Shown here: one piece after another, positions 1 through 64,000 of the stretch | Numbering within the stretch: the first letter of the stretch is position 1 | How the letters are laid out: the number at the start of each line of letters is the position of its first letter | From: Micromonospora sp. WMMD812 | GTDB lineage: Bacteria; Actinomycetota; Actinomycetes; Mycobacteriales; Micromonosporaceae | DNA: 64,000 bases | Direction: 5' to 3' | Assembly: GCF_027497215.1 (NCBI RefSeq) | Contig: NZ_CP114904.1 | Location: 3,742,001-3,806,000 of the forward strand | Notes under the pieces: generated by a model | Databases searched by the model: none | What the model was told of the DNA's origin: nothing | What the model saw: only the letters and a program-made list of their open reading frames with translations | Translations under genes and position numbers: made by a program

Positions 1-655
1 CCATGTCCCGATCCACCTCGGGCAGCACCCGCTGGGTGGCCTCGACCAGCACCCAGCGCATTTCGTCCGGCTCGAGCTCCGGGTAGTACCGCAGCGCGTC
101 GCGGGCCATGTCCTCCATCTCGGCGAGCGCCTCGATGCCGGCATAGCCACCGCCGACGAAGACGAAGGTCAGCGCGGTCCGGCGGACCTCCGGGTCCGGC
201 GTGACGGCCGCGACGTCGAGCCGGTCCAGCACGTGGTTGCGGAGGTAGATCGCCTCACCGATGGTCTTGAACCCGATGCCGTGCTCGTGCAGGCCGGGGA
301 TCGGCAGCGTCCGGGACACCGAACCGGGGGCCACGATCACGTGGTCGTACGCGATCTCCCGGGTGGGGCCGGAGATCGGCTGGACCGTGGCGACCTTGCG
401 GTCGTGCTCGATCCGCGTGATCGTACCCGCCACCACCTTGCACCGCCGCAACTCCCGTCGCAGCGGCACCACCGCGTGGCGGGGGGAGATGTTGCCCGCC
501 GAGGCCTCCGGCAGGAACGGCTGGTAGGTCATGTGTGGCTGCGGGTCAACCACGATGACCTCAGCCTCACGGACGCTGAGCTTCTTCGACAGGCGCAGGG
601 CCGCGTACAGGCCGACGTGCCCGGCACCCACCACAAGGATCCGCTTCGGATTCAC
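1..655 (-). CDS. ndh: Type II NADH dehydrogenase (NAD(P)/FAD-dependent oxidoreductase), C-terminus cut off by window edge
   Basis: The gene reads leftward and runs off the window, leaving about 218 N-terminal residues. The protein starts VNPKRILVVGAGHVGLYAAL, a classic FAD-binding Rossmann motif. A second dinucleotide-binding motif, FVFVGGGYAGIEAL, lies near residue 150-165 and should bind NADH. This two-Rossmann arrangement is typical of single-subunit, non-proton-pumping NADH:quinone oxidoreductases on the inner face of the membrane. The GTG at 655 is chosen because the ATG at 660 meets a stop after two codons. A Rex-like palindrome at 707-722 suggests redox control. The family is clear; the quinone partner cannot be told. 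Confidence 0.85.
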   Translation of the reverse strand, partial: MNPKRILVVGAGHVGLYAALRLSKKLSVREAEVIVVDPQPHMTYQPFLPEASAGNISPRHAVVPLRRELRRCKVVAGTITRIEHDRKVATVQPISGPTREIAYDHVIVAPGSVSRTLPIPGLHEHGIGFKTIGEAIYLRNHVLDRLDVAAVTPDPEVRRTALTFVFVGGGYAGIEALAEMEDMARDALRYYPELEPDEMRWVLVEATQRVLPEVDRDM

Positions 656-706
656 GTCATCTATCTTTCCCCGGGGTGCTCGGGTATTCCCGTCCGCGCC
701 CCCCTT

Positions 707-722
707 CTGTGACGGAGCACAA
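707..722. promoter_or_regulatory. Rex-like redox operator upstream of ndh
   Basis: CTGTGACGGAGCACAA on the plus strand, or TTGTGCTCCGTCACAG read toward ndh, fits the actinobacterial Rex consensus TTGTG-N6-CACAA at all but the last base. It lies 52 bp upstream of the ndh start, a plausible promoter position. Rex senses the NADH/NAD ratio and represses respiratory genes in Streptomyces. Assignment is by motif only. Confidence 0.45.
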
Positions 723-759
723 CCGCTGTGACCTGCGCAACTGATCGCCTTCCCGATTT

Positions 760-1323
760 TCACCGGCGGCGCAGCAGCCACCCCAGCATCGCCGCCACGC
801 CCACCGCGACCAGCAACCCGGCCACCGTGGCCAGCTGGTAGCCGGTGCCGGCGCCGAGGTCGGGGACCTCCATCAGCAGCACCCCCAGCACCGCCGCGGC
901 CAGCAGCACCGCGCCGGCTCGCACCAGCCAGCGCGTGATCAGCTCCGGGTCGACCACCGCGTCGTAGGGCAGCAGCGCAGCCAGTGCGCAGAGGGTGTGC
1001 AGCAGGTAGAGCAACGCGGACAGGGCGAGCAGCCGCCACAGCGCGATCGGCCGGCCGTACCCGTCGGCGGCGAGCAGCCACCCGCCCACGGTGACCAGCA
1101 CCGCGAACGTCGGCCAGACTCGACGTGGACCGACCGCGGGCAGCAGCGCCACCAGCACCAGCGCGCCGAGCTGCTGACCGGCGAGCACCTCCGCCGGGAA
1201 GGCCAGCAGGAAGCCGGCCACCGCGGTGAGGAAGATGCCGGCCCGGACCAGCAACGGGGTCAGGCTGATCCGGTTGGCCGCCGTACGCAGCGCCTGGACC
1301 CGTTCGGTGACGGCGTCGATCAT
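760..1323 (-). CDS. Polytopic membrane protein, last gene of the MoxR/DUF58 operon
   Basis: 187 residues, almost entirely hydrophobic, with about five or six predicted membrane segments (for example LVRAGIFLTAVAGFLLAF and LLALSALLYLLHTLCALAAL) and a short basic tail LLRRR. I do not recognise a named family. The ATG at 1323 has a good ribosome site GGGGGAGG six bases upstream; a GTG at 1383 would overlap the DUF58 gene by 14 bases and is less likely. It lies just downstream of the DUF58 gene, so it is probably an accessory membrane component of the same complex. Function unknown. Confidence 0.75.
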   Translation of the reverse strand: MIDAVTERVQALRTAANRISLTPLLVRAGIFLTAVAGFLLAFPAEVLAGQQLGALVLVALLPAVGPRRVWPTFAVLVTVGGWLLAADGYGRPIALWRLLALSALLYLLHTLCALAALLPYDAVVDPELITRWLVRAGAVLLAAAVLGVLLMEVPDLGAGTGYQLATVAGLLVAVGVAAMLGWLLRRR

Positions 1324-1369
1324 CGTGGGCCTCCCCCGTCCACCGGCCGCCCGCCGCGCGGCGTGGCGT

Positions 1370-2746
1370 TCACCGGCCACCAACGCGTGGGGCGGTCGCC
1401 AACCGGGCTACGTCGCGCAGCACCTGGTCCAGGCTGCCCGCGCCGGCCCAGCCCACCACCGGCACGCCGTGCTCGCGCAGTTGCGCGATCATCGTGTCCC
1501 GGTCCAACCGCCACAGCCGGTACGCCACCTCGGCCCAGCCCCGATCCTTCGGCGCGGTGAGGTCGGCGGGCAGGGTGTCCACCGCCACCACGAACCGGCC
1601 GGAGCGAGCCAGCCTCGCCAGCATCTGCGCCGACCGTTCGTCCAGCAGCGGGGTCAGCACCACCACCAGCGCGTCCGCGGAAAGCAACTGCGGACCGAAG
1701 ACCAGGTCGTACGGCTCGTGCCGGCTAGGCTCCACGTGGACGTCGAGGAGCCACTCCAACACGGTGAGGTACTGGCGGCGGCCGGTCGCGGGGCGCAGCC
1801 GGCGGGCCGTCGGCCCGTACTCCAGCAGCGACACCCGGTCGCCCCGGTGCAGGTAGTGCTCGGCGATCGCGGCCGCGGCTCGTACGGTGGTGTCCAGCAC
1901 CGAGGCGGCACCGGACACGCCGCCCGAGCGGCCGGCCTCGGCGAGCACGTCCAGCAGCACCACCACCTCCGCGTCCCGGTCGGAGAGGGTGGCGGCCACG
2001 TGCAGCTGCCGGGCACGCAGCGAGACCCGCCAGTCGATCCGGCGCAGCCGGTCACCCGGCGCGAAGATCCGGACACCGGCCAGCTCACCGCCCTCGCCCG
2101 GCCGTCGGGAGTGGTGCGCGCCGACCAGCCCGGCGGCCCGGGGCATCGCCTCCACCGCCTCGAACGGCTCCGTCTTCGGGTAGACCCGGACCCGGACCGG
2201 CTCGGTGATCACCGCCCGGGAGACCAGCAGCCCACCGGCGACCGCGACCCGCGCGCCGGCGGGACCGACCGGATGCCGTCCCCAGCGCAGGGCGGTGCCG
2301 GTCAGCTCCAGGTCGACCGCAGAGGTGGCGGGCACCGACGTCACGAACGGCCGGTCGGCCACCGCCCGGCCGCCCGCCGCGGCGCCACCGGCGAACCCGA
2401 CCCGGTCGATCCGCAGCCACGGCGAGACGCGGGTCCGCACTACGGCCACCTCGTAGTCGACCGTGTCCGGGTTGCCGATGGTCACCGACCCGGTCAGTTC
2501 GCCGCCCTCGATCAGGTGCCCCTCGTCGGCGGCGACCCACACCTCGGGCGGCGCCGCGGGCCGGCGGCGCAGCGCGTACGCGGTGCCGAGCGCGAACGGC
2601 GCGGCCAGCACGATCAGGTCGATACGCCCGAGCACGACCGCGGCCACCAGCAGCAGGCCGGTGACCAGCACGGCGCGGCCGAGCGCCCGAGTGGGCGCCC
2701 AGCCGCCGGTCGCCGCCGGCTCCTGCTCCGCGCGCGGCCCCGCCAT
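1370..2746 (-). CDS. DUF58 domain-containing membrane-anchored protein
   Basis: 458 residues. Two hydrophobic stretches near the N-terminus (about residues 27-60) anchor it. A beta-rich middle section leads to the DUF58 signature APGDRLRRIDWRVSLRAR (about residues 230-247), followed by a von Willebrand-A-like part starting VVVLLDVLAEAG. DUF58 proteins travel with MoxR ATPases, which are thought to act as chaperones for VWA-type partners. The start codon overlaps the MoxR stop as TGATG, showing translational coupling. The substrate is unknown. Confidence 0.85.
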   Translation of the reverse strand: MAGPRAEQEPAATGGWAPTRALGRAVLVTGLLLVAAVVLGRIDLIVLAAPFALGTAYALRRRPAAPPEVWVAADEGHLIEGGELTGSVTIGNPDTVDYEVAVVRTRVSPWLRIDRVGFAGGAAAGGRAVADRPFVTSVPATSAVDLELTGTALRWGRHPVGPAGARVAVAGGLLVSRAVITEPVRVRVYPKTEPFEAVEAMPRAAGLVGAHHSRRPGEGGELAGVRIFAPGDRLRRIDWRVSLRARQLHVAATLSDRDAEVVVLLDVLAEAGRSGGVSGAASVLDTTVRAAAAIAEHYLHRGDRVSLLEYGPTARRLRPATGRRQYLTVLEWLLDVHVEPSRHEPYDLVFGPQLLSADALVVVLTPLLDERSAQMLARLARSGRFVVAVDTLPADLTAPKDRGWAEVAYRLWRLDRDTMIAQLREHGVPVVGWAGAGSLDQVLRDVARLATAPRVGGR

Positions 2747-3753
2747 CAGTGCCCGGGCCCGCCGGCCGCGTAGCTCGGCAGCGCGCCGCTGGCCGGTGCC
2801 GGAGTGCCCTCCAGCACCTCACCGACCACGAAGGACGGATCGACCCGACGCAGCCACATCTCCGGGCGCAGCGTGATCCGGTGCGCCAGCGCCGGCACCG
2901 CCACCTCCTTGACGTCCTCCGGGACCACGTAGTCCCGACCGGCGAACACGGCCCGGACCCGAGCCAGCAGCAACAGCGCCAGCGAGCCGCGTGGCGACGC
3001 GCCGACCAGCACCGACGGGTGCTCGCGGGTGGCCGCGGTGAGCGCCACGATGTACCGGCCGATGGAATCCTCCACCACCACGTCCTCCAGCGAGGCCTGC
3101 ATCGCGCGCAGGGTGGCCGCGTCCACCACCGCCTTGATCTCGGCCTCTTCGCGGCGACGGGCCATCCGCCGGCGCAGCACCTCCCACTCCTCCTCGTGCG
3201 CCGGGTAGCCGAACGAGACCCGGAGCAGGAAGCGGTCGAGCTGCGCCTCGGGCAGCGGGTAGGTGCCCTCGTACTCGATCGGGTTGGCGGTGGCCAGCAC
3301 GTGGAACGGCTCGTCCAGCCGGTAGGTGACGCCCTCCACCGAGACCTGCTTCTCCTGCATCGCCTCGAGCAGGGCCGACTGGGTCTTCGGCGGCGTCCGG
3401 TTGATCTCGTCGGCGAGGAGCAGGTTGGTGAAGACCGGGCCGGCGCGGAACGCGAAGTCGCCGCTGCGCTGGTCGTACAGGAACGAGCCGGTGACGTCGG
3501 CGGGCAACAGGTCCGGGGTGAACTGGAGCCGGCGGAAGTCCAGCCCGAGCGCCTGGGCGAAGGACCGCGCGGTGAGGGTCTTGCCCAGGCCGGGCAGATC
3601 CTCCAGCAGCACGTGCCCGCCGGCCAGGATCCCGGCGAGGACGAGCTCCAGGGCGTCCCGCTTGCCGACCACGACCGAGCCGACCGCGTCCAGCACCGCC
3701 CGAGCCAGGTGACCGACCTCGGCGGCGGGCATGGTCCGGTCCACGTCGTTCAT
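2746..3753 (-). CDS. MoxR-family AAA+ ATPase
   Basis: 335 residues with the full set of AAA+ motifs: Walker A PGLGKT (residues 54-59), Walker B LLLADEINRTPPKTQSALLE, sensor 1 ATANPIEYEGTYPLPEAQLD, and the arginine-bearing GASPRGSLALLLLAR. It is a cytoplasmic ATPase of the MoxR group, expected to remodel or load its DUF58 partner. Its ATG overlaps the stop of the preceding gene by one base (TGATG), and its own stop overlaps the DUF58 start the same way. The three genes are therefore one translationally coupled block. Family assignment is firm. Confidence 0.92.
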   Translation of the reverse strand: MNDVDRTMPAAEVGHLARAVLDAVGSVVVGKRDALELVLAGILAGGHVLLEDLPGLGKTLTARSFAQALGLDFRRLQFTPDLLPADVTGSFLYDQRSGDFAFRAGPVFTNLLLADEINRTPPKTQSALLEAMQEKQVSVEGVTYRLDEPFHVLATANPIEYEGTYPLPEAQLDRFLLRVSFGYPAHEEEWEVLRRRMARRREEAEIKAVVDAATLRAMQASLEDVVVEDSIGRYIVALTAATREHPSVLVGASPRGSLALLLLARVRAVFAGRDYVVPEDVKEVAVPALAHRITLRPEMWLRRVDPSFVVGEVLEGTPAPASGALPSYAAGGPGH

Positions 3754-4343
3754 CAGATCTTCTCCAGTTCGGCGACGATCACCGCGAGGTCGCGCGGCGA
3801 CGGGGTGCGACGGGGCGGGGTCTCCAGGAACGCCCAGAGGCGCTCGCCGAGCAGGGCGCGGGCCCGGACGGGATCCGAGTCGCGGGTCGCGCCGTGCTTC
3901 AGGCGCAGCCGCTCGTCGGCCAGTTCGCCGAGGCGGGGCAGGATCACCTCGGTGAACCGCTCGGGCCGGGTCGCCGACCAGTCGAGCGGCACCTCCCAGC
4001 CGTTGATCGCGGTGCGCAGCGCGTCCCGGTCGTTCCAGTTCCAGGTGCCGTCGTCGACGGCGGTGGCCCGGGCCCGGGGGCGGGCCGGGGACGGCGGCGG
4101 GGGCGCCAACGCGGCGACCACGCGGCGGACCGCGAACAACGCGACCACGCCGGCGATCAGGATCAGCAGCGAGACCCGCAGGCCGACCGCGCGCAGGCCG
4201 ACGACCAGCACGACCACCACGGACGCGATGCCGGTCAGGGCGCGCAGCACCTGCCCGGCCCGACTGCCCCGCTCCCGGTCGTCGTGCCGGACCCGCTCCT
4301 CCTCGAAGGTCAGCAGGTCGTCGATGCTCGCGCTACCACTCAT
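3753..4343 (-). CDS. Hypothetical two-TM membrane protein between DUF4129 and MoxR genes
   Basis: 196 residues. The N-terminus MSGSASIDDLLTFEEERVRHDD is charged. Two membrane segments follow (ALTGIASVVVVLVVGLRAVG and VSLLILIAGVVALFAV), then a charged cytosolic C-terminal half rich in Arg and Trp. I do not recognise the family. In this position other actinomycetes usually carry a DUF4350 gene; this protein is shorter and the match is not evident. The ATG at 4343 begins the conserved-looking part. One-base overlap with moxR places it in the same complex. Confidence 0.75.
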   Translation of the reverse strand: MSGSASIDDLLTFEEERVRHDDRERGSRAGQVLRALTGIASVVVVLVVGLRAVGLRVSLLILIAGVVALFAVRRVVAALAPPPPSPARPRARATAVDDGTWNWNDRDALRTAINGWEVPLDWSATRPERFTEVILPRLGELADERLRLKHGATRDSDPVRARALLGERLWAFLETPPRRTPSPRDLAVIVAELEKI

Positions 4344-4409
4344 GCCGGCACCTCGCTCCGCTCGGCGCCGGCGCGAGTGCGCCACTGCTGAACCTCATGG
4401 CTCGCTCGG

Positions 4410-5207
4410 TCACGACTGCGCCTCGCCCGGCGTCGCCGTCGTGAGCTCGCCGCGCAGCCGGCGCAGCGCGGTCCGTGCCTGGTCCCGGGTGCGCTCGTCG
4501 ACCGGCCGGGTCGCGTAGCGGGCCTCCCGGTAGACGTGCGCGAACTCGCCCAGCACGTCGGCGCTGACGATCGCCGGCACGCCGGCCGCGGGGTCGCCGC
4601 GAAGCAACCGGGTGACCAGGTCGGTGGGGGTGTCGCCGGCCAGTCGGGGGACGCCGGCCGCGGCGGCGGCCTCCTCGAGGCGGACCCAGCAGGCGATGAC
4701 CGCGACCCGAGGGTCGGTGTCCCGGTCGTCCAGGTCGACCAGGCCGGCGTCCACGGCCGCCACCACCTCGTCGGTGGTGCCCGCGGAGCTGCGCCGGGCC
4801 CGCTGCCGTGGCAACGCCCGGGTGCTGCGGCGCCGCGCGCCACGGAGCAGCGCCCAGGCCAGGTAGCCGATCGCGCCGAGGACGGCCAGCCCGAGCAGCA
4901 CGACCGCGGCGGTGAGGATCCACTGCGGGACGTGCGGTTGGGTGGCCTCGGCGGCGTCGCGCGGCTCGACCGGGATGGACGGCGGCGGCTCCGCCGTCGG
5001 ATATTCGGGCACGAACGGAATGTCCTCCGCCGCCGGCGGGATCCGGGACGCCCCGATCGACGAGTGCGACGCGGCCAGCGCGGTGGCGGCGAGCAGCAGG
5101 GCCACCACGCCGACCGGCCACCAGCGACGCAACAGGCCGAGACCGGCCCGTGGCCCGCCGTCCGCCGCCGAGGGGTACGGCGTGGGCCGGCGCGTTCCGT
5201 CCGTCAT
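4410..5207 (-). CDS. DUF4129 domain-containing membrane protein
   Basis: 265 residues. A membrane segment near residues 27-45 is followed by a proline-rich external loop, a second segment (ILTAAVVLLGLAVLGAIGYLAWAL, about 98-121) and a soluble C-terminal domain with the DUF4129 pattern (VAVIACWVRLEEAAAAAGVPR ... DTPTDLVTRLL). It is the first gene of the DUF4129/MoxR/DUF58 series. The ATG at 5207 is preferred because GGGGCGG lies five bases before it; a GTG at 5213 is in frame. In this family the C-terminal domain faces the cytosol and resembles transglutaminase-associated tails. Exact role unknown. Confidence 0.8.
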   Translation of the reverse strand: MTDGTRRPTPYPSAADGGPRAGLGLLRRWWPVGVVALLLAATALAASHSSIGASRIPPAAEDIPFVPEYPTAEPPPSIPVEPRDAAEATQPHVPQWILTAAVVLLGLAVLGAIGYLAWALLRGARRRSTRALPRQRARRSSAGTTDEVVAAVDAGLVDLDDRDTDPRVAVIACWVRLEEAAAAAGVPRLAGDTPTDLVTRLLRGDPAAGVPAIVSADVLGEFAHVYREARYATRPVDERTRDQARTALRRLRGELTTATPGEAQS

Positions 5208-5226
5208 CGCCACCGCCCCACGCAGG

Positions 5227-5967
5227 TCAGTCCACTCCGGCCAACTGCTTCGCCCGGGCGAACACGTCGTCCAGCATTCCTGGTGTCAGCCGTCCCGTGA
5301 AGGTGTTCTGCTGGCTGACGTGGTAGCAGCCGAGCAGATCCGGTGCGGCCGTGCCGGACCAGTGTGCCCCATGCGCAAAGGTCGGTCGCGGGCTGGGCGG
5401 ACGGACCCCGTACACCTGACGCAGCGTCGGCCACCAGGCAGCCCAGGCGAACGCGCCCAGCGCGACCACGACCCGCAGCGTGGGACGGATCAGCGTCACC
5501 TCGCGGTGCAGCCAGGGTGCACACGTGTCCCGCTCCTCGGGCGTCGGCTTGTTGTCCGGCGGGGCGCAGCGCACCGCGGCGAAGATGCGGGTGTCCCGCA
5601 GCGCGAGCCCGTCGTCGGCGGCGACGCTGGTCGGCTGGTTGGCCAGGCCGGCACGGTGCAGCGCGGCGAAGAGCACGTCGCCGGACCGGTCCCCGGTGAA
5701 GATCCGGCCGGTGCGGTTGCCGCCGTGCGCGGCCGGTGCCAGCCCGAGGATGGCGATCCGCGCGTCCGGCGGGCCGAACCCAGGCACCGGACGGCCCCAG
5801 TACCGCTGGTCGCGAAAGGCCGCCCTTCGGGTCCGGGCGACCTCCTCCCGCCAGTCGACCAGTCGGGGGCAGGCGAAGCAGTCGCTCACCGCCGCATCGA
5901 GGTCGGCCAGGTCGGTCGCCCGCGCGGCGCGGTCGACCACCTCCCCCGGCGTACGCGGCTCAGCCAA
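5227..5967 (-). CDS. Uracil-DNA glycosylase, family 5 (UdgB type)
   Basis: About 246 residues. It removes uracil (and probably other deaminated bases) from DNA. Visible signatures: iron-sulfur cysteines in [10 protein letters not shown] near the N-terminus and in [18 protein letters not shown]; active-site motif 1 [14 protein letters not shown], which lacks the polar Asp or Asn of other families and so points to family 5; and motif [12 protein letters not shown] near the C-terminus. The likely start is the TTG at 5967, overlapping the stop of the dienelactone-hydrolase-like gene by eight bases; a GTG at 5940 is the alternative. The overlap suggests co-transcription. Confidence 0.85.
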
Positions 5968-6646
5968 GCTTCGCCCGGAACAGTTCGAGGGTGCGGGCCC
6001 AGGCGGTCGCGGCGGCCCGCTGGTCGAAGTTCTCCGGCCGGTCCTCGTTGAAGAAGGCGTGCGCGGTGCCCGGGTAGTCGTAGGTCTGGCAGCTGCCGCC
6101 GGCGGTCTCGATCGCCTGGCGTGCGGCCTGCACACCCTCGGCGGACGAGGTGCCGTCCGCCTCCGAGCAGTGGATGAGCGCGGCCTTGCCCGCGTAGTCG
6201 ACCCACTCGGGGCTCATCCCCTCCCAGGGGAGCCGGGGGTAGAAGGCCGCGGTGGCGACGATCCGCTCCGACCGGGTCGCCGCCCAGAGGGCCAGGCTGG
6301 CGCCCGCGCAGAAGCCGGCACAGCCGACCTTGCCGGTGACCTCGGAGCGATCCGCCAGGTAGTCGGCGGCCGCGGCGATGTCCGACGCCGCCTCGTCCAT
6401 CTGCGTGCTGTTCAGCATGAGCCGGGGCTCACTCGGCTTGCTGGCCGGCCCGCCGTGCCGGAAGTCCGGAGCGAGCGCGACGAAGCCGGCCTCGGCGAAC
6501 CGGTCCACGACCGCGCGTACGTGGGGCACCAGGCCCCACCAGTCCTGGATGACGATGACCGCAGGGCTGGCCGCACCGCCGGAGGGTATCGCGAGATAGC
6601 CCTCGCTCGTACCGCCGTTGCTGCGATACCTCACCATTTCGCCCAT
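5960..6646 (-). CDS. Dienelactone hydrolase family protein
   Basis: 228 residues, alpha/beta hydrolase. The cysteine-nucleophile elbow [10 protein letters not shown] sits near residue 116, an acid in [10 protein letters not shown] near 165, and the catalytic histidine in GTAHAFFN near 198. This is the Cys-Asp-His triad of dienelactone hydrolases rather than the Ser triad of esterases. The early motif [20 protein letters not shown] is also typical. It could open cyclic ester intermediates of aromatic breakdown, but no such pathway is nearby, so the substrate is open. It is cytosolic and overlaps the downstream glycosylase gene. Confidence 0.88.
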
Positions 6647-6780
6647 CGGCCCGTCCTCCTAGCGGTCAGTCATCGTTGGCTGGTCGCCCAGTGTCGGTAG
6701 CCTGCCACGCCGCGACCGCGCCGGGAAGATGCCGGAACAGTGGCATTCACCTCCTGTTTGCCCGGCGGTGGAGGCTGATA

Positions 6781-6821
6781 CGCCGACGGCGGCGCGGAGA
6801 GTCTCCGCGCCGCCGTCGGCG
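6781..6821 (-). terminator. Strong GC hairpin downstream of the LppU-like gene
   Basis: Perfect 19-bp arms (6781-6799 and 6803-6821) around a three-base AGT loop, starting 26 bases past the stop codon at 6847. There is no T-run, as is common for actinomycete terminators. Confidence 0.75.
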
Positions 6822-6846
6822 GTGGCTGTGCCGTGCTGCTCCGGAC

Positions 6847-7314
6847 TCAGGACTTCTTGGTCAGGCAGAGCAGGTAACCGGTCTTGCCGGGCTCGATGCT
6901 GTAGAAGAGGTAGCCGTCCTCACCCTCCTTGATGTACTGCTCGCAGGCGGTGCCCTCCTTCGCCTGCGCCTCGGTCTGCCCCTCGACCCGGCCGACCACG
7001 TTGTACGCGGCGTCGGTCGAGGTGCACTCGACGACCTTGGCGTCGTTGGCCTCCTCCTCCTCGGTGCCGGTGATCTCGGGCAGCTCGGCGATGCAGTCAC
7101 CGACCTTCGCCTCGGCGGTGGCGTCCTTGTCGAAGAAGCTGGCGAGGCCGAACTTGAGGCCGGCGATGACGACGATCACGACGATCGCGCCGAGGATGCC
7201 GAGCACCTTCTTGGCACCGGACTTCTTGGGCTCCGGCGCGGCCGGCGGCACCGGCACGGCCGGCTGGGGCTGCTCGGGGTTGGCCGAGGGGGGCGGTGCG
7301 ACCTGCTCTGACAC
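6847..7314 (-). CDS. LppU/SCO3897-like membrane-anchored protein
   Basis: 155 residues. A proline-rich cytosolic start (residues 1-30) leads to the basic stretch KKSGAKK, one membrane helix VLGILGAIVVIVVIAGLKF, then an extracytoplasmic domain with three cysteines (GDCIAEL, VVECTSTD, TACEQYI) and a fourth in GYLLCLTKK, which could pair. This build matches the actinobacterial LppU/SCO3897 family of unknown role. The GTG at 7314 has AAGGA six bases upstream. The gene has its own terminator, and the unusual 20-bp direct repeat lies 84-123 bases upstream. Confidence 0.75.
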   Translation of the reverse strand: MSEQVAPPPSANPEQPQPAVPVPPAAPEPKKSGAKKVLGILGAIVVIVVIAGLKFGLASFFDKDATAEAKVGDCIAELPEITGTEEEEANDAKVVECTSTDAAYNVVGRVEGQTEAQAKEGTACEQYIKEGEDGYLFYSIEPGKTGYLLCLTKKS

Positions 7315-7397
7315 GGGGGTTCCTTCCAGGGGGTGAATGAGCAGACGACACCGTAGCGATCATCACCCTCGCTCCGCCGCCCCGCCGACCTCCTCCG

Positions 7398-7437
7398 TTC
7401 AGCCATTTCCCAGCTTGTTCAGCAATCTCCCAGCTTG
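7398..7437. repeat. Tandem 20-bp direct repeat upstream of the LppU-like gene
   Basis: Two adjoining 20-bp copies, 7398-7417 and 7418-7437, differ at two positions; the shared core is TTCAGC and TCCCAGCTTG. Read toward the gene, each unit is CAAGCTGGGA-N-AT-N-GCTGAA. The spacing of two full turns and the promoter-proximal position suggest paired operator half-sites. Confidence 0.6.
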
Positions 7438-7451
7438 GGGTGTGACCAGGA

Positions 7452-7486
7452 ACTCCCGGCCGCCGCGCCGCGTGGCGACCGGGAGT
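7452..7486 (-). terminator. Hairpin after the HAAS-domain gene
   Basis: Arms ACTCCCGG (7452-7459) and CCGGGAGT (7479-7486), with a secondary CGCC/GGCG stem inside, 14 bases past the stop at 7500. Confidence 0.5.
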
Positions 7487-7499
7487 CGGCGGAGCGGGA

Positions 7500-8519
7500 T
7501 CAGCCGGTGACGCTGGGCGTGGGGCTGACCGTCTGCCCCGGCGTGCCGCTCGGGCTCACCGTCGCACCCGGACCGGCGGTAGCGGTGGCCGTGGGCTGCG
7601 GCGTGGCGGTCACGGACGGGGTCGGTGACGGCAGCGGCGGCAGGGCGGGCGGCGCGGCTCCCACGGGCGCCCGCGGCGCGAACGGCGCCTGGTCGGGGCA
7701 GTACGGGTACGGGCGCAACAGCGGGTTGCCGTTCGGGTCCCGCTCGTCGACGCAGTCCGGGTAGCCGAGCCGGATCGGGTCACCGTTCTGGTCGAAGAGC
7801 CGGGCGTTCTCCACCAGCCGACCCTCGCTGTCGTAGACGAACACGTCCCGGACCCGGTCGTACGGGTTGTTGACCGCGATCGGGTCGTAACCGTACTCCT
7901 GGTAGCCGGCCCGGTCCTCGGCGTTGGCGAGGCCGGCCAAGGCGAACACGACGAGCACGAAGCTGCCGGCGTGCAGGGCCCAGCGCGGCCAGCCGCGCAG
8001 GCGCTCCGAGCGACGGCCGAGCCAGATCGACGCGAGCACGAAGCCGACGAGCATGACCAGGCCGGCGAGGAACTCACCGCCGAGCCGGGGAAGCAGACCG
8101 AACCCGCCGCCCGTGGTCACCACGGTCACCAGCATCGCGGCCAGGTAGCCGCGCAGCACCCACCAGGCCGGTCGGAGCAGCCGCAGGAACTCGCTCGCGG
8201 TCGCATACCCCAGCGGCGGGCCGAGCCGGGCGTCGAGGCCGCGCAGCCGGCCGCGGACGCGGGCCACGGCGGCGGCGACCCGCTGGTCCACCTGGCGCCC
8301 GCGGGCGGTCGGCGCGCCGGCCGCGGCGCGCAGCTCGGCGGCGTACGCCTCGGGCTCGCCGAGCCGGTCCACCAGTGAGCCGTCGGCCTCGGCGGCCACC
8401 TCGGCGAGGTGTTCCGGCAGATCCTCGCTCAGCTCGTCGCGGACCGCCGGCGGCAGGTCGGCCAGCGCCGCCCGGACCCGTCCGACGTAGTCCGTGATCT
8501 CCTGCTCCGTGACGGTCAT
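7500..8519 (-). CDS. HAAS signalling-domain membrane protein, partner of PadR
   Basis: 339 residues. The N-terminal 65 residues (DYVGRVRAALADLPPAVRDEL ... GEPEAYAAEL) form the HAAS domain (formerly DUF1700) found next to PadR regulators. After it come three or four membrane helices (for example GYLAAMLVTVVTTGGGFGLL and FLAGLVMLVGFVLASIWLG) and an extracytoplasmic part containing YGYDPIAVNNPYDRVRDVFVYD. The last 40 residues are a Pro/Thr/Ser-rich tail. The ATG overlaps the PadR stop as ATGA. HAAS proteins are thought to be membrane sensors whose genes are controlled by the adjacent PadR; ligand unknown. Confidence 0.82.
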   Translation of the reverse strand: MTVTEQEITDYVGRVRAALADLPPAVRDELSEDLPEHLAEVAAEADGSLVDRLGEPEAYAAELRAAAGAPTARGRQVDQRVAAAVARVRGRLRGLDARLGPPLGYATASEFLRLLRPAWWVLRGYLAAMLVTVVTTGGGFGLLPRLGGEFLAGLVMLVGFVLASIWLGRRSERLRGWPRWALHAGSFVLVVFALAGLANAEDRAGYQEYGYDPIAVNNPYDRVRDVFVYDSEGRLVENARLFDQNGDPIRLGYPDCVDERDPNGNPLLRPYPYCPDQAPFAPRAPVGAAPPALPPLPSPTPSVTATPQPTATATAGPGATVSPSGTPGQTVSPTPSVTG

Positions 8520-8848
8520 GCCGCCATCCCCCGATCGTCGAGCAGCGTGTCCATGGTGGTGGCGAAGGAGCGCCAGAGCTTGCCGGAGCGGGTCAACTGG
8601 TCCCGGCCCGCGGCGTTGAGTGAGTAGTACTTGCGGTGCGGGCCGGACTCGCTCGGCACCACGTACGTCGTCAGCAGGCCGGCGGCGAAGAGCCGGCGCA
8701 GCGTGCCGTAGACCGAGGCGTCGCCGACCTCCTCGAGGCCGGCCTCGCGCAGCCGGCGCAGGATGTCGTAGCCGTAGCCGTCCTCCTCCCGGAGCACGGC
8801 GAGAACCGCCAGGTCGAGCACGCCCTTGAGGAGCTGGGTCGTATCCAC
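8516..8848 (-). CDS. PadR-family transcriptional regulator
   Basis: 110 residues beginning MDTTQLLKGVLDLAVLAVL, the usual PadR opening. The winged helix covers residues 8-75 (EEDGYGYDILRRL, GDASVYGTLRRL) and a short C-terminal dimerisation helix ends near MDTLLDDRG. I choose the GTG at 8848 over the longer GTG at 8857. The longer start would lie inside the -10 TAGTGT, while 8848 is seven bases after it, so the message is leaderless. The regulator overlaps and probably represses its own operon with the HAAS protein through the palindromes at 8852-8880. Confidence 0.88.
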   Translation of the reverse strand: MDTTQLLKGVLDLAVLAVLREEDGYGYDILRRLREAGLEEVGDASVYGTLRRLFAAGLLTTYVVPSESGPHRKYYSLNAAGRDQLTRSGKLWRSFATTMDTLLDDRGMAA

Positions 8849-8851
8849 GCT

Positions 8852-8885
8852 TCGCACACTACTGTGCGATGCGTAATAGCGTCAA
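8852..8885 (-). promoter_or_regulatory. PadR/HAAS promoter with palindromic operator
   Basis: Read leftward: -35 TTGACG (8880-8885), 18-bp spacer, -10 TAGTGT (8856-8861), then GTG at 8848. TCGCACA-CTAC-TGTGCGA (8852-8869) is a perfect 7-bp inverted repeat covering the -10. A looser dyad, CTA...GC...GC...TAG (8860-8880), spans the spacer and resembles PadR operators. Both positions would block RNA polymerase. Confidence 0.6.
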
Positions 8886-8921
8886 CGAACGGCGTCCCCG
8901 CGAGTCGTCCGATCGACACGC

Positions 8922-8956
8922 CGCGCGGCGGGCCGGGAAACCTGACCCGCCGCGCG
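8922..8956 (-). terminator. Hairpin after ppx/gppA
   Basis: Perfect 11-bp arms CGCGCGGCGGG (8922-8932) and CCCGCCGCGCG (8946-8956), six bases past the stop at 8962. Confidence 0.65.
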
Positions 8957-8961
8957 AGCCG

Positions 8962-9903
8962 TCAGCGCAGGCTCCAGGCGATCCCGTCGAGGATGTCGTG
9001 CTCGGAGGCGACCACCGACGGCATCCCGGCCCGCTCCATGATCACGCGGAGCACCAGGGCGCCGGCACCGATCACGTCGGCGCGGCCCGGGTGCATGACC
9101 GGGATGGCCAGCCGCTGCTCGCGGGTCTTGCCGAGCAGGTCGGCCGTCACCTCCGCGACCTGCTCGTAGGAGGCCCGGGCGTGGTGGATGCGCTCCGGGT
9201 CGTACGCCTGGAGGCCCTGGGCGATGGCGACCACGGTGGTGACCGACCCGGCGAGCCCGATCAGGGTGGCGGCCTCGCGGCCGGGCACGACGGAGAGCGC
9301 CCGGTCGACCGCGACCGCGATGTCGGCCTGCGCGGCGGCGATCTCGTCCAGCCCGGGCGGGTCGCCGTGCAGGTGCCGCTCGGTCATCCGGACGCAGCCG
9401 ATGTCCATCGACACGGCCGCCCGCACCCCGGCGTCCCGGGTGCCGACCACGAACTCGGTCGAGCCGCCGCCGATGTCCACCACCAGGAACGGCTGCTTCG
9501 CGTCGGCGGGCAGCCCGCGCACCGCGCCGGTGAAGGAGAGCCGCGCCTCCTCGTCCCCCGTCACCACCTCCGGAGCGACCCCGAGGGTCTGCTCCACCAT
9601 GGCGCGGAAGTCCCCGGCGTTGCTGGCGTCCCGGGTGGCCGAGGTCGCGCACATTCGGACCCGTTCCGCGCCGAGCTTCTCGATGTCGGCGGCGTAGCCG
9701 GCCAACGCGACCCGCGTACGCTCGATCGCCTCGGGCGCCAGCCGGCCGGTGCGGTCCACGCCCTGCCCGAGCCGGACGATCTCCATCCGGCGGCTGACGT
9801 CGGTCAGCGGCACCTCGGGCCCGGCACCGGGGTCGGGCAGGTCGGCCACCAGCAGCCGGATCGAGTTGGTCCCGCAGTCGATGGCGGCCACGCGCGTCGT
9901 CAC
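8962..9903 (-). CDS. Ppx/GppA family exopolyphosphatase / pppGpp phosphatase
   Basis: 313 residues of the ASKHA fold. The two phosphate-binding loops are VAAIDCGTNSIRLLVADL at the N-terminus and VVDIGGGSTEFVVGT near residue 135. The family hydrolyses polyphosphate or the guanosine pentaphosphate alarmone; short actinobacterial members of about 310 residues (mycobacterial Ppx1/Ppx2 type) lack the C-terminal HD domain, as here. The GTG at 9903 is the start; upstream in-frame extension is not coding. It closes the conserved eno-divIC-DUF501-ppx series, with a GNAT gene inserted before it. Confidence 0.88.
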   Translation of the reverse strand: MTTRVAAIDCGTNSIRLLVADLPDPGAGPEVPLTDVSRRMEIVRLGQGVDRTGRLAPEAIERTRVALAGYAADIEKLGAERVRMCATSATRDASNAGDFRAMVEQTLGVAPEVVTGDEEARLSFTGAVRGLPADAKQPFLVVDIGGGSTEFVVGTRDAGVRAAVSMDIGCVRMTERHLHGDPPGLDEIAAAQADIAVAVDRALSVVPGREAATLIGLAGSVTTVVAIAQGLQAYDPERIHHARASYEQVAEVTADLLGKTREQRLAIPVMHPGRADVIGAGALVLRVIMERAGMPSVVASEHDILDGIAWSLR

Positions 9904-9965
9904 GGGGCCAACCCTACGGCAGCCGGCGAACCCGGCGGCGGAGAGCGGCGGGACGGGGGCAGGAC

Positions 9966-10475
9966 TCAGAGGCGCAGCAGCATCCGGGTGTTGCCGAGGG
10001 TGTTCGGCTTGACCCGCTCCAGGTCGAGGAACTCCGCGACACCCTCGTCGTACGAGCGCAGCAACTGTTCGTAGACCGGCTGCGGAACCGGGGCGCCGTC
10101 GATCTCGGTGAAGCCGAACGAGCCGAAGAAGCGCGTCTCGAAGGTGAGCACGAAGATTCGGGCCACGCCCAGGTCGCGGGCCGCGTCGATCAGGTCGCCG
10201 ACGATCCGGTGCCCGATCTTCCGGCCGCGGACGGACGGGTCGACCGCGACCGTGCGGATCTCGGCCAGGTCCTCCCACATCACGTGCAGCGCGCCGCAGC
10301 CGACCACGCTGTCGTCGTCGGCGCGCGCCGCGACACGGAACTCCTGCACGTCCTCGTAGAGGGTGACGGTGGCCTTGCTGAGCAGCCGCCGGTCGTCGGT
10401 GTAGGTGTCCACCAGCCGGCGGATCCCCCGCACGTCCCGGGTGCGGGCGCGCCGCACCACGATCTCGTCGGTCAC
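9966..10475 (-). CDS. GNAT amino-acid N-acetyltransferase (ArgA-like, short type)
   Basis: 169 residues, a single GNAT domain. Acetyl-CoA binding motif A is AVDPSVRGRKIGHRIVGDL (about residues 76-95), followed by ARIFVLTFETRFFGSFGFTEID. The overall pattern, including RLVDTYTDDRRLLSKATVTLYED at the start, matches the short actinobacterial N-acetylglutamate synthase group typified by Mycobacterium tuberculosis Rv2747, which begins arginine synthesis without the ArgB-like domain. The gene starts at a GTG, seven bases from the DUF501 stop, so it is probably co-transcribed. Substrate is inferred from family only. Confidence 0.8.
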   Translation of the reverse strand: MTDEIVVRRARTRDVRGIRRLVDTYTDDRRLLSKATVTLYEDVQEFRVAARADDDSVVGCGALHVMWEDLAEIRTVAVDPSVRGRKIGHRIVGDLIDAARDLGVARIFVLTFETRFFGSFGFTEIDGAPVPQPVYEQLLRSYDEGVAEFLDLERVKPNTLGNTRMLLRL

Positions 10476-10482
10476 CGTGGGC

Positions 10483-11049
10483 TCACTCGGCCGCCGGCAC
10501 GTCCACGCACGGCCCGGCCGTCCACCAGGGCTCGAGCAGCGCCAGCGTCTCGTCGCCGAACGGATTGACCCCGGGCCCGGCGGCGAGCGCGTGGCCGAGG
10601 TGCACGTGCAGGCACTTCACCCGGCCGGGCATGCCGCCGGCGGAGATGCCGGCGATCTCCGGCACCTCGCCGATCGCCTCGCGCCGGGCCAGGTAGTCCT
10701 CGTGCGCGGCGCGGTAGTGGGCGGCCAACTCCGGGTCGGCGGCCAGCCGCTCAGCCATCTCCTTCATCAGGCCGGCCGACTCCAGCCGGCTGCACCCGCC
10801 GGTCGCCCGGGGGCAGGTGAGGTAGAACAGCGTCGGGAACGGGGTCCCGTCGGCCAGCCGGGGCGTCGTCTCCACCACGTCGGGCAGGCCGCACGGGCAC
10901 CGGTGGGCCACCGCCCGGGTGCCCCGGGGCGGGCGTCCGAGCTGCGCGGCCACCGCGGCCAGGTCGGCCTCGGTCGCCGGTTCCCGCTTCGGCGGGGGTA
11001 CGGAATCCGCCGCCGACTCCTGCGGTGGTACGACAGTCACGGTGCCCAT
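10483..11049 (-). CDS. DUF501 domain-containing protein
   Basis: 188 residues. The DUF501 region has a cysteine-rich signature: HRCPCGLPDVVETTPRLADG, then FYLTCPRATGGCSRLES, then RVKCLHVHLGHALA. The paired cysteines and histidines look metal-binding, but this is inference. The gene is almost always found between divIC and ppx downstream of eno in actinomycetes, as here. Cytosolic; role unknown. The ATG at 11049 has only a weak ribosome site, and a GTG at 11040 is possible. Confidence 0.85.
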   Translation of the reverse strand: MGTVTVVPPQESAADSVPPPKREPATEADLAAVAAQLGRPPRGTRAVAHRCPCGLPDVVETTPRLADGTPFPTLFYLTCPRATGGCSRLESAGLMKEMAERLAADPELAAHYRAAHEDYLARREAIGEVPEIAGISAGGMPGRVKCLHVHLGHALAAGPGVNPFGDETLALLEPWWTAGPCVDVPAAE

Positions 11050-11074
11050 CTCTCGTTCGGTGCTCGTTCGGTGC

Positions 11075-11713
11075 TCAGTTGGCGGGCTGCTCGCCGTTGG
11101 CCGCTTCGACGCTCGACCACAGGGTGTCGTACCAGGGATCGGGCGTGGTCGGCGCGCGGGGGGCCGACTTGCCGGCGTCCCGCGCGGCGCCCTCCGGGTC
11201 GTTGAGCAGGATCACCAGCTTCTCGCCGGGACGTCCCATGTAGAACCGCTCCCGGGCCTTCGTCTCGATGAAGGCCGGGTCCTGCCACTTGGCCGCCTCG
11301 GCGGACAGGTCAGCGATCAGCTTCTCCTGCGCCGCCTGCGCGGCCTCCATCCGCTCGATGTCGGTCTGCTGGTCGAGGTAGACGCGGACCGGATAGGTGT
11401 ATGCCAGGGCGAGCGCGATGAGCACCGCGAAGAGCACGGTGGCCCGGCCGGTCAGGCGTCGGGGGTGGGGTGCGGAGAGCCGCTTGACCGTGCCACCGGC
11501 CGTGGTGCGCCGGGCGGCCGCCGGCCGGTTCGCGGAGCGTACGCCCTCGGCGCCCCGGGTGGCGCCCGGCGCGCGACCGGCGGCTCCGCGTGGCTCGGCG
11601 CGCACGCCGGTCTCGCGGACCGACGCCCGGGCGCCGCGGGCCCCGCCCGGCCGGCCGGACTGGCCGGGCCGGCGGGCGGGACGCTGACCACCCGGTGTGC
11701 GGCGCTGCTGCAT
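11075..11713 (-). CDS. Septum formation initiator, FtsB/DivIC family
   Basis: 212 residues. The first 100 are low-complexity, Arg/Pro/Ala/Gly-rich and presumably disordered in the cytosol. One membrane helix follows (RATVLFAVLIALALAYTYPV), then a short extracytoplasmic coiled coil (DQQTDIERMEAAQAAQEKLIADL) and the typical DivIC ending DPAFIETKARERFYMGRPGE. The protein should join the divisome with FtsL and FtsQ. Of the nearby starts GTG-ACG-ATG, the ATG at 11713 is best placed nine bases after GGAGG. The long basic tail is an actinobacterial feature. It follows eno as expected. Confidence 0.85.
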   Translation of the reverse strand: MQQRRTPGGQRPARRPGQSGRPGGARGARASVRETGVRAEPRGAAGRAPGATRGAEGVRSANRPAAARRTTAGGTVKRLSAPHPRRLTGRATVLFAVLIALALAYTYPVRVYLDQQTDIERMEAAQAAQEKLIADLSAEAAKWQDPAFIETKARERFYMGRPGEKLVILLNDPEGAARDAGKSAPRAPTTPDPWYDTLWSSVEAANGEQPAN

Positions 11714-11745
11714 CGTCACACCCCTCCCCCGAGGCCTCGCGCGTC

Positions 11746-13203
<1,458 letters not shown>

Positions 13204-13256
13204 TCAACCGGCAACCGGTTTGCGTAGCGTGGACCCGATCTATCAGGCTGAGCGGC

Positions 13257-13949
13257 ATGCCCGCCGCCTCGACCACTCTCCGCATGCTCGCCGTGTCGGT
13301 CATCGCGTCGCTCACGGTCACCGGCTGTCAGGCCCTCGACGACGCCGGACGGGCGATCGGGCGGGCCGATCTGGTCAACGACCTCGCCACCCGGCTGGAC
13401 CGGGCGCTGGAGCTGACCTACTCGGCCGACTACCAGCTCCCCGGCGGCGAGACGGCCGCCATCACGCAGGCGCAGGACCCGGCCCGCTCGGCATACCGCT
13501 ACCCGGGCGGGACACTCACCGTCACCGCCGACGCGACCACCCGGTGCGACGCGACCGGCGCCCGGACGATGTGCACGCTCGCGCCGCCGCCGGTCGCCGG
13601 CAGCAAGCCCTCGGTGACCCTGTTCGCCGAGGCGAAGCGGCACGGCCTGATCACCCCGCCGATCGTGGTGGGGATGCTGACCACCGCAGCGCTCGACCCG
13701 GCGGCGGTCATCGACCTGAGCGACACCACCCTCGCCGGACACCACGCCACCTGCGTGGACGTGGAGCAGGCGACGGGCGACTTCAGCGCCTGCGTGACCA
13801 CCGAGGGGGTGCTCGGCAGCTTCACCGGGCAGGTCGACGGCAAGGCGATGGACCTAGCCCTGAGCCGCTACTCGGAAACGGTCGACGGCGCGGCGTTCGA
13901 GCTGCCCCCCGGGGCCGGCGTGGTCGACCGGCGCTCGACCACCTCGTGA
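13257..13949 (+). CDS. Secreted lipoprotein of unknown function
   Basis: 230 residues. The start MPAASTTLRMLAVSVIASL and lipobox VTGC (about residues 21-24) give a lipid-anchored exported protein. The mature part is acidic, with four more cysteines (RCDATGARTMC and TCVDVEQATGDFSAC) that could form two disulfides. I do not recognise a named family. The ATG at 13257 is used because it begins the signal peptide. Its stop overlaps the nudC start as GTGA, so the two genes are co-translated. The link to NADH pyrophosphatase is not obvious. Confidence 0.8.
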   Translation: MPAASTTLRMLAVSVIASLTVTGCQALDDAGRAIGRADLVNDLATRLDRALELTYSADYQLPGGETAAITQAQDPARSAYRYPGGTLTVTADATTRCDATGARTMCTLAPPPVAGSKPSVTLFAEAKRHGLITPPIVVGMLTTAALDPAAVIDLSDTTLAGHHATCVDVEQATGDFSACVTTEGVLGSFTGQVDGKAMDLALSRYSETVDGAAFELPPGAGVVDRRSTTS

Positions 13950-14815
13950 CCGCCGGCCCCCGGTTCGTGCCCGGCGCGGGTCACCCCGGGCCGCCCGGCC
14001 CCGGCGATCCCGCGCTGCTGGTGGCCGGCCGGAAGCTGCTGATCGGGCCGGACGGGCGGTTTCCCCGGATCGCCGACCTGCCCGACGACGACGGCTGGGT
14101 GCCGCTCGGCACGCTCGACGGCGTGCCGGCCTGGGCCGCCGCGCGGCCGGCGCCCGACGCGTCAGCCGGCGGGGCGCCGGCGGCCGGCACCGGAGATCAC
14201 GGCCGCTGGGTGAGCTGGCGGGCGGTCGCCGCCGAGCTGCCCGAGCCGCTCGCCGCGCTGGCCGGCCGGGCGTTGCAGGTGGTGACCTGGCGACACGGCC
14301 ACCGTTGGTGCGGAGCGTGCCGGGCCGAGCTGGCCGACGTGCCGGGCGAGCCGGCGCGCCGCTGCCCCGACTGCGACCTGTACGTGCCGATGCGGCTCTC
14401 CCCCGCGGTGCTGGTCGCGATCACCCGCCCCGCCCGGGCCGGCGGCACCGACGAGCTGCTCCTGGTGCGGCACTCGTACGGGCCGACCGACCTCTGGGCG
14501 CTGGTCGCCGGCTTCGTCGAGGCGGGCGAGACGCTGGAGGCCGCCGTGCACCGGGAGGTCGGCGAGGAGGTGGGGCTGGCCGTGAACGAGCCGACGTACT
14601 TCGGGAGCCAGCCGTGGGCGATGTCCGGCCCCGGCGTGCTGCTCACCGGCTTCACCGCCACTGCCGCGGACCCGACCGCCGAACCGGTGGTGGACGGGCG
14701 CGAGCTGGTGCGGGCGCGCTGGTTCCCGCTGGACGCGCTGCCGGCCGAGCTGCCGCCGGCGTACTCCCTCTCGCGCTGGCTGATCGACGCGGCCGCCGCC
14801 CGGGCGCGGCGCTGA
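13946..14815 (+). CDS. nudC: NAD(+) diphosphatase / RNA decapping Nudix hydrolase
   Basis: 289 residues. The order is an N-terminal domain, a four-cysteine zinc ribbon (CGACRAEL ... RRCPDC), and a complete Nudix box GFVEAGETLEAAVHREVGEE, followed by the NudC-specific stretch GSQPWAMSGPGVLLTGF. The enzyme cleaves NADH and NAD to NMN and AMP and can remove NAD caps from RNA. Canonical NudC reads SQPWPFP; here the residues after PW are AMS, as in many actinobacteria. The GTG start overlaps the stop of the lipoprotein gene. Confidence 0.92.
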   Translation: MTAGPRFVPGAGHPGPPGPGDPALLVAGRKLLIGPDGRFPRIADLPDDDGWVPLGTLDGVPAWAAARPAPDASAGGAPAAGTGDHGRWVSWRAVAAELPEPLAALAGRALQVVTWRHGHRWCGACRAELADVPGEPARRCPDCDLYVPMRLSPAVLVAITRPARAGGTDELLLVRHSYGPTDLWALVAGFVEAGETLEAAVHREVGEEVGLAVNEPTYFGSQPWAMSGPGVLLTGFTATAADPTAEPVVDGRELVRARWFPLDALPAELPPAYSLSRWLIDAAAARARR

Positions 14816-14826
14816 GCCCGCGCGGC

Positions 14827-14860
14827 GACCGGATCGCCCGGCTGCCGCCGGGACCCGGTC
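14827..14860. terminator. Hairpin between convergent nudC and DUF885 genes
   Basis: Nested stems GACCGG/CCGGTC (14827-14832, 14855-14860) and CCCGG/CCGGG (14837-14841, 14848-14852). It could end transcription from both sides and touches the DUF885 stop codon. Confidence 0.4.
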
Positions 14861-16478
14861 AGAGGCCGAGCAGGGTACGCAGGTGGCGCGGGGGCGGGCA
14901 GTCGTGGGCGAGCATCGCGTCGTGCCAGTCCCGCACCGGCACGTCCGCCGGCCGGGCCGCGGCGATCTCGGCGACCTCGCTGTAGCCCACGAAGTACGTG
15001 GAGAGCTGGGTCGAGGTGAGCAGCGCCCGGCGCCACTTGCCGGCCGCCTCGCCCTCCTCCTGGAACCCGCGCCCGCTCATCAGCGCCATCGCCTCGGCCT
15101 CGGGCAGCTCCTCGCAGTGCACGAGCTGGTCCAGCAGCGCGTTGATGGTCATCCGCAGCTGCATCTTGAGCTGCTGCAACCGCACCGGCAGGCCACCAAA
15201 GCCGAGCCCGGCCATCAGCTCCTCGGCGTAGACCGCCCAGCCCTCGATGAACGGGCCGGACTCGGCCAGCGCGCGTACCCGGGTCGCCCCGCGGTACCGG
15301 CGGGCGTGCGCGAGCTGGAGGAAGTGCCCCGGCATCGCCTCGTGCACGGTCAGGTTGCGGATCATGTGGTCGTTGTACTCGCGGTAGAACGACTCCACCC
15401 GCTGCGCCGGCCAGTCCGCCGGGGTGGGTGCGATGCAGTAGAACGTCGGCACGTCCGCGGTCTCCAACGGGCCGGGTGAGTCGCAGTAGGCGACCGCCAC
15501 GCCCCGGGCGAACTCGGGCATCTCCTGGATCACGCAGGGGTCGCCGACCAGGGTGACCAGGTCGTGGGCACGCACGAAGTCAGTCGCCTCGTCCAGGGTC
15601 ACGCCCGCCAGGTCGACGATGGTGTGGTCGTCCGGGTGCTCGGCGGCGAGCAGGTCCAACGCCCGCCGTACGGTCTCGTCGTCGGCCGGACCGCCGACCA
15701 GCTCGACCGCCGCCTCCCGGATCTCCTCGGTGACCCGGTCCAGGTTGGCCCACGCGCGCCGACGGATCTCCGTGGCGCCCAGCTCGGTGTCGAGGGTGTG
15801 CCAGAGCCGCGCCTCCCAGAGCCGCCGGCCCAGTCGCGGATCGCGGCCCGGGCCGGCGTCGGCCGCCAGACCGGCGCGCAACCAGGCGACGAACTCCTCG
15901 ATCGCCGCGATCGCGGCGGTGGCGGCGGGCTCGACGTGGCCGTGCAGCTCGGGGGCCTGGGCGAGCAGCAGCGGCACCTCGTCGCGGATCAGGGCGGCCG
16001 TGCCGGTGAACTGGCCGACCGCCGTCTCGGCGTGGATGCGGGGCATGTCACGCAGCGTGCCGCGGGCGATCGCCAGCGCGTCCGGCACGGCGGCCAGCCG
16101 CCCGGCCAGCTGGGTCAGCCGGACGTCCGCCGGGGCGTACGGGCGGGCGACCAGCGCGTGCAGCAGGGGGCCCGGGTTGTGCTGCAGCGGGTCCCACTCG
16201 TACGCCCGGATCTCGGTCAGCTCGAACAGCTCCCGGTCGACCAGGGCGCTGAGCAGGGCGTGGTCCACCTGTTCCTCGATTTCGAGCGACTCCGCGTCCA
16301 GCTCGGAGAGCGCGTTGGCCGCGTCGGTGAGCATCGCCCGGTCGGCCACGCGCGCGTCCGGGGAGAAGTCGGGCAGCCGGTCGTCGAACCGGTGGTCGCC
16401 GGCCGACGTGGCCAGCCCGGGCCGGCTCTCCAGCAGCGCCTCGACGATCCACTCGGCCAGCGGTGCAAACGATTCCAC
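14859..16478 (-). CDS. DUF885 family protein, probable zinc peptidase
   Basis: 539 residues, mostly helical. The key motif is VHEAMPGHFLQLAHARR (around residue 375), the HExxPGH-type zinc site of the DUF885 family. Near the C-terminus is RGFQEEGEAAGKWRRALL. These proteins are predicted metallopeptidases of the M32-like fold; no signal peptide is seen, so it is cytosolic. The GTG at 16478 lies six bases after TAGGGT, which marks a leaderless start. Substrate unknown. Confidence 0.85.
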   Translation of the reverse strand: MESFAPLAEWIVEALLESRPGLATSAGDHRFDDRLPDFSPDARVADRAMLTDAANALSELDAESLEIEEQVDHALLSALVDRELFELTEIRAYEWDPLQHNPGPLLHALVARPYAPADVRLTQLAGRLAAVPDALAIARGTLRDMPRIHAETAVGQFTGTAALIRDEVPLLLAQAPELHGHVEPAATAAIAAIEEFVAWLRAGLAADAGPGRDPRLGRRLWEARLWHTLDTELGATEIRRRAWANLDRVTEEIREAAVELVGGPADDETVRRALDLLAAEHPDDHTIVDLAGVTLDEATDFVRAHDLVTLVGDPCVIQEMPEFARGVAVAYCDSPGPLETADVPTFYCIAPTPADWPAQRVESFYREYNDHMIRNLTVHEAMPGHFLQLAHARRYRGATRVRALAESGPFIEGWAVYAEELMAGLGFGGLPVRLQQLKMQLRMTINALLDQLVHCEELPEAEAMALMSGRGFQEEGEAAGKWRRALLTSTQLSTYFVGYSEVAEIAAARPADVPVRDWHDAMLAHDCPPPRHLRTLLGL

Positions 16479-16484
16479 CCGCCG

Positions 16485-16490
16485 ACCCTA
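16485..16490 (-). promoter_or_regulatory. Leaderless -10 box of the DUF885 gene
   Basis: TAGGGT, six bases (CGGCGG) before GTG 16478, no ribosome site. No good -35 seen. Confidence 0.5.
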
Positions 16491-16522
16491 CCGGCCACCC
16501 ACGACGCCCCGCAGCGCCACAT

Positions 16523-16578
16523 TGATCAAGACGTTCGCGTCAGCCAGTGCCCGGCTTCTGACCCGAACCTCTTGATCA
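16523..16578. repeat. Intergenic palindrome PAL-1 (TGATCAAGA subfamily)
   Basis: 21-bp arms 16523-16543 and 16558-16578 with two mismatches and a 14-base loop; the outer end is TGATCAAGA. The right arm contains the mazG stop codon (16576-16578). It shares its arm with PAL-5. Confidence 0.85.
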
Positions 16579-17583
16579 GCTCTGGTCGGTGGGTGGGGCG
16601 GTGGGGGTTGGGGCCTCGGCCTCGGCGGCGCGGACGGCTTCGGCGTACGCGAACGTCGTCCGGCGGAGGGCGGCCTCCGGGTCGAGGCCGGCCTCGCGGG
16701 CGGCGGCGACCGTGGACAGCAAGCTCGCGCCCAGGCGCGCCTCCGGGTCGACCTGGCCCTCGGCGAGCGGCGGCGGCACGGCCAGCCCGACCCGACCGGC
16801 GCGTTCCAGGATCTTCGCGGCCAGGGCGAGCGCGGGCTGACTCAGCGCAACGCCGTCGAGCACCGACCCACGCGCCTTCTCCGCGCGCTTGATCCGCTCC
16901 CAGTTGGCGGTGATCTCCTCCAGCGTCCCGGCCTCGGCGCCGGCGAAGACGTGCGGGTTGCGACGGACCATCTTGTCGACCAACCCGCCGGCCACGTCGT
17001 CCACCGTCCACCGCTCGCCCTCGGGCAGCTCCTCGGCCAGCCGGGCGTGCAGCAACACCTGGAGCAGCACGTCACCCAGCTCCTCGCGGAGCGCGTCGGT
17101 GTCGCCGGCGCTGATCGCGTCGTACGCCTCGTAGCACTCCTCGATCAGGAAGCCGGCGAGGCTCCGATGCGTCTGCGCCCGCTTCCACGGATCGCCGCCC
17201 GGGGAGGCCAGCCGGTCCATCACCGTCACCGCGTCGAGCAGCCGGGCGCCCGGCGGGTCCCATGAGCCGTACATCAGCTCCAACTCGGCCAGACCCGGTT
17301 CGCGGGCCAACCGAAGACCCAGCTCGCGGGCGACCGCCTCGTCGCCGGTCGGTCCGGCCAGCCAGACCGCGGTGCGATGCTCCGCGACCGCGTCCAACAG
17401 CGCCTGGGTCACGCCCTCGGTCACCACGGTGACCTGGCCGCCCGCGCTGCGGATCGCCACGGTGAGCTCGCTCTCCGCGCCGGTCAGCACCGGCGCGGAC
17501 CGTACGACGTCCCAGGCGGCCGCGGTCAGCAGCCCGGCCGGCAACCGCGGCGAGGTGACCAGCAGGACGATCCGATCGGTCAT
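16576..17583 (-). CDS. mazG: Nucleoside triphosphate pyrophosphohydrolase MazG
   Basis: 335 residues. The MazG core begins near residue 145: HRSLAGFLIEECYEAYDAI with EELGDVLLQVLLHARLAEE, giving the ExxE and ExxD magnesium ligands. It hydrolyses NTPs and dNTPs, cleaning the pool or lowering alarmone levels. The first 120 residues form an extra domain typical of actinobacterial MazG. ATG 17583 follows the lipoprotein gene after two bases. The C-terminal tail is Ala/Pro/Thr-rich and its stop codon falls in palindrome PAL-1, so the very end of the protein may have been reshaped by that element. Confidence 0.92.
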   Translation of the reverse strand: MTDRIVLLVTSPRLPAGLLTAAAWDVVRSAPVLTGAESELTVAIRSAGGQVTVVTEGVTQALLDAVAEHRTAVWLAGPTGDEAVARELGLRLAREPGLAELELMYGSWDPPGARLLDAVTVMDRLASPGGDPWKRAQTHRSLAGFLIEECYEAYDAISAGDTDALREELGDVLLQVLLHARLAEELPEGERWTVDDVAGGLVDKMVRRNPHVFAGAEAGTLEEITANWERIKRAEKARGSVLDGVALSQPALALAAKILERAGRVGLAVPPPLAEGQVDPEARLGASLLSTVAAAREAGLDPEAALRRTTFAYAEAVRAAEAEAPTPTAPPTDQS

Positions 17584-17585
17584 GC

Positions 17586-18377
17586 TCAGCTGTCGGTGCC
17601 CGCGGTCTCCGCCGGCTCGGCCGACGGCAGCGGCTCGGGGGTGGAGATGTCGGTGACCGGACCGTTCTGGTCGATGTACGGCAGCGAGTAGAAGACCAGC
17701 GCCTGGCCGGTGCTGACCACCGACGGCACCCCGACCGTGCGGAAGCGCGGGTTGACCGCGATGTCCGCCCGCTCGGCCTCCTCCTGAAGCGCGGCGCTGA
17801 GCGCCGACGCGGCCCGGACGAAACCGCCGTCGCCGAACGCCTGCCGGACCTGGTCCACCGAGAGCCCGCCGTCGATCGCGCCGGTCTTGGCGATCGCCCG
17901 GTAGACGGCCATCACCGCGTCGTCGCTGAGCTGCTCGGCCAACGGCAGCTGCTGGCTGAGCGCCTGCGAGACGTCGATCCACTCGCCCCAGAGCCGCGTG
18001 TACTCCGCCGCGGCGGGCACCCGCAGGCCCTGCTGGAGCTCCTCCGGGCTGACCTGGTCCGGCACCTGGACGTTCTTCGCGGCCGCCACCCGCTTGCCCA
18101 GCTCCAGGCTGATCAGCAGATTGAGCACGTCCTGGCGGGTCACCGAGGAGCGCAGCTGGTCCGGCGACGGAGTCGCCCCGGCCTGGCTCGCCTCCTGGCG
18201 GACCGCCTCGCCGTACTTCGCCTGCAGGTCGTCGTAGATCTCGTCGACCCGCGCGGTCGACCAGCTGGTGTCACCGACGTACGCGGCGACGTCCGGAGCG
18301 GACTTCCCACAGGCGGCGAGGGAGAGGACACCGAGGGCCGCGACGCTGGCGGCGGCGATCAGACGGCGAGCACGCAT
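17586..18377 (-). CDS. SurA N-terminal-domain lipoprotein (putative exported chaperone)
   Basis: 263 residues. The signal MRARRLIAAASVAALGVLSL ends in the lipobox LAAC, so the mature protein is lipid-anchored outside the membrane. The SurA-like N-terminal domain starts VAAYVGDTSWSTARVDEIYDDL and includes VTRQDVLNLLISLELGKRVA. No clear PpiC isomerase domain is seen, so it may act only as a chaperone. ATG 18377 is preferred to GTG 18386. It lies between mfd and mazG, a standard actinobacterial arrangement, and is probably co-transcribed with mazG. Confidence 0.85.
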   Translation of the reverse strand: MRARRLIAAASVAALGVLSLAACGKSAPDVAAYVGDTSWSTARVDEIYDDLQAKYGEAVRQEASQAGATPSPDQLRSSVTRQDVLNLLISLELGKRVAAAKNVQVPDQVSPEELQQGLRVPAAAEYTRLWGEWIDVSQALSQQLPLAEQLSDDAVMAVYRAIAKTGAIDGGLSVDQVRQAFGDGGFVRAASALSAALQEEAERADIAVNPRFRTVGVPSVVSTGQALVFYSLPYIDQNGPVTDISTPEPLPSAEPAETAGTDS

Positions 18378-18456
18378 GACCGCCACTCTCTCATGCCCAA
18401 CCCCCAGCTGTGACGCCCCCCACCCTGCGCACCGTCCACCCCGTACGACCGCCGGC

Positions 18457-18511
18457 GATCATGAAGTTGTTGCCCGCCGCGCCGGCGTGTCGCGACAACA
18501 ACTTCATGATC
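18457..18511. repeat. Intergenic palindrome PAL-2 (GATCATGAAGTTGTTG subfamily)
   Basis: Perfect 16-bp arms 18457-18472 and 18496-18511; arm GATCATGAAGTTGTTG is identical to that of PAL-9. It lies 24 bases downstream of the mfd stop. Confidence 0.9.
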
Positions 18512-18534
18512 ACCGCGTCGTGCGGGGGCGTGGG

Positions 18535-22191
<3,657 letters not shown>

Positions 22192-22347
22192 GTGACATCA
22201 CTTCCAGGGGAGTCGGCACGCGTAGTCGTGACACACGACAGATGCCCCTCGTCCGGCCGGACGGGGGGTGCACGCCCACCAGCCTATCCCCGCCCACCGA
22301 CCTGCCGCCCCCATCCCGCGCCCACCCCGTCCGCCCCTGCCCATCCG

Positions 22348-22455
22348 CAAGATCCACGCAACTTCGCGGAAAGTGCTGCCTGCGGCGTGCGGGAGGCAGC
22401 ATCTTCCATGAAGTTGCCGCCACCTTCAGGCGGGGCCGCGGAATGGTGGATCTTG
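22348..22455. repeat. Large nested palindrome PAL-3 between divergent mfd and cyclase genes
   Basis: The outer stem CAAGATCCAC/GTGGATCTTG (22348-22357, 22446-22455) encloses an interrupted stem made of GCAACTT/AAGTTGC (22358-22364, 22411-22417) and TGCTGCCT/AGGCAGCA (22374-22381, 22394-22401). The arm resembles PAL-10. It lies in a divergent intergenic gap, 34 bases before the cyclase start. Confidence 0.85.
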
Positions 22456-22488
22456 ACCCGGGGCGACGGGTCGTGGTCGGGTGTCCGC

Positions 22489-23403
22489 ATGGGTGAGCAG
22501 TGGCGGGCGCAGTTCGACGCGGAGATCAGCTTCGCCAACGGTGGCGGGCTGCGGACCGAAGGGTTCCGGCTGGACATCCCCGGCCGGGAGATCAGCGACG
22601 ACGACCTCGCCGCGCTCCTGGTCCGGCATCTCGGCCTGCTGATGGTCGCCGAGGTACGGATCACCGACAAGACGGTCATCCAGGAGCCGCACAAGGGTGG
22701 CCGAGGAGTCGCCGCCGCCGAGTCCGGCACCGGCCGCCGGCTCGTCGAGCTGAGTCACGTGATCGGCGACGGGATGACCACCCTGCCCGGCTGGCCGGCG
22801 CCCCGGATCGGCGACTGGCTGACCTTCGCCGCGTCCCGGGCCAACTACGCCCCGGGCACCGAGTTCCGGGTGGCCCGGATCGACATGATCGCCAACACGG
22901 GCACCTACCTGGACACCCCGGCGCACCGCTGGGCCGACGGGGTCGACCTGAGCGGCGTGCCGCTCGACCGGCTCGTGGACCTGCCCGGCGTGGTGGTCCG
23001 CGTGCCGGCCGGCACCCGCGCGGTGGACCGGCTCATGCTGGCCCCGTACGACGTGGCCGGGCGCGCGGTGCTGCTGCACACCGGCTGGGACGCGAACTTC
23101 GGCACCGACCGGTACGGCGCCCCGGAGGCGCCCTATCTCACCGGTGACGCCGCCCGGGCCCTCGCCGACGCGGGCGCGGCGCTGGTCGGCATCGACTCGA
23201 TCAACATCGACGACATGAGCCCGGCGGCCGGCGGGGAGCGCCCCGCGCACAGCACGCTGCTGGCCGCCGGCATCCCCATCGTGGAGCACCTGACCGGCCT
23301 GGACGCGCTGCCCCCGGCCGGCTTCCGGTTCACCGCCGCACCGCCGCGGGTCGCCGGCATGGGCACCTTCCCGGTCCGCGCCTACGCCGTCGTCGAGGAC
23401 TGA
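22489..23403 (+). CDS. Cyclase-family (kynurenine-formamidase-like) hydrolase with an N-terminal extra domain
   Basis: 304 residues. The C-terminal 220 are a cyclase/kynurenine formamidase-like metal hydrolase, starting RLVELSHVIGDGMTTLPGWP, with the metal-site motif IANTGTYLDTPAHRW near residue 145. The canonical HxGTHxDxPxH has H at two positions where this protein has N and Y, a variant seen in part of the family. The first 80 residues (FDAEISFANGGGLRTEGFRL, VRHLGLLMVAEVRI) form a separate small domain that looks like a free-standing actinobacterial protein, so this may be a fusion. Substrate unknown; PAL-3 lies just upstream. Confidence 0.82.
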   Translation: MGEQWRAQFDAEISFANGGGLRTEGFRLDIPGREISDDDLAALLVRHLGLLMVAEVRITDKTVIQEPHKGGRGVAAAESGTGRRLVELSHVIGDGMTTLPGWPAPRIGDWLTFAASRANYAPGTEFRVARIDMIANTGTYLDTPAHRWADGVDLSGVPLDRLVDLPGVVVRVPAGTRAVDRLMLAPYDVAGRAVLLHTGWDANFGTDRYGAPEAPYLTGDAARALADAGAALVGIDSINIDDMSPAAGGERPAHSTLLAAGIPIVEHLTGLDALPPAGFRFTAAPPRVAGMGTFPVRAYAVVED

Positions 23404-23406
23404 CGG

Positions 23407-24447
23407 TCAGTAGCGCACCGAGATCCGGCGCTCGACCGCGTCGACCCGGACCTCGCCGCCGTACGGGACGATCAGCTGCGGGTCGGTGTGGCCGAGGTCA
23501 ACGTCGAAGACCACCACCGGCTCGTCGGCGTACGCGGCGAGCACCCGGGTGACGGCCGCCCGCTGGGCGTCCGCCCAGGCCCGCCGCTCGTCGAGGGTGT
23601 GCGGGCGGTCGAAGTCCCACGCCTTGGCCCGGCCGACCAGCACCGCCGGGAAGCCGGCGAGCAGCCCGCGCTCCCCCATGTTGCGCAGGATCCGGAACAC
23701 CTCGGTGGCGGACGGAAGCTCCTGCGAGGTCTCGACCATCAGCACCGAGCCGGCCAGTTCCGCGGCGGACGGGACCCGGTCCGTCGCCATGAGCCAGTGC
23801 AGGATCTCCAGGTTGCCGCCCCACGTGCGTCCCTGCACCACCGTCGCCGGGCCCTGCCAGCGCCAGCCCTCACCGGGGAGCATCAGCGGTTCGTCGGTGA
23901 GCGTGGCCGGGTCGCGCCAGTCGTTCGGCTGGTCGCCCCACTCGGTCGCCGGCGTCAGGTCGTACCAGCCGGAGGTGAACAGCGCCGCACGCAGCGAGTC
24001 GAAGGTCAGCGGGTGCGGCGCGCCCGGCCGGCCGAGGTGCACCAGCACCGACCCGCCGTGGTAGGCCACGATGCCCAGTCGGTAGAGGTGGTTGAGGACG
24101 TTGGTGTTGTCCGAGTAGCCGAAGTACGGCTTCGGGTTGGCCCGTAGCACCGCGTCGTCCAGGTGCGGGGTGACGGTGATCAGGTCGTCGCCGCCGACCG
24201 TGGCCAGCACCGCGGTGATCGACGGGTCGGCGAAGGCGGCGGTGAGGTCCCGGGCCCGGTCGCGCGGGTCGGCGCCCGCCATCCGGGTGGTCGGGTACTC
24301 CACCGGTTCCAGGCCGGACTCGTCGCGCAGCCGGCGCAGTCCCAGCTCGTACACGTGCGGGAAGGCGGCCGGCAGTCCGGCGGACGGCGAGACCACGGCG
24401 ACCCGGTCGCCCGGGCGCGGCTTGGGCGGGTAGCGCAGCGACACCAT
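23407..24447 (-). CDS. S66 peptidase, LD-carboxypeptidase / MccF-like
   Basis: 346 residues. The N-terminal Rossmann-like part begins GDRVAVVSPSAGLPAAFPHV. The nucleophile serine lies in PYFGYSDNTNVLNHLY near residue 108, preceded by VLATVGGDDLITVTPHLD. The catalytic Glu is probably in TWGGNLEILHWL and the His in VDLGHTDPQLIVPYGG near the end. Family members trim the terminal D-Ala of muropeptide tetrapeptides, or, as MccF, cleave microcin-like aminoacyl nucleotides; the longer linker fits the MccF-type side. The ATG at 24447 lies six bases after TAGCTT, indicating a leaderless message. It is convergent with the cyclase gene. Confidence 0.85.
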   Translation of the reverse strand: MVSLRYPPKPRPGDRVAVVSPSAGLPAAFPHVYELGLRRLRDESGLEPVEYPTTRMAGADPRDRARDLTAAFADPSITAVLATVGGDDLITVTPHLDDAVLRANPKPYFGYSDNTNVLNHLYRLGIVAYHGGSVLVHLGRPGAPHPLTFDSLRAALFTSGWYDLTPATEWGDQPNDWRDPATLTDEPLMLPGEGWRWQGPATVVQGRTWGGNLEILHWLMATDRVPSAAELAGSVLMVETSQELPSATEVFRILRNMGERGLLAGFPAVLVGRAKAWDFDRPHTLDERRAWADAQRAAVTRVLAAYADEPVVVFDVDLGHTDPQLIVPYGGEVRVDAVERRISVRY

Positions 24448-24453
24448 GATCAG

Positions 24454-24459
24454 AAGCTA
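24454..24459 (-). promoter_or_regulatory. Leaderless -10 box of the S66 peptidase gene
   Basis: TAGCTT read leftward, six bases before ATG 24447. Confidence 0.45.
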
Positions 24460-24518
24460 ACCGAGCGGCCAAGCGATTTCCGGGCGGTGAATCACCACGA
24501 ACGCCGCGAAAGCGGTCC

Positions 24519-24524
24519 TAGGCT
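24519..24524 (+). promoter_or_regulatory. -10 box for a leaderless leader ORF and ppc
   Basis: TAGGCT followed by six bases (GGCGGC) and ATG 24531, the same spacing as other leaderless starts in the window. It probably starts the ppc transcript. Confidence 0.45.
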
Positions 24525-24530
24525 GGCGGC

Positions 24531-24812
24531 ATGGTTGCTCCGCGAGCCTGCGTCGGGGTCGCCGCGCCACCGCGTCCCGCGTCCCGGCCGCCGGTGGTGG
24601 AGAACACCCCCGGGACCGCCGGGCCGCCGCGCCCGCCGGTGGCTGAGATCACCCGACCGGTCCGGGGGGCGCGACCAGCGGCGGGACCGGACCGCGCGGG
24701 CCCGGTGGAAGGTGATCTCCTGGGGGCCCTCCTTACATCCCGGTCCGCGCGGATACCATCCAGGGAGTCGGACAGCGCTGTCCTTCGTCTCGACGTAAGG
24801 AGCGCACCGTGA
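24531..24812 (+). CDS. Candidate 93-residue leader ORF overlapping the ppc start
   Basis: A 93-codon frame whose ATG sits exactly at a leaderless position after TAGGCT and whose TGA overlaps the ppc GTG as GTGA. Both ends look like real translation signals. Against it, the product is Pro/Arg/Ala-rich ([20 protein letters not shown]), has no recognisable domain, and may be chance in GC-rich DNA. If translated it would couple ribosomes to ppc, although ppc also has its own AAGGAG. Low confidence. Confidence 0.3.
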
Positions 24813-27595
24813 CCGACCAGCACGACCACGACGGCCCCGACGCCGCGCTGCGGGCCGACATCCGCCGCCTCGGCACCCTGCTCGGCCAGACCCTGGCCCG
24901 CCAGGAGGGCCGCCCACTGCTCGACCTGGTCGAGGAGATCCGCGCGCTGGTCCGCTCCGACGCCCCCACCGCCGCCCAGCGGCTCGCCACGCTCGACGTG
25001 ACCACCGGCACCAAGCTGGCCCGGGCGTTCTCCACCTACTTCCACCTGGCCAACATCACCGAGCAGGTGCACCGGGCCCGCGACCTGCGCCGGCGCCGGG
25101 CGGTGCAGGGCGGCTGGCTGGACCAGGCGGCCAAGATGATCGCCGAGCGCGGGGTGCCGGCCGAGGAGATCGCCTCGGTGGCCCGCCGGCTGGCGGTCCG
25201 GCCGGTCTTCACCGCGCACCCGACCGAGGCGGCCCGCCGGTCGATCCTGTCGAAGCTCCGGGCGATCGCCGACGAGTTGGACACCGAGACGGCGAACGCG
25301 ATCCTCTACGGCGCCAGCGACGAGGGGCCGGCGAACCGGCGGCTGGCCGAACTGCTCGACCTCATGTGGCAGACCGACGAGCTGCGGCTGGACCGGCCGG
25401 ACCCGACCGACGAGGCGCGCAACGCCATCTACTACCTCCGCGACCTGTACGCCGAGGCCGCCCCGCAGGTCCTCGACGACCTCGCCGACACGCTGCGGAC
25501 GCTCGGCGTGGAGACCTCCCCGACGGCCCGGCCGCTGAGCTTCGGCACCTGGATCGGCGGGGACCGGGACGGCAATCCGTTCGTCACGCCGACGGTGACC
25601 CGCGACGTGCTGACGATCCAGCACGAGCACGGCATCGAGGCCACCGAGAAGGCGATGGACCACCTGATCAACGAGGTGTCCGTCTCCCGGCGGCTGCGCG
25701 GGGTCTCGCTGGACCTCTCCGCCAGCCTCGCCGCCGACCTGGACGCGCTGCCCGAGGTGGCGCCCCGGTTCCGCCGGGTCAACGCCGAGGAGCCCTACCG
25801 GCTCAAGGCCCGCTGTGTGAAGGCCAAGCTGGCCAACACCCGGCAGCGGCTGCGCCAGGGCACCGCGCACGTGCCGGGCCGGGACTACCGGGGCTCGGCC
25901 GAGCTGATCGCCGACCTGGAACTGCTGCGCGCCTCGCTGGCCCGCAACTCCGGCCAGCTCACCGCCGTCGGCCGGCTCGCCTCCAGCATCCGCACCGTCT
26001 CGGCGTTCGGCCTGCACCTGGCGACCATGGACGTCCGGGAGCACGCCGAGGCACACCACGCCGTGTTGGCCCAGCTCTACGCGGCCGTCGGCGAGGTGTC
26101 TGACTACCCGGCGCTGACCCGGCTGGAGCGCACCAAGCTGCTCGCCGACGAGCTGACCGGCCGTCGTCCGCTCTCTACCCTGGACACTCCGCTCACCGAG
26201 GCGGCCCGCAAGACGTTCGACGTGTTCGGGACCATCCGGGAGGCGCAGGACCGGTTCGGCACCGAGGTGATCGAGTCGTACATCATCTCGATGACGCTCG
26301 GTGTGGACGACGTGCTCGCCGCCGTGGTGCTGGCCCGGGAGGCCGGGCTGGTGGACGTGCACACCGGCCGGGCCCGGATCGGGTTCGTGCCGCTGCTGGA
26401 GACCCCGGCCGAGCTCAACGCCGGCGGCGAGCTGCTGGACGAGCTGCTCTCGCTGCCCGCGTACCGGGCGCTGGTCGCGGCCCGGGGCGACGTGCAGGAG
26501 GTCATGCTCGGCTACTCCGACTCCAACAAGGAGGCGGGCATCACCACCAGCCAGTGGTCGATCCACCGGGCGCAGCGGGCGCTGCGTGACGTGGCCGCCC
26601 GGCACGGGGTCCACCTGCGGCTCTTCCACGGCCGGGGCGGCACGGTGGGTCGCGGCGGCGGGCCGACGCACGAGGCGATCCTGGCCCAGCCGTACGGCAC
26701 GCTGGACGGCGCGATCAAGGTGACCGAGCAGGGTGAGGTGATCTCCGACAAGTACACCCTGCCGTCGCTGGCCCGGGAGAACCTGGAGCTGACCCTGGCC
26801 GCGGTGCTCCAGGCCACCCTGCTGCACACCGCGCCGCGCCAGCCCGCCGAGCTGCTGGAACGGTGGGACGCCACGATGGACGTGGTGTCCGAGTCCGCGT
26901 ACCGGTCGTACCGCTCGCTGGTGGAGGACCCGGACCTGCCCGCGTACTTCTGGGCGTCCACCCCGACCGAACTGCTCGGCGCGCTCAACATCGGATCCCG
27001 TCCGGCGAAGCGGCCCAACACCGGCGCCGGCCTGGCCGGGCTGCGGGCCATCCCGTGGGTGTTCGGCTGGACGCAGACCCGCCAGATCGTCCCCGGCTGG
27101 TTCGGCGTGGGCTCCGGGCTCGCCGCGGCCCGGGAGGCCGGGCTGGCCGACGTGCTCGCCGAGATGCACCGCAACTGGCACTTCTTCCGGACGTTCCTGT
27201 CCAACGTGGAGATGATGCTGACCAAGACCGACCTGACGATCGCCCGTCGGTACGTCGAGTCGCTGGTGCCGAAGAAGCTCCACCCGATCTTCGAGAAGAT
27301 CGAGCAGGAGTACGAGCTGACCAAGCGCGAGGTCCTCGCCGTGACCGCCTCGCCCGCGCTGCTGGAGAACTCGCCGGTCCTCCAGCGCACCCTCGCGGTG
27401 CGGGACACCTACCTGGAGCCGCTGCACCACCTCCAGGTGGCGCTGCTGCGGCAGTACCGCGACTCGGGCGCCGCGGGCCGGGCGGTCGCCACGGCGCCGG
27501 GCGGCCGTCGCGCCCCGAGCGACGGTACGGCGTTGGAGCGTGCGCTGCTCACCACGGTCAACGGCATCGCCGCCGGAATGCGCAACACCGGCTGA
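24809..27595 (+). CDS. ppc: Phosphoenolpyruvate carboxylase
   Basis: 928 residues, full length. It makes oxaloacetate from PEP and bicarbonate, refilling the TCA cycle. Active-site motifs are present: FTAHPTE (134-140), the signature [20 protein letters not shown] near 567, and the glycine loop [16 protein letters not shown] near 610. The C-terminus ends RNTG, the conserved terminal residues that close on the active site. GTG 24809 follows AAGGAG with normal spacing. The gene is followed by a heptanucleotide repeat and palindrome PAL-4, then a convergent gene. Confidence 0.97.
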
Positions 27596-27603
27596 CCTAC
27601 GGG

Positions 27604-27659
27604 CTCGCGGCTCGCGGCTCGCGGCTCGCGGCTCGCGGCTCGCGGCTCGCGGCTCGCGG
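27604..27659. repeat. Heptanucleotide tandem repeat (CTCGCGG x 8)
   Basis: Eight exact head-to-tail copies of CTCGCGG, nine bases after the ppc stop. A perfect 7-bp array is prone to slippage and should vary between strains. Confidence 0.95.
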
Positions 27660-27676
27660 GGGCAGCATGCATGCGA

Positions 27677-27720
27677 GCGTGATGACTCGGAGGCATATTT
27701 ATGCCGCAGAGTCATCACGC
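27677..27720. repeat. Intergenic palindrome PAL-4 between convergent genes
   Basis: Perfect 12-bp arms GCGTGATGACTC (27677-27688) and GAGTCATCACGC (27709-27720), with an inner stem GGCATA-TT-TATGCC (27692-27705). It could also act as a bidirectional terminator for ppc and the gene ending at 27816. The core is unusually AT-rich. From 27721 to 27815 I see nothing else clear. Confidence 0.85.
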
Positions 27721-27815
27721 TTCTCGGTCGAACCCGAGCCAGCCGACGCCACGGCGGTCGCCGCCGGTCCGGTCGCCCGGGCCGGCACGGGCGGATCGTG
27801 CACCCGCCGGTGGAC

Positions 27816-28577
27816 TCAGAAGTCGCCGCCTCCGCCGAAGTCACCGCCGCCGAAGTCGCCGCCGCCCATATCGGCGCCCATGTCGCCGCCGCCCTCGCCA
27901 CCCGCGCCGTCGCCGTGGTCGGCGCCGTCGGAGAAGCCCTCCTGGTAACCGGCCTCGTAGCCGTAGCCCGGGTCGGCGAAGGCCGGCGAGAAGAGCGCGT
28001 CGGCGATCAGCATGCCGCCCAGCACGCCGGCGCCGGCGCCGAGCGCGGTCTTCCACCACGGCGTCGAGTACCAGCCGGCCGGTACCGGACGCCCCTGGTA
28101 GCGCCCACCGGGGTAGTAGTAGGGGGTGTCCCGGCCCGGCTGCGGTCCGGCCTTGAAGGTCTGCCCCTGCACCTCGACCTGCCGCTCGCGGGTCAGCTCG
28201 CCGGTGCCCTCGGCGGCGAGGAGCGGCGGCAGCTCGGGGCCGGGGTCGATGCCGAGCGCGATCCGGGCCGCCCGCGCGTACGCGAGCCCCTCCAGCGCGG
28301 TCTCCCGGGCCAGCCGATACTGCTGCACGCTGCGAGCCTGCTCCAGCTGGCTGCCGGCGGCGTTGTAGCGCTCCCCGGCGTCGACTAGCGCCTGCCGGAC
28401 CGCGGGCGCGTCGCCGTGCAGATTCATCACCTGGCCGCCCAGGCGCTCGTACCAGCGCTGGGCGTCCGCCCGCACGTCGGCCAGGCTGCGGGCCTCCCGC
28501 GCGGCGGACTCGCGCCGCCACCAGACGAAGGCCCCGACCACCAGCCCCACGAGGACGATCACGAGCAGAAGTTCCAT
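27816..28577 (-). CDS. Membrane protein with a Gly/Asp/Phe-rich C-terminal tail
   Basis: 253 residues. An N-terminal helix (MELLLVIVLVGLVVGAFVWW) is followed by a helical region (residues 25-125), then TPYYYPGGRYQGRPVPAGWY, a small hydrophobic segment (ALGAGAGVLGGMLIADALF) and a repetitive acidic tail GGDFGGGDFGGGGDF. The tail resembles those of TPM-phosphatase-like and other envelope proteins, but I cannot name the family. ATG 28577 sits seven bases after TACCTT, a leaderless arrangement; an ATG at 28622 upstream is not supported. Divergent from rmuC. Confidence 0.75.
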   Translation of the reverse strand: MELLLVIVLVGLVVGAFVWWRRESAAREARSLADVRADAQRWYERLGGQVMNLHGDAPAVRQALVDAGERYNAAGSQLEQARSVQQYRLARETALEGLAYARAARIALGIDPGPELPPLLAAEGTGELTRERQVEVQGQTFKAGPQPGRDTPYYYPGGRYQGRPVPAGWYSTPWWKTALGAGAGVLGGMLIADALFSPAFADPGYGYEAGYQEGFSDGADHGDGAGGEGGGDMGADMGGGDFGGGDFGGGGDF

Positions 28578-28584
28578 GGGCACG

Positions 28585-28590
28585 AAGGTA
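28585..28590 (-). promoter_or_regulatory. Leaderless -10 box for the membrane protein gene
   Basis: TACCTT read leftward, seven bases before ATG 28577. Confidence 0.4.
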
Positions 28591-28631
28591 CCCGCACCGG
28601 CGAAGTCGTACGCGTTTGGCAAGCTTCAGTG

Positions 28632-29885
28632 ATGGACTTCCCGACGCTGGCCGTGGTGGTGCTCTGCCTCGGCGCCGGCGGCGCGGTGGGCTGGCTCGCC
28701 GCCCGGTCCCGCTCCGCGGCCGAGATCGCCCGGCTGGACGCCACGTTGCGCGCCACCCGGGAGGGCGAGGGGCGGCTGGAGCAGTCCATGCGGGCGCTCA
28801 GCTACGAGGCGACCGCCCAGTCCCAGGAGGCGGTGGCCCGCGCCGTCGCTCCGCTGCACGACACTCTCCGCCGCTACGAGCAGCGGGTGGCCGAGCTGGA
28901 GCACGACCGGGTCGACGCCTACGCCGAGCTACGCGAGCAGGTCCGCTCGATGAGCGCGGTCTCCGGCGAGCTGCGCACCGAGACCAAGCAGCTCGTGGCG
29001 GCGCTGCGCGCACCGCAGGTCCGGGGCCGCTGGGGTGAGCACCAGCTGCGCCGCATCGTCGAGGCGGCCGGCATGCTGGAGCACTGCGACTTCGCCGAGC
29101 AGGTCACCTCGGCGACCGACCACCAGGTGGTCCGCCCAGACCTGGTGGTCCGGCTGCACGGCGGCCGGTCGGTGGTGGTCGACGCCAAGGCGCCCTTCGA
29201 CGCCTACCTCACGGCGATGGAGGCGCGCGACGAGCGCGGCCGGGACAGCCACCTCGACGCGCACGCCCGGCACCTGCGGGCCCATGTCGACGGGCTGGCC
29301 GCCAAGTCCTACTGGGCCGCGTTCGACAGCACACCGGAGTTCGTGGTGCTGTTCGTGCCGGCCGACCCGTTCCTCGACGTGGCCCTCCAGCGCGATCCGA
29401 CGCTGCTGGAGCACGCGTTCGCCCGCAACGTGGTGCTGGCCACCCCGGCGACGCTGGTCGCGCTGCTGCGCACCGTGGCCTACTCGTGGCGGCAGGAAGC
29501 GCTGGCGCGCAACGCGGCCGCGGTGCACTCGCTGGCCCGCGAGTTGCACGGCCGGCTCGCCACGCTCGGCGACCACGTCGGCAAGCTCGGCTCCGCGCTG
29601 GGCAGCGCGGTCACCGCGTACAACCGGGCGGTCGGCTCGCTGGAGGCCCGGGTGCTGGTCAGCGCCCGAAAGCTCGCCGAGCTGGGCGTCTCCGACCAGG
29701 AGCTGGCCGCGCCGCCGCAGGTCGAGCTGGCACCGCGGCAGCCGCAGGCGCCCGAGCTGGTCGACACGGCCGACGGCGAGCTGGCGCGTCGGCCGCCGGA
29801 GTTGCTCGACACGCCCGACGGCGAGCTGGCGCGTCGGCCGCCGGAGTTGGTCGACGCGCCCGACGGCGAGCTGCCGGCCCGTTGA
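28632..29885 (+). CDS. rmuC: DNA recombination protein RmuC
   Basis: 417 residues. A short N-terminal membrane helix (TLAVVVLCLGAGGAVGWLAA) is followed by a coiled coil (residues 35-115) and the RmuC nuclease-like domain: RGRWGEHQLRRIVEAAGM near 138, VVDAKAPFDAYLTAMEARD near 187 and VVLFVPADPFLDVAL near 245. RmuC limits DNA rearrangement at inverted repeats in E. coli, a suggestive partner in a palindrome-rich region. The last 44 residues are three 15-residue repeats (ELVDTADGELARRPP type), an odd acidic tail coded by a 45-bp tandem repeat. ATG 28632 starts the membrane helix. Confidence 0.9.
   Translation: MDFPTLAVVVLCLGAGGAVGWLAARSRSAAEIARLDATLRATREGEGRLEQSMRALSYEATAQSQEAVARAVAPLHDTLRRYEQRVAELEHDRVDAYAELREQVRSMSAVSGELRTETKQLVAALRAPQVRGRWGEHQLRRIVEAAGMLEHCDFAEQVTSATDHQVVRPDLVVRLHGGRSVVVDAKAPFDAYLTAMEARDERGRDSHLDAHARHLRAHVDGLAAKSYWAAFDSTPEFVVLFVPADPFLDVALQRDPTLLEHAFARNVVLATPATLVALLRTVAYSWRQEALARNAAAVHSLARELHGRLATLGDHVGKLGSALGSAVTAYNRAVGSLEARVLVSARKLAELGVSDQELAAPPQVELAPRQPQAPELVDTADGELARRPPELLDTPDGELARRPPELVDAPDGELPAR
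29754..29885 (+). repeat. 45-bp in-frame tandem repeat in the rmuC 3' end
   Basis: Three units (29754-29798, 29799-29843, 29844-29885) encode 15-residue repeats of the type EL-hydrophobic-DTPDGELARRPP; the last is shortened by the stop. The copies are close to identical at DNA level, suggesting recent amplification. Confidence 0.9.
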
Positions 29886-29981
29886 TCCGCACGGCCGCCC
29901 GGGCCGGGAGCGACCACACGCCCGCCCGGGCCAGGAGCGACCGCGCGACCGCCCAGACCAGCGGCCGCCGGGCCGCCGGCG

Positions 29982-30413
29982 TCAGGAGCGCCGCGCGCTC
30001 TCCACCACGAACGGTGTGCCCTGCTGGCAGGTGGTCATCATGTCGGGAACCACCCGCCCGCTGACGGTGACCCGCGCGCCCACGGCCAGCACGTCCCGGG
30101 GCCCGCCGATCAGCAGGTAGCCGTCGAGCAGCAGGCAGCCCGGCTCGACGCCGGAGGTGACGATGCCGGTCAGCGACCGGCCGCCCGCCGGCGGCGACGG
30201 GGTGGGGGTGCCCGCGCCGGTCGGCGAGCCGGAGGGCCCGACGGTCGGGCCGCTCGGCGGTGTGGACGGTGTGGGGCTCGAGGGCTGCTCGGTCACCGGC
30301 GATGCTCCCGTTGTCAGGGTGGGGGTGGGCGTGCTGGTGCCGTCCTGGCTGCCGCAAGCGCTCAGTGCCGCGCCGGCGACCAGCGCGGCGACGGCGAACC
30401 GAAGGGTCCTCAT
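29982..30413 (-). CDS. Small lipoprotein with Pro/Thr-rich linker
   Basis: 143 residues. The signal MRTLRFAVAALVAGAALSAC ends in a lipobox; the Cys is residue 20. A 60-residue Pro/Thr/Ser/Gly linker follows, then a compact C-terminal domain (LTGIVTSGVEPGCLLLDGYLLIGGPRD and VTVSGRVVPDMMTTCQQG), which looks like a small beta barrel with a possible disulfide. ATG 30413 is chosen as the start of the signal peptide; upstream frame extension to 30782 lies antisense to ispH and is not coding. Function unknown. Same direction as, and downstream of, ispH. Confidence 0.78.
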   Translation of the reverse strand: MRTLRFAVAALVAGAALSACGSQDGTSTPTPTLTTGASPVTEQPSSPTPSTPPSGPTVGPSGSPTGAGTPTPSPPAGGRSLTGIVTSGVEPGCLLLDGYLLIGGPRDVLAVGARVTVSGRVVPDMMTTCQQGTPFVVESARRS

Positions 30414-30457
30414 ACCCGTATCGGACGCGCCAGGACGCCCCACCGTTCCCGACGGGC

Positions 30458-31444
30458 TCAGCCGCGGGCCGCCGCGGCGCGCATGTCCCGCTTGAGCTCC
30501 TGCGGCAGCGAGAAGGTGAGCCGCTCGTTGGCGGTGGTGATCTCCTCGACGTCGGCGAAGCCCCGCGCAGCGAGGAACGCCAGCACCTCCTGCACCAGCT
30601 CGTCCGGCACGCTCGCGCCGGAGGTCAGGCCGACCGTGCGCGCCCCCTCCAGCCACGTGTCGTCGATCTCGTGCGCGAAGTCGACCAGGTGACCGGCGCG
30701 GGCGCCGGCGTCCACCGCGACCTCGACCAGCCGCACCGAGTTGGACGAGTTGCGCGAGCCGACGACGATCACCACGTCGCACTCCGGCGCGATCTCCTTG
30801 ACCACGTGCTGCCGGTTGGACGTGGCGTAGCAGATGTCGTCGCTCGGCGGCGACTGGAGCATCGGCAGCCGCTTCTTCAGCCGGGCCACCGTCTCCAGCG
30901 TCTCGTCCACCGAGAGCGTGGTCTGGGAGAGCCAGACCACCTTGTCCGGGTCCCGGACGGTGACGTGGTCGGCGCCCTCCGGGCCGTCGACCAGCTGGAT
31001 GTGCGCGGGGGCCTCACCGGCGGTGCCGATGACCTCCTCGTGTCCCTCGTGGCCGATCAGCAGGATGTCGTAGTCCTCGGCGGCGAACCGCTTCGCCTCC
31101 TGGTGCACCTTGGTGACCAGCGGGCAGGTCGCGTCGATCGCCTTCAGCGAGCGCGCCCGGGCCTGCTCGTAGACCTCCGGTGCCACCCCGTGGGCGGAGA
31201 AGATGACGGTGGCGCCCTCCGGCACCTCCTCGTTCTCCTCCACGAAGATCGCGCCCCGGGCCTCCAGCGTCTGCACCACGTGCTTGTTGTGCACGATCTG
31301 CTTGCGTACGTAGATCGGGGCACCGTAGAGCTTGAGCGCCTCCTCCACGGTCTGCACCGCACGGTCGACGCCCGCACAGTAGCCGCGGGGCTTGGCCAGG
31401 AGCACGCGCTTGCCGGTCTGGGGAGTCGCCTGAGCCTCGGTCAC
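30458..31444 (-). CDS. ispH: 4-hydroxy-3-methylbut-2-enyl diphosphate reductase
   Basis: 328 residues. It performs the last step of the MEP isoprenoid pathway, forming IPP and DMAPP with a [4Fe-4S] cluster. The three cluster cysteines are visible: [26 protein letters not shown] and [11 protein letters not shown]. Substrate residues appear in [12 protein letters not shown] and [14 protein letters not shown] 31444 lies six bases after TACGAT, so the message is leaderless; the in-frame extension to 31627 crosses PAL-5 and is rejected. It is divergent from xseA, the usual actinobacterial pairing. Prenyl enzymes at 48-50 kb use its product. Confidence 0.96.
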
Positions 31445-31450
31445 CCGCCC

Positions 31451-31456
31451 ATCGTA
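31451..31456 (-). promoter_or_regulatory. Leaderless -10 box of ispH
   Basis: TACGAT read leftward, six bases (GGGCGG) before GTG 31444. Confidence 0.55.
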
Positions 31457-31619
31457 CGTGCCGCGCGGGAACGGGACATCGGCTGCGACCGTCACCACAG
31501 CCACCACCCAGGGCCGACGGAGAGGCGCACCAACAGCGCGCGCCTCCCCCGCCGACCCCCCAAAATCAGACATTCCGCCCCAAGCGCACGCCGCCCCATC
31601 GAGGCCCGACTCCACCCAC

Positions 31620-31677
31620 GTGATCAAGAGGTTTGCGTCAGGAAACGCGCCTCGGGTGACGCAAACTTCTTGATCAC
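31620..31677. repeat. Intergenic palindrome PAL-5 in the divergent ispH-xseA gap
   Basis: 21-bp arms 31620-31640 and 31657-31677 with one mismatch; arm GTGATCAAGAGGTTTGCGTC, the same subfamily as PAL-1. It ends 12 bases before the xseA -10 box, so it covers that promoter's -35 region. Not a terminator position. Confidence 0.9.
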
Positions 31678-31689
31678 CGGCAAGGTCCG

Positions 31690-31695
31690 TAGGGT
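31690..31695 (+). promoter_or_regulatory. Leaderless -10 box of xseA
   Basis: TAGGGT, six bases (GGGCGC) before GTG 31702. The -35 zone overlaps the right arm of PAL-5. Confidence 0.55.
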
Positions 31696-31701
31696 GGGCG
31701 C

Positions 31702-32922
31702 GTGAGCACGGGTGAGGTGGAGCGGAGCACGTCCGAGGAGCCGTGGCCGGTCCGGGTGGTCAGCCAGAAGGTCGGCGCCTGGATCGCCCGCCTCGGCTGG
31801 GTGTGGGTCGACGGGCAGGTGGCGCAGATCAGCCGCCGGCCCGGGGCGAGCACCGTGTTCCTCACCCTGCGCGACCCGTCGGCCGACCTGAGCCTGACCG
31901 TCACCACGAACCGGGACGTCCTCGACACGGGCGCTCCGGAGCTGCGCGAGGGCGCCCGCGTGGTGCTGCACGCGAAGCCGGAGTTCTACGCCGCCCGGGG
32001 CACGCTGAGCCTGCGCGCGGACGAGATCCGCCAAGTGGGCCTCGGTGAGCTGCTGGCCCGGTTGGAGAAGCTGAAGAAGCTGCTCGCCGCGGAAGGGCTC
32101 TTCGACCGGGCCCGCAAGCGCCGGCCGCCGTTCCTGCCCCACCGGATCGGCCTGATCACCGGTCGGGCCTCGGCAGCCGAGCGCGACGTGCTGACCAACG
32201 CCCGGCGCCGCTGGCCGGCCGTCGAGTTCCGGACCGTCAACGTGGCCGTCCAGGGCCCGGGCGCGGTGCCGCAGATCGTCGACGCGCTGAAGGTCCTGGA
32301 CGCGGACCCGACCATCGACGTGATCATCATCGCCCGGGGCGGCGGGAGCATCGAGGACCTGCTTCCCTTCTCCGACGAGGCACTCTGCCGGGCGGTCTTC
32401 GCCTGCCGCACGCCGGTCGTCAGCGCCATCGGTCACGAGACGGACGCCCCGCTGCTCGACTACGTCGCCGACCTACGCGCCTCGACCCCCACCGACGCGG
32501 CCAAGCGGGTCGTCCCCGACCTGGCCGAGGAGGTACGCCTCATCGGCCAGGCCCGGAACCGGCTGGAGCGGGCGGTCCGCAACCTGGTCGACCGCGAGGC
32601 GCACCGGCTCGACGCGCTGCGCTCCCGGCCGGTGCTGGCCCGGCCACAGGTGATGGTGGACCAGCGGGCCACCGACCTGACCGCGCTGCGCCAGCGGGCC
32701 GGACGCTGCCTGGACCATCGGCTGACCGCCGCCGAGGACGAGCTGCGGCACACCCTGGCCCGGCTGCGCGCGCTCTCGCCGGCGGCCACCCTCGACCGGG
32801 GGTACGCGATCGTGCAGCGCGCCGACGGGCATGTGGTGCGCGCGGCGTCCGAGGTGGGCAAGGGCGACCCGCTGCGCGTACGCCTCGCCGACGGTGAGCT
32901 GGCCGCGACGGTGGACGGGTGA
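31702..32922 (+). CDS. xseA: Exodeoxyribonuclease VII large subunit
   Basis: 406 residues. The N-terminal OB-fold ([20 protein letters not shown]) binds single-stranded DNA. The catalytic domain carries [20 protein letters not shown], the glycine motif [19 protein letters not shown] and [20 protein letters not shown], followed by a long coiled coil and a C-terminal segment [12 protein letters not shown]. With the small subunit it degrades single-stranded DNA from both ends in mismatch and damage repair. GTG start, leaderless. The small subunit gene follows after 34 bases. Confidence 0.96.
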
Positions 32923-32956
32923 GCCGGGCGGACCGGCGTGTGCTGGGATGGAGCCG

Positions 32957-33178
32957 ATGACTGACGAGACGAAGGCCGGGCCGGACGAGCGGCTCAGCTA
33001 CGAGCAGGCGCGCGCCGAACTGGCGTCCGTGGTGGAGCGGCTGGAGGCCGGTGGCACGTCGCTGGAGGAGTCGTTGGCCCTCTGGGAGCGCGGCGAGGCG
33101 CTCGCGGTGATCTGCCAGCGGTGGCTGGACGGCGCCCGGGCCCGCATCGACGCCGCCCGGCAGGAGCAGAGTTCCTGA
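32957..33178 (+). CDS. xseB: Exodeoxyribonuclease VII small subunit
   Basis: 73 residues, the usual size. The conserved helical pattern LSYEQARAELASVVERLEAG and SLEESLALWERGEALAVICQ wraps the coiled coil of the large subunit. ATG 32957 (MTDETKAGPD) is preferred; the ATG at 32948 in the same frame is possible. Same transcript as xseA. Confidence 0.94.
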   Translation: MTDETKAGPDERLSYEQARAELASVVERLEAGGTSLEESLALWERGEALAVICQRWLDGARARIDAARQEQSS

Positions 33179-33184
33179 CCCGCC

Positions 33185-33247
33185 CCGATCAGCGGTGGTG
33201 ATGGGCGATGCGGTGGCACCCATCCCCCACCACGACCGCGTGATCGG
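33185..33247. repeat. Intergenic palindrome PAL-6 between convergent xseB and lipoprotein genes
   Basis: Outer CCGATCA (33185) pairs with TGATCGG (33247); inner GCGGT, GGTG and ATGGG pair with CCCAT, CACC and ACCGC, with bulges. Right arm about 33219-33247. Looser than the others but with the same GATC ends; it may serve as a terminator. Confidence 0.65.
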
Positions 33248-33261
33248 CCTGACGCACCCGG

Positions 33262-34110
33262 TCAGTTGAAGAGGTTGTAGAGCTCCAGCGGGGCCTCGAC
33301 GACCTGGGCGGCCGGCGGCTTCTGCGCGGCAGTGGCGTTGCCGTAGTCGGAGTAGGTGATCCGGACGTCCTGCGCCTTGGCCTGGCCGGCCGCCGGGATC
33401 TGGATCACCAGCTCGCTGAGCCGGCCCTGCGGGTCCAGCTTCGCGGTGAACGGCACCGACTGGCCCTGCGGGCCGAGCGCGGTGATCACGTTGGCGTCCA
33501 TCGAGCCCGCCTCGGCGGCCTTCGACAGGTCGATGGTGCCGCTGTACGCACCCTCGCCGGTCTGCCGGACCTCGGTGATGCCCTGGGTCAGCACCTCGCT
33601 GCCGGCCGGGTCGAGCTTGTCGAAGTCGAAGCCGAGGTTGCGGTTTCCCTTGATCCGGGTCTGGTCGAGGTGCTGGTACTTGCCGAGGTTGAGGTTCTGC
33701 AGGCCGGGCACGCTGCTGGCGGCCTTGCCGCCCAGGTCCACCTTCACCCAGCTGTCCGGGCGGTAGTGGACGACGTCGAGCGTCATCGACAGGTCCGAGG
33801 ACGCGTCGCCGATCGACACCCGCATCTGCGCGCTCTGGCTCGGCTCGTGCACCTGGCCCTCGGCGGTGCTGCCGACACCGGTCATGGTGAACCGGAAGTT
33901 CCCGTCGCGGATCGCCGTGGTGGAAGCGAGCAGGGCCTGCTTCGCGTCGCCGCTGGCCGGCGAGGCGCTACCGGAGGCGGTGGCCGTCGTCGAGGTGGTG
34001 GCGGTCGGCGAGGCGGAGCCGCCCGGGGTGCCGTTGGCGTTGCAGGCCGCGAGACCCGGAGTGAACAACGCGGCGGCCAGCAGGCCGGCGCTGAGTCGTC
34101 GAACATTCAT
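33262..34110 (-). CDS. LppX/LprG-like lipoprotein, copy 1
   Basis: 282 residues. The signal MNVRRLSAGLLAAALFTPGL ends at a LAAC lipobox; a Ser/Thr linker follows. The mature domain (ALLASTTAIRDGNFRFTMTG, KVDLGGKAASSVPGLQ, PFTAKLDPQGRLSELVIQIP) looks like the concave beta-sheet, LolA-like fold of the LppX/LprAFG group, which carries lipids across the envelope. Similarity is judged by eye. GGGAG lies six bases before ATG 34110. It is a clear paralogue of the next gene: both end with TY-DYG-ATAAQKPPA. Confidence 0.78.
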   Translation of the reverse strand: MNVRRLSAGLLAAALFTPGLAACNANGTPGGSASPTATTSTTATASGSASPASGDAKQALLASTTAIRDGNFRFTMTGVGSTAEGQVHEPSQSAQMRVSIGDASSDLSMTLDVVHYRPDSWVKVDLGGKAASSVPGLQNLNLGKYQHLDQTRIKGNRNLGFDFDKLDPAGSEVLTQGITEVRQTGEGAYSGTIDLSKAAEAGSMDANVITALGPQGQSVPFTAKLDPQGRLSELVIQIPAAGQAKAQDVRITYSDYGNATAAQKPPAAQVVEAPLELYNLFN

Positions 34111-34316
34111 CTGTGTCTCCCAAAAGGGTCACCCGACGCAGCTGGCGGCGCCGGAGCCGGGCGGCGCAACGACCCTCGGCTGCGCCGCGCGGTCCCGGTG
34201 GCCGGTTGCCTCGGTGGCTGCCCGACCGGGGTCCGCTCTCCTCCTGTTCCCTGCCGGCGCGCCGCACAATCACCCTGCTGTCCGGTTGCCCCGACCGGGT
34301 GACCCTCGTGGACACA

Positions 34317-34346
34317 CGACGGGGGCGGCCGCAGCCGCCCCCGTCG
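34317..34346 (-). terminator. Hairpin after lipoprotein copy 2
   Basis: Perfect 13-bp arms 34317-34329 and 34334-34346 (core GACGGGGGCGGC) with a CGCA loop, 13 bases past the stop at 34359. It separates the two paralogues, so copy 1 needs its own promoter. Confidence 0.75.
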
Positions 34347-34358
34347 CCGTCGTTCGAC

Positions 34359-35162
34359 CTACTTGAACATCTCGTACGTCTGCTCGGACGCCTCGACGAC
34401 CTTGTCCGCCGGCGGCTTCTGCGCGGCGGTGGCGCTGCCGTAGTCGGCGTAGGTGACCTTGATGTCGTGCGCCTTGGTCTCGCCCGCGGCGGGAACCGAG
34501 ATCACCAGCTCGGTGAGGCGACCCTGCGCGTCCAGCTTCGCGGTGAAGGGCAGGGCCTTGGCCTGCGCGCCGAGCGCCTTAACCTGGTCCGCGTCCAGGG
34601 CGTCGGAGTCGGTCACCGCGGAGGCGTCGAGCTTGCCGCCGTACGCGCCCTCGCCGGTCTTCTGTACGTCGCTGATGCCCTTGAGCAGCGTCGCGCTGTC
34701 GCCCGGGTCCACGTCCTGCATGTTGAGGCTGAGCGCCTCCGCGTCCTTGACCTTGGACTGGTCGAGGTGCTGGTACTTGTCCTTCGTCGCGGCCGCGCCG
34801 GGGATCATGTCACCCAGCTCGCCCAGGTCGAGCTTCACCCAGCTCTCCGGCTCGATGTAGATCAGCTCCATGCCCATGGACGTGCCGGAGCCGTCGTCCA
34901 TCGTCATGGTGACCTGGGCGCTGTTGCTCGGCTTGTGGACCAGGCCCTGACCGGTCATGCCGTCGCCGGCGAGGGTGAAGGTGAAGTTGCCCTTCTCGAG
35001 CTCCTTCGTGGAAGCGAGCAGCGCCTCCTTGGGGTCGGCCGGGACGGCCGCGGCGGGGGAGCCGCCGGCCGCGGGCTCGTCGGTCTTCGAGTTGCAGGCG
35101 GCCATGGCGGGGATGAACAGGGTGGCGGCGACAACGCCGACGCTCCACCGTCGAATGTTCAC
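34359..35162 (-). CDS. LppX/LprG-like lipoprotein, copy 2
   Basis: 267 residues, paralogue of the gene at 33262. The signal MNIRRWSVGVVAATLFIPAM ends at a MAAC lipobox. Shared blocks include KEALLASTKELEKGNFTFTL, ESWVKLDLGELGDMIPG, KYQHLDQSKVKD, RQTGEGAY/QKTGEGAYGG and LPFTAKLDAQGRLTELVISV. The linker is shorter and Ala/Gly-rich. GTG 35162 follows GGAGAAG. The predicted role is envelope lipid binding or transport; no cognate transporter is beside it. The strong hairpin downstream suggests separate transcription from copy 1. Confidence 0.78.
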   Translation of the reverse strand: MNIRRWSVGVVAATLFIPAMAACNSKTDEPAAGGSPAAAVPADPKEALLASTKELEKGNFTFTLAGDGMTGQGLVHKPSNSAQVTMTMDDGSGTSMGMELIYIEPESWVKLDLGELGDMIPGAAATKDKYQHLDQSKVKDAEALSLNMQDVDPGDSATLLKGISDVQKTGEGAYGGKLDASAVTDSDALDADQVKALGAQAKALPFTAKLDAQGRLTELVISVPAAGETKAHDIKVTYADYGSATAAQKPPADKVVEASEQTYEMFK

Positions 35163-35286
35163 GGTCGTCTCTTCTCCAGGTATGACAAGCGCCCGGGCGA
35201 TGAGACCGCCCGGGCATCAGCCGGGGCAGCGTAGCCGACCGGTCGGACATCAACGGGACACGGTCCGTTCACCTGCCATCGGCGGC

Positions 35287-35460
35287 CCGACGTCGCCGCC
35301 CGCCCGACGCTCCCGCCGGCCGACGTCCCGGCCGCCCGACGTCCCGGCCGCCCGACGTCCCGGCCGCCCGACGTCCCGGCCGCCCGACGCCTCCGCCGGT
35401 CCGACGCCTCCGGCGGCCCGACGTCACCGGCGGTCCGATGCCCGCGCCGGCCCGCCGTCC
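35287..35460. repeat. Tandem 16-17-bp repeat array (CGACGTCCCGGCCGCC type)
   Basis: About ten head-to-tail units. The central four (about 35321-35384) are identical 16-mers CGACGTCCCGGCCGCC; the flanking units are 17-mers with substitutions such as CGACGCCTCCGCCGGTC. It fills most of the 322-base gap 35163-35484 between a lipoprotein start and the DUF4245 stop. No open frame of coding character. Confidence 0.9.
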
Positions 35461-35484
35461 CCGGCGTTCCGCTGAGCGCGACGG

Positions 35485-36312
35485 CTAGCTCAGTGCGGCG
35501 GCGAGCTGGCGCAGTTCGGCCTCCCGGGCGTCACCGACCACGATCACCGTCCGGCCTGGCTCCAGCAGCACCAGCGCCTGCTCGTTCTCCCGGGCGGTGT
35601 ACCGCTGCCAGTTCCGCCCGGCCAGGTCGGCCTGGCCCTGTGGCTGCGCGCGGTCGGTCAGCTCGGCCGGCAGCAGCTGCTCGGCCGGGACGTTGCTCTG
35701 CACGAGCTGGGCACCTTGGCCCTCCGGGGTCACGTAGCCGATCCGCAGGTTCGCGCCGCCGTCGACCGACCGGTAGCTGGCGCTGACCGTGCGCCAGCCG
35801 GAACCGAGGTCGGCCGGCTGGCTGACCGGGAAGGCGTTCGCCGCCCGGGCCTGCTCGACGGCGGGCGCCGGGTCGACCGTGTTGGCCTCGTCTCCGCCCA
35901 GGAATCCCCGGTAGAACGCCAGCAGCAGGGCGATCGGGATCAGCAGCACCAGCAGCGAGATCGCCATGTCCTTGGGCGACCGCTCGGACCGGCGCGCGTC
36001 GACCGCGGCCGGCGGCGTCGGCGAGTCCACCGGGGCGCCCGTCGGCGTCGGACCCGGGACGCCCGCCGGCGACAGGCCGCTCGGCGGCTGGCCGGCCGCG
36101 GCCGTCTGCGCCCCCGGCGCGGGCGCGGCCGGCTGCGCTGGCGTTCCGGTCCCGGCCGGTTCGACAAGGGCGGGCTCGCCGTCGACCGGCGGCGGGATGT
36201 CCGGGCCGGTCGAGGAGGGGCTACCGGGCGAGGAGGGGCGACCGGTCGGGGTCGGGCCACTGGTCGGGGTCGGCTCGGCGGGTACGCGGTCGGCAGGCTG
36301 TGCGGGTTCCAC
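35485..36312 (-). CDS. DUF4245 domain-containing membrane protein
   Basis: 275 residues. The first 115 are a Pro/Thr/Gly-rich cytosolic region. Then [20 protein letters not shown] starts a single membrane helix and the extracytoplasmic DUF4245 domain (residues 150-275), which includes [20 protein letters not shown] and ends with an Ala-Ala-Leu-Ser tail. The family is actinobacterial and is normally found beside glpX, as here, where it is divergent. Role unknown. The start GTG 36312 follows GAGAAT by six bases and may be leaderless. Confidence 0.85.
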
Positions 36313-36470
36313 GCCGCCATTCTCGCAGCCGCCCGACCGGCGGTATCCGGGCCATCACCGCCCCGCTCCCGCGCCCGGTCCGCCATCGTGTGAGGATCAG
36401 CGACAAAGCCGGCAGCGCGGGACGTCCCGTGGCGCCGGTCCACCCCGCACCGTCGCGAGGAGGAGCCGTC

Positions 36471-37502
36471 ATGACGAACACCAGGACCCGGATTCCACAG
36501 AATCTGGACCGCAACCTCGCCCTCGACCTGGTCCGGGTCACCGAGGCGGCGGCGATGGCCGCCGGCCGCTGGGTCGGCCGCGGTGACAAGGAGGGCGGCG
36601 ACGGGGCCGCCGTCGACGCCATGCGCAAGCTGATCAACTCGATCCCGATGCGGGGCGTCGTGGTGATCGGCGAGGGCGAGAAGGACAACGCGCCGATGCT
36701 CTTCAACGGTGAGGAGGTCGGTGACGGCACCGGTCCGGAGGTGGACGTCGCGGTCGACCCGATCGACGGCACCACGCTGATGAGCAAGGGCATGCCGAAC
36801 GCCCTGGCGGTGTTGGCGGTCGCGGAGCGGGGCGCGATGTTCGACCCGAGCGCGGTCTTCTACATGGAGAAGCTCGCCGTCGGCCCGCTCTACGCGGACG
36901 TGGTGGACATCAATGCCGGGGTCGCCGACAACCTCCGCCGGATCGCCAAGGTCAAGGGCACCGACATCTCCGAGGTGACGGTCTGCGTCCTCGACCGGCC
37001 CCGCCACAAGGACCTGGTCAACCAGATCCGACGGGCCGGTGCGGGTATCCGGTTCATCTCCGACGGCGACATCGCCGGCGCGATCGCCGCGGCCCGGGGC
37101 GAGTCGGACGTCGACGTGCTGATGGGCATCGGCGGCACCCCGGAGGGGATCACCTCGGCCTGCGCGCTCAAGTGCATGGGCGGTGTGATGCAGGCGAAGC
37201 TCTGGCCCAAGGACGACGAGGAGCGGGAGAAGGCGTTGGCCGCCGGGCACGACCTGGACCGGGTGCTCACCACGGACGACCTGGTCACCGGGGACAACTG
37301 CTTCTTCGTCGCCACCGGCGTCACCTCCGGGGACCTGCTCCGCGGGGTGCGTTACCGGGCGGGCGGCGCATACACCCAGTCCATCGTGATGCGGTCCAAG
37401 AGCGGCACGATCCGGGTGATCGACTCGTACCACCGGCTGGAGAAGCTGGCGCTCTACTCGGCCGTCGACTTCGACGGCCGACCCCTGGCCGAGCAGGAGT
37501 GA
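36471..37502 (+). CDS. glpX: Class II fructose-1,6-bisphosphatase
   Basis: 343 residues. It makes fructose 6-phosphate in gluconeogenesis. Metal and substrate residues: [32 protein letters not shown] (the DPxDGT motif) and [20 protein letters not shown]. Cytosolic, the only FBPase type in most actinomycetes. ATG 36471 follows GAGGAGGAG with good spacing. Its stop overlaps the start of the YdcZ-like transporter gene (GTGA), so the two are coupled. With pckG and eno it forms part of a gluconeogenic set in the window. Confidence 0.96.
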
Positions 37503-38461
37503 GCGCGGGCACCACCGTCCAGGCCACCCTGCCGGCGACCCGCCGGATCGTCGGCGTGGGTCTGGCTAGCGTCTCCGGGGTCGCCGTCGCCGTGCAGTCC
37601 CGGATCAACGGCGAGTTGGGCGTACGCCTCGACGACGGCTTCGCCGCTGCGGTGGTCTCCTTCGGCCTGGGGCTGCTGGTGCTGCTGGCCCTGGTCCCGG
37701 CCACCCCGACGGGGCGCCGGGGCCTGGTCGCCCTCCGCAAGGCGCTCGCCGCCGGCTCCCTGCGGCCGTGGCAGTGCCTGGGCGGTGTGTGCGGCGCGTT
37801 CCTGGTGGCCACCCAGGGGCTCACCATCGGCACGCTCGGGGTGGCCGTGTTCACCGTGGCGGTGGTCGCCGGCCAGTCGGGCAGCAGCCTGGCGGTCGAC
37901 CGGGCGGGCATCGGCCCGACCGGTCGGCAGCCGGTCACCGGCCAGCGGCTCACCGGCGCCGTGCTGACCGTGGTCGCGGTGCTGATCGCCGTCAGCGACC
38001 GGCTCGGCGAGCCGCAGGCGCTGGCGCTGGCGGTGCTGCCGCTGCTGGCCGGGGTGGGCATCGCCTGGCAGCAGGCGGTCAACGGGCGGGTCCGAGCCGC
38101 CGCCGACAGCGCGCTGACCGCCACGTTGGTCAACTTCACCGTCGGTACGGTCGCGCTGCTCGTGGCGCTCGCCGTCGACGTGGCCGTACGCGGCTGGCCG
38201 GCCGGGAGCCTGCCGAGCGAACCCTGGCTCTACCTGGGCGGTCCGATCGGCATCGTGTTCATCGCGATCGCCGCCGCCATCGTGCGTTTCACCGGCGTCC
38301 TGCTGCTCGGGCTGGCCACCATCGCCGGCCAGGTCGTCGGCGCGGTCCTGCTGGACCTCGCCCTGCCGACGGCGGCCTCCCATCCCGGCCCCACCACGCT
38401 GATCGGCGCCGCCCTCACCATGGTCGCCGTGCTCGTCGCCGCCCTCGCGCCCCAGCGCTGA
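37499..38461 (+). CDS. DMT-superfamily transporter, YdcZ/DUF606 type
   Basis: 320 residues with about ten membrane helices arranged as two halves, each resembling the DUF606 (YdcZ) unit; the repeated pattern is seen in [20 protein letters not shown] and [20 protein letters not shown], both with Q-x(3)-NG-x-(V/L). Such proteins are inner-membrane permease-like proteins of unsettled substrate. GTG 37499 overlaps the glpX stop. The tight coupling to glpX is unusual for a transporter and may reflect simple read-through. Confidence 0.83.
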
Positions 38462-38490
38462 GCCCTCCGGCGTTGGAGTGCCCGGCGGTG

Positions 38491-38516
38491 AGCCCCAGGG
38501 CTGAGCAGCCGGGGCT
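38491..38516. terminator. Hairpin between convergent transporter and epimerase genes
   Basis: AGCCCC/GGGGCT (38491-38496, 38511-38516) with inner GGCT/AGCC (38499-38502, 38507-38510), 30 bases after the transporter stop. Confidence 0.5.
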
Positions 38517-38537
38517 GAGCGCTCCGCCGCTTTGCGA

Positions 38538-38574
38538 GCCCGCGCGGAACGGGCCCGCGCGGAACGGGCCCGCG
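38538..38574. repeat. 15-bp tandem repeat (2.5 copies)
   Basis: GCCCGCGCGGAACGG at 38538-38552 and 38553-38567, followed by GCCCGCG. Lies just before the epimerase stop. Confidence 0.8.
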
Positions 38575-38581
38575 ACCATCG

Positions 38582-39502
38582 TCAGCGGCGTAGCCCGGCG
38601 AGGGTCTCGGCGAGCACCTTGTCGAGTGGGGTGGGCTCGATGCCGAACGTCGCGGTCGCCGCGCGGGAGTCGAGCAGGAACGGCCGGTCGAACTGGTAGG
38701 CCACCTCGCGCAACTCCCGGACCAGCGGGCTGAACACGCCACCCAGCCAGAGCACCGGGTAGGGCAGCCGGGACAGCTTCGGCGCCGGCGCGCCGGCCAG
38801 CGTCGCCGCGCGCTCGGCGAGGGCGCGCAGGGAGACCGGGGGTGTACTCGGCACGTGCCAGGGTCGGCCGAGACCGCGCTCGTCACCGGCGGCCGCGACC
38901 AGGGTCCGGGCGACATCGCCCACGTACGTCCAGCTGTGCGGGGCGTCCAGGTCGGCCGGGGCCGTCGCCCGCCGCCCGGCCAGCACCCGGGGCAGCACCA
39001 GCATGACGGCCACCGACTGGGCACCGGCACCGAGGTAGTCGCTGCCGCGCACCTCGGTGACCCGCACCCGGCCGGCGCGGTGCGCCTCCAGGGCGTCGGT
39101 CCACATCCGCACCCGGATCTGGCCCTTGACGCTGCTCGGCCGCAGCGGGGTCGCCTCCGTCATCGGGCCCTCCACCGGCCCGTAGCCGTAGAGGTTGCCC
39201 ACCGTGGCCAGCACCGCCCCGGCCCGCTCGGCGGCGGCCAGGAGCGCGGCGGCGAGCGGCGGCCAGTCGGTCGACCAGCGGTGGTACGGCGGGTTGGCGC
39301 AGTTGTAGAGCACCTCCGCGCCCTCGGCCAGCGTGCCGAGCCGGTCGGCGTCGGTGGCGTCGGCGGCCACCCGCTCCACGGCCGGGTGTTCGGGGCCGGT
39401 GCCGCGCCGGGTCACCAGGCGGACTCGCTCACCCCGCTCGGCGAGCAGAAGAGCGGTGGCGGTGCCGACCGGTCCGGCGCCGACGATCACGTGCAGTGCC
39501 AT
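38582..39502 (-). CDS. NAD-dependent epimerase/dehydratase family protein
   Basis: 306 residues, an extended SDR. The nucleotide-binding motif is VIVGAGPVGTATALL (GxGxxG); a Tyr in NLYGYGPVEGPMTE and a Lys in SSVKGQIRVRMW may make the catalytic pair. The C-terminal part (RLPYPVLWLGGVFSPLVRELRE) binds substrate in this family. Substrate unknown. Divergent from the TetR gene; two TetR boxes flank its consensus promoter, so it is the probable target of that repressor, responding to a small molecule it may detoxify or modify. Confidence 0.82.
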   Translation of the reverse strand: MALHVIVGAGPVGTATALLLAERGERVRLVTRRGTGPEHPAVERVAADATDADRLGTLAEGAEVLYNCANPPYHRWSTDWPPLAAALLAAAERAGAVLATVGNLYGYGPVEGPMTEATPLRPSSVKGQIRVRMWTDALEAHRAGRVRVTEVRGSDYLGAGAQSVAVMLVLPRVLAGRRATAPADLDAPHSWTYVGDVARTLVAAAGDERGLGRPWHVPSTPPVSLRALAERAATLAGAPAPKLSRLPYPVLWLGGVFSPLVRELREVAYQFDRPFLLDSRAATATFGIEPTPLDKVLAETLAGLRR

Positions 39503-39536
39503 GGGAGGTCACCTTTCGACGCAGAGCTTCGTTGCG

Positions 39537-39549
39537 AGAGCACTGCTCT
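39537..39549. promoter_or_regulatory. TetR operator box 1
   Basis: AGAGCACTGCTCT, the centre of a 17-bp perfect palindrome CGAGAGCA-C-TGCTCTCG (39535-39551). It lies just downstream of the predicted epimerase transcription start. Confidence 0.75.
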
Positions 39550-39560
39550 CGACTGACACC

Positions 39561-39589
39561 AGAATGCGGCAGGGCGGCGGCCGTGTCAA
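39561..39589 (-). promoter_or_regulatory. Promoter of the epimerase gene
   Basis: Read leftward: -35 TTGACA (39584-39589, exact consensus), 17-bp spacer, -10 CATTCT (39561-39566). It is flanked by the two TetR boxes. Confidence 0.65.
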
Positions 39590-39601
39590 GAGCACCGCTC
39601 T
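39589..39601. promoter_or_regulatory. TetR operator box 2
   Basis: AGAGCACCGCTCT, one base different from box 1, 52 bp from it centre to centre (about five helical turns). It abuts the -35 of the epimerase promoter and lies 40 bases before the tetR start. Confidence 0.72.
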
Positions 39602-39641
39602 AGTTTTGGACGCGCGCTCTCTCATGTGGCAGAGTGAATCC

Positions 39642-40331
39642 ATGTCCGCACCCTCGATCCGCGCCCGGGTCCGCGCCGAGATGATCGCCGAGATCAAGGC
39701 GGTGGCCCGCCGGCACCTCGCGACCGACGGCGCCAACCTCTCGCTGCGCGCGGTCTCCCGGGACATGGGCATGGTCTCGTCGGCCATCTACCGCTACTTC
39801 CCGAGCCGGGACGAGCTGCTGACAGCCCTGATCATCGAGGCGTACGACGCGCTGGGCGACGCGGTGGAGGCGGCCGACGCCGCGGTCGACCGGAACGACC
39901 TGCGTGGGCGCTGGCACGCCGCGTGCCGGGCCGCCCGCGACTGGGCGCTGACCCATCCGGCCGAGTACGCGCTGCTCTACGGCAGCCCGGTGCCCGGATA
40001 TGCCGCTCCCGACGACACCATCGGCCCGGCCCAGCGGCCACCGCTGACCCTGGTCGGCGTCCTCCGCGACGGGCTGGCCGCCGGCCTGCTCACCCCGACC
40101 CCGGCCGACGAGCTGGCCGCACCGTTGCGGGAGGACCTGACCGAACTCGCCGACGCCTTCTTCCCGGAGCTGCCGGAGGCGCTGCTCGCTCGGGGCATGG
40201 CCGGCTGGACGCAGCTCTTCGGCCTGATCAGCTTCGAGCTGTTCGGCCGGATCAACCGGAGTCTGCCGCACCGGGACGCGTACTTCGACCACCAGGTCGG
40301 GCTGATGGCCGACCTGATCGGCCTGCCCTGA
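39642..40331 (+). CDS. TetR/AcrR-family transcriptional regulator
   Basis: 229 residues. The N-terminal helix-turn-helix spans about residues 15-60: AVARRHLATDGANLSLRAVS, RDMGMVSSAIYRYFPSRDEL. The C-terminal ligand domain (DDTIGPAQRPPLTLVG, GWTQLFGLISFELFGRI) resembles the WHG-type domain of this family. ATG 39642 is the start of the homologous part. It is divergent from the epimerase gene and presumably represses both through the two AGAGCAC-Y-GCTCT boxes between them. Ligand unknown. Confidence 0.9.
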   Translation: MSAPSIRARVRAEMIAEIKAVARRHLATDGANLSLRAVSRDMGMVSSAIYRYFPSRDELLTALIIEAYDALGDAVEAADAAVDRNDLRGRWHAACRAARDWALTHPAEYALLYGSPVPGYAAPDDTIGPAQRPPLTLVGVLRDGLAAGLLTPTPADELAAPLREDLTELADAFFPELPEALLARGMAGWTQLFGLISFELFGRINRSLPHRDAYFDHQVGLMADLIGLP

Positions 40332-40437
40332 CCGGCTGGCCGCGTCAGCCGCGCGGCATGACCGACAGCGACAGCGGCAGCGGCGGCGGCGGCGGGAATC
40401 CGACCACGCGGAAAGCCGCCTACGGTACCGGTCCGGG

Positions 40438-41406
40438 TCAGGTGCCGTCCGACGAGTGGCCCGGGAAGAGGTGGGCGGCCGGGTCGATCGCCACGGCCGC
40501 GTTGTTGACCGCCGTCGCCGCCTCGCCGAAGCCGGTGGCGATCAGGCGGACCTTGCCGGGGTACTCCGTGATGTCGCCGGCCGCGAAGATCCGCGGCAGG
40601 TTGGTCGCCATCGTGCTGTCCACCACGATGTGCCGCCGGTCCAGCCGCAGCCCCCACTCGGCGAGCGGGCCGAGGTCGGCGGTGAAGCCGAGCGCCGCGA
40701 CGACCGTGTCGACCGGCAGCGTCTCCGCGGCGCTTCCCCGCACGGTGATCTCCGCGCCGCTGACCGCGCCGTCACCGTGCAGCCGGGTCACCTCGGCGTT
40801 GACCACGACCCGGATCGGCAGCGCCAGGACCCGGGCGACCGTGGCGGCGTGCGCCCGGAACTTTTCCCGCCGGTGCACCATCGTCACCGAGCGGGCCAGC
40901 GGGTGCAGCGTCAACGCCCAGTCGAAGGCGGAGTCGCCCCCGCCGACGATCAGCACGTCCCGGCCGGCCAGCTCGGCCGGCTGCGGTACGAAGTAGACGA
41001 TCCCGGTGCCGACGAAGTGCTCGGCGACCGGTAGCGGGCGCGGGGTGAAGCTGCCCAGCCCGCCGGTGACGATCACCGCGCCGCACCGCAGTTGCTCCCC
41101 GCCGGCCAGGCCGAGCACCGGGTGCCCGTCGGCGTAGGAGAGCTTCTCCGCCCGGGTGCCGAGCAGGTACCGCGGCGCGAACGGCGCGGCCTGGGCGACG
41201 AGGTTGGCCACCAGGTCGCGGCCCTTGATCGACGGGAAGCCCGCCACGTCGAGGATCAGCTTCTCCGGGTACATGGCCGTGACCTGGCCGCCGGGCTCCG
41301 GCAGGGCGTCGATCACCGCCACGGAGAGCCCTCGGAACCCGGCGTAGTACGCGGCGAAGAGACCGGCCGGACCGGCCCCGATCACTGCGACATCGACCTC
41401 GCGCAT
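40438..41406 (-). CDS. Thioredoxin-reductase-like ferredoxin/flavodoxin-NADP reductase
   Basis: 322 residues. FAD motif VAVIGAGPAGLFAAYYAGFR at the N-terminus, EPGGQVTAMYPEKLILDVAG next, NADP-binding motif VLIVGGGDSAFDWALTLHPL near 152, and FAAGDITEYPGKVRLIATGF near the C-terminus. It lacks the CxxC redox pair of thioredoxin reductase (the site reads VYFVPQPAEL), which identifies the TrxR-like ferredoxin-NADP reductase group. It should pass electrons between NADPH and a ferredoxin. No ferredoxin gene is adjacent. Convergent with tetR. Confidence 0.85.
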   Translation of the reverse strand: MREVDVAVIGAGPAGLFAAYYAGFRGLSVAVIDALPEPGGQVTAMYPEKLILDVAGFPSIKGRDLVANLVAQAAPFAPRYLLGTRAEKLSYADGHPVLGLAGGEQLRCGAVIVTGGLGSFTPRPLPVAEHFVGTGIVYFVPQPAELAGRDVLIVGGGDSAFDWALTLHPLARSVTMVHRREKFRAHAATVARVLALPIRVVVNAEVTRLHGDGAVSGAEITVRGSAAETLPVDTVVAALGFTADLGPLAEWGLRLDRRHIVVDSTMATNLPRIFAAGDITEYPGKVRLIATGFGEAATAVNNAAVAIDPAAHLFPGHSSDGT

Positions 41407-41866
41407 GGCGTACCGTCGCTTCCCGCTCGCGGATCAACGCGTGCTGATGCCGACGGTAGGGCGGCGGTGCCGCCCGGGCAAGCATGTCCCAGGACGCCGC
41501 GCGAAAGCTCGCGACGCCGCCGCCACACACCCCCCGAGGCCCGAGCCCTTCCGAGGCCCGAACCCTGCCCGCGGCCCGAGCCCTTCCCCGGGCCCGAGCC
41601 GCCGCATCGAGGCTCGAGCTGACCCGGACCCAACCCGCGGCACCAAGGCCGAGCCGGGACCGGGGACCGCATCGAGGCGGCAACATCCCTGAAGTTGCCC
41701 CCTCGGAGGATTGGGAGACAGCAACATCCGGAAAGTTGCGCAGATCATGAGCACGCCCGGCATGGGCGCGCGCTGCGCCGCGCCGGGGCGGGGCGCGCCC
41801 GGGCGGGCTGGGGCGGGGCGGGGCGGGGCCGGGCGGGCTGGGGCGGAGCGGCGGCGCCCGCTGGCG
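41407..41866. other. 460-base gene-free region with GC-rich repeats
   Basis: Between the reductase start and the rhomboid stop. It holds degenerate copies of a CGAGGCCCGAGCCCTT-type unit (about 41537-41620), the two small PAL-7 hairpins, and a G-rich run GGGCGGGGCGGGGCGGGGCC with GGGCGGGCTGGGGC units (about 41790-41850). No frame with coding character and no RNA gene recognised. The reductase promoter presumably lies near 41410-41460. Confidence 0.6.
41679..41739. repeat. Twin hairpins PAL-7 (GCAAC-N9-GTTGC x 2)
   Basis: GCAACATCCCTGAAGTTGC (41680-41698) and GCAACATCCGGAAAGTTGC (41721-41739) are direct repeats of a small hairpin and pair weakly with each other. They share the CAACTT/AAGTTG core with PAL-3 and PAL-10. 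A degenerate member at best. Confidence 0.5.
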
Positions 41867-42520
41867 TCAGGGCAGCGAGAGCGTGGACTCGGAGTGGTAG
41901 GGCCCGCCCCGGTCGGAGCGGCGGCGCCGGAACAGGATGGCGGCGATCACCCCGCCGAGCAGCCCGAACAGGTGCCCCTGCCAGGAGATCCGGTCGTCGG
42001 TGGGGAGGATTCCGACGAGCTGCCAGCCGTAGAGCAGACCGACCAGCAGGAAGACCGCGAAGTTCCACCAACTGCGCTCGACGATGCCCCGGGTGAGCAG
42101 GATGCCGAGGTAGCCGAAGATAACCCCGCTCGCACCGACCACCACGGTGTTCGACGAGCCGGTGAACCACACACCGAGCCCGCTGACCAGGACGATCACC
42201 AGGGTGGACCAGAGGAACCGGCGGGCGCCGGCGGCGAGCACGAAGGTGCCGAGCAGGATCAGCGGGATGCTGTTGCTGTAGAGGTGGTCGAAGCCGTGGT
42301 GCAGGAACGGAGAGAAGAAGACCCCGTCAAGACCGTCGATGCGGTGCGGGATGATGCCGGCGGTGGAGTCCAGTCCGAACGCGAGGCCCTGGTCGATCGC
42401 CTCGATGAGGAAGAGGAAGGGCACGACCGCGCACATCGCGACGAAGGCCCGGCCGAGCGCCGCGTAGAAGGCCTCGGTGCCGAACCGGTTGGGGTCGCCA
42501 CTTCCGGGGAGCAGGGTCAC
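41867..42520 (-). CDS. Rhomboid-family intramembrane serine protease
   Basis: 217 residues with about six membrane helices. The catalytic Ser lies in VVVGASGVIFGYLGILL (GxSG) and the His in SWQGHLFGLLGGVIAA; the oxyanion-type HxxxN appears as FDHLYSNSIPLILLG. It cleaves substrates within the membrane. GTG 42520 follows TTGGAGG very closely, and TAGCAG seven bases upstream could make it leaderless; in-frame extension to 42802 is not supported. Substrate unknown. Confidence 0.88.
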   Translation of the reverse strand: MTLLPGSGDPNRFGTEAFYAALGRAFVAMCAVVPFLFLIEAIDQGLAFGLDSTAGIIPHRIDGLDGVFFSPFLHHGFDHLYSNSIPLILLGTFVLAAGARRFLWSTLVIVLVSGLGVWFTGSSNTVVVGASGVIFGYLGILLTRGIVERSWWNFAVFLLVGLLYGWQLVGILPTDDRISWQGHLFGLLGGVIAAILFRRRRSDRGGPYHSESTLSLP

Positions 42521-42632
42521 CCTCCAACTGCTATCAGCAAACCCGGCCGGCCGCCACTCACGTCCCGCCGCACCGGACGAACAACGGCGGGGCGGGTGGT
42601 GCTCCACCCGCCCCGCCGTCGTCGCGTGGTGA

Positions 42633-43313
42633 TCAGTACCAGCCGCTGCTCTGCGAGTGCGCCCAGGCCTTGCACGGCGTGTCGTACCGGCCCTCGATGT
42701 AGCCCAGACCCCACTTGATCTGGGTGGCCGGGTTGGTCTGCCAGTCGTCGGCGACCGAACCCATCTTGCTGCCGGGCAGCGCCTGGGGGATGCCGTACGC
42801 ACCGGATGAGGAGTTGCGGGCCTTGTGGTTCCAGCCGCTCTCCTTGCTCCAGAGCTTGTCGAGGCAGGGGAACTCCGCGATCTCGAAGCCCGCCTTGATC
42901 ATCTCGGCGCAGCCGATCTTCCGGTTGCCGCTGTACTCCTCGCAGGAGGCCGGAATCGGCCCGGTGTACGGCTTGGCGGGCGCGTTCTCCGCGGCCTCGC
43001 GCTCGCGCTTGCGGGACGCCGCGGCCTGCTCGGCCTTCCGGGCCCGCTCGGCTGCCTCCTTGGCGGCCTCGGCGGCCCGCAGCTTGGCCTGGTACTCGGC
43101 CGCGCGCTGCTTGGCAGACTGCATCTGGTGTGCGGCCTGCCGGTCCCGCTGGTATTCGTACTCGGCCTGGTCGACCTCCGCGCCGACCTGCGCGGTGAGG
43201 CCCTGTTGCTGGGTCTCCCGGTCTTCGCCCAGATAGAAGCCGCCGGCAACACCCACGGAGAGCAGTGCGACGGCGGCCGTACGGGCACCCAACCGGCTCC
43301 ACAGCCGACTCAC
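42633..43313 (-). CDS. Secreted transglycosylase-like (SLT/Rpf-type) protein
   Basis: 226 residues. An N-terminal signal/anchor (RTAAVALLSVGVAGGFYLG) is followed by a charged coiled coil (residues 40-125, rich in Ala/Arg/Glu) and a C-terminal lysozyme-like domain: DKLWSKESGWNHKARNSSSG holds the likely catalytic Glu, then AYGIPQALPGSKMG and IKWGLGYIEGRYDTPCKAWA. It should cut peptidoglycan glycan strands outside the cell. GTG 43313 follows AAGGGA. A Crp-type palindrome lies about 230 bases upstream, recalling Crp control of rpfA in mycobacteria. Confidence 0.87.
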   Translation of the reverse strand: MSRLWSRLGARTAAVALLSVGVAGGFYLGEDRETQQQGLTAQVGAEVDQAEYEYQRDRQAAHQMQSAKQRAAEYQAKLRAAEAAKEAAERARKAEQAAASRKREREAAENAPAKPYTGPIPASCEEYSGNRKIGCAEMIKAGFEIAEFPCLDKLWSKESGWNHKARNSSSGAYGIPQALPGSKMGSVADDWQTNPATQIKWGLGYIEGRYDTPCKAWAHSQSSGWY

Positions 43314-43539
43314 GAAGTGGTCCCTTCGTCGGGGGCAAGGACACGGCGCGGTGTCGGGCCCTCGGGGCCCCGTCCCCGCGCCGTGAGCGCCCCGACCGCA
43401 GCCGGTCGCAGCCGACGTACCGGATCCCGCCGATCTCGTTCCTGGTGTGACGAACGATGCTCGGCGATCTTTCCGGTGCGCGGGCGCTCGTGGGACACCA
43501 TCGCGCACAGTGAGGCCGATGGGAAACCACCGGACATGT

Positions 43540-43557
43540 TTGTGACTTGCGCCACAA
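43540..43557. promoter_or_regulatory. Crp-type 18-bp palindrome upstream of the transglycosylase gene
   Basis: TTGTGACTTGCGCCACAA fits TGTG-N8-CACA with one complete TTGTGA half. Same architecture as the site before pckG at 53321. The 277-base gap 43314-43590 holds nothing else I recognise; the c-di-AMP (ydaO) signature was looked for and not found. Confidence 0.5.
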
Positions 43558-43590
43558 GCTAAATCCGGATGAACCCGGACATAACAGTCA

Positions 43591-45006
43591 TCAGGTCGGG
43601 ACATCCTCCAGGAGATCCGTCACCATCGCGGCGATCGGCGACCGCTCCGAACGGCTGAGCGTGACGTGGGCGAAGAGCGGATGGCCCTTCAACGCCTCGA
43701 TCACCGCGGTCACCCCGTCGTGCCGGCCGACCCGGAGGTTGTCCCGCTGCGCCACGTCGTGGGTGAGCACCACCCGGGAGCCCTGCCCGATCCGGGACAG
43801 CACGGTGAGCAGCACCCCCCGCTCCAGGGACTGCGCCTCGTCCACGATCACGAAGGCGTCATGCAGGCTGCGGCCCCGGATGTGGGTCAGCGGCAGGACC
43901 TCGAGCAGACCGCGGGAGGTGACCTCCTCGAGCACGTTCTCGTGCACCACGGACCCCAGGGTGTCGAAGACCGCCTGCGCCCAGGGCGACATCTTCTCCG
44001 ACTCGGACCCGGGCAGATAGCCCAACTCCTGGCCGCCGACCGCGTACAGCGGTCGGAAGACGATCACCTTCTTATGCCGGCGCCGCTCCATCACGGCCTC
44101 CAGCCCGGCGCAGAGCGCCAGCGCCGACTTGCCGGTGCCCGCCCGCCCGCCGAGCGACACGATGCCGATCGACTCGTCCAGCAGCAGGTCCAGCGCGATC
44201 CGCTGCTCGGCGGAGCGCCCGTGCACACCGAACGCCTCCCGGTCGCCGCGGACCAGCCGCACCGACTTGTCCGGCAGGACCCGGCCGAGCGCCGACCCCC
44301 GCGCGGAGTGCAACACCAGGCCGGTGTGACAGGGCAGCCCCGCCGCCCCGTCCAGGTCGATCGCTTCGCCGCCGTAGAGCCGGCCGATCTGCTCCTCGCT
44401 CAGTTCCAGCTCGGACATCCCGGTCCAGGTCGGGTCGCTGGCCTGGCCGTGCCGGTACTCGTCCGCGCGCAGGCCGACCGAGGCGGCCTTGACCCGCAGC
44501 GGCATGTCCTTGCTGACCAGGGTCACCGCCCGACCCTCGGTGGCCAGGTTGAGGGCCACGGAGAGGATCCGGGCGTCGTTGGACTCGGTGCGGAAGCCGG
44601 GCGGCAGGACCCCGTCGTCGGTGTGGTTGAGCTCCACCCGCAGGGTGCCGCCGGCGTCGTTGGCGGGCACCGGACGGTCCAGGCGGCCGTGCCGCACGCG
44701 CAGCTCGTCCAGCATGCGCAGCGACTGGCGCGCGAACCAGCCCAACTCCGGATGGTGCCGTTTCCCCTCCAGTTCCGAGATCACCACCAGCGGCAGCACC
44801 ACCTCGTGCTCGGCGAAGCGGTGGAACGCCGCAGGGTCGGAGAGCAGTACCGAGGTGTCCAGGACATAGACCTGGCCGTCTGGTCGGGGCTCCTTGGCGT
44901 CGGCCGACGCGGCGGCCGCCGTGCGGCGGCTCCGGGTGGCGCGGCGGGTCGTGGCAGTCGCGGCCGGGGTCTGGTCGGCACCGGCGGTGGTACGGCGAGT
45001 CGTCAC
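43591..45006 (-). CDS. PhoH-family ATPase with N-terminal PIN domain
   Basis: 471 residues. A basic Thr/Ala/Arg-rich start (1-45) leads to a PIN ribonuclease domain: [20 protein letters not shown] and later acidic residues near [12 protein letters not shown]. The PhoH helicase-like part has Walker [17 protein letters not shown] near 300 and Walker [21 protein letters not shown] near 400. PIN-PhoH fusions act as RNA helicase-nucleases. GTG 45006 is taken as start, with GGAG seven bases before it; the frame is open to 45117. Confidence 0.87.
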
Positions 45007-45435
45007 AGGCCTGCTCCGGCAGGTGGGCACCCGCCACCCGCGTTCCGCCTCCTCCGGTGCCCGGGCAGACACGGGGTCGGATGCGGGCCCCGTGCGCGAG
45101 GTCGCAGGTCCGGGCAACCGGTTGGCCCGGGAGAACCCCGTGCCATGCCTAGACGCTAGCCGCGTACGGGCCCCCCGGCTAGGGGGCGATCGTGGATCTC
45201 CGGGGACCGGTGTGTGAACAGCCGCGCGGCCGGCGGCAGCCGGCGCGATCGGGCACGCCGGCTGCCGAGCCGTGGGCGGCGGAGCCGGCCGGGATGCATG
45301 CCCCCTGCGCGCATCCCGGCCGGTGGGACCACCGTCACCGGTCTGACGTGGCCCCGACGGTGCGTGTCCGCCGCGGACGACGCACCGCGCCTGCTCGGCG
45401 GCCGCCGAGGCGCCCGTGGGCGCCCCGTCGGCCGT
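45007..45435. other. Gene-free region upstream of the PhoH gene
   Basis: 429 bases that should hold the PhoH promoter. Apart from the 13-bp-arm hairpin at 45285-45323 I see no coding frame, RNA gene or clear promoter. Confidence 0.5.
45285..45323. terminator. Hairpin with 13-bp perfect arms between the 45436 gene and the PhoH gene
   Basis: CCGGCCGGGATGC (45285-45297) pairs with GCATCCCGGCCGG (45311-45323) across a 13-base loop. It lies about 110 bases downstream of the leftward gene ending at 45436 and may stop read-through into the PhoH gene. Confidence 0.5.
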
Positions 45436-45768
45436 CTAACCGGTTCGCCGGACGAGGGTGCCGGTCGGGTGCCGCCCGGTGACCGGGGCGGCCGGCGCCG
45501 TGAACGACGAGCCGGTGTACGTGGTGCCGGGCCGGGCCACCGTGCCGCTCACCTGCAGCGTGCTCGGCGGCGCGGACAACGCCGACGCGATGGCGGCCTG
45601 CGCGTCCCGGCGGCGCCGGTTCCAGGCGCCACGGTCGCCGTCGAAGTAGCCCTGCCGGTAGCCGAACCGGTAGCCGATGCGGTAGCTGAGCTGCCCGTGC
45701 AACCGCCCGGCCGCGTAGCTGGTCGCGCCGAGCACAAGTACCAGGAAGATCGCGAGGAAGGGGCTCAT
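45436..45768 (-). CDS. Small membrane-anchored hypothetical protein
   Basis: 110 residues. One N-terminal helix (MSPFLAIFLVLVLGATSYAA) leads to GRLHGQLSYRIGYRFGYRQG, a Gly/Tyr/Arg repeat pattern, and then a Ser/Thr/Ala/Pro tail. No family recognised. ATG 45768 follows CGGAGGGG. It lies 31 bases downstream of the gene ending at 45800 and is probably co-transcribed with it. Confidence 0.65.
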   Translation of the reverse strand: MSPFLAIFLVLVLGATSYAAGRLHGQLSYRIGYRFGYRQGYFDGDRGAWNRRRRDAQAAIASALSAPPSTLQVSGTVARPGTTYTGSSFTAPAAPVTGRHPTGTLVRRTG

Positions 45769-45799
45769 CGCGCCCCTCCGATGTGCCGCGGGTGCCGGG

Positions 45800-46144
45800 T
45801 CATCGCTCCTCCGGCTCGACGCTCGTGGGATCGGCGACCAGCAGCCGGTCCAGGTCGTCGGTGCTGACCTCCTCGACCAGCTCGACGCTGATCCGGCAGC
45901 CGTCCAGGACCACCTCCGCCACCGACGACCGCCGGATCTCGCCGCCGGCGTCGTAGACCCGGACGCTCAGCTCGGGGCAGCCGAGGTGGGTACGCCAGGC
46001 GTTCCACTCCGTCCGGTCGCCCACGCTCAGCGAGAGGTAACGGCAGCCCCGGGCCAGGTAGAGGCGCCAGGGGGCGCTCAGGCCGGCATCGACCCCCTGG
46101 GCGATCAGACCGAAGGCCTGGGCACGGGTTGCTAGTTCGGTCAC
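45800..46144 (-). CDS. Conserved hypothetical protein (114 aa)
   Basis: Acidic, soluble protein of mixed alpha/beta character: ATRAQAFGLIAQGVDAGLSA, RLYLARGCRYLSLSVGDRTE, ELVEEVSTDDLDRLL. I cannot name a family. The second of two adjacent GTG codons (46144) has the better spacing to GGAGG. It is divergent from the XRE regulator at 46409, and the 264 bases between them probably hold both promoters. Confidence 0.65.
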   Translation of the reverse strand: MTELATRAQAFGLIAQGVDAGLSAPWRLYLARGCRYLSLSVGDRTEWNAWRTHLGCPELSVRVYDAGGEIRRSSVAEVVLDGCRISVELVEEVSTDDLDRLLVADPTSVEPEER

Positions 46145-46341
46145 CACACCTCCCCTGCACCGAAGATGTGACGCATGTGAGCACCGATCGTCTCAGGCAC
46201 GTGACACACCGTAGGTTGTCCCATGAGCGTGACAGTATCAGCTTTTCGTCCGTTTACCCCGACACCTACGGGCATCTATTCTGCCCAGGTGATACCCCTC
46301 AGGAGCGGCGCTGGATCGTTTACCGGAAATCCGAATGGTCC

Positions 46342-46357
46342 GTCACGTTCGCGTGAC
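46342..46357. promoter_or_regulatory. Perfect inverted repeat GTCACG-TTCG-CGTGAC upstream of the XRE gene
   Basis: A 16-bp palindrome with a TTCG centre, 40 bases before the -10 box TACCGT (46397-46402). Possible operator for the XRE regulator. The whole gap 46145-46408 is less GC-rich than its surroundings. Confidence 0.4.
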
Positions 46358-46396
46358 AGCAGCGTGCCAGGGCCCTCATCCCGGGCCGACTGGCCG

Positions 46397-46402
46397 TACC
46401 GT
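46397..46402 (+). promoter_or_regulatory. Leaderless -10 box of the XRE gene
   Basis: TACCGT, six bases before GTG 46409. Confidence 0.5.
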
Positions 46403-46408
46403 CACGGG

Positions 46409-46852
46409 GTGACCGAGACGGCCAACGCACGGAAGATCGCCTTTGCGACGTTCGTCCGGCGTGCCCTCGATGAGGCACGTGCGACCCGGGCCTGGAGTGG
46501 CACCGAGGTCTCCCGCCGCACCGGCGTCTCCCGGCAGACCATCAACCGGTGGGTACGCGGCGACTGGGCCAGTGACCCGGAGGCCGAGCGGGTGGTCGCC
46601 TTCTGCGAGGGGCTCGGCCTCAACCCGGCCGCCGCGTTCGCGGCCCTCGGCTGGGACCGCACCGCCGCCGCGCCGCGCGGGAACCAGCCTCCTCCACCGA
46701 TGGATCCCGACGTGGAGGCGCTGCTGCGCCGGCTGGTCGATCCGAACGTCTCGGACGCGGAGAAGTTCCACATCCGCGAAACCATTCGCTACCTCGCTTA
46801 TCGCCCGACTCTCCCGGTCGATGTCCGAAAGCGAGGACAGCAGGCCGGTTAG
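46409..46852 (+). CDS. XRE-type helix-turn-helix regulator
   Basis: 147 residues. The HTH spans about residues 27-70: WSGTEVSRRTGVSRQTINRW, VRGDWASDPEAERVVAFCEG, ending LNPAAAFAALGW. The C-terminal part (DPDVEALLRRLVDPNVSDAE) is short and may dimerise. The GTG at 46409 is leaderless after TACCGT; the frame upstream to 46223 is open but unlike coding sequence. Target genes unknown; the divergent gene at 45800 is a candidate. Confidence 0.83.
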   Translation: MTETANARKIAFATFVRRALDEARATRAWSGTEVSRRTGVSRQTINRWVRGDWASDPEAERVVAFCEGLGLNPAAAFAALGWDRTAAAPRGNQPPPPMDPDVEALLRRLVDPNVSDAEKFHIRETIRYLAYRPTLPVDVRKRGQQAG

Positions 46853-47014
46853 TTCCTCAGATGGCGAAAGAACAGCAGGTCAGACTCATTCGTTTCGCTC
46901 CGGGGCTGGAACGGGCACGCTAGCGTCCCTATTCGTACTGCTTGGGCTCGTCGTCGGCGGGGGGACGGGACAAGGCCGAACCCAGCCCTGCGGGACAGAA
47001 GGAGGGGTCTGTCC

Positions 47015-47368
47015 ATGACCCTGAAATGGTTGGCAGTCGTGGTGGCCACGGTGTCGTTGACGCTGTGCGTCACCGGGAACGCGGTGACCCTCGTGGTCAA
47101 CGGCGGGCAGCTTCCCATGCTCGTGAACCTCTTCGCTCTCACCATCGCCGGCACCTCGGTCGTCCTGGCCGTGCTGGCGGAGCTGCACGAGCGACTGAAC
47201 GACCGGATCAGCGCGCTCACCGAGTTCCTGGTCGCCCGGCTGAACGAAATCGAGTCGCACACCGGCGACCGCAACACCGGTTTCGTGGAGGGCTACCTGC
47301 TCAGCCACGGGCAGGAGGCGGCGGTCGTGCCCTTCGGGCGCCGGGGTCGGGGAGCCGCTGAACGCTGA
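47015..47368 (+). CDS. Small two-TM membrane protein
   Basis: 117 residues. Two membrane helices (WLAVVVATVSLTLCVTGNAV and LVNLFALTIAGTSVVLAVLA) precede an amphipathic helix (ELHERLNDRISALTEFLVAR) and a charged tail. No family recognised. ATG 47015 follows AAGGAGGGG. A short terminator follows, so it is probably transcribed alone. Confidence 0.7.
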   Translation: MTLKWLAVVVATVSLTLCVTGNAVTLVVNGGQLPMLVNLFALTIAGTSVVLAVLAELHERLNDRISALTEFLVARLNEIESHTGDRNTGFVEGYLLSHGQEAAVVPFGRRGRGAAER

Positions 47369-47375
47369 TCATTCC

Positions 47376-47397
47376 GCCCTCGCCGAGGGGCTTTTAT
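47376..47397 (+). terminator. Intrinsic terminator with T-run
   Basis: Stem CCCTC-GCC-GAGGG (47377-47389) followed by GCTTTTAT, eight bases after the stop at 47368. One of the few hairpins here with a T-run. Confidence 0.65.
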
Positions 47398-47426
47398 CGG
47401 CCACGAATGAGCCGCCGGAGCCGGGG

Positions 47427-47432
47427 TACGCT
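47427..47432 (+). promoter_or_regulatory. Leaderless -10 box of otsB
   Basis: TACGCT, seven bases (GACGCGC) before GTG 47440. Confidence 0.5.
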
Positions 47433-47439
47433 GACGCGC

Positions 47440-48264
47440 GTGCCGCCGTTGAATGTGGGCAACCAGCAGCCGAGGACTCCGTTGGACGCCGATGAGGCCT
47501 GGCGCACGACCGCCGGTCGAGCCGGCGGGACCGTGCTCTTCTTCGACTTCGACGGCACGCTCGCGCCGGTCGACGACGACCCGACCGCGGTCCAGCCCGC
47601 GCCGAAGGTGCTGGCGGCGATCGAGGCGCTCGCCCCGATGGTCCGACGGATCGCGATCGTGTCGGCCCGGCCGGTGGAGTTCCTCCGCGCGCATCTCGGC
47701 GGCCTCGACGGGGTGGATCTCTACGGCCTCTACGGCCTCGAACACAGTCACTCCGGCGGGGAGACGGTGACCGAGCCGGCCGCGCTGCCCTGGGTGCCCA
47801 CCATGGCCGAGCTCGCCGACCTCGCCCGCGCCGAACTCCCCGCGGGCACGCTCGTCGAGTACAAGCGGCTGTCGGTGGCGCTGCACTGGCGTACCGCTCG
47901 GCAGTTGGGCGATGCGGTGCAGGAGTGGGGTCGCGCCCAGGCCGACCGGCTCGGGCTGCGGGTGCAGGCGGGCCGGATGGTGCTCGAACTCAAGCCACCG
48001 GTCGACCGGGACAAGGGCATGGTGATCGGCGAGGTGATCCGCGACGCCGAGGCGGCCTGGTACTTCGGCGACGACGTCTCCGACATCAAGGCGTTCGCCG
48101 CGCTGCGTGCCCGGGCCGCCGCGGACCCGGACTTCTTCGGCGTCTGCGTCGCCGTGGCCAACCCGGAGACCGGTCAGGAGGTGGCCGACGCCGCCGATCT
48201 CACCATCGACTCCCCCGCCGCCCTCGGCGACTTCCTCACCGAAGCCGCCCACCACCTGACCTGA
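47440..48264 (+). CDS. otsB: Trehalose-6-phosphate phosphatase
   Basis: 274 residues of the HAD superfamily. It removes phosphate from trehalose 6-phosphate, the last step of the OtsAB route. Catalytic motif I is FFDFDGTLAPVDDDP near residue 30, motif II IVSARPVEFLRAHLGGLDGV, and motif III YFGDDVSDIKAFAAL near 207. GTG 47440 (VPPLNVGNQQPRTP) lies exactly at a leaderless distance from TACGCT; the ATG at 47407 upstream overlaps the promoter. No otsA is visible here. Confidence 0.92.
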   Translation: MPPLNVGNQQPRTPLDADEAWRTTAGRAGGTVLFFDFDGTLAPVDDDPTAVQPAPKVLAAIEALAPMVRRIAIVSARPVEFLRAHLGGLDGVDLYGLYGLEHSHSGGETVTEPAALPWVPTMAELADLARAELPAGTLVEYKRLSVALHWRTARQLGDAVQEWGRAQADRLGLRVQAGRMVLELKPPVDRDKGMVIGEVIRDAEAAWYFGDDVSDIKAFAALRARAAADPDFFGVCVAVANPETGQEVADAADLTIDSPAALGDFLTEAAHHLT

Positions 48265-48282
48265 CGGCCCGGGCGAGGGCCG
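48265..48282. terminator. Short hairpin between convergent otsB and prenyltransferase genes
   Basis: CGGCCC (48265-48270) and GGGCCG (48277-48282) with a six-base loop, at the otsB stop. Confidence 0.4.
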
Positions 48283-48286
48283 CCGG

Positions 48287-49057
48287 TCAGGCGCCGTAGC
48301 GGCGTTGGCGGTTGGCGTACGAGCGCAGCGCCCGCAGGAAGTCGATGTGCCGGAAGTCGGGCCAGTTGAGTTCGCAGAAGTAGAACTCGGAGTGCGCCGA
48401 CTGCCAGAGCATGAACCCGGAGAGGCGCTGCTCACCGCTGGTCCGGATGACCAGATCCGGGTCCGGCTGGCCGCGGGTGTAGAGGTGCTCGGCGATGTGC
48501 TCGACGTCCAGCACCTCCGCCAACTCCTCGATGGTGCCACCGGCGGCCGCGTGCTCGAGCAGCAGCGAGCGGACCGCATCGGTGATCTCCCGCCGACCGC
48601 CGTAGCCGACCGCGATGTTCACCTCGGCCCCGCCGCTACGCTCCCGGGTGCGCTCCTCGGCCGCCTTGAGCGCGGTCGCGGTCTGCGCCGGCAGCAGGTC
48701 GAGCGCGCCGACCATCCGCAGCCGCCAGGGATTGCCCTCCTCGGCCAGCTCCACCACCAGGTCCTCGATGATCTGGAGCAGCGGGTCGAGCTCGCTCGCC
48801 GGCCGCCGGAGGTTGTCGGTGGCCAGCAGGTAGAGGGTGACGTGGGCGATACCGGCCTGGTCGCACCAGCCCAGCACATGCTTGATCTTGGCGGCGCCGA
48901 CCCGGTGCCCGTCGTTCGGGTCGACGTACCCCATCTCCCTGGCCCACCGCCGGTTGCCGTCGCACATCACGCCGACGTGTCGGGGCACCGGCTTGCCTGC
49001 GAGCTTCGCCGTGAGGCGCCGCTCGTACACGGAGTAGAGAAGGTTCCGCAGAGACAT
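48287..49057 (-). CDS. cis-Prenyltransferase, short-chain (Z-FPP synthase type)
   Basis: 256 residues. The UppS-fold motifs are GVMCDGNRRWAREMGYVDPN, where E. coli UppS has MDGNGRWA; TLYLLATDNLRRPASELDP; and IRTSGEQRLSGFMLWQSAHS with the final EFYFCELNWPDFRHIDFLRA. The variant MCDGNRRWA and ATDNL/TENL patterns match the mycobacterial Rv1086 group, which makes a short Z-farnesyl diphosphate, rather than full-length undecaprenyl diphosphate synthase. The geranylgeranyl reductase gene lies next to it upstream in the same direction, so the two may act on the same prenyl chain. Confidence 0.85.
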   Translation of the reverse strand: MSLRNLLYSVYERRLTAKLAGKPVPRHVGVMCDGNRRWAREMGYVDPNDGHRVGAAKIKHVLGWCDQAGIAHVTLYLLATDNLRRPASELDPLLQIIEDLVVELAEEGNPWRLRMVGALDLLPAQTATALKAAEERTRERSGGAEVNIAVGYGGRREITDAVRSLLLEHAAAGGTIEELAEVLDVEHIAEHLYTRGQPDPDLVIRTSGEQRLSGFMLWQSAHSEFYFCELNWPDFRHIDFLRALRSYANRQRRYGA

Positions 49058-49088
49058 CACCTAGCAGCGTAGCGACCGGCGGGGCGGA

Positions 49089-50231
49089 TCACCGCTGGGG
49101 AGGCCGATCCCGCGCCGGAAGACCAATGCCGATCATCGCGAGGGTACGGGCGTCCAGCCGTCCGTCGCCCAGGCCAAGCTCCACGATCGTGCGGTAGACC
49201 CGGTCGTCCCGCCGGGCCGCACGCACCGCCGAGTCGACCACCCGGCGACGGCGGGCCAACCAGGCCGCCATCGAGCTGTGTCGCAGATGGGTGCCGAGCC
49301 GACTGCGCAGCGTGTCGGCGTACCGCGCCGCGGCCCGCGCCGGCGAACCGGCCGCCGCGGCGCCGGCCAGGGCCCCGGAGAGCAGGGCGTAGAAGATCCC
49401 CTCGCCGGTGAACGGGCTGATCAACGAGAGCGCGTCGCCGGCCAGCACGACCCTCCCCCGTCCGGGTGCCGGGCGGTGCGTCGAGAGCGGCAGGTGATGG
49501 GCGCGGAGACCGTCGACGGTCGCCGGGTCGGTGTCGGGCAGCAGCGCCGCGAGCCGGTCGAGCAGGTACGCCCTGGTCAGCCCCTCACCCCGGAGCACCT
49601 CGCCGTACCCGACGTTCGCCCGGCCGTCACCGATCGGGAACGACCAGGCGTACGCCGGCCAGCGCGCCCCGGACGTGACGATGAGCTGCTCGGGCGGCCC
49701 GGGCAGCGCCGGCGCGTATCCCCGCATGGCCAGCGCCAGGTGCCGGTCCGGGTTCACCGGGTGGCCGAGCGCCCGGCGGACCACCGACCCCGCCCCGTCC
49801 GCGCCGACCACCGCCCGCGCGGTCAGCTCCCCGTTCAGCACCACCCGGTCGGCGCGCTGCTCGATCCGGCGAACGGTGTGCCGGCGCAGTTCGGCGCCGG
49901 CCGCCACCGCGGCGGCGACCAGCCGGGCGTCGAAGACCTCCCGGGGCACCGTGTACGCCGGCCGGGGCAGCACCTTGGCGACCGTGCCGCCGCCTGGGCC
50001 CACCAGCCGCAGCGCCGGGAGCGGCGGGTAACCGGCGACGGCGTCCCGTACGCCCAACTCGTCGAGGACGTCCAGCGCGTGGGCCGCGATCCCGTCGCCG
50101 CACGCCTTGTCGCGGGGGAAGTCCGCTCGGTCCAGCAGCAGCACCCGGGCACCGGCCCGCCTCGCCGCCAGCGCGGCCGCCGACCCCGCCGGGCCGGCCC
50201 CGACCACCGCCACGTCGAACTCGTCGCTCAC
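49089..50231 (-). CDS. Geranylgeranyl reductase family FAD enzyme
   Basis: 380 residues. FAD motif VAVVGAGPAGSAAALAARRA with RADFPRDKACGDGIAAHALD, and the second FAD-contact motif VVLAGDALSLISPFTGEGIF near 275. These enzymes saturate double bases of isoprenoid chains (menaquinone tail, polyprenyl phosphates). GTG 50231 follows GGAGGAGGG. It is 31 bases upstream of the prenyltransferase gene in the same direction and probably co-transcribed with it. Confidence 0.87.
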   Translation of the reverse strand: MSDEFDVAVVGAGPAGSAAALAARRAGARVLLLDRADFPRDKACGDGIAAHALDVLDELGVRDAVAGYPPLPALRLVGPGGGTVAKVLPRPAYTVPREVFDARLVAAAVAAGAELRRHTVRRIEQRADRVVLNGELTARAVVGADGAGSVVRRALGHPVNPDRHLALAMRGYAPALPGPPEQLIVTSGARWPAYAWSFPIGDGRANVGYGEVLRGEGLTRAYLLDRLAALLPDTDPATVDGLRAHHLPLSTHRPAPGRGRVVLAGDALSLISPFTGEGIFYALLSGALAGAAAAGSPARAAARYADTLRSRLGTHLRHSSMAAWLARRRRVVDSAVRAARRDDRVYRTIVELGLGDGRLDARTLAMIGIGLPARDRPPQR

Positions 50232-50360
50232 CGCGTCGCCCTCCTCCGGCGGTCGCCCGGCGCACCGGGTCGGCTGGCCCGTAGGCCCATCCTGCCCGGT
50301 GTGCGCTCACAATCACCGATACCGCACCGGCAACCCGCCCGACGGTTCCCACCTGCCGAC

Positions 50361-50427
50361 ACCGTTGATCATGAGGTTCGTGGCGGTTTCGATCTCCGGA
50401 GGCGTCGCGAACCTCATGATCAACGGT
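50361..50427. repeat. Intergenic palindrome PAL-8 (GATCATGAGGTTCG)
   Basis: Perfect 20-bp arms 50361-50380 and 50408-50427 (ACCGTTGATCATGAGGTTCG). It lies 18 bases after the stop of the leftward gene ending at 50446; same GATCATGA core as PAL-2 and PAL-9. Confidence 0.92.
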
Positions 50428-50445
50428 TCGAGGAACCCCGGGGGA

Positions 50446-51303
50446 TCAGGCTGGGGTGGTTTGTTCCGCGCGGGCGGCGCGCCACAGGCCGTACAACGCG
50501 ACGCCGGCGGCGGCGACGAGCGGTCCGCCGTCCCGGACCAGGCCGTCCACGCCGAGCAGCCAGCGGCAGAGCGGCAGGTCGACGGCGAGCACCACCACGG
50601 TGACGGCGACCAGCAGGCCCCGGGCCCAGCGTCGCCCGCGCATGAGGAAGGCGGTGCACAGGAGTACCGCGTAGCTGGTGACCACCCCGGCGCCGAACCA
50701 GATCAGCACGGCGGGCACGGCGACCAGCCGGCCGTCCAGCACCGCGCCCCCGGCGACGAGGGCGGGCACCAGCATCAGCGGGCTGTAGGTGAACGCCGCC
50801 ACCCGGCTGGTGAGCAACCAGCCACTGGCCTCGGGGCGGCGCGGTGGCACCTCCCGCCAGGAGATGCCGGACCGGTCGATGACCAGCCGGGGGCGATGCC
50901 GGACCAGGTGCCCGGCGAGGGCGGGCGAGCGGTAGAGCAGCCAGACCACCGCGGCGCACAGCCCGGTGAGCAACGCGAAGCCGAGCACCCCGGGCGCTGG
51001 TGGCAGACCCTGGCGCGGCACGATGAGCCGGCCGACGGCGAAGACCGTGGTCACCGCGAGGATCAGCCCGAACGGTCGGGCAACCGTCCGACCTCGACGG
51101 ACGTGCCCGATCAGCACCAGGAAGCCCAGCGAGCGCAGCATCGCCCAGCCGGTCCGGACCGCGAGCCCGAAGCCCTGCTCCGGGGCGTACCACCAGTTGA
51201 GCAGCTCGACCACGACGGTGGCCGCCGCGGTCACCGCGAGCAGCGAGGTCAGTGCGCGGACGGCGGACGGCCGCCGGACCTCGGTCTCGGCGGCCGTCCT
51301 CAT
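50446..51303 (-). CDS. Polytopic membrane protein of unknown function
   Basis: 285 residues with about seven membrane helices (for example ALTSLLAVTAAATVVVELLN, LLTGLCAAVVWLLYRS and LVAVTVVVLAVDLPLCRWLL). The middle part, VRHRPRLVIDRSGISWREVP, resembles a PH-like cytosolic strand pattern seen in some actinobacterial membrane proteins. I cannot name a family. ATG 51303 starts MRTAAETEVRRP. Its gene lies 37 bases downstream of pckG in the same direction, so it may be read from the same promoter. Confidence 0.72.
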   Translation of the reverse strand: MRTAAETEVRRPSAVRALTSLLAVTAAATVVVELLNWWYAPEQGFGLAVRTGWAMLRSLGFLVLIGHVRRGRTVARPFGLILAVTTVFAVGRLIVPRQGLPPAPGVLGFALLTGLCAAVVWLLYRSPALAGHLVRHRPRLVIDRSGISWREVPPRRPEASGWLLTSRVAAFTYSPLMLVPALVAGGAVLDGRLVAVPAVLIWFGAGVVTSYAVLLCTAFLMRGRRWARGLLVAVTVVVLAVDLPLCRWLLGVDGLVRDGGPLVAAAGVALYGLWRAARAEQTTPA

Positions 51304-51340
51304 GGGATCCGATGATGCCCCACCCGGGGGCGCGGTACAC

Positions 51341-53185
51341 CTAGCGCTGCGGCTGCTCCGCGTCGAGCCGTGCCCGCAGCGCGTCCAGCTCCGCCCAGAG
51401 CACGCCGGGCAGCTTGTCACCGAACTTCTCGAACCACTCGGTGACCAGCGGCAACTCGTCGCGCCACTCCTCCGGGTCGACCTTCAGCGCGATCCGGACG
51501 TCCTCCGGGGTCATGTCCAGCCCGTCGACGTCGAGCGCGTCGGGTGCCGGCACCATGCCGATCGGGGTCTCCACCGCCTCGGCGCTACCCTCGATCCGCT
51601 CGATGACCCACTTCAGCACGCGGGAGTTCTCGCCGAAGCCGGGCCAGAGGAAGTTGCCCTCCGGGTCCTTGCGGAACCAGTTGACGTAGTAAATGCGCGG
51701 CAGCTTGGACTCGTCGCCGTCCGCGCCCTTGCCCATCTCGATCCAGTGCCGGAAGTAGTCGCCGCCGTTGTAGCCGATGAACGGCAGCATGGCCATCGGG
51801 TCACGGCGCACCACGCCGACGGCGCCGGACGCGGCGGCCGTGGTCTCCGAGGAGAGCGTGGCGCCCATGTAGACACCGTGGACCCAGTCGCGCGCCTCGG
51901 TCACCAGCGGGACGGTGTCGCGCCGGCGGCCCCCGAAGAGGATCGCGTCGATCGGCACGCCGTTCGGGTCGTAGTAGTCCTCGGCGAGGATCGGGCACTG
52001 GGTGATCGGGGTGCAGAACCGGCTGTTGGCGTGCGAAGAGAGGTTGTCGCTCTCCGGCGTCCAGTCGTTGCCCTTCCAGTCGATCAGGTGCGCCGGCGGC
52101 TCACCCATGCCCTCCCACCAGATGTCCCCGTCGTCGGTCAGGGCGACGTTGGTGAAGATGGAGTTGCCGCGGTCCAGCGTCCGCATCGCGTTGGCGTTGG
52201 TCTTCCAGTCGGTGCCGGGCGCGACGCCGAAGAGGCCGTACTCCGGGTTGACGGCGTAGAGGCGGCCGTCCGGGCCGAAGCGCATCCAGGCGATGTCGTC
52301 GCCGATGGTCTCGACCTTCCAACCGGGGATGGTCGGTTCGAGCATGGCGAGGTTGGTCTTGCCGCAGGCCGACGGGAAGGCGCCGGCGATGTGGTAGACC
52401 CGGCCCTCCGGCGAGGTGATCTTCAGGATCAGCATGTGCTCGGCGAGCCAGCCCTCGTCACGCCCCATCACACTGGCGATCCGCAGCGAGTAGCACTTCT
52501 TGCCGAGCAGCGAGTTGCCGCCGTAACCGGACCCGTACGACCAGATCTCCCGGGTCTCCGGGAAGTGCGAGATGTACTTGGTCTCGTTGCAGGGCCAGGC
52601 GACGTCCTGCTGGCCGGGGGCGAGCGGGGCACCGATCGAGTGCAGGGCGTGCACGAAGTCGGCGTCGTCACCCATCGCCTCGAGGATCTTCGCGCCCATC
52701 CGGGTCATGATGCGCATGGAGGCGACCACGTAGGGGCTGTCGGTGATCTCGACGCCGAACATGGGGTTCTTCGCCTCGACCGGGCCCATGACGAACGGAA
52801 TGACGTACATGGTGCGGCCACGCATCGACCCGCGGTAGAGGTCCGTCATGACGCGCTTCATCTCGGCCGGCGCCATCCAGTTGTTGGTGGGGCCGGCGTC
52901 CGCCTCGTCCACCGAACAGATGTAGGTGCGCTCCTCGACCCGGGCGACGTCCGACGGGTCGGTCCGCGCGTAGAACGAGTTCGGCTTCTTCTCGGGGTTC
53001 AGGCGGACGAGGGTGCCCGCGTCCACCAGCTCGTCGGTGAGACGACGCCACTCCTCGTCGGACCCGTCAACCCAGACCACCCGCTCGGGGGTGGTCAGTT
53101 CCGCGACCTCACGGACCCAGGCGAGCAGTTTGGGATGGGACGTCGGGGCCTGATCGATACCCCGAACAGTAGCCGGAGCAACCAT
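51341..53185 (-). CDS. pckG: Phosphoenolpyruvate carboxykinase (GTP)
   Basis: 614 residues, normal for the GTP-dependent type. It converts oxaloacetate to PEP. The P-loop and reactive cysteine are in [20 protein letters not shown] near 285; GTP and metal residues in [20 protein letters not shown] and [23 protein letters not shown] 53185 follows AAGGAG; the frame is open to 53464 but carries no homologous residues. A promoter at 53283-53311 and a Crp-type palindrome at 53321-53338 lie upstream, as expected for a gluconeogenic gene under catabolite control. Confidence 0.97.
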
Positions 53186-53282
53186 GACACATCTCCTTGT
53201 GGTCGACGCTGACCGATCTATGGGATGCACGAGTCTCGGCGCGCGAACCGCGTCGCCTTCGTGAAAACCTGGGATTGCGCTC

Positions 53283-53311
53283 AGCGTAAACCGGGCAGCC
53301 CCCCGAGTCAG
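53283..53311 (-). promoter_or_regulatory. Candidate promoter of pckG
   Basis: Read leftward: -35 CTGACT (53306-53311), 17-bp spacer, -10 TACGCT (53283-53288); leader about 90 bases. Confidence 0.45.
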
Positions 53312-53320
53312 TGGGACTGG

Positions 53321-53338
53321 TTGTGAAGAACTGCACAA
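53321..53338. promoter_or_regulatory. Crp-type 18-bp palindrome upstream of pckG
   Basis: TTGTGAAGAACTGCACAA fits TTGTG-N8-CACAA; one base off TGTGA-N6-TCACA. It lies just upstream of the -35, about 53 bases before the predicted start. Same form as 43540-43557. Confidence 0.55.
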
Positions 53339-53377
53339 GGTACGGCCACGCTGCGGCATCACGATCTGATACCCGTT

Positions 53378-53399
53378 TTTGCGCGCAGTTTCACGCAAA
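53378..53399. promoter_or_regulatory. Inverted repeat TTTGCG-N10-CGCAAA upstream of pckG
   Basis: A 6-bp dyad about 100 bases before the predicted pckG start. It recalls the TTTGC/GCAAA half-sites of actinobacterial carbon regulators such as RamB, but the match is partial. The rest of the divergent gap 53400-53610 shows no clear element. Confidence 0.35.
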
Positions 53400-53612
53400 T
53401 CCTGCGGTGAACCTTCGGCGCCCCTCGATCGTGAGGTGACCGTCGGACGCCCGATCGCGGTCACCCGGAAACCACCCGGCTCCGCCGATCCGGTCCGGAT
53501 CCGCTGTCCCTCCGGTTACGCTCCGTTCATGTCCACCGCGGACGCCGGAGGGCCTGCCGATGCCGGCCGCCCCCGCTCGCTGTTGCTACCCGTGCGACGT
53601 GTCAGCAGCCGG

Positions 53613-53618
53613 TAGAGT
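53613..53618 (+). promoter_or_regulatory. Leaderless -10 box of the first GtrA gene
   Basis: TAGAGT, six bases (CTGCGC) before GTG 53625. Confidence 0.5.
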
Positions 53619-53624
53619 CTGCGC

Positions 53625-54173
53625 GTGGCCGCCACGATGACCCGGGAGCGATCGGGCTCTCCACCGACCCGCCGAGGTCTCGTCCGCGCGCTGCTGGACC
53701 GGTTCGGCCACCTCGTCCACGAGCTGAGCAAGTTCGCCACCGTGGGCGGGATCGCCTTCCTCATCGACTTCGCGCTGTTCAACTACCTGACCACGGCACA
53801 GGGCCTGGAGCAGGTCACCGCGAAGACCATCTCCACCGTGATCGCCGCGACCGTCGCCTTCCTGGGCAACCGGTTCTGGACCTGGCGACACCGCCAGCGC
53901 AACAACCCGGCCCGCGAGTACGCGCTGTTCTTCTTCTTCAACGGTGTCGGCCTCGGCATCGCCGTGGCCTGTCTCGCCCTCAGCCGCTACGGGCTGGGCA
54001 GCATCTGGCCGGACGTGTTCCAGACCCCGCTCGCCGACAACATCGCCAGCTTCGTGGTCGGCACCGGGCTGGGGACGCTGTTCCGATTCTGGTCCTACCG
54101 ACGATTCGTCTTCGTCGAGGCGGGAACCCCAGCCGTTCCGGAAGCGAAGCCTCACCGAGGCCACGGGGCGTGA
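53625..54173 (+). CDS. GtrA-family membrane protein, copy 1
   Basis: 182 residues with four membrane helices, the GtrA fold: LSKFATVGGIAFLIDFALFN, STVIAATVAFLGNRFWTWRH, YALFFFFNGVGLGIAVACLA, and FVVGTGLGTLFRFWSYRRFV. GtrA proteins are thought to move polyprenyl-phosphate-linked sugars across the membrane for glycosylation of wall polymers. GTG 53625 is leaderless. A second GtrA gene follows after 63 bases with its own promoter. No glycosyltransferase is adjacent. Confidence 0.88.
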   Translation: MAATMTRERSGSPPTRRGLVRALLDRFGHLVHELSKFATVGGIAFLIDFALFNYLTTAQGLEQVTAKTISTVIAATVAFLGNRFWTWRHRQRNNPAREYALFFFFNGVGLGIAVACLALSRYGLGSIWPDVFQTPLADNIASFVVGTGLGTLFRFWSYRRFVFVEAGTPAVPEAKPHRGHGA

Positions 54174-54223
54174 CCTACCGCCCATCCCGACCGGCCGGAG
54201 CCGGTCGGCCCAACCCACTGCCC

Positions 54224-54229
54224 TAAGGT
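54224..54229 (+). promoter_or_regulatory. Leaderless -10 box of the second GtrA gene
   Basis: TAAGGT, seven bases (GTTCCGC) before ATG 54237. It overlaps the alternative GTG at 54228, which argues against that longer start. Confidence 0.5.
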
Positions 54230-54236
54230 GTTCCGC

Positions 54237-54959
54237 ATGCGTCTTGTCCGCCTGCTGCCTGAGCGCTGGCAGAAGTTCATCCACGAGGCGCTCAAATTCG
54301 GCATCGTCGGCGGCATCAACACCGTCATCAATTACGCGGTGTTCAATGCGCTGGCACTGACCGTTTTCGTCGACGGCCAACTGAAGGCCACCGTGATCGC
54401 CACCGTGGTGGCCACGATCACGTCGTACCTGATGAACCGTCACTGGACGTACCGGGATCGACCCAAGTCTGCGCTCCGGCGCGAGTACGTCCTGTTCTTC
54501 CTTTTCAACGCCACCGGCCTGCTCATCGAGCTGGGCGTACTCGCCGCGGCGAAGTACGGCCTCGGGGTGACCAGCCTGCTGGCGCTGAACGTGGCCAAGA
54601 CCGCCGGCGTCCTGCTGGGCACGATGTTCCGGTTCTGGTCCTACCGGACGTTTGTCTTCCAGCCCGCCCCCGTCCCGGACGAGAAGAACTGGCACCGCCT
54701 TCCCCGGGACGAGTGGGACACGATGGCGGAGATGGACCCGGTGGCCGAGCTGGCCGAGTCGGTCACCGAGTTGGAGGAGTCCCAGCCGCCGCCGGCCGGC
54801 GACAAGCCGGGCCGGGCGAGCGCGGCGCCGGCCGCCGGCCAGTCCGGCACGCCGGCCCAGGGGCGTCCCGGCGCACTGGACGCTCGACTGGCGACGGACC
54901 TGGACGCCGAGTTCGCCGCCGAGTTCCAGGCCGCCACGCGCCGAGCACCCCGCCGCTAA
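54237..54959 (+). CDS. GtrA-family membrane protein, copy 2, with long cytosolic tail
   Basis: 240 residues. Four GtrA helices (ALKFGIVGGINTVINYAVFN, ATVVATITSYLMNRHWTYRD, YVLFFLFNATGLLIELGVLA, TAGVLLGTMFRFWSYRTFVF) are followed by about 100 extra residues, acidic and Ala/Pro-rich (DEWDTMAEMDPVAELAESV), absent from copy 1. The tail may bind a cytosolic partner. ATG 54237 fits the leaderless -10 TAAGGT. Paralogue of the preceding gene; both contain the motif FRFWSYR-(R/T)-FVF. Confidence 0.87.
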   Translation: MRLVRLLPERWQKFIHEALKFGIVGGINTVINYAVFNALALTVFVDGQLKATVIATVVATITSYLMNRHWTYRDRPKSALRREYVLFFLFNATGLLIELGVLAAAKYGLGVTSLLALNVAKTAGVLLGTMFRFWSYRTFVFQPAPVPDEKNWHRLPRDEWDTMAEMDPVAELAESVTELEESQPPPAGDKPGRASAAPAAGQSGTPAQGRPGALDARLATDLDAEFAAEFQAATRRAPRR

Positions 54960-55007
54960 ACCCCCACCCCACCGCTCCGGCCCCGAACCCCGGTCTGACA
55001 CCACCCT

Positions 55008-55070
55008 GGTTGATCATGAAGTTGTTGCCGCCGAGCACGGCATGTCGGGGCAACAACTTCATGATCAACC
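55008..55070. repeat. Intergenic palindrome PAL-9 between convergent genes (GATCATGAAGTTGTTG subfamily)
   Basis: Perfect 22-bp arms 55008-55029 and 55049-55070, starting GGTTGATCATGAAG. The 16-bp core is identical to PAL-2, 36.5 kb away. It lies between the GtrA copy 2 stop and the PH-domain gene stop. Confidence 0.93.
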
Positions 55071-55096
55071 TGTAGACCGCGTTCGCCGCGGCAGGA

Positions 55097-55669
55097 TCAG
55101 GCCGAGGGGTCGCGCAGGGGCTTGCCCTCGCTCATGTCGGCGAGGATCTCGCGCATCTCGCCGTCGCCGAGCGAGTGCTTGTCGTGCTGTGCCTCCACCA
55201 GCTCGTACAGCTTGGTCTGCACCTGGCCCACCCGGGGCACGTCGGCCAGGACGGACTGGCCGCGCTCGCCGGCCGACTCGATGGTGAGCGTGCCGCAGCC
55301 GAGGAGCCGCTCGACGAACCGCTGGTTCATCGCATGGTCGTTGACCCGAGTGAGCGGGATGTCCCGCCGATCCCGGGAGAACACGCCGTGCTGGAGCAGC
55401 ACCCGCTCGTTGGTGAAGAGGTAGTGCGTGGTGCGCCAGACCAGGAACGGCCAGAGACCGAACCACAGCACCGCGACCAGCGCGACGACGCCGATCACGG
55501 CCAGGGCGACGGAGCCACCGCCGCCCGAGGGGAGCAGGAGCACGCCGGCCACCACCGCGGCGACGGCGAGCACCAGCACGACGACCGGCCGGATCAGCGC
55601 CTTCCAGTGCGGGTGCAGGTGCAGAACGACATGCTCGTCCTCGGTGAGCACGTCTTCGGGGAACGCCAC
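55097..55669 (-). CDS. PH-domain (bPH2) membrane protein
   Basis: 190 residues. Two close membrane helices (PVVVLVLAVAAVVAGVLLLP and ALAVIGVVALVAVLWFGLWP) are followed by a bacterial PH-like domain: TTHYLFTNERVLLQHGVFSR, DIPLTRVNDHAMNQRFVERL, GCGTLTIESAGERGQS. The C-terminal helix reads QTKLYELVEAQHDKHSLGDG. GTG 55669 follows GAGGAGG by five bases. Such proteins are common in actinomycetes with unsettled function, perhaps membrane stress or protein secretion. Confidence 0.87.
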   Translation of the reverse strand: MAFPEDVLTEDEHVVLHLHPHWKALIRPVVVLVLAVAAVVAGVLLLPSGGGGSVALAVIGVVALVAVLWFGLWPFLVWRTTHYLFTNERVLLQHGVFSRDRRDIPLTRVNDHAMNQRFVERLLGCGTLTIESAGERGQSVLADVPRVGQVQTKLYELVEAQHDKHSLGDGEMREILADMSEGKPLRDPSA

Positions 55670-55990
55670 GGAAACCTCCTCGCAGGAACGGACGGGCTGA
55701 CCGTAACCGGTCACCGCACGTCCGGGCATCAGCCGCGCGGGCGGCCCCGGGCAGCCTTCGCGATCTTGCACTTTTCGTCCCTGGTTCGCGCCGTCCTCCC
55801 ATTCGCCGGGACACCCGGGCAAGACCGCGGCCGAGACCGCCGGGCGGCGCGGGCGGTCGAGGAGCCCGGGCGGCGCAGAAGTCGGCGGCGGTCGACGGGG
55901 CCGGCAGCGGAGGCGGCGGAAGCCGCGATCACCTACCGGGACCGAGGGATCCGGGTGAGCGCGCGAAGGCGGCGGAGGTGGCGGAGGTCC

Positions 55991-56866
55991 TCAGCGGAGG
56001 TGGAGGACGTCGCCGGCGGCCAGGTGGCGTTGGCCGTCGGGGGTGTCGACCAGCAGCTGCCCGTCGGCGTCCACGCCGACGGCGGTACCGGTCAGCTCGT
56101 CGCCGCCGGGCAGGAGCACCCGCACCGGCCTGCCGACCGTGGCGCAGGCGGCGAGGTACGCCTCCCGCAGGCCGCTGGTCACCGCGTCGCCACCGGCCGT
56201 GCGCCAGCGGTCGTACCAGTCGGCGAGCCCGCGCAGCAACGCCCGCAGCAGGGGGTCCCGGTCGGTCGCCGCGGCGCCGGCCAGTTGCAACGAGGTGGCC
56301 GGCAGCCCGGTCGGGTTCTCCGGCAGCTCGTCGGCGCGAAGCGTGACGTTGAGCCCGATGCCGAGCACGACAGCCGAGGGCTGGGCGGCGGACCCCCCCG
56401 GCACCGCCTCGGCGAGCACCCCGGCGCACTTGGCATCCCCGATCAGCAGGTCGTTCGGCCACTTCAGCGCCGCGTCCAGCTCCGCGAGCCGGGCCACCGC
56501 CTCGACCAGCGCGACGCCGGCCAGCAGCGGCAGCCAGCCGTACCCGGTGGGTGGCGCCGCCGGCCAGCCGCGCTCCGGGGCGGCCTCGCCGGGCCGGAGC
56601 AGCACGCTGGTCGCGATGCCCGCCCGCGGCGGCGACTGCCAGACCCGACCGCGGCGACCGCGCCCGGCGGTCTGCCGCTCGGCGACCACCACCAGGCCCT
56701 CCGGCTCACCGGTCAGGGCCGCCTCGGCCGCGTCGGCGTTGGTCGAGCCGGTCTCGGCCCGCAGCTCCAGCCGGTTCCAGGGGCCGTACGGGGTGACCAG
56801 CGCGCGCCGAAGCCGCGCCGCCGACAGCGGCGGGCGGTCCAGATCGGTGTACGGCGAGCCCGGCAT
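55991..56866 (-). CDS. birA: Biotin-[acetyl-CoA-carboxylase] ligase, monofunctional
   Basis: 291 residues. It attaches biotin to the carrier domain of acyl-CoA carboxylases. Substrate motifs: ETGSTNADAAEAA, AGRGRRGRVWQSPPRAGIAT (the biotinyl-AMP loop GRGRxGRxW), and LKWPNDLLIGDAKCAGVLAE (KWPND). No N-terminal HTH is present, so it is a ligase but not a repressor. ATG 56866 lies six bases after TAGGCT, a leaderless start. Divergent from the carboxylase beta gene, as is usual in actinomycetes. Confidence 0.95.
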   Translation of the reverse strand: MPGSPYTDLDRPPLSAARLRRALVTPYGPWNRLELRAETGSTNADAAEAALTGEPEGLVVVAERQTAGRGRRGRVWQSPPRAGIATSVLLRPGEAAPERGWPAAPPTGYGWLPLLAGVALVEAVARLAELDAALKWPNDLLIGDAKCAGVLAEAVPGGSAAQPSAVVLGIGLNVTLRADELPENPTGLPATSLQLAGAAATDRDPLLRALLRGLADWYDRWRTAGGDAVTSGLREAYLAACATVGRPVRVLLPGGDELTGTAVGVDADGQLLVDTPDGQRHLAAGDVLHLR

Positions 56867-56872
56867 CCCGCC

Positions 56873-56878
56873 AGCCTA
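56873..56878 (-). promoter_or_regulatory. Leaderless -10 box of birA
   Basis: TAGGCT read leftward, six bases (GGCGGG) before ATG 56866. Confidence 0.5.
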
Positions 56879-56969
56879 CGGCCCACCCCGCAGCCACCTG
56901 CCGGGCCTCCAGGAACGCGCCGGTGGAAGCTGAGGCGAACTGCACAACGGCGGCGTCCTGAACCATCGT

Positions 56970-56975
56970 TATATT
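56970..56975 (+). promoter_or_regulatory. Leaderless -10 box of the carboxylase beta gene
   Basis: TATATT, six bases (CCCTGG) before GTG 56982; the closest to TATAAT among the -10 boxes here. Confidence 0.6.
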
Positions 56976-56981
56976 CCCTGG

Positions 56982-58565
<1,584 letters not shown>

Positions 58566-58616
58566 GCTGACGCCGGTCGGCGCCGGCGGCGCCGCCGTTG
58601 TCGTCGGCGGCGCCAA

Positions 58617-58690
58617 GATCCGTGCAACTTCGGGGAAAGTGTCGCCTCCGGGTTGCGGGAGGCCGCAGTTTCCGCGAAGTTGCACGGATC
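58617..58690. repeat. Intergenic palindrome PAL-10 between convergent genes (GATCC-GCAACTTCG subfamily)
   Basis: 33-bp arms 58617-58649 and 58658-58690 with four mismatches around an eight-base loop; arm starts GATCCGTGCAACTTCG. PAL-3 shares GATCC-N2-GCAACTTCG-N-GGAAAGTG. The longest continuous stem in the window. Confidence 0.93.
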
Positions 58691-58700
58691 AACGGCGGAC

Positions 58701-59561
58701 TCAGCAGCCCGGATTCGCCGCCTGACACATCCGGCTGGCCGCCACCGTGGCGAGCTGGAGCAGTTCGGACTCGGTGCCGTGCCGCCCGAGGCCGAGCACC
58801 GCGACGAGGTCGCCGACCCGAATGATCGCCTTGTAGGTCGGCGGGGTCACGTCGCCGAACGTCTCGCCGGTCTTCATGTCGCGGGCCGGGGACACGAGGT
58901 GTTGCACCATGGCGGCGTCGTCCCCCGCGAAGTCCCGCCGGACGATCCGCCACTGGTGCACCGCCTCCGCCGTGCCGGCCCGCCCCTTCCACTCGTACGG
59001 CCCGACGCTGCGCCACTGCACGCACGGGGCGATGATCTGGTCCAAATCGGCGAGGAACGTCTCGGCTCCCCCCGGCGTGAGCCGGTAGACGTCCTGCATC
59101 GCCACCACGTCGCTGGGCGCGAGGTCGACGCCGTCCGGCCGCGCGGTCAGGAGGGTCTGCGATCGCGACCAGCGGGACGGCCAGGTCTGCGACAGCCCCT
59201 GGCTCGTCCGGCAGGCGCCGAGCATGTCGTCTATCCGGATCGGCTCCGCCAGCCCCGAGTCGGTGAGCTGGGTGTCCGCCGACGCCAGCCCGAGATCGGT
59301 CGGCCGGAGCAGCGCCTCGGTGGTGATCTCCGCACGGACGGGCACGCTCGGACCGACCGAGGCGGTCGGAGGTGTCGAGGACCGGCCCGGTGCGACGACC
59401 GCGATGGCGGAGACGCCGGCGAGCGCCAGCGCGGCGGCCGCCGCGGCGACGTTGCGCCAGTTGCGCCGCCGGGCGCGGGCGCGGATCTCCTCCGGACCGG
59501 GCCAGCGCACGTCCCGCAGGTCCCGCTGCACCTTCTCGACGAACGCCAGGTCGTCACGCAT
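58701..59561 (-). CDS. Membrane protein partner of the ECF sigma factor
   Basis: 286 residues. A cytosolic start (MRDDLAFVEKVQRDLRDVRW) with an Arg-rich stretch is followed by one membrane helix (VAAAAAALALAGVSAIAVVA) and a long extracytoplasmic domain with several Cys (GACRTSQGLSQTW, APCVQWRSVGPYEWKG, RMCQAANPGC). It lacks the HxxxCxxC zinc motif of classic anti-sigma factors, so it is not a ZAS protein, but its position suggests control of or by the sigma factor. ATG 59561 overlaps the sigma gene by eight bases. Confidence 0.78.
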   Translation of the reverse strand: MRDDLAFVEKVQRDLRDVRWPGPEEIRARARRRNWRNVAAAAAALALAGVSAIAVVAPGRSSTPPTASVGPSVPVRAEITTEALLRPTDLGLASADTQLTDSGLAEPIRIDDMLGACRTSQGLSQTWPSRWSRSQTLLTARPDGVDLAPSDVVAMQDVYRLTPGGAETFLADLDQIIAPCVQWRSVGPYEWKGRAGTAEAVHQWRIVRRDFAGDDAAMVQHLVSPARDMKTGETFGDVTPPTYKAIIRVGDLVAVLGLGRHGTESELLQLATVAASRMCQAANPGC

Positions 59562-60054
59562 CGGCGGCCTCCTCCAGATCAGAGACGGCGAGCAGCCCGG
59601 CGAGCGCGGCACGCCCCCGAGAGAGGCGGGCCTTGACGGTGCCCACCGGCGCCTCGGTCTCGCGGGCCACCTCGGCGACCGGCATCCCGAGCAGGTAGTA
59701 GAGGGCGATCGCGGTCCGTTGCTCCTCCGGGAGCCGGCGCAGCGCCGCCACCACCTCGACCGTCTCGGTGCCCGGGCCGGGAGTCGTCTCGACGGCGCCG
59801 TGCCGCAGGTAGGCGCGGGCTCGGCTGCGCAGGCTGCGCCACCGGCTCACCGCGATCCGGGTGGCGACCACCCGTGTCCACGCCTCCGGGTCGTCGTAGC
59901 CGCTCACCGTCGACCAGCGCTGCCAGACCCGGATGTACGCCTCCTGGACCGCGTCCTGCGCCTCGGCGAGGTCGCCGGTGAGTACGTAGACGAAGCCGAG
60001 CAGCCGTTGCCGGCTGCCCCGGTAGAACTCGTCGAATCCCTCGACGTCCGGCAC
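59554..60054 (-). CDS. ECF RNA polymerase sigma factor, SigE family
   Basis: 166 residues. Region 2 (FDEFYRGSRQRLLGFVYVLT, DAVQEAYIRVWQRW) and region 4 (RRLPEEQRTAIALYYLLGMP, VAEVARETEAPVGTVKARLS) are both clear. It matches the SigE-family ECF group common in Micromonospora and Streptomyces. GTG 60054 follows GGAGGT. It overlaps the membrane partner downstream, so the two are co-translated. No target promoter recognised in the window. Confidence 0.9.
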   Translation of the reverse strand: MPDVEGFDEFYRGSRQRLLGFVYVLTGDLAEAQDAVQEAYIRVWQRWSTVSGYDDPEAWTRVVATRIAVSRWRSLRSRARAYLRHGAVETTPGPGTETVEVVAALRRLPEEQRTAIALYYLLGMPVAEVARETEAPVGTVKARLSRGRAALAGLLAVSDLEEAADA

Positions 60055-60117
60055 CTGGTTACCTCCCCCGTGACGGTCGCAGGGGACACGCGCCGGCCGG
60101 TGCCGGCGGTTGCCTGC

Positions 60118-61101
60118 TCAGCCGAGCAATTTCGCCAGCTCGGCGCGGGGAAACTCGCCGGCCGGGATCCGCTCCCGCACCGCCCGGCGTACCGCCTGCT
60201 GCACTGCGGCGTTGGCCGGCGTCGGTACGCCGTGCAGGCGACCGAGCAGCACGATCTCGCCGTTGAGCTGGTCGGTCTCGGCCGAGCCGGCGCCCCGGGC
60301 CAGGCTCTGCCAGGTGGAGCCGCCGGCCCGCTGCTCGCCGCCGACGGGCCGGTGCTGCACGAGATCGCCCCGCGCCGTCGCCTCCTCGGCCCGATCGGTG
60401 TGCGCGATCCCGGCCGCGGCCAGCACCGCCTCGCCCTCGGCCCGGATCCGGTCGGCCAGGCCGTCCGGGGCGTCCCGGCCGAACAGCGCCTGGAGGGCGT
60501 TGCCCAGGTTGCCCAGCAGCTTGCCGTACTTCCAACGCATCACGTCCGGCCGGACGGGCGCGACGAAGCCGGCGGCGGCCAGCTCGGCGGCGACCGTACG
60601 GTCGGTGTCGTCCGATCCGGACGGATAGCGGCCGACGTGCAGGATCCCGGGGTGCGGGTGACCGTTGGCCACGACCACACCCGGTTCGAGGTGGGTCGCC
60701 GGCAGCCACACGCAGACGCCGTGCACCCGCGCGAAGAACCGCAGCGCGGCCGGCTCGTTCGCGACGCCGTTCTGCGCGGTGAGCAGTGGCAGCCGCTCGC
60801 CGGCCGTGCCGCCGCCCTCCACCGGGGCGTCCACCCAGCTGGCCAGCGCCGCCTCGGTGTCCTGCGACTTCACGGTGAGCACCAGCACGGTGTCGGCGGG
60901 CAGTGGGCGACCCTCCGGGCGGTCCAGGGCGGGGAGCCGGGCGATGTGCTCCTGCTCGGGCTGGCGCAGGGTCAGTCCACGCTCCCGGATCGCCGCCAGA
61001 TGCGCCCCCCGAGCCACCAACGTGACGCCGTACCCGGCGGACGCCAACCGCACCCCGATGGTGCCCCCGACAGCCCCCGCCCCGATCACCACGTACCTCA
61101 T
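60118..61101 (-). CDS. Ketopantoate reductase family protein (ApbA/PanE-like)
   Basis: 327 residues. NADP motif VVIGAGAVGGTIGVRLASAG at the N-terminus, and the C-terminal helical domain with RWKYGKLLGNLGNALQAL, where the Lys is the usual catalytic residue. The family reduces 2-dehydropantoate to pantoate for coenzyme A, but many paralogues act on other 2-keto acids, so the substrate is not sure. ATG 61101 and GTG 61107 are both in frame; GGAG nine bases upstream suits the ATG. Confidence 0.82.
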   Translation of the reverse strand: MRYVVIGAGAVGGTIGVRLASAGYGVTLVARGAHLAAIRERGLTLRQPEQEHIARLPALDRPEGRPLPADTVLVLTVKSQDTEAALASWVDAPVEGGGTAGERLPLLTAQNGVANEPAALRFFARVHGVCVWLPATHLEPGVVVANGHPHPGILHVGRYPSGSDDTDRTVAAELAAAGFVAPVRPDVMRWKYGKLLGNLGNALQALFGRDAPDGLADRIRAEGEAVLAAAGIAHTDRAEEATARGDLVQHRPVGGEQRAGGSTWQSLARGAGSAETDQLNGEIVLLGRLHGVPTPANAAVQQAVRRAVRERIPAGEFPRAELAKLLG

Positions 61102-61125
61102 GCCCACACTCTCCCTTCAACCACA

Positions 61126-61204
61126 CCGTCGATCATGGACTTGTGGTGCCTGGATCGGGCCGATTCGCGGCTTTTATGAGGCACCACAATTGCATGATCG
61201 ACGG
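61126..61204. repeat. Intergenic palindrome PAL-11 (GATCATG, TTGTGGTGCC arm)
   Basis: 26-bp arms 61126-61151 and 61179-61204 with two mismatches; the arm begins CCGTCGATCATG and ends TTGTGGTGCCT. The loop contains an AT-rich TTTTATGA. It lies just after the M50 gene stop. Confidence 0.9.
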
Positions 61205-61210
61205 AAGCCG

Positions 61211-61954
61211 TCACAGGGTCAGGCCGGCGTCGGTCAGGATGGGGCCGGTCAGGAGGAGCGCGCCCGCCAGCAGGACCGCGAGGTTGACCAGGGCGAAGAC
61301 GGTGACCCAGAAGAACGCCGGGAACGGGGTGAGCCCGGCCAACTGGTCGGCGTCGGAGGCGGGCATCCGACCCCGGGAGCGCAGCCGTTGCAGCTCTACC
61401 ACCGGCCGTACGCCGCCGAGCAGCAGGAACCACACGCCGGCGTACGCGAACGCCGCCTGCACCTGCGGTGACGCGTACCAGGACACGGCGAGCACCACGC
61501 CGCCGGTGACCAACAACGAGATCACGCCGAACGCGTTGCGGATCATCACCAGCATGGCGAGCAGCAGCACCACGGCCACCCAGAGCAGCAGCGTGATCCG
61601 GTTGCCGCCGAGCAGCCACGCGCCGCCCAGCCCGACCAGCGGCGGGGCGATGTAGCCGGCGAGCAGGGTGAGGATCATGCCCGGCCCGCTGGGTCGACCC
61701 GCGGAGAGGGTCAGCCCCGAGGTGTCCGAGTGCAGCCGGATGCCGCGCAGCTTGCGACCGGTGAGCAGGGCGACGAGCGCGTGGCCACCCTCGTGGGCGA
61801 TGGTGATCGCGTTGCGGGCGATCCGCCACGGCAGGCGGGTGGAGACGACGACGAGCGCTCCGAGCGCGGTCAGCAGGACCAGCAGCGGAGGCGGGTCGGG
61901 CTGCGCGCTGAACAGCCGGTCCCAGAGATCGGTCAGCCCGTCGAACGACACCAT
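61211..61954 (-). CDS. M50-family membrane metallopeptidase (M50B-like)
   Basis: 247 residues with about six or seven membrane helices. The zinc motif is AITIAHEGGHALVALLTGRK (HEGGH, an HExxH form) near residue 52, followed by GIRLHSDTSGLT. A second conserved region lies near AGYIAPPLVGLGGAWLLGGN. The group cleaves membrane proteins within the bilayer. ATG 61954 comes eight bases after TAGGCT, a leaderless type; an ATG at 62032 gives a poor N-terminus. Divergent from the lysozyme gene. Confidence 0.86.
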   Translation of the reverse strand: MVSFDGLTDLWDRLFSAQPDPPPLLVLLTALGALVVVSTRLPWRIARNAITIAHEGGHALVALLTGRKLRGIRLHSDTSGLTLSAGRPSGPGMILTLLAGYIAPPLVGLGGAWLLGGNRITLLLWVAVVLLLAMLVMIRNAFGVISLLVTGGVVLAVSWYASPQVQAAFAYAGVWFLLLGGVRPVVELQRLRSRGRMPASDADQLAGLTPFPAFFWVTVFALVNLAVLLAGALLLTGPILTDAGLTL

Positions 61955-61962
61955 GGGGCGCG

Positions 61963-61968
61963 AGCCTA
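61963..61968 (-). promoter_or_regulatory. -10 box of the M50 peptidase gene
   Basis: TAGGCT read leftward, eight bases before ATG 61954; leader nearly absent. Confidence 0.4.
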
Positions 61969-62082
61969 CCGGCCCGTCGGCCCGCCGGTACGACCCGTCC
62001 GACGGCGACGACACGCCCGTCACAGGGTGCACCGACGCGGGTACGGCGCGTACAGGTATCCGGTGGCCACGACGCCGTCGAT

Positions 62083-62116
62083 GAAAGTTTCTTTAGCCCC
62101 CCTTGCGATCTAGGGT
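62083..62116 (+). promoter_or_regulatory. Lysozyme gene promoter with GAAA-G-TTTC dyad
   Basis: The dyad GAAAGTTTC (62083-62091, within TGAAAGTTTCT) lies 20 bases before a -10 TAGGGT (62111-62116). Similar GAAA-N-TTTC elements precede secreted glycoside hydrolase genes in Streptomyces. The start ATG 62166 has its own GGAGG, so this message has a leader. Confidence 0.4.
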
Positions 62117-62165
62117 GATTACCTCCAAAGATGTGCATCAATCGATGGCCCTCTTGGAGGTACCC

Positions 62166-62921
62166 ATGCTCCCCACCCGATCCCCCCTGCGCCGGCTCCT
62201 CGCGGCCGGCCTCACCGTCCTCGCCACCGCCGCCGCGGCCCTGGTCGCCACCGCCGGTCCGGCCGCCGCGGCCACCACGCCCGGCATCGACGTGTCGCGC
62301 TACCAGGGCAGCATCAACTGGACGAGCGTCCGCAACGCCGGCATCCAGTTCGCCTTCATCAAGGCCACGGAGGGCACGAGCTACAAGGACCCGAACTTCA
62401 ACGCCAACTACGTCAACGCGTACAACGCCGGGGTGATCCGCGGGGCGTACCACTTCGCCCGGCCCAACATCTCCTCCGGCGCGGCCCAGGCCAACTACCT
62501 GGCTTCCAACGGCGGCGCCTGGTCGGCGGACAGCCGCACCCTTCCCGCGGCGCTGGACCTGGAGGCCAACCCGTACAGCGGCGGCTACTGCTACGGCCTC
62601 AGCACGACCGGCATGCGCAACTGGGTCCAGGACTTCCTCAACACCTACCGCTCGCGCACCGGCCGCTACGCCGTCATCTACACCACGACCAGCTTCTGGA
62701 ACCAGTGCACCGGCAGCTGGAGCGGGCCGTGGGCCAACCACCCGCTCTGGCTGGCCCGTTGGGCCAGCACCCCGGGCACCCTGCCGGCCGGCGCGCCGGT
62801 CTGGAGCTTCTGGCAGTACACGAGCACCGGCGCCGTCTCCGGGATCAGCGGCAACGTCGACCGCAACTACTGGAACGGCGACCGCTCCCGCCTGATTGCG
62901 CTGGCGAACAACACGCCCTGA
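62166..62921 (+). CDS. Secreted GH25 lysozyme (N,O-diacetylmuramidase type)
   Basis: 251 residues. A signal peptide of about 36 residues (LAAGLTVLATAAAALVATAG, cleavage near AAA-ATT) precedes one GH25 domain: PGIDVSRYQGSINWTSVRNA with the catalytic Asp, FAFIKATEGTSYKDPNF, and PAALDLEANP with the catalytic Asp-x-Glu near residue 145. It ends with NVDRNYWNGD, no extra wall-binding domain. It cleaves the muramic acid-GlcNAc bond outside the cell. ATG 62166 follows TTGGAGG by five bases. Confidence 0.93.
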   Translation: MLPTRSPLRRLLAAGLTVLATAAAALVATAGPAAAATTPGIDVSRYQGSINWTSVRNAGIQFAFIKATEGTSYKDPNFNANYVNAYNAGVIRGAYHFARPNISSGAAQANYLASNGGAWSADSRTLPAALDLEANPYSGGYCYGLSTTGMRNWVQDFLNTYRSRTGRYAVIYTTTSFWNQCTGSWSGPWANHPLWLARWASTPGTLPAGAPVWSFWQYTSTGAVSGISGNVDRNYWNGDRSRLIALANNTP

Positions 62922-63054
62922 TCTCATCCGGCGAGGCGCTTGGCGGCAGCGGGATCGGCTGTGACCGTACGGTCGACAACTGGTCCGGCTGCCGCCACGC
63001 CAGCGGTAGCGGGCCGCCATCTCCGCGGCCACACGCCCGCCGTCACCTGCCGGG

Positions 63055-63297
63055 TCAGGCCCGGCGCCGGTGTCCCATCGGCACCGCGACCCGGGCGGTC
63101 ATCGCGTCCTCGCGGACCAGGGCGCTCCGCCGGGTCACCCGCCAGGCACCCACCCCGGCGACGGTGACGGCCACGACGCTGAGCAACGCGATGAGCGCCG
63201 GAACGCCGATGGTCGCCAGGAGCAGGACCGCGTCGCCGAGCGCGACGAGCATCCACAGTGCCACCCGAGGTCGGGCGTCCCTCCGTCGGTAACCCAT
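63055..63297 (-). CDS. Small two-TM membrane protein (80 aa)
   Basis: MGYRRRDARPRVALWMLVAL begins it; two membrane helices (WMLVALGDAVLLLATIGVPA and LIALLSVVAVTVAGVGAWRV) are linked by a short turn, and the ends are basic. No family recognised. ATG 63297 follows a very strong ribosome site AAGGAGGT; a longer frame to 63351 has none. Confidence 0.7.
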   Translation of the reverse strand: MGYRRRDARPRVALWMLVALGDAVLLLATIGVPALIALLSVVAVTVAGVGAWRVTRRSALVREDAMTARVAVPMGHRRRA

Positions 63298-63368
63298 GTC
63301 GTACCTCCTTCCGTCGTCGAAGGTCAGGTACCCCGGACGACGGGAGGCCATGCGGGTCAGTTTTGCGC

Positions 63369-63470
63369 CGGCGCGAATCCCGCAGGCCTACGTCGGCGCG
63401 AATCCCGCGGGTCAGGGCCGGCGCGAGTCCCGCGGGTCAGGGCCGGCGGCGAATCCCGGCGGGTCAGTCC
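63369..63470. repeat. 25-bp tandem repeat (four copies)
   Basis: Units starting about 63369, 63394, 63419 and 63444 share CGGCGCGAATCCCGCGGG and GTCAGGGC; the last carries an inserted G or two. Between the small membrane gene and the stop of the next gene at 63464. Confidence 0.8.
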
Positions 63471-64000
63471 TGGCGGTCGGGCACGAAGCCCTTGGCGATC
63501 CGGTCGAAGTCGGCCAGCTTGGCCTGCCAGTCCTTGTCGGCGACCTCCCAGCGCAGGGCGTAGCCCCGGTTGCTGGCCGTGACGAAGCCTCGGTTGCGGA
63601 CGTGGATCCGCGTCCCGTCGCGGGTCTCCAGCCACTCCCAATCGGCGCAGGTCTTCCAGAAGTCGCAGCGCCTGATGTCGAGGTACTGGTAGTTGTCGAC
63701 GATGTTCTTCCGGGCCGGCTCGATCCGCTTCCAGTCCGCGTACGCGTCCGACTTCGGCGTGTCCGTCCACTGGACGAGCAGCTCGCCCACCCCGTTGACC
63801 TCGTCGAAGACGATCGTGTCCTGGCCGGCGTTGCGGCGGACCCAGCCGTCCGGCAGCGGCAGCGCGAAGCCGGCCGGGTCCCGGTGCAGCTTCCAGCCCG
63901 CCGGCAGCGCGTTCGAGTCGGTGGACGGAGTCGCCGACGGGGTCGGGCTGGGCGCCACGCTGGTCGGCGGCGCGGAGCTGGGCGGAGTGGACGGCGTCGG
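63464..64000 (-). CDS. C-terminal part of a protein with Pro/Thr/Ser linker, N-terminus beyond window
   Basis: The frame is open to the right edge. It starts inside a linker of the PTPSATPST kind and then carries a compact domain of about 140 residues: GWKLHRDPAGFALPLPDGWV, TIVFDEVNGVGELLVQWTDT, RRCDFWKTCADWEWLETRDG, IHVRNRGFVTASNRGYALRW. Such a domain after a linker is often the extracytoplasmic end of Micromonospora Ser/Thr kinases or lipoproteins, but the missing N-terminus decides. The GTG at 63958 is unlikely to be the true start. Confidence 0.7.
   Translation of the reverse strand, partial: PTPSTPPSSAPPTSVAPSPTPSATPSTDSNALPAGWKLHRDPAGFALPLPDGWVRRNAGQDTIVFDEVNGVGELLVQWTDTPKSDAYADWKRIEPARKNIVDNYQYLDIRRCDFWKTCADWEWLETRDGTRIHVRNRGFVTASNRGYALRWEVADKDWQAKLADFDRIAKGFVPDRQD

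Follow-up and report, generated by a model that had tools for sequence, protein, structure and literature searches.

Enterobacterial REP/BIME elements, which go together with a RAYT, are extragenic, lie mostly 3′ of genes and form a hairpin as RNA and as DNA. MITEs are non-autonomous and multicopy with inverted arms, and Rho (factor-dependent) terminators are found in 3′ position and are characterized by a C>G bubble, with C-rich and G-poor RNA upstream. REP-like repeats are known mainly via RAYTs (PMC3733652). In the main text of this 2013 paper, GTAG- and CGTC-tagged REPs are described as short dispersed extragenic palindromes, with several families per genome and a tetranucleotide near the stem foot; the same text contains no occurrence of 'GATC', 'Actinobacteria', 'Micromonospora' or 'Salinispora'.

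Here we examined the palindromes of a 64,000-nt stretch (the window) of a Micromonospora-like genome of 7.13 Mb. A first-pass annotation had presented them as one family of about eleven members. Nine (PAL-1, 2, 3, 4, 5, 8, 9, 10 and 11) were independently recovered with a score of at least 12, and PAL-6 and PAL-7 fell below 12. The single eleven-member family was rejected: one superfamily with GATC at both ends comprises PAL-1, 2, 5, 8, 9 and 11 (subfamilies F1, F2, F3 and F8; F7 occurs outside the window), and PAL-3, 7 and 10 (F4) and PAL-4 (F5) are two separate repeats, F4 and F5 being devoid of the all-position skew halo described below. PAL-6 is weak and by eye resembles no family. The elements are as follows:

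PAL-1, 16523..16578, no strand assigned: subfamily F3 (TGATCAAGACGTTCGCGTCA...); a mazG-like gene (16576-17583, minus strand) stops at its TGA; orthologous gap compared in 59 species.
PAL-2, 18453..18515, minus strand: subfamily F1, with minus-strand loop CGACACGCCG; R1 match; located beyond the mfd stop, ~20 nt away (mfd 18535-22191, minus strand).
PAL-3, 22350..22420, no strand assigned: family F4 (AAGATCCACGCAACTTCGCGGAAAG...), outside the main superfamily; in the gap separating mfd from a divergently oriented cyclase gene.
PAL-4, 27676..27721, no strand assigned: family F5 (AGCGTGATGACTC...GAGTCATCACGCT), without GATC; 3′ of ppc.
PAL-5, 31620..31677, no strand assigned: subfamily F3; divergent ispH/xseA gap.
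PAL-6, 33185..33243, no strand assigned: imperfect, weak palindrome of unsupported membership; score below 12.
PAL-7, 41679..41740, no strand assigned: worn, F4-like as judged by eye; score below 12.
PAL-8, 50361..50427, no strand assigned: subfamily F8 (GATCATGAGGTTCG...); R1 match.
PAL-9, 55008..55070, minus strand: subfamily F1, arms 22/22 paired, minus-strand loop CGACATGCCG; convergent gap.
PAL-10, 58617..58690, no strand assigned: family F4; convergent gap.
PAL-11, 61126..61204, no strand assigned: subfamily F2 (GATCATGGACTTGTGGTGCC..., 77-nt form).

Such palindromes clearly exceed chance: across 440 kb of the same chromosome, the gaps held 76 with a score of at least 12 against 3.6 expected, and 49 with a score of at least 14 against 0.125, expectations being taken from dinucleotide-shuffled gaps (8 shuffles). 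The prominence of GATC pointed out initially was borne out, with 12 GATC-anchored gap palindromes vs 0–5 for each of the 15 other self-complementary tetranucleotides; PAL-4 has no GATC. Likewise, the proposed grouping of PAL-2, 8 and 9 was kept for PAL-2 and PAL-9, both F1, and given up for PAL-8.

The F1 model (R1) matched ~64 places in this genome and was matched in 58 of the 60 same-genus genomes searched. The main family is thus shared genome-wide and genus-wide, and its presence at orthologous gaps differs between species. With many short copies in gaps, mostly 3′ of genes, it has the features of dispersed extragenic palindromes, or REPs in the loose sense. No long gene-carrying copy was seen in genome searches, which were not designed for lone arms. 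A genome search with the pattern TTGATCATGA-N6..36-TCATGATCAA gave 0 matches because the actual spacing is wider, and a known Rfam family was rejected, with 0 matches in the window at gathering score.

We then aligned 24 elements from six genera; of the 23 loci outside the genus, L257, L265, L268 and L273, which lack the loop motif, and the near-repeat L272 were excluded from this alignment (A2). The fold is kept despite stem changes: 13 of the 18 stem pairs were altered on both sides, which upholds the suggested selection for the fold, with 92 cells showing two-sided changes vs 28 in shuffles, and stem pairing reached 96% vs 28–48% after sliding. The F1-type loop is conserved across genera, the motif GACACGCC being invariant or nearly so, and was found with F1, F3 and F8-like arms. 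In this genome the CGACACGCCG loop accompanies F1 (10/10 positions of the motif in 18 of 22 copies and 9/10 in the remaining four), and F2, F3, F7 and F8 copies carry other loops. Prolongation of the stem by locus-specific flanks was rejected, inverted matches scoring 11.63 vs 11.37 after re-pairing, a level reached by 17 of 200 re-pairings.

Placement relative to genes was counted on 58 places, after exclusion of a coding false match (L201), two repeats of other loci (L209 and L210, repeating L019 and L028) and one locus with no gene context (L009). Convergent gaps hold 37 of the 58 places vs 42 of 255 gaps (odds ratio 8.9, p=3e-12), and only 3 lie in divergent gaps, leaving 55 that do not. 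The distance past the stop codon has a median of 26.5 nt (interquartile range 16–41 nt). This placement is what bidirectional transcription terminators under selection would show, and the initial argument that two elements in divergent gaps speak against termination is weak, PAL-3 belonging to another family and divergent places being so rare.

A second property is a symmetric halo in base composition. In every superfamily subfamily tested (F1, F2, F3, F7 and F8), C exceeds G on both sides when read toward the element (C 0.57 and G 0.24 at 15–29 nt), and the excess fades by ~150 nt. Over all positions the skew was present in these five subfamilies (27 copies, three genomes), and was close to zero for F4 (3 copies), F5 (2 copies) and other GATC palindromes (11). 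At the PAL-1 site it was 0.366 in species without the element vs 0.679, a difference reaching 40–80 codons upstream (p=0.03), while 5–6 phylogenetically independent pairs, an underpowered comparison, gave no significance. For flanking codons of gaps without an element in the genomes G131 or G120, taken at all codon positions, the comparison was uninformative, with values of 0.137 vs 0.090 and 0.167 vs 0.139, respectively. Silent sites showed stronger skew with the element present in mazG (p 0.001) and mfd (p 0.02). Third-codon C lean in successive 30-nt bins was +0.74, +0.60 and +0.41 for genes ending at F1, and +0.35, +0.21 and +0.16 for those ending at ordinary non-GATC palindromes; as it also appears at two F5 copies (+0.50, +0.60), the signal at silent sites is in part common to gene ends in general. 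Genes that head away from the element showed little third-position skew (+0.13 at 60–90 nt and +0.02 at 90–120). Along the outward-leading strand, G is up, T steady, and C and A down, which would fit exposure of the 5′-ended strand as single-stranded DNA; the halo could also be selected rather than mutational. Both this halo and the subfamily exchange presented below were invisible in the first-pass annotation.

The halo bears directly on termination. Judged from sequence, C-rich, G-poor (Rho rut-like) flanks would lie in both transcripts, and any change of subfamily would amount to terminator turnover. The excess of C over G in transcripts entering the hairpin agrees with this, as does coding skew being clearer in genes that point at the element than in those pointing away. 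However, within gaps, flanks on the side of a following gene start (0.435, 18 flanks) were as skewed as those behind a stop (0.424), and divergent-gap flanks reached 0.60 (6 flanks), whereas 120 other, non-GATC gap palindromes showed only +0.05 over all positions. Moreover, no U-tract was seen by eye, and the nine co-directional F1 copies (L187 excluded) carry the loop on the sense strand in six cases and on the antisense strand in three, so that the loop as a sense-strand RNA signal was rejected. We consider termination as the whole explanation a serious possibility, on balance improbable.

A reading as REPs or MITEs that an HUH/RAYT or DDE transposase mobilizes, with terminal inverted repeats and target duplication, appears quite unlikely. 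It would account for near-identical short gap palindromes that are dispersed, form several subfamilies per genome and vary in presence between species; spread as a repeated unit, suggested at first, is supported, and a link to a RAYT is not. PF01797 (Y1_Tnp, RAYT-type) gave 0 matches in this genome, the control search being positive in 5 of 14 control genomes. Y1_Tnp was found in 45 of 160 genus genomes and is absent from the other 115, yet elements occur in 58 of 60, and a RAYT/IS200 origin was accordingly rejected. Target duplication was rejected as well, direct repeats in the flanks of 57 sites being not clearly above re-paired flanks (6-mer match 4.02 vs 3.89; 17 of 200 re-pairings as high).

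Comparison of orthologous gaps showed that positions are inherited and contents are not. Six gaps are shared with G131 vs 0.54 expected (p=1e-6) and five with G120 vs 0.62 (p=8e-5), counts that take in F4, F5 and unclassed GATC palindromes and for which the score cut missed one G131 F1 copy (gap 319). Content differs in four of the five gaps shared with G120. The PAL-5 gap holds F3 in G131 and F8 in G120, L093 and L052; the PAL-11 gap in G131 holds the same subfamily as here (F2), and PAL-10 was not found at the corresponding gap of G131. At the PAL-1 site, both flanking genes were found in 91 of 105 sequences, other genera included, and 44 classified elements among 59 species require at least 17 subfamily switches; seven loci repeating named species (L212, L214, L215, L218, L246, L248 and L249) were excluded from these 59 rows, and four (L211, L217, L069 and L084) were re-labelled by eye. 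The element TGA, recounted from the element's own start, serves as mazG stop in 34 of 41 rows (F1, F3, F8 and worn F3) and in none of the four F7 rows. As the PAL-1 gap is short, the 'same place' is partly forced there.

On the PAL-1-site tree, F3 is unclustered (352 of 500 shuffles as low) and the other labels are partly clustered (shuffles as low: F1 7, F8 27, F7 1, none 0), as a mixture of descent and transfer would give. Ordinary introgression, in which neighbouring species swap whole loci and the element moves with its flanks, could produce such a pattern. Nevertheless, the tree sisters L235 (F3) and L240 (F1) keep a nearly base-identical right flank just outside their different elements, and when gaps 235, 319 and 329 are each aligned three ways, the flanks match partly around a differing interior; we regard introgression as very unlikely. 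The flanks of many other PAL-1-site pairs have drifted too far to tell whether they were retained. Equally improbable are binding sites of a chromosome-organising or segregation protein reading the loop motif: its conservation across genera and the uneven F1 distribution (of 31 copies, a single one lies within the initial 3.0 Mb of the 7.13-Mb genome, p=1e-6) would suit them, but for the remaining places unevenness is not significant (8 of 32, p=0.07), F2 and F7 show the same placement and halo without the motif, and in-place exchange is left unexplained.

Taken together, conserved fold and loop, inherited positions with many subfamily changes at one of them, and a symmetric halo of ~100–150 nt are best read as REP-like 3′-end hairpins subject to recurrent DNA-level processing and rewriting, possibly also serving as transcription boundaries, with a mechanism that we infer. 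We tentatively propose, at somewhat less than even confidence, that PAL-1, 2, 5, 8, 9 and 11 are REP-like non-autonomous hairpins behind genes, nicked or cut and rewritten in place. The hairpin would form as extruded DNA, or when single-stranded at replication, and a putative nuclease, cellular or from a mobile element, would recurrently nick or cut it, recognizing the outer TTGATCA and, in many copies, also the loop. Repair might sometimes be templated by another copy annealing via the common outer arm TTGATCAWGARGTT, which would rewrite the interior in place and leave strand-biased mutations in the flanks. Copies would persist mainly at 3′ ends because they would do least harm there or be useful as two-way transcription boundaries. 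That these hairpins are more generally inherited hot spots of strand-asymmetric DNA processing, with a ~100-nt halo, exchange at the same base pair and no cognate RAYT, we hold to be possible, with still less confidence.

This is a large actinobacterial REP-like family, with a loop motif common to an order, whose occurrence does not track RAYT. Literature searches on the motif, on Micromonospora or Salinispora palindromes and on skew around palindromes yielded nothing relevant among the papers listed, neither fixed-position subfamily exchange nor a symmetric strand-skew halo being found. With the halo, palindromes processed as DNA could be told apart from sequence alone, and through the exchange the spread and replacement of REP-like hairpins become directly testable in a soil bacterium that is harmless.

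Compared with known systems, the superfamily resembles enterobacterial REP/BIME in being extragenic, mostly 3′ and able to form a hairpin, and differs by a genome without RAYT. Like MITEs, it is non-autonomous and multicopy and has inverted arms; unlike them, it showed no target duplication and its arms extend nearly to the centre. It shares with Rho terminators C-rich, G-poor flanks and 3′ placement, whereas its skew showed no dependence on transcription direction within gaps and some in coding sequence. As for the GTAG/CGTC REPs, within what the main text describes (PMC3733652), both are dispersed extragenic palindromes with several families per genome and a tetranucleotide near the stem foot; here, however, GATC stands at both feet rather than at one end only, and the genome combines the lack of a RAYT with an asymmetric conserved F1 loop, fixed-position exchange and a skew halo.

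Genes were called by a codon-usage script in 440 kb around the window, within a genome that is a single contig of 7,134,996 bases; this gave 393 genes and 86% coding sequence, and named mfd loci place its relatives in Micromonospora. Palindromes in the gaps of this region are far commoner than chance: we counted 76 at a score of at least 12 vs 3.6 in shuffled gaps, and 49 vs 0.125 at a score of at least 14. Nine of the eleven palindromes in the first-pass annotation were recovered at score ≥12, PAL-6 and PAL-7 being absent from the list. Their union in one family does not hold: two of the groups below, F4 and F5, have sequences of their own and give another result in the flank test.

Palindrome groups (labels F1-F8 coined in this analysis; F1, F2, F3, F7 and F8 are subfamilies of one hairpin superfamily)
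F1: GTTGATCATGAAGTTGTTGCC, with loop GCGACACGCCG followed by some 8 free bases; PAL-2, PAL-9
F2: GATCATGCAGTTGTGGTGCC, 77 nt; PAL-11
F3: GATCAAGAGGTTTGCGTCA; PAL-1, PAL-5
F8: GATCATGAGGTTTGCGGC, loop near TTCGATCTCC; PAL-8
F7: GATCTTGCACTTT; found outside the window
F4: PAL-3, PAL-10, worn PAL-7; distinct sequence and flank-test result
F5: PAL-4; distinct sequence and flank-test result

A model trained on F1 returned at least 111 rows in this genome (150 of 19,543 candidates scored), with a single coding false match (E 0.9). Read by hand, they gave 31 F1 places, 32 of F2/F3/F8 type and one truncated copy. The same model matched 58 of 60 other genomes of the genus at E 1e-6 or better; the main family recurs throughout its own genome and in the genus. 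F1 is unevenly spread, with 1 of 31 copies within the first 3.0 Mb of the 7.13 Mb chromosome (p=1e-6), where 8 of the 32 other copies lie.

With repeats and the coding false match taken out, 58 places had a gene context: 37 convergent, 18 co-directional and 3 divergent. Only 42 of 255 background gaps of at least 60 nt in the 440 kb are convergent (p=3e-12 for the element excess). Elements follow stop codons closely (26.5 nt at the median of 90 distances, interquartile range 16-41 nt). Of the 41 rows whose PAL-1 gap holds F1, F3 or F8, 34 use the TGA inside TTGATCA as the stop of the adjoining mazG-like gene (16576-17583, minus strand); of the 4 rows with F7, none does. In many element-bearing species the mazG-like protein has a proline-rich C-terminal tail encoded by C-tracts. 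Judged by position, the element may well act as a two-way transcription boundary.

Both flanks of the superfamily carry a halo of C-over-G skew. With each flank read in the direction of the element, C goes up from ~0.37 to 0.57 and G down from ~0.37 to 0.22; by ~150 nt the effect has ended. Within 60 nt, the all-position skew was 0.37-0.60 for F1, F2, F3, F7 and F8 (27 copies, three genomes), against +0.05 at 120 non-GATC gap palindromes and about 0 at F4 (3 copies), F5 (2) and other GATC palindromes (11). Genes that run toward the element showed a third-codon-position skew that grew from ~0 at a distance of 240 nt to 0.54 in the 30-60 nt interval. By this measure F1 gave +0.74, +0.60 and +0.41 over a background at non-GATC palindromes of +0.35, +0.21 and +0.16; the two F5 copies gave +0.50 and +0.60 (11 and 35 bases), and 513 palindrome-free gene ends gave 0.13-0.16 in their last 30 nt. 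Orthologues with and without an element differed likewise, in p-values that treat related species as independent (an independent-pair test had 5-6 pairs, too few to decide). The last 20 mazG codons showed 0.679 with an element (45) vs 0.366 without (13; p=0.001), with p=0.0008 at 20-40 codons, p=0.03 at 40-80 and no difference at 80-160; the last 25 codons of mfd (18535-22191, minus strand, adjoining PAL-2) showed 0.214 with (6, one outside the superfamily) vs -0.073 without (53; p=0.02). Out-of-genus copies had +0.295 in 40 nt (23 loci, without local control).

Inside gaps, the skew was 0.435 facing the next gene's start (18 flanks), 0.60 in divergent gaps (6 flanks) and 0.42-0.46 behind stops. 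This blindness to transcription direction argues for a DNA-level process. Genes pointing away had a small skew in their coding sequence (+0.13 over 79 bases at 60-90 nt; +0.02 at 90-120), a weaker signal that leaves room for a transcript-level cause.

Positions are inherited, and contents exchanged. Counting F4, F5 and unclassed GATC palindromes as well, 6 element gaps (0.54 expected) were shared with the relative G131 over 221 conserved gene adjacencies (12 own, 10 in G131), and 5 (0.62 expected) with G120 over 196 (11 in each). By reading, 5 of the 6 gaps shared with G131 hold the same subfamily, the exception being gap 235 (F2 vs F7); a seventh, gap 319, was missed by the script (own F3, F1 in G131). 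With G120 only gap 258 agrees (F1), the mismatches being gaps 235 (F2 vs F7), 319 (F3 vs F1), 322 (F4 vs another palindrome) and 329 (F3 vs F8). When such gaps were aligned, flanks matched in part and interiors differed. Among 59 species the PAL-1 gap holds F3 in 18, F1 in 13, F8 in 9, F7 in 4, a worn F3 in 1, another element in 1 and none in 13. On the mfd tree, presence or absence required 6 changes and identity among the four subfamilies 17. F3 was unclustered (352/500 shuffles as low); F8 (27), F1 (7), F7 (1) and absence (0) were clustered. The sister loci L235 (F3) and L240 (F1) share a nearly identical right flank directly outside the element, and locus L243 joins an F1 outer arm to an F3 inner arm.

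Other gaps were compared by eye. In the F5 palindrome 3′ of ppc (27676-27721) an inner GGCATATTTATGACTC-like stretch is retained across species (L052, L093, L107, L057), and the arms around it vary, changed on both sides. The gap upstream of mfd (22191-22488 and orthologues) carries palindromes whose ends read CAAGATC...GATCTTG and whose interiors are quite unlike one another from species to species; in some species only CAAGATC is present. At L098 it contains several dozen G in a run, perhaps an assembly artefact.

The F1-trained model also matches genomes from other families of the order. Arms there read GTTGATCATGCGGTTTCGGGAC in G071 and, without GATC, GCGAACTCGACGTTTTCG in G091, whose hairpins L258, L263, L270 and L274 carry the same CGACACGCCG loop; in G079 the inner arm varies from copy to copy. 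In 19 of 23 out-of-genus loci the loop motif matches in at least 9 of its 10 letters. In an alignment of 24 elements from six genera it is the most constant part, a constancy partly selected, as the motif is built into the search model and motif-less loci were dropped. The stem shows two-sided changes at 13 of 18 pairs, with a covariation score reached by 0 of 500 shuffles; the search model rewards pairing too, but not particular two-sided changes. Across the order, a further model had hits in 54 of 200 genomes, and in 19 of 60 genera. The loop motif goes with F1 in the own genome; other Micromonospora carry the same loop with F3 arms (L286, L295) and F8-like arms (L280, L285, L296), so arms and loop are modular.

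Beyond the observed fold, loop, position, exchange and halo, we propose a mechanism. The strand that leads outward from the element has G up, T steady, and C and A down; exposure of this strand as single-stranded DNA would fit these changes. A broken hairpin may then be repaired from another copy, which would fit in-place exchange between subfamilies with TTGATCAWGARGTT at both feet, and the hybrid arms of L243 look like a product of such repair. The background at third codon positions and the faint skew where genes point away count slightly against this mechanism and against the DNA-processing reading. A transcription-boundary role is compatible with this repair and exchange.

As to known systems, no Rfam family matched in the window, and a search of one collection of papers on the loop motif, on Micromonospora or Salinispora repeats and on skew around palindromes found nothing relevant. 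The main text of the GTAG/CGTC REP paper (PMC3733652) mentions neither GATC nor actinobacteria. The first-pass annotation had considered a mobile REP/MITE-like unit and proposed looking for a REP-associated TnpA (RAYT); a PF01797 search of the own genome found neither a RAYT nor another Y1 transposase. Y1_Tnp matches occur in 45 of 160 genus genomes, with as many as 9 in one genome; some of the copies lie in open frames 206-230 aa long. The other 115 of the 160 genomes are without a Y1 transposase, and target duplication was looked for and not found. A RAYT/Y1-mobilised REP is an unlikely identity for these elements.
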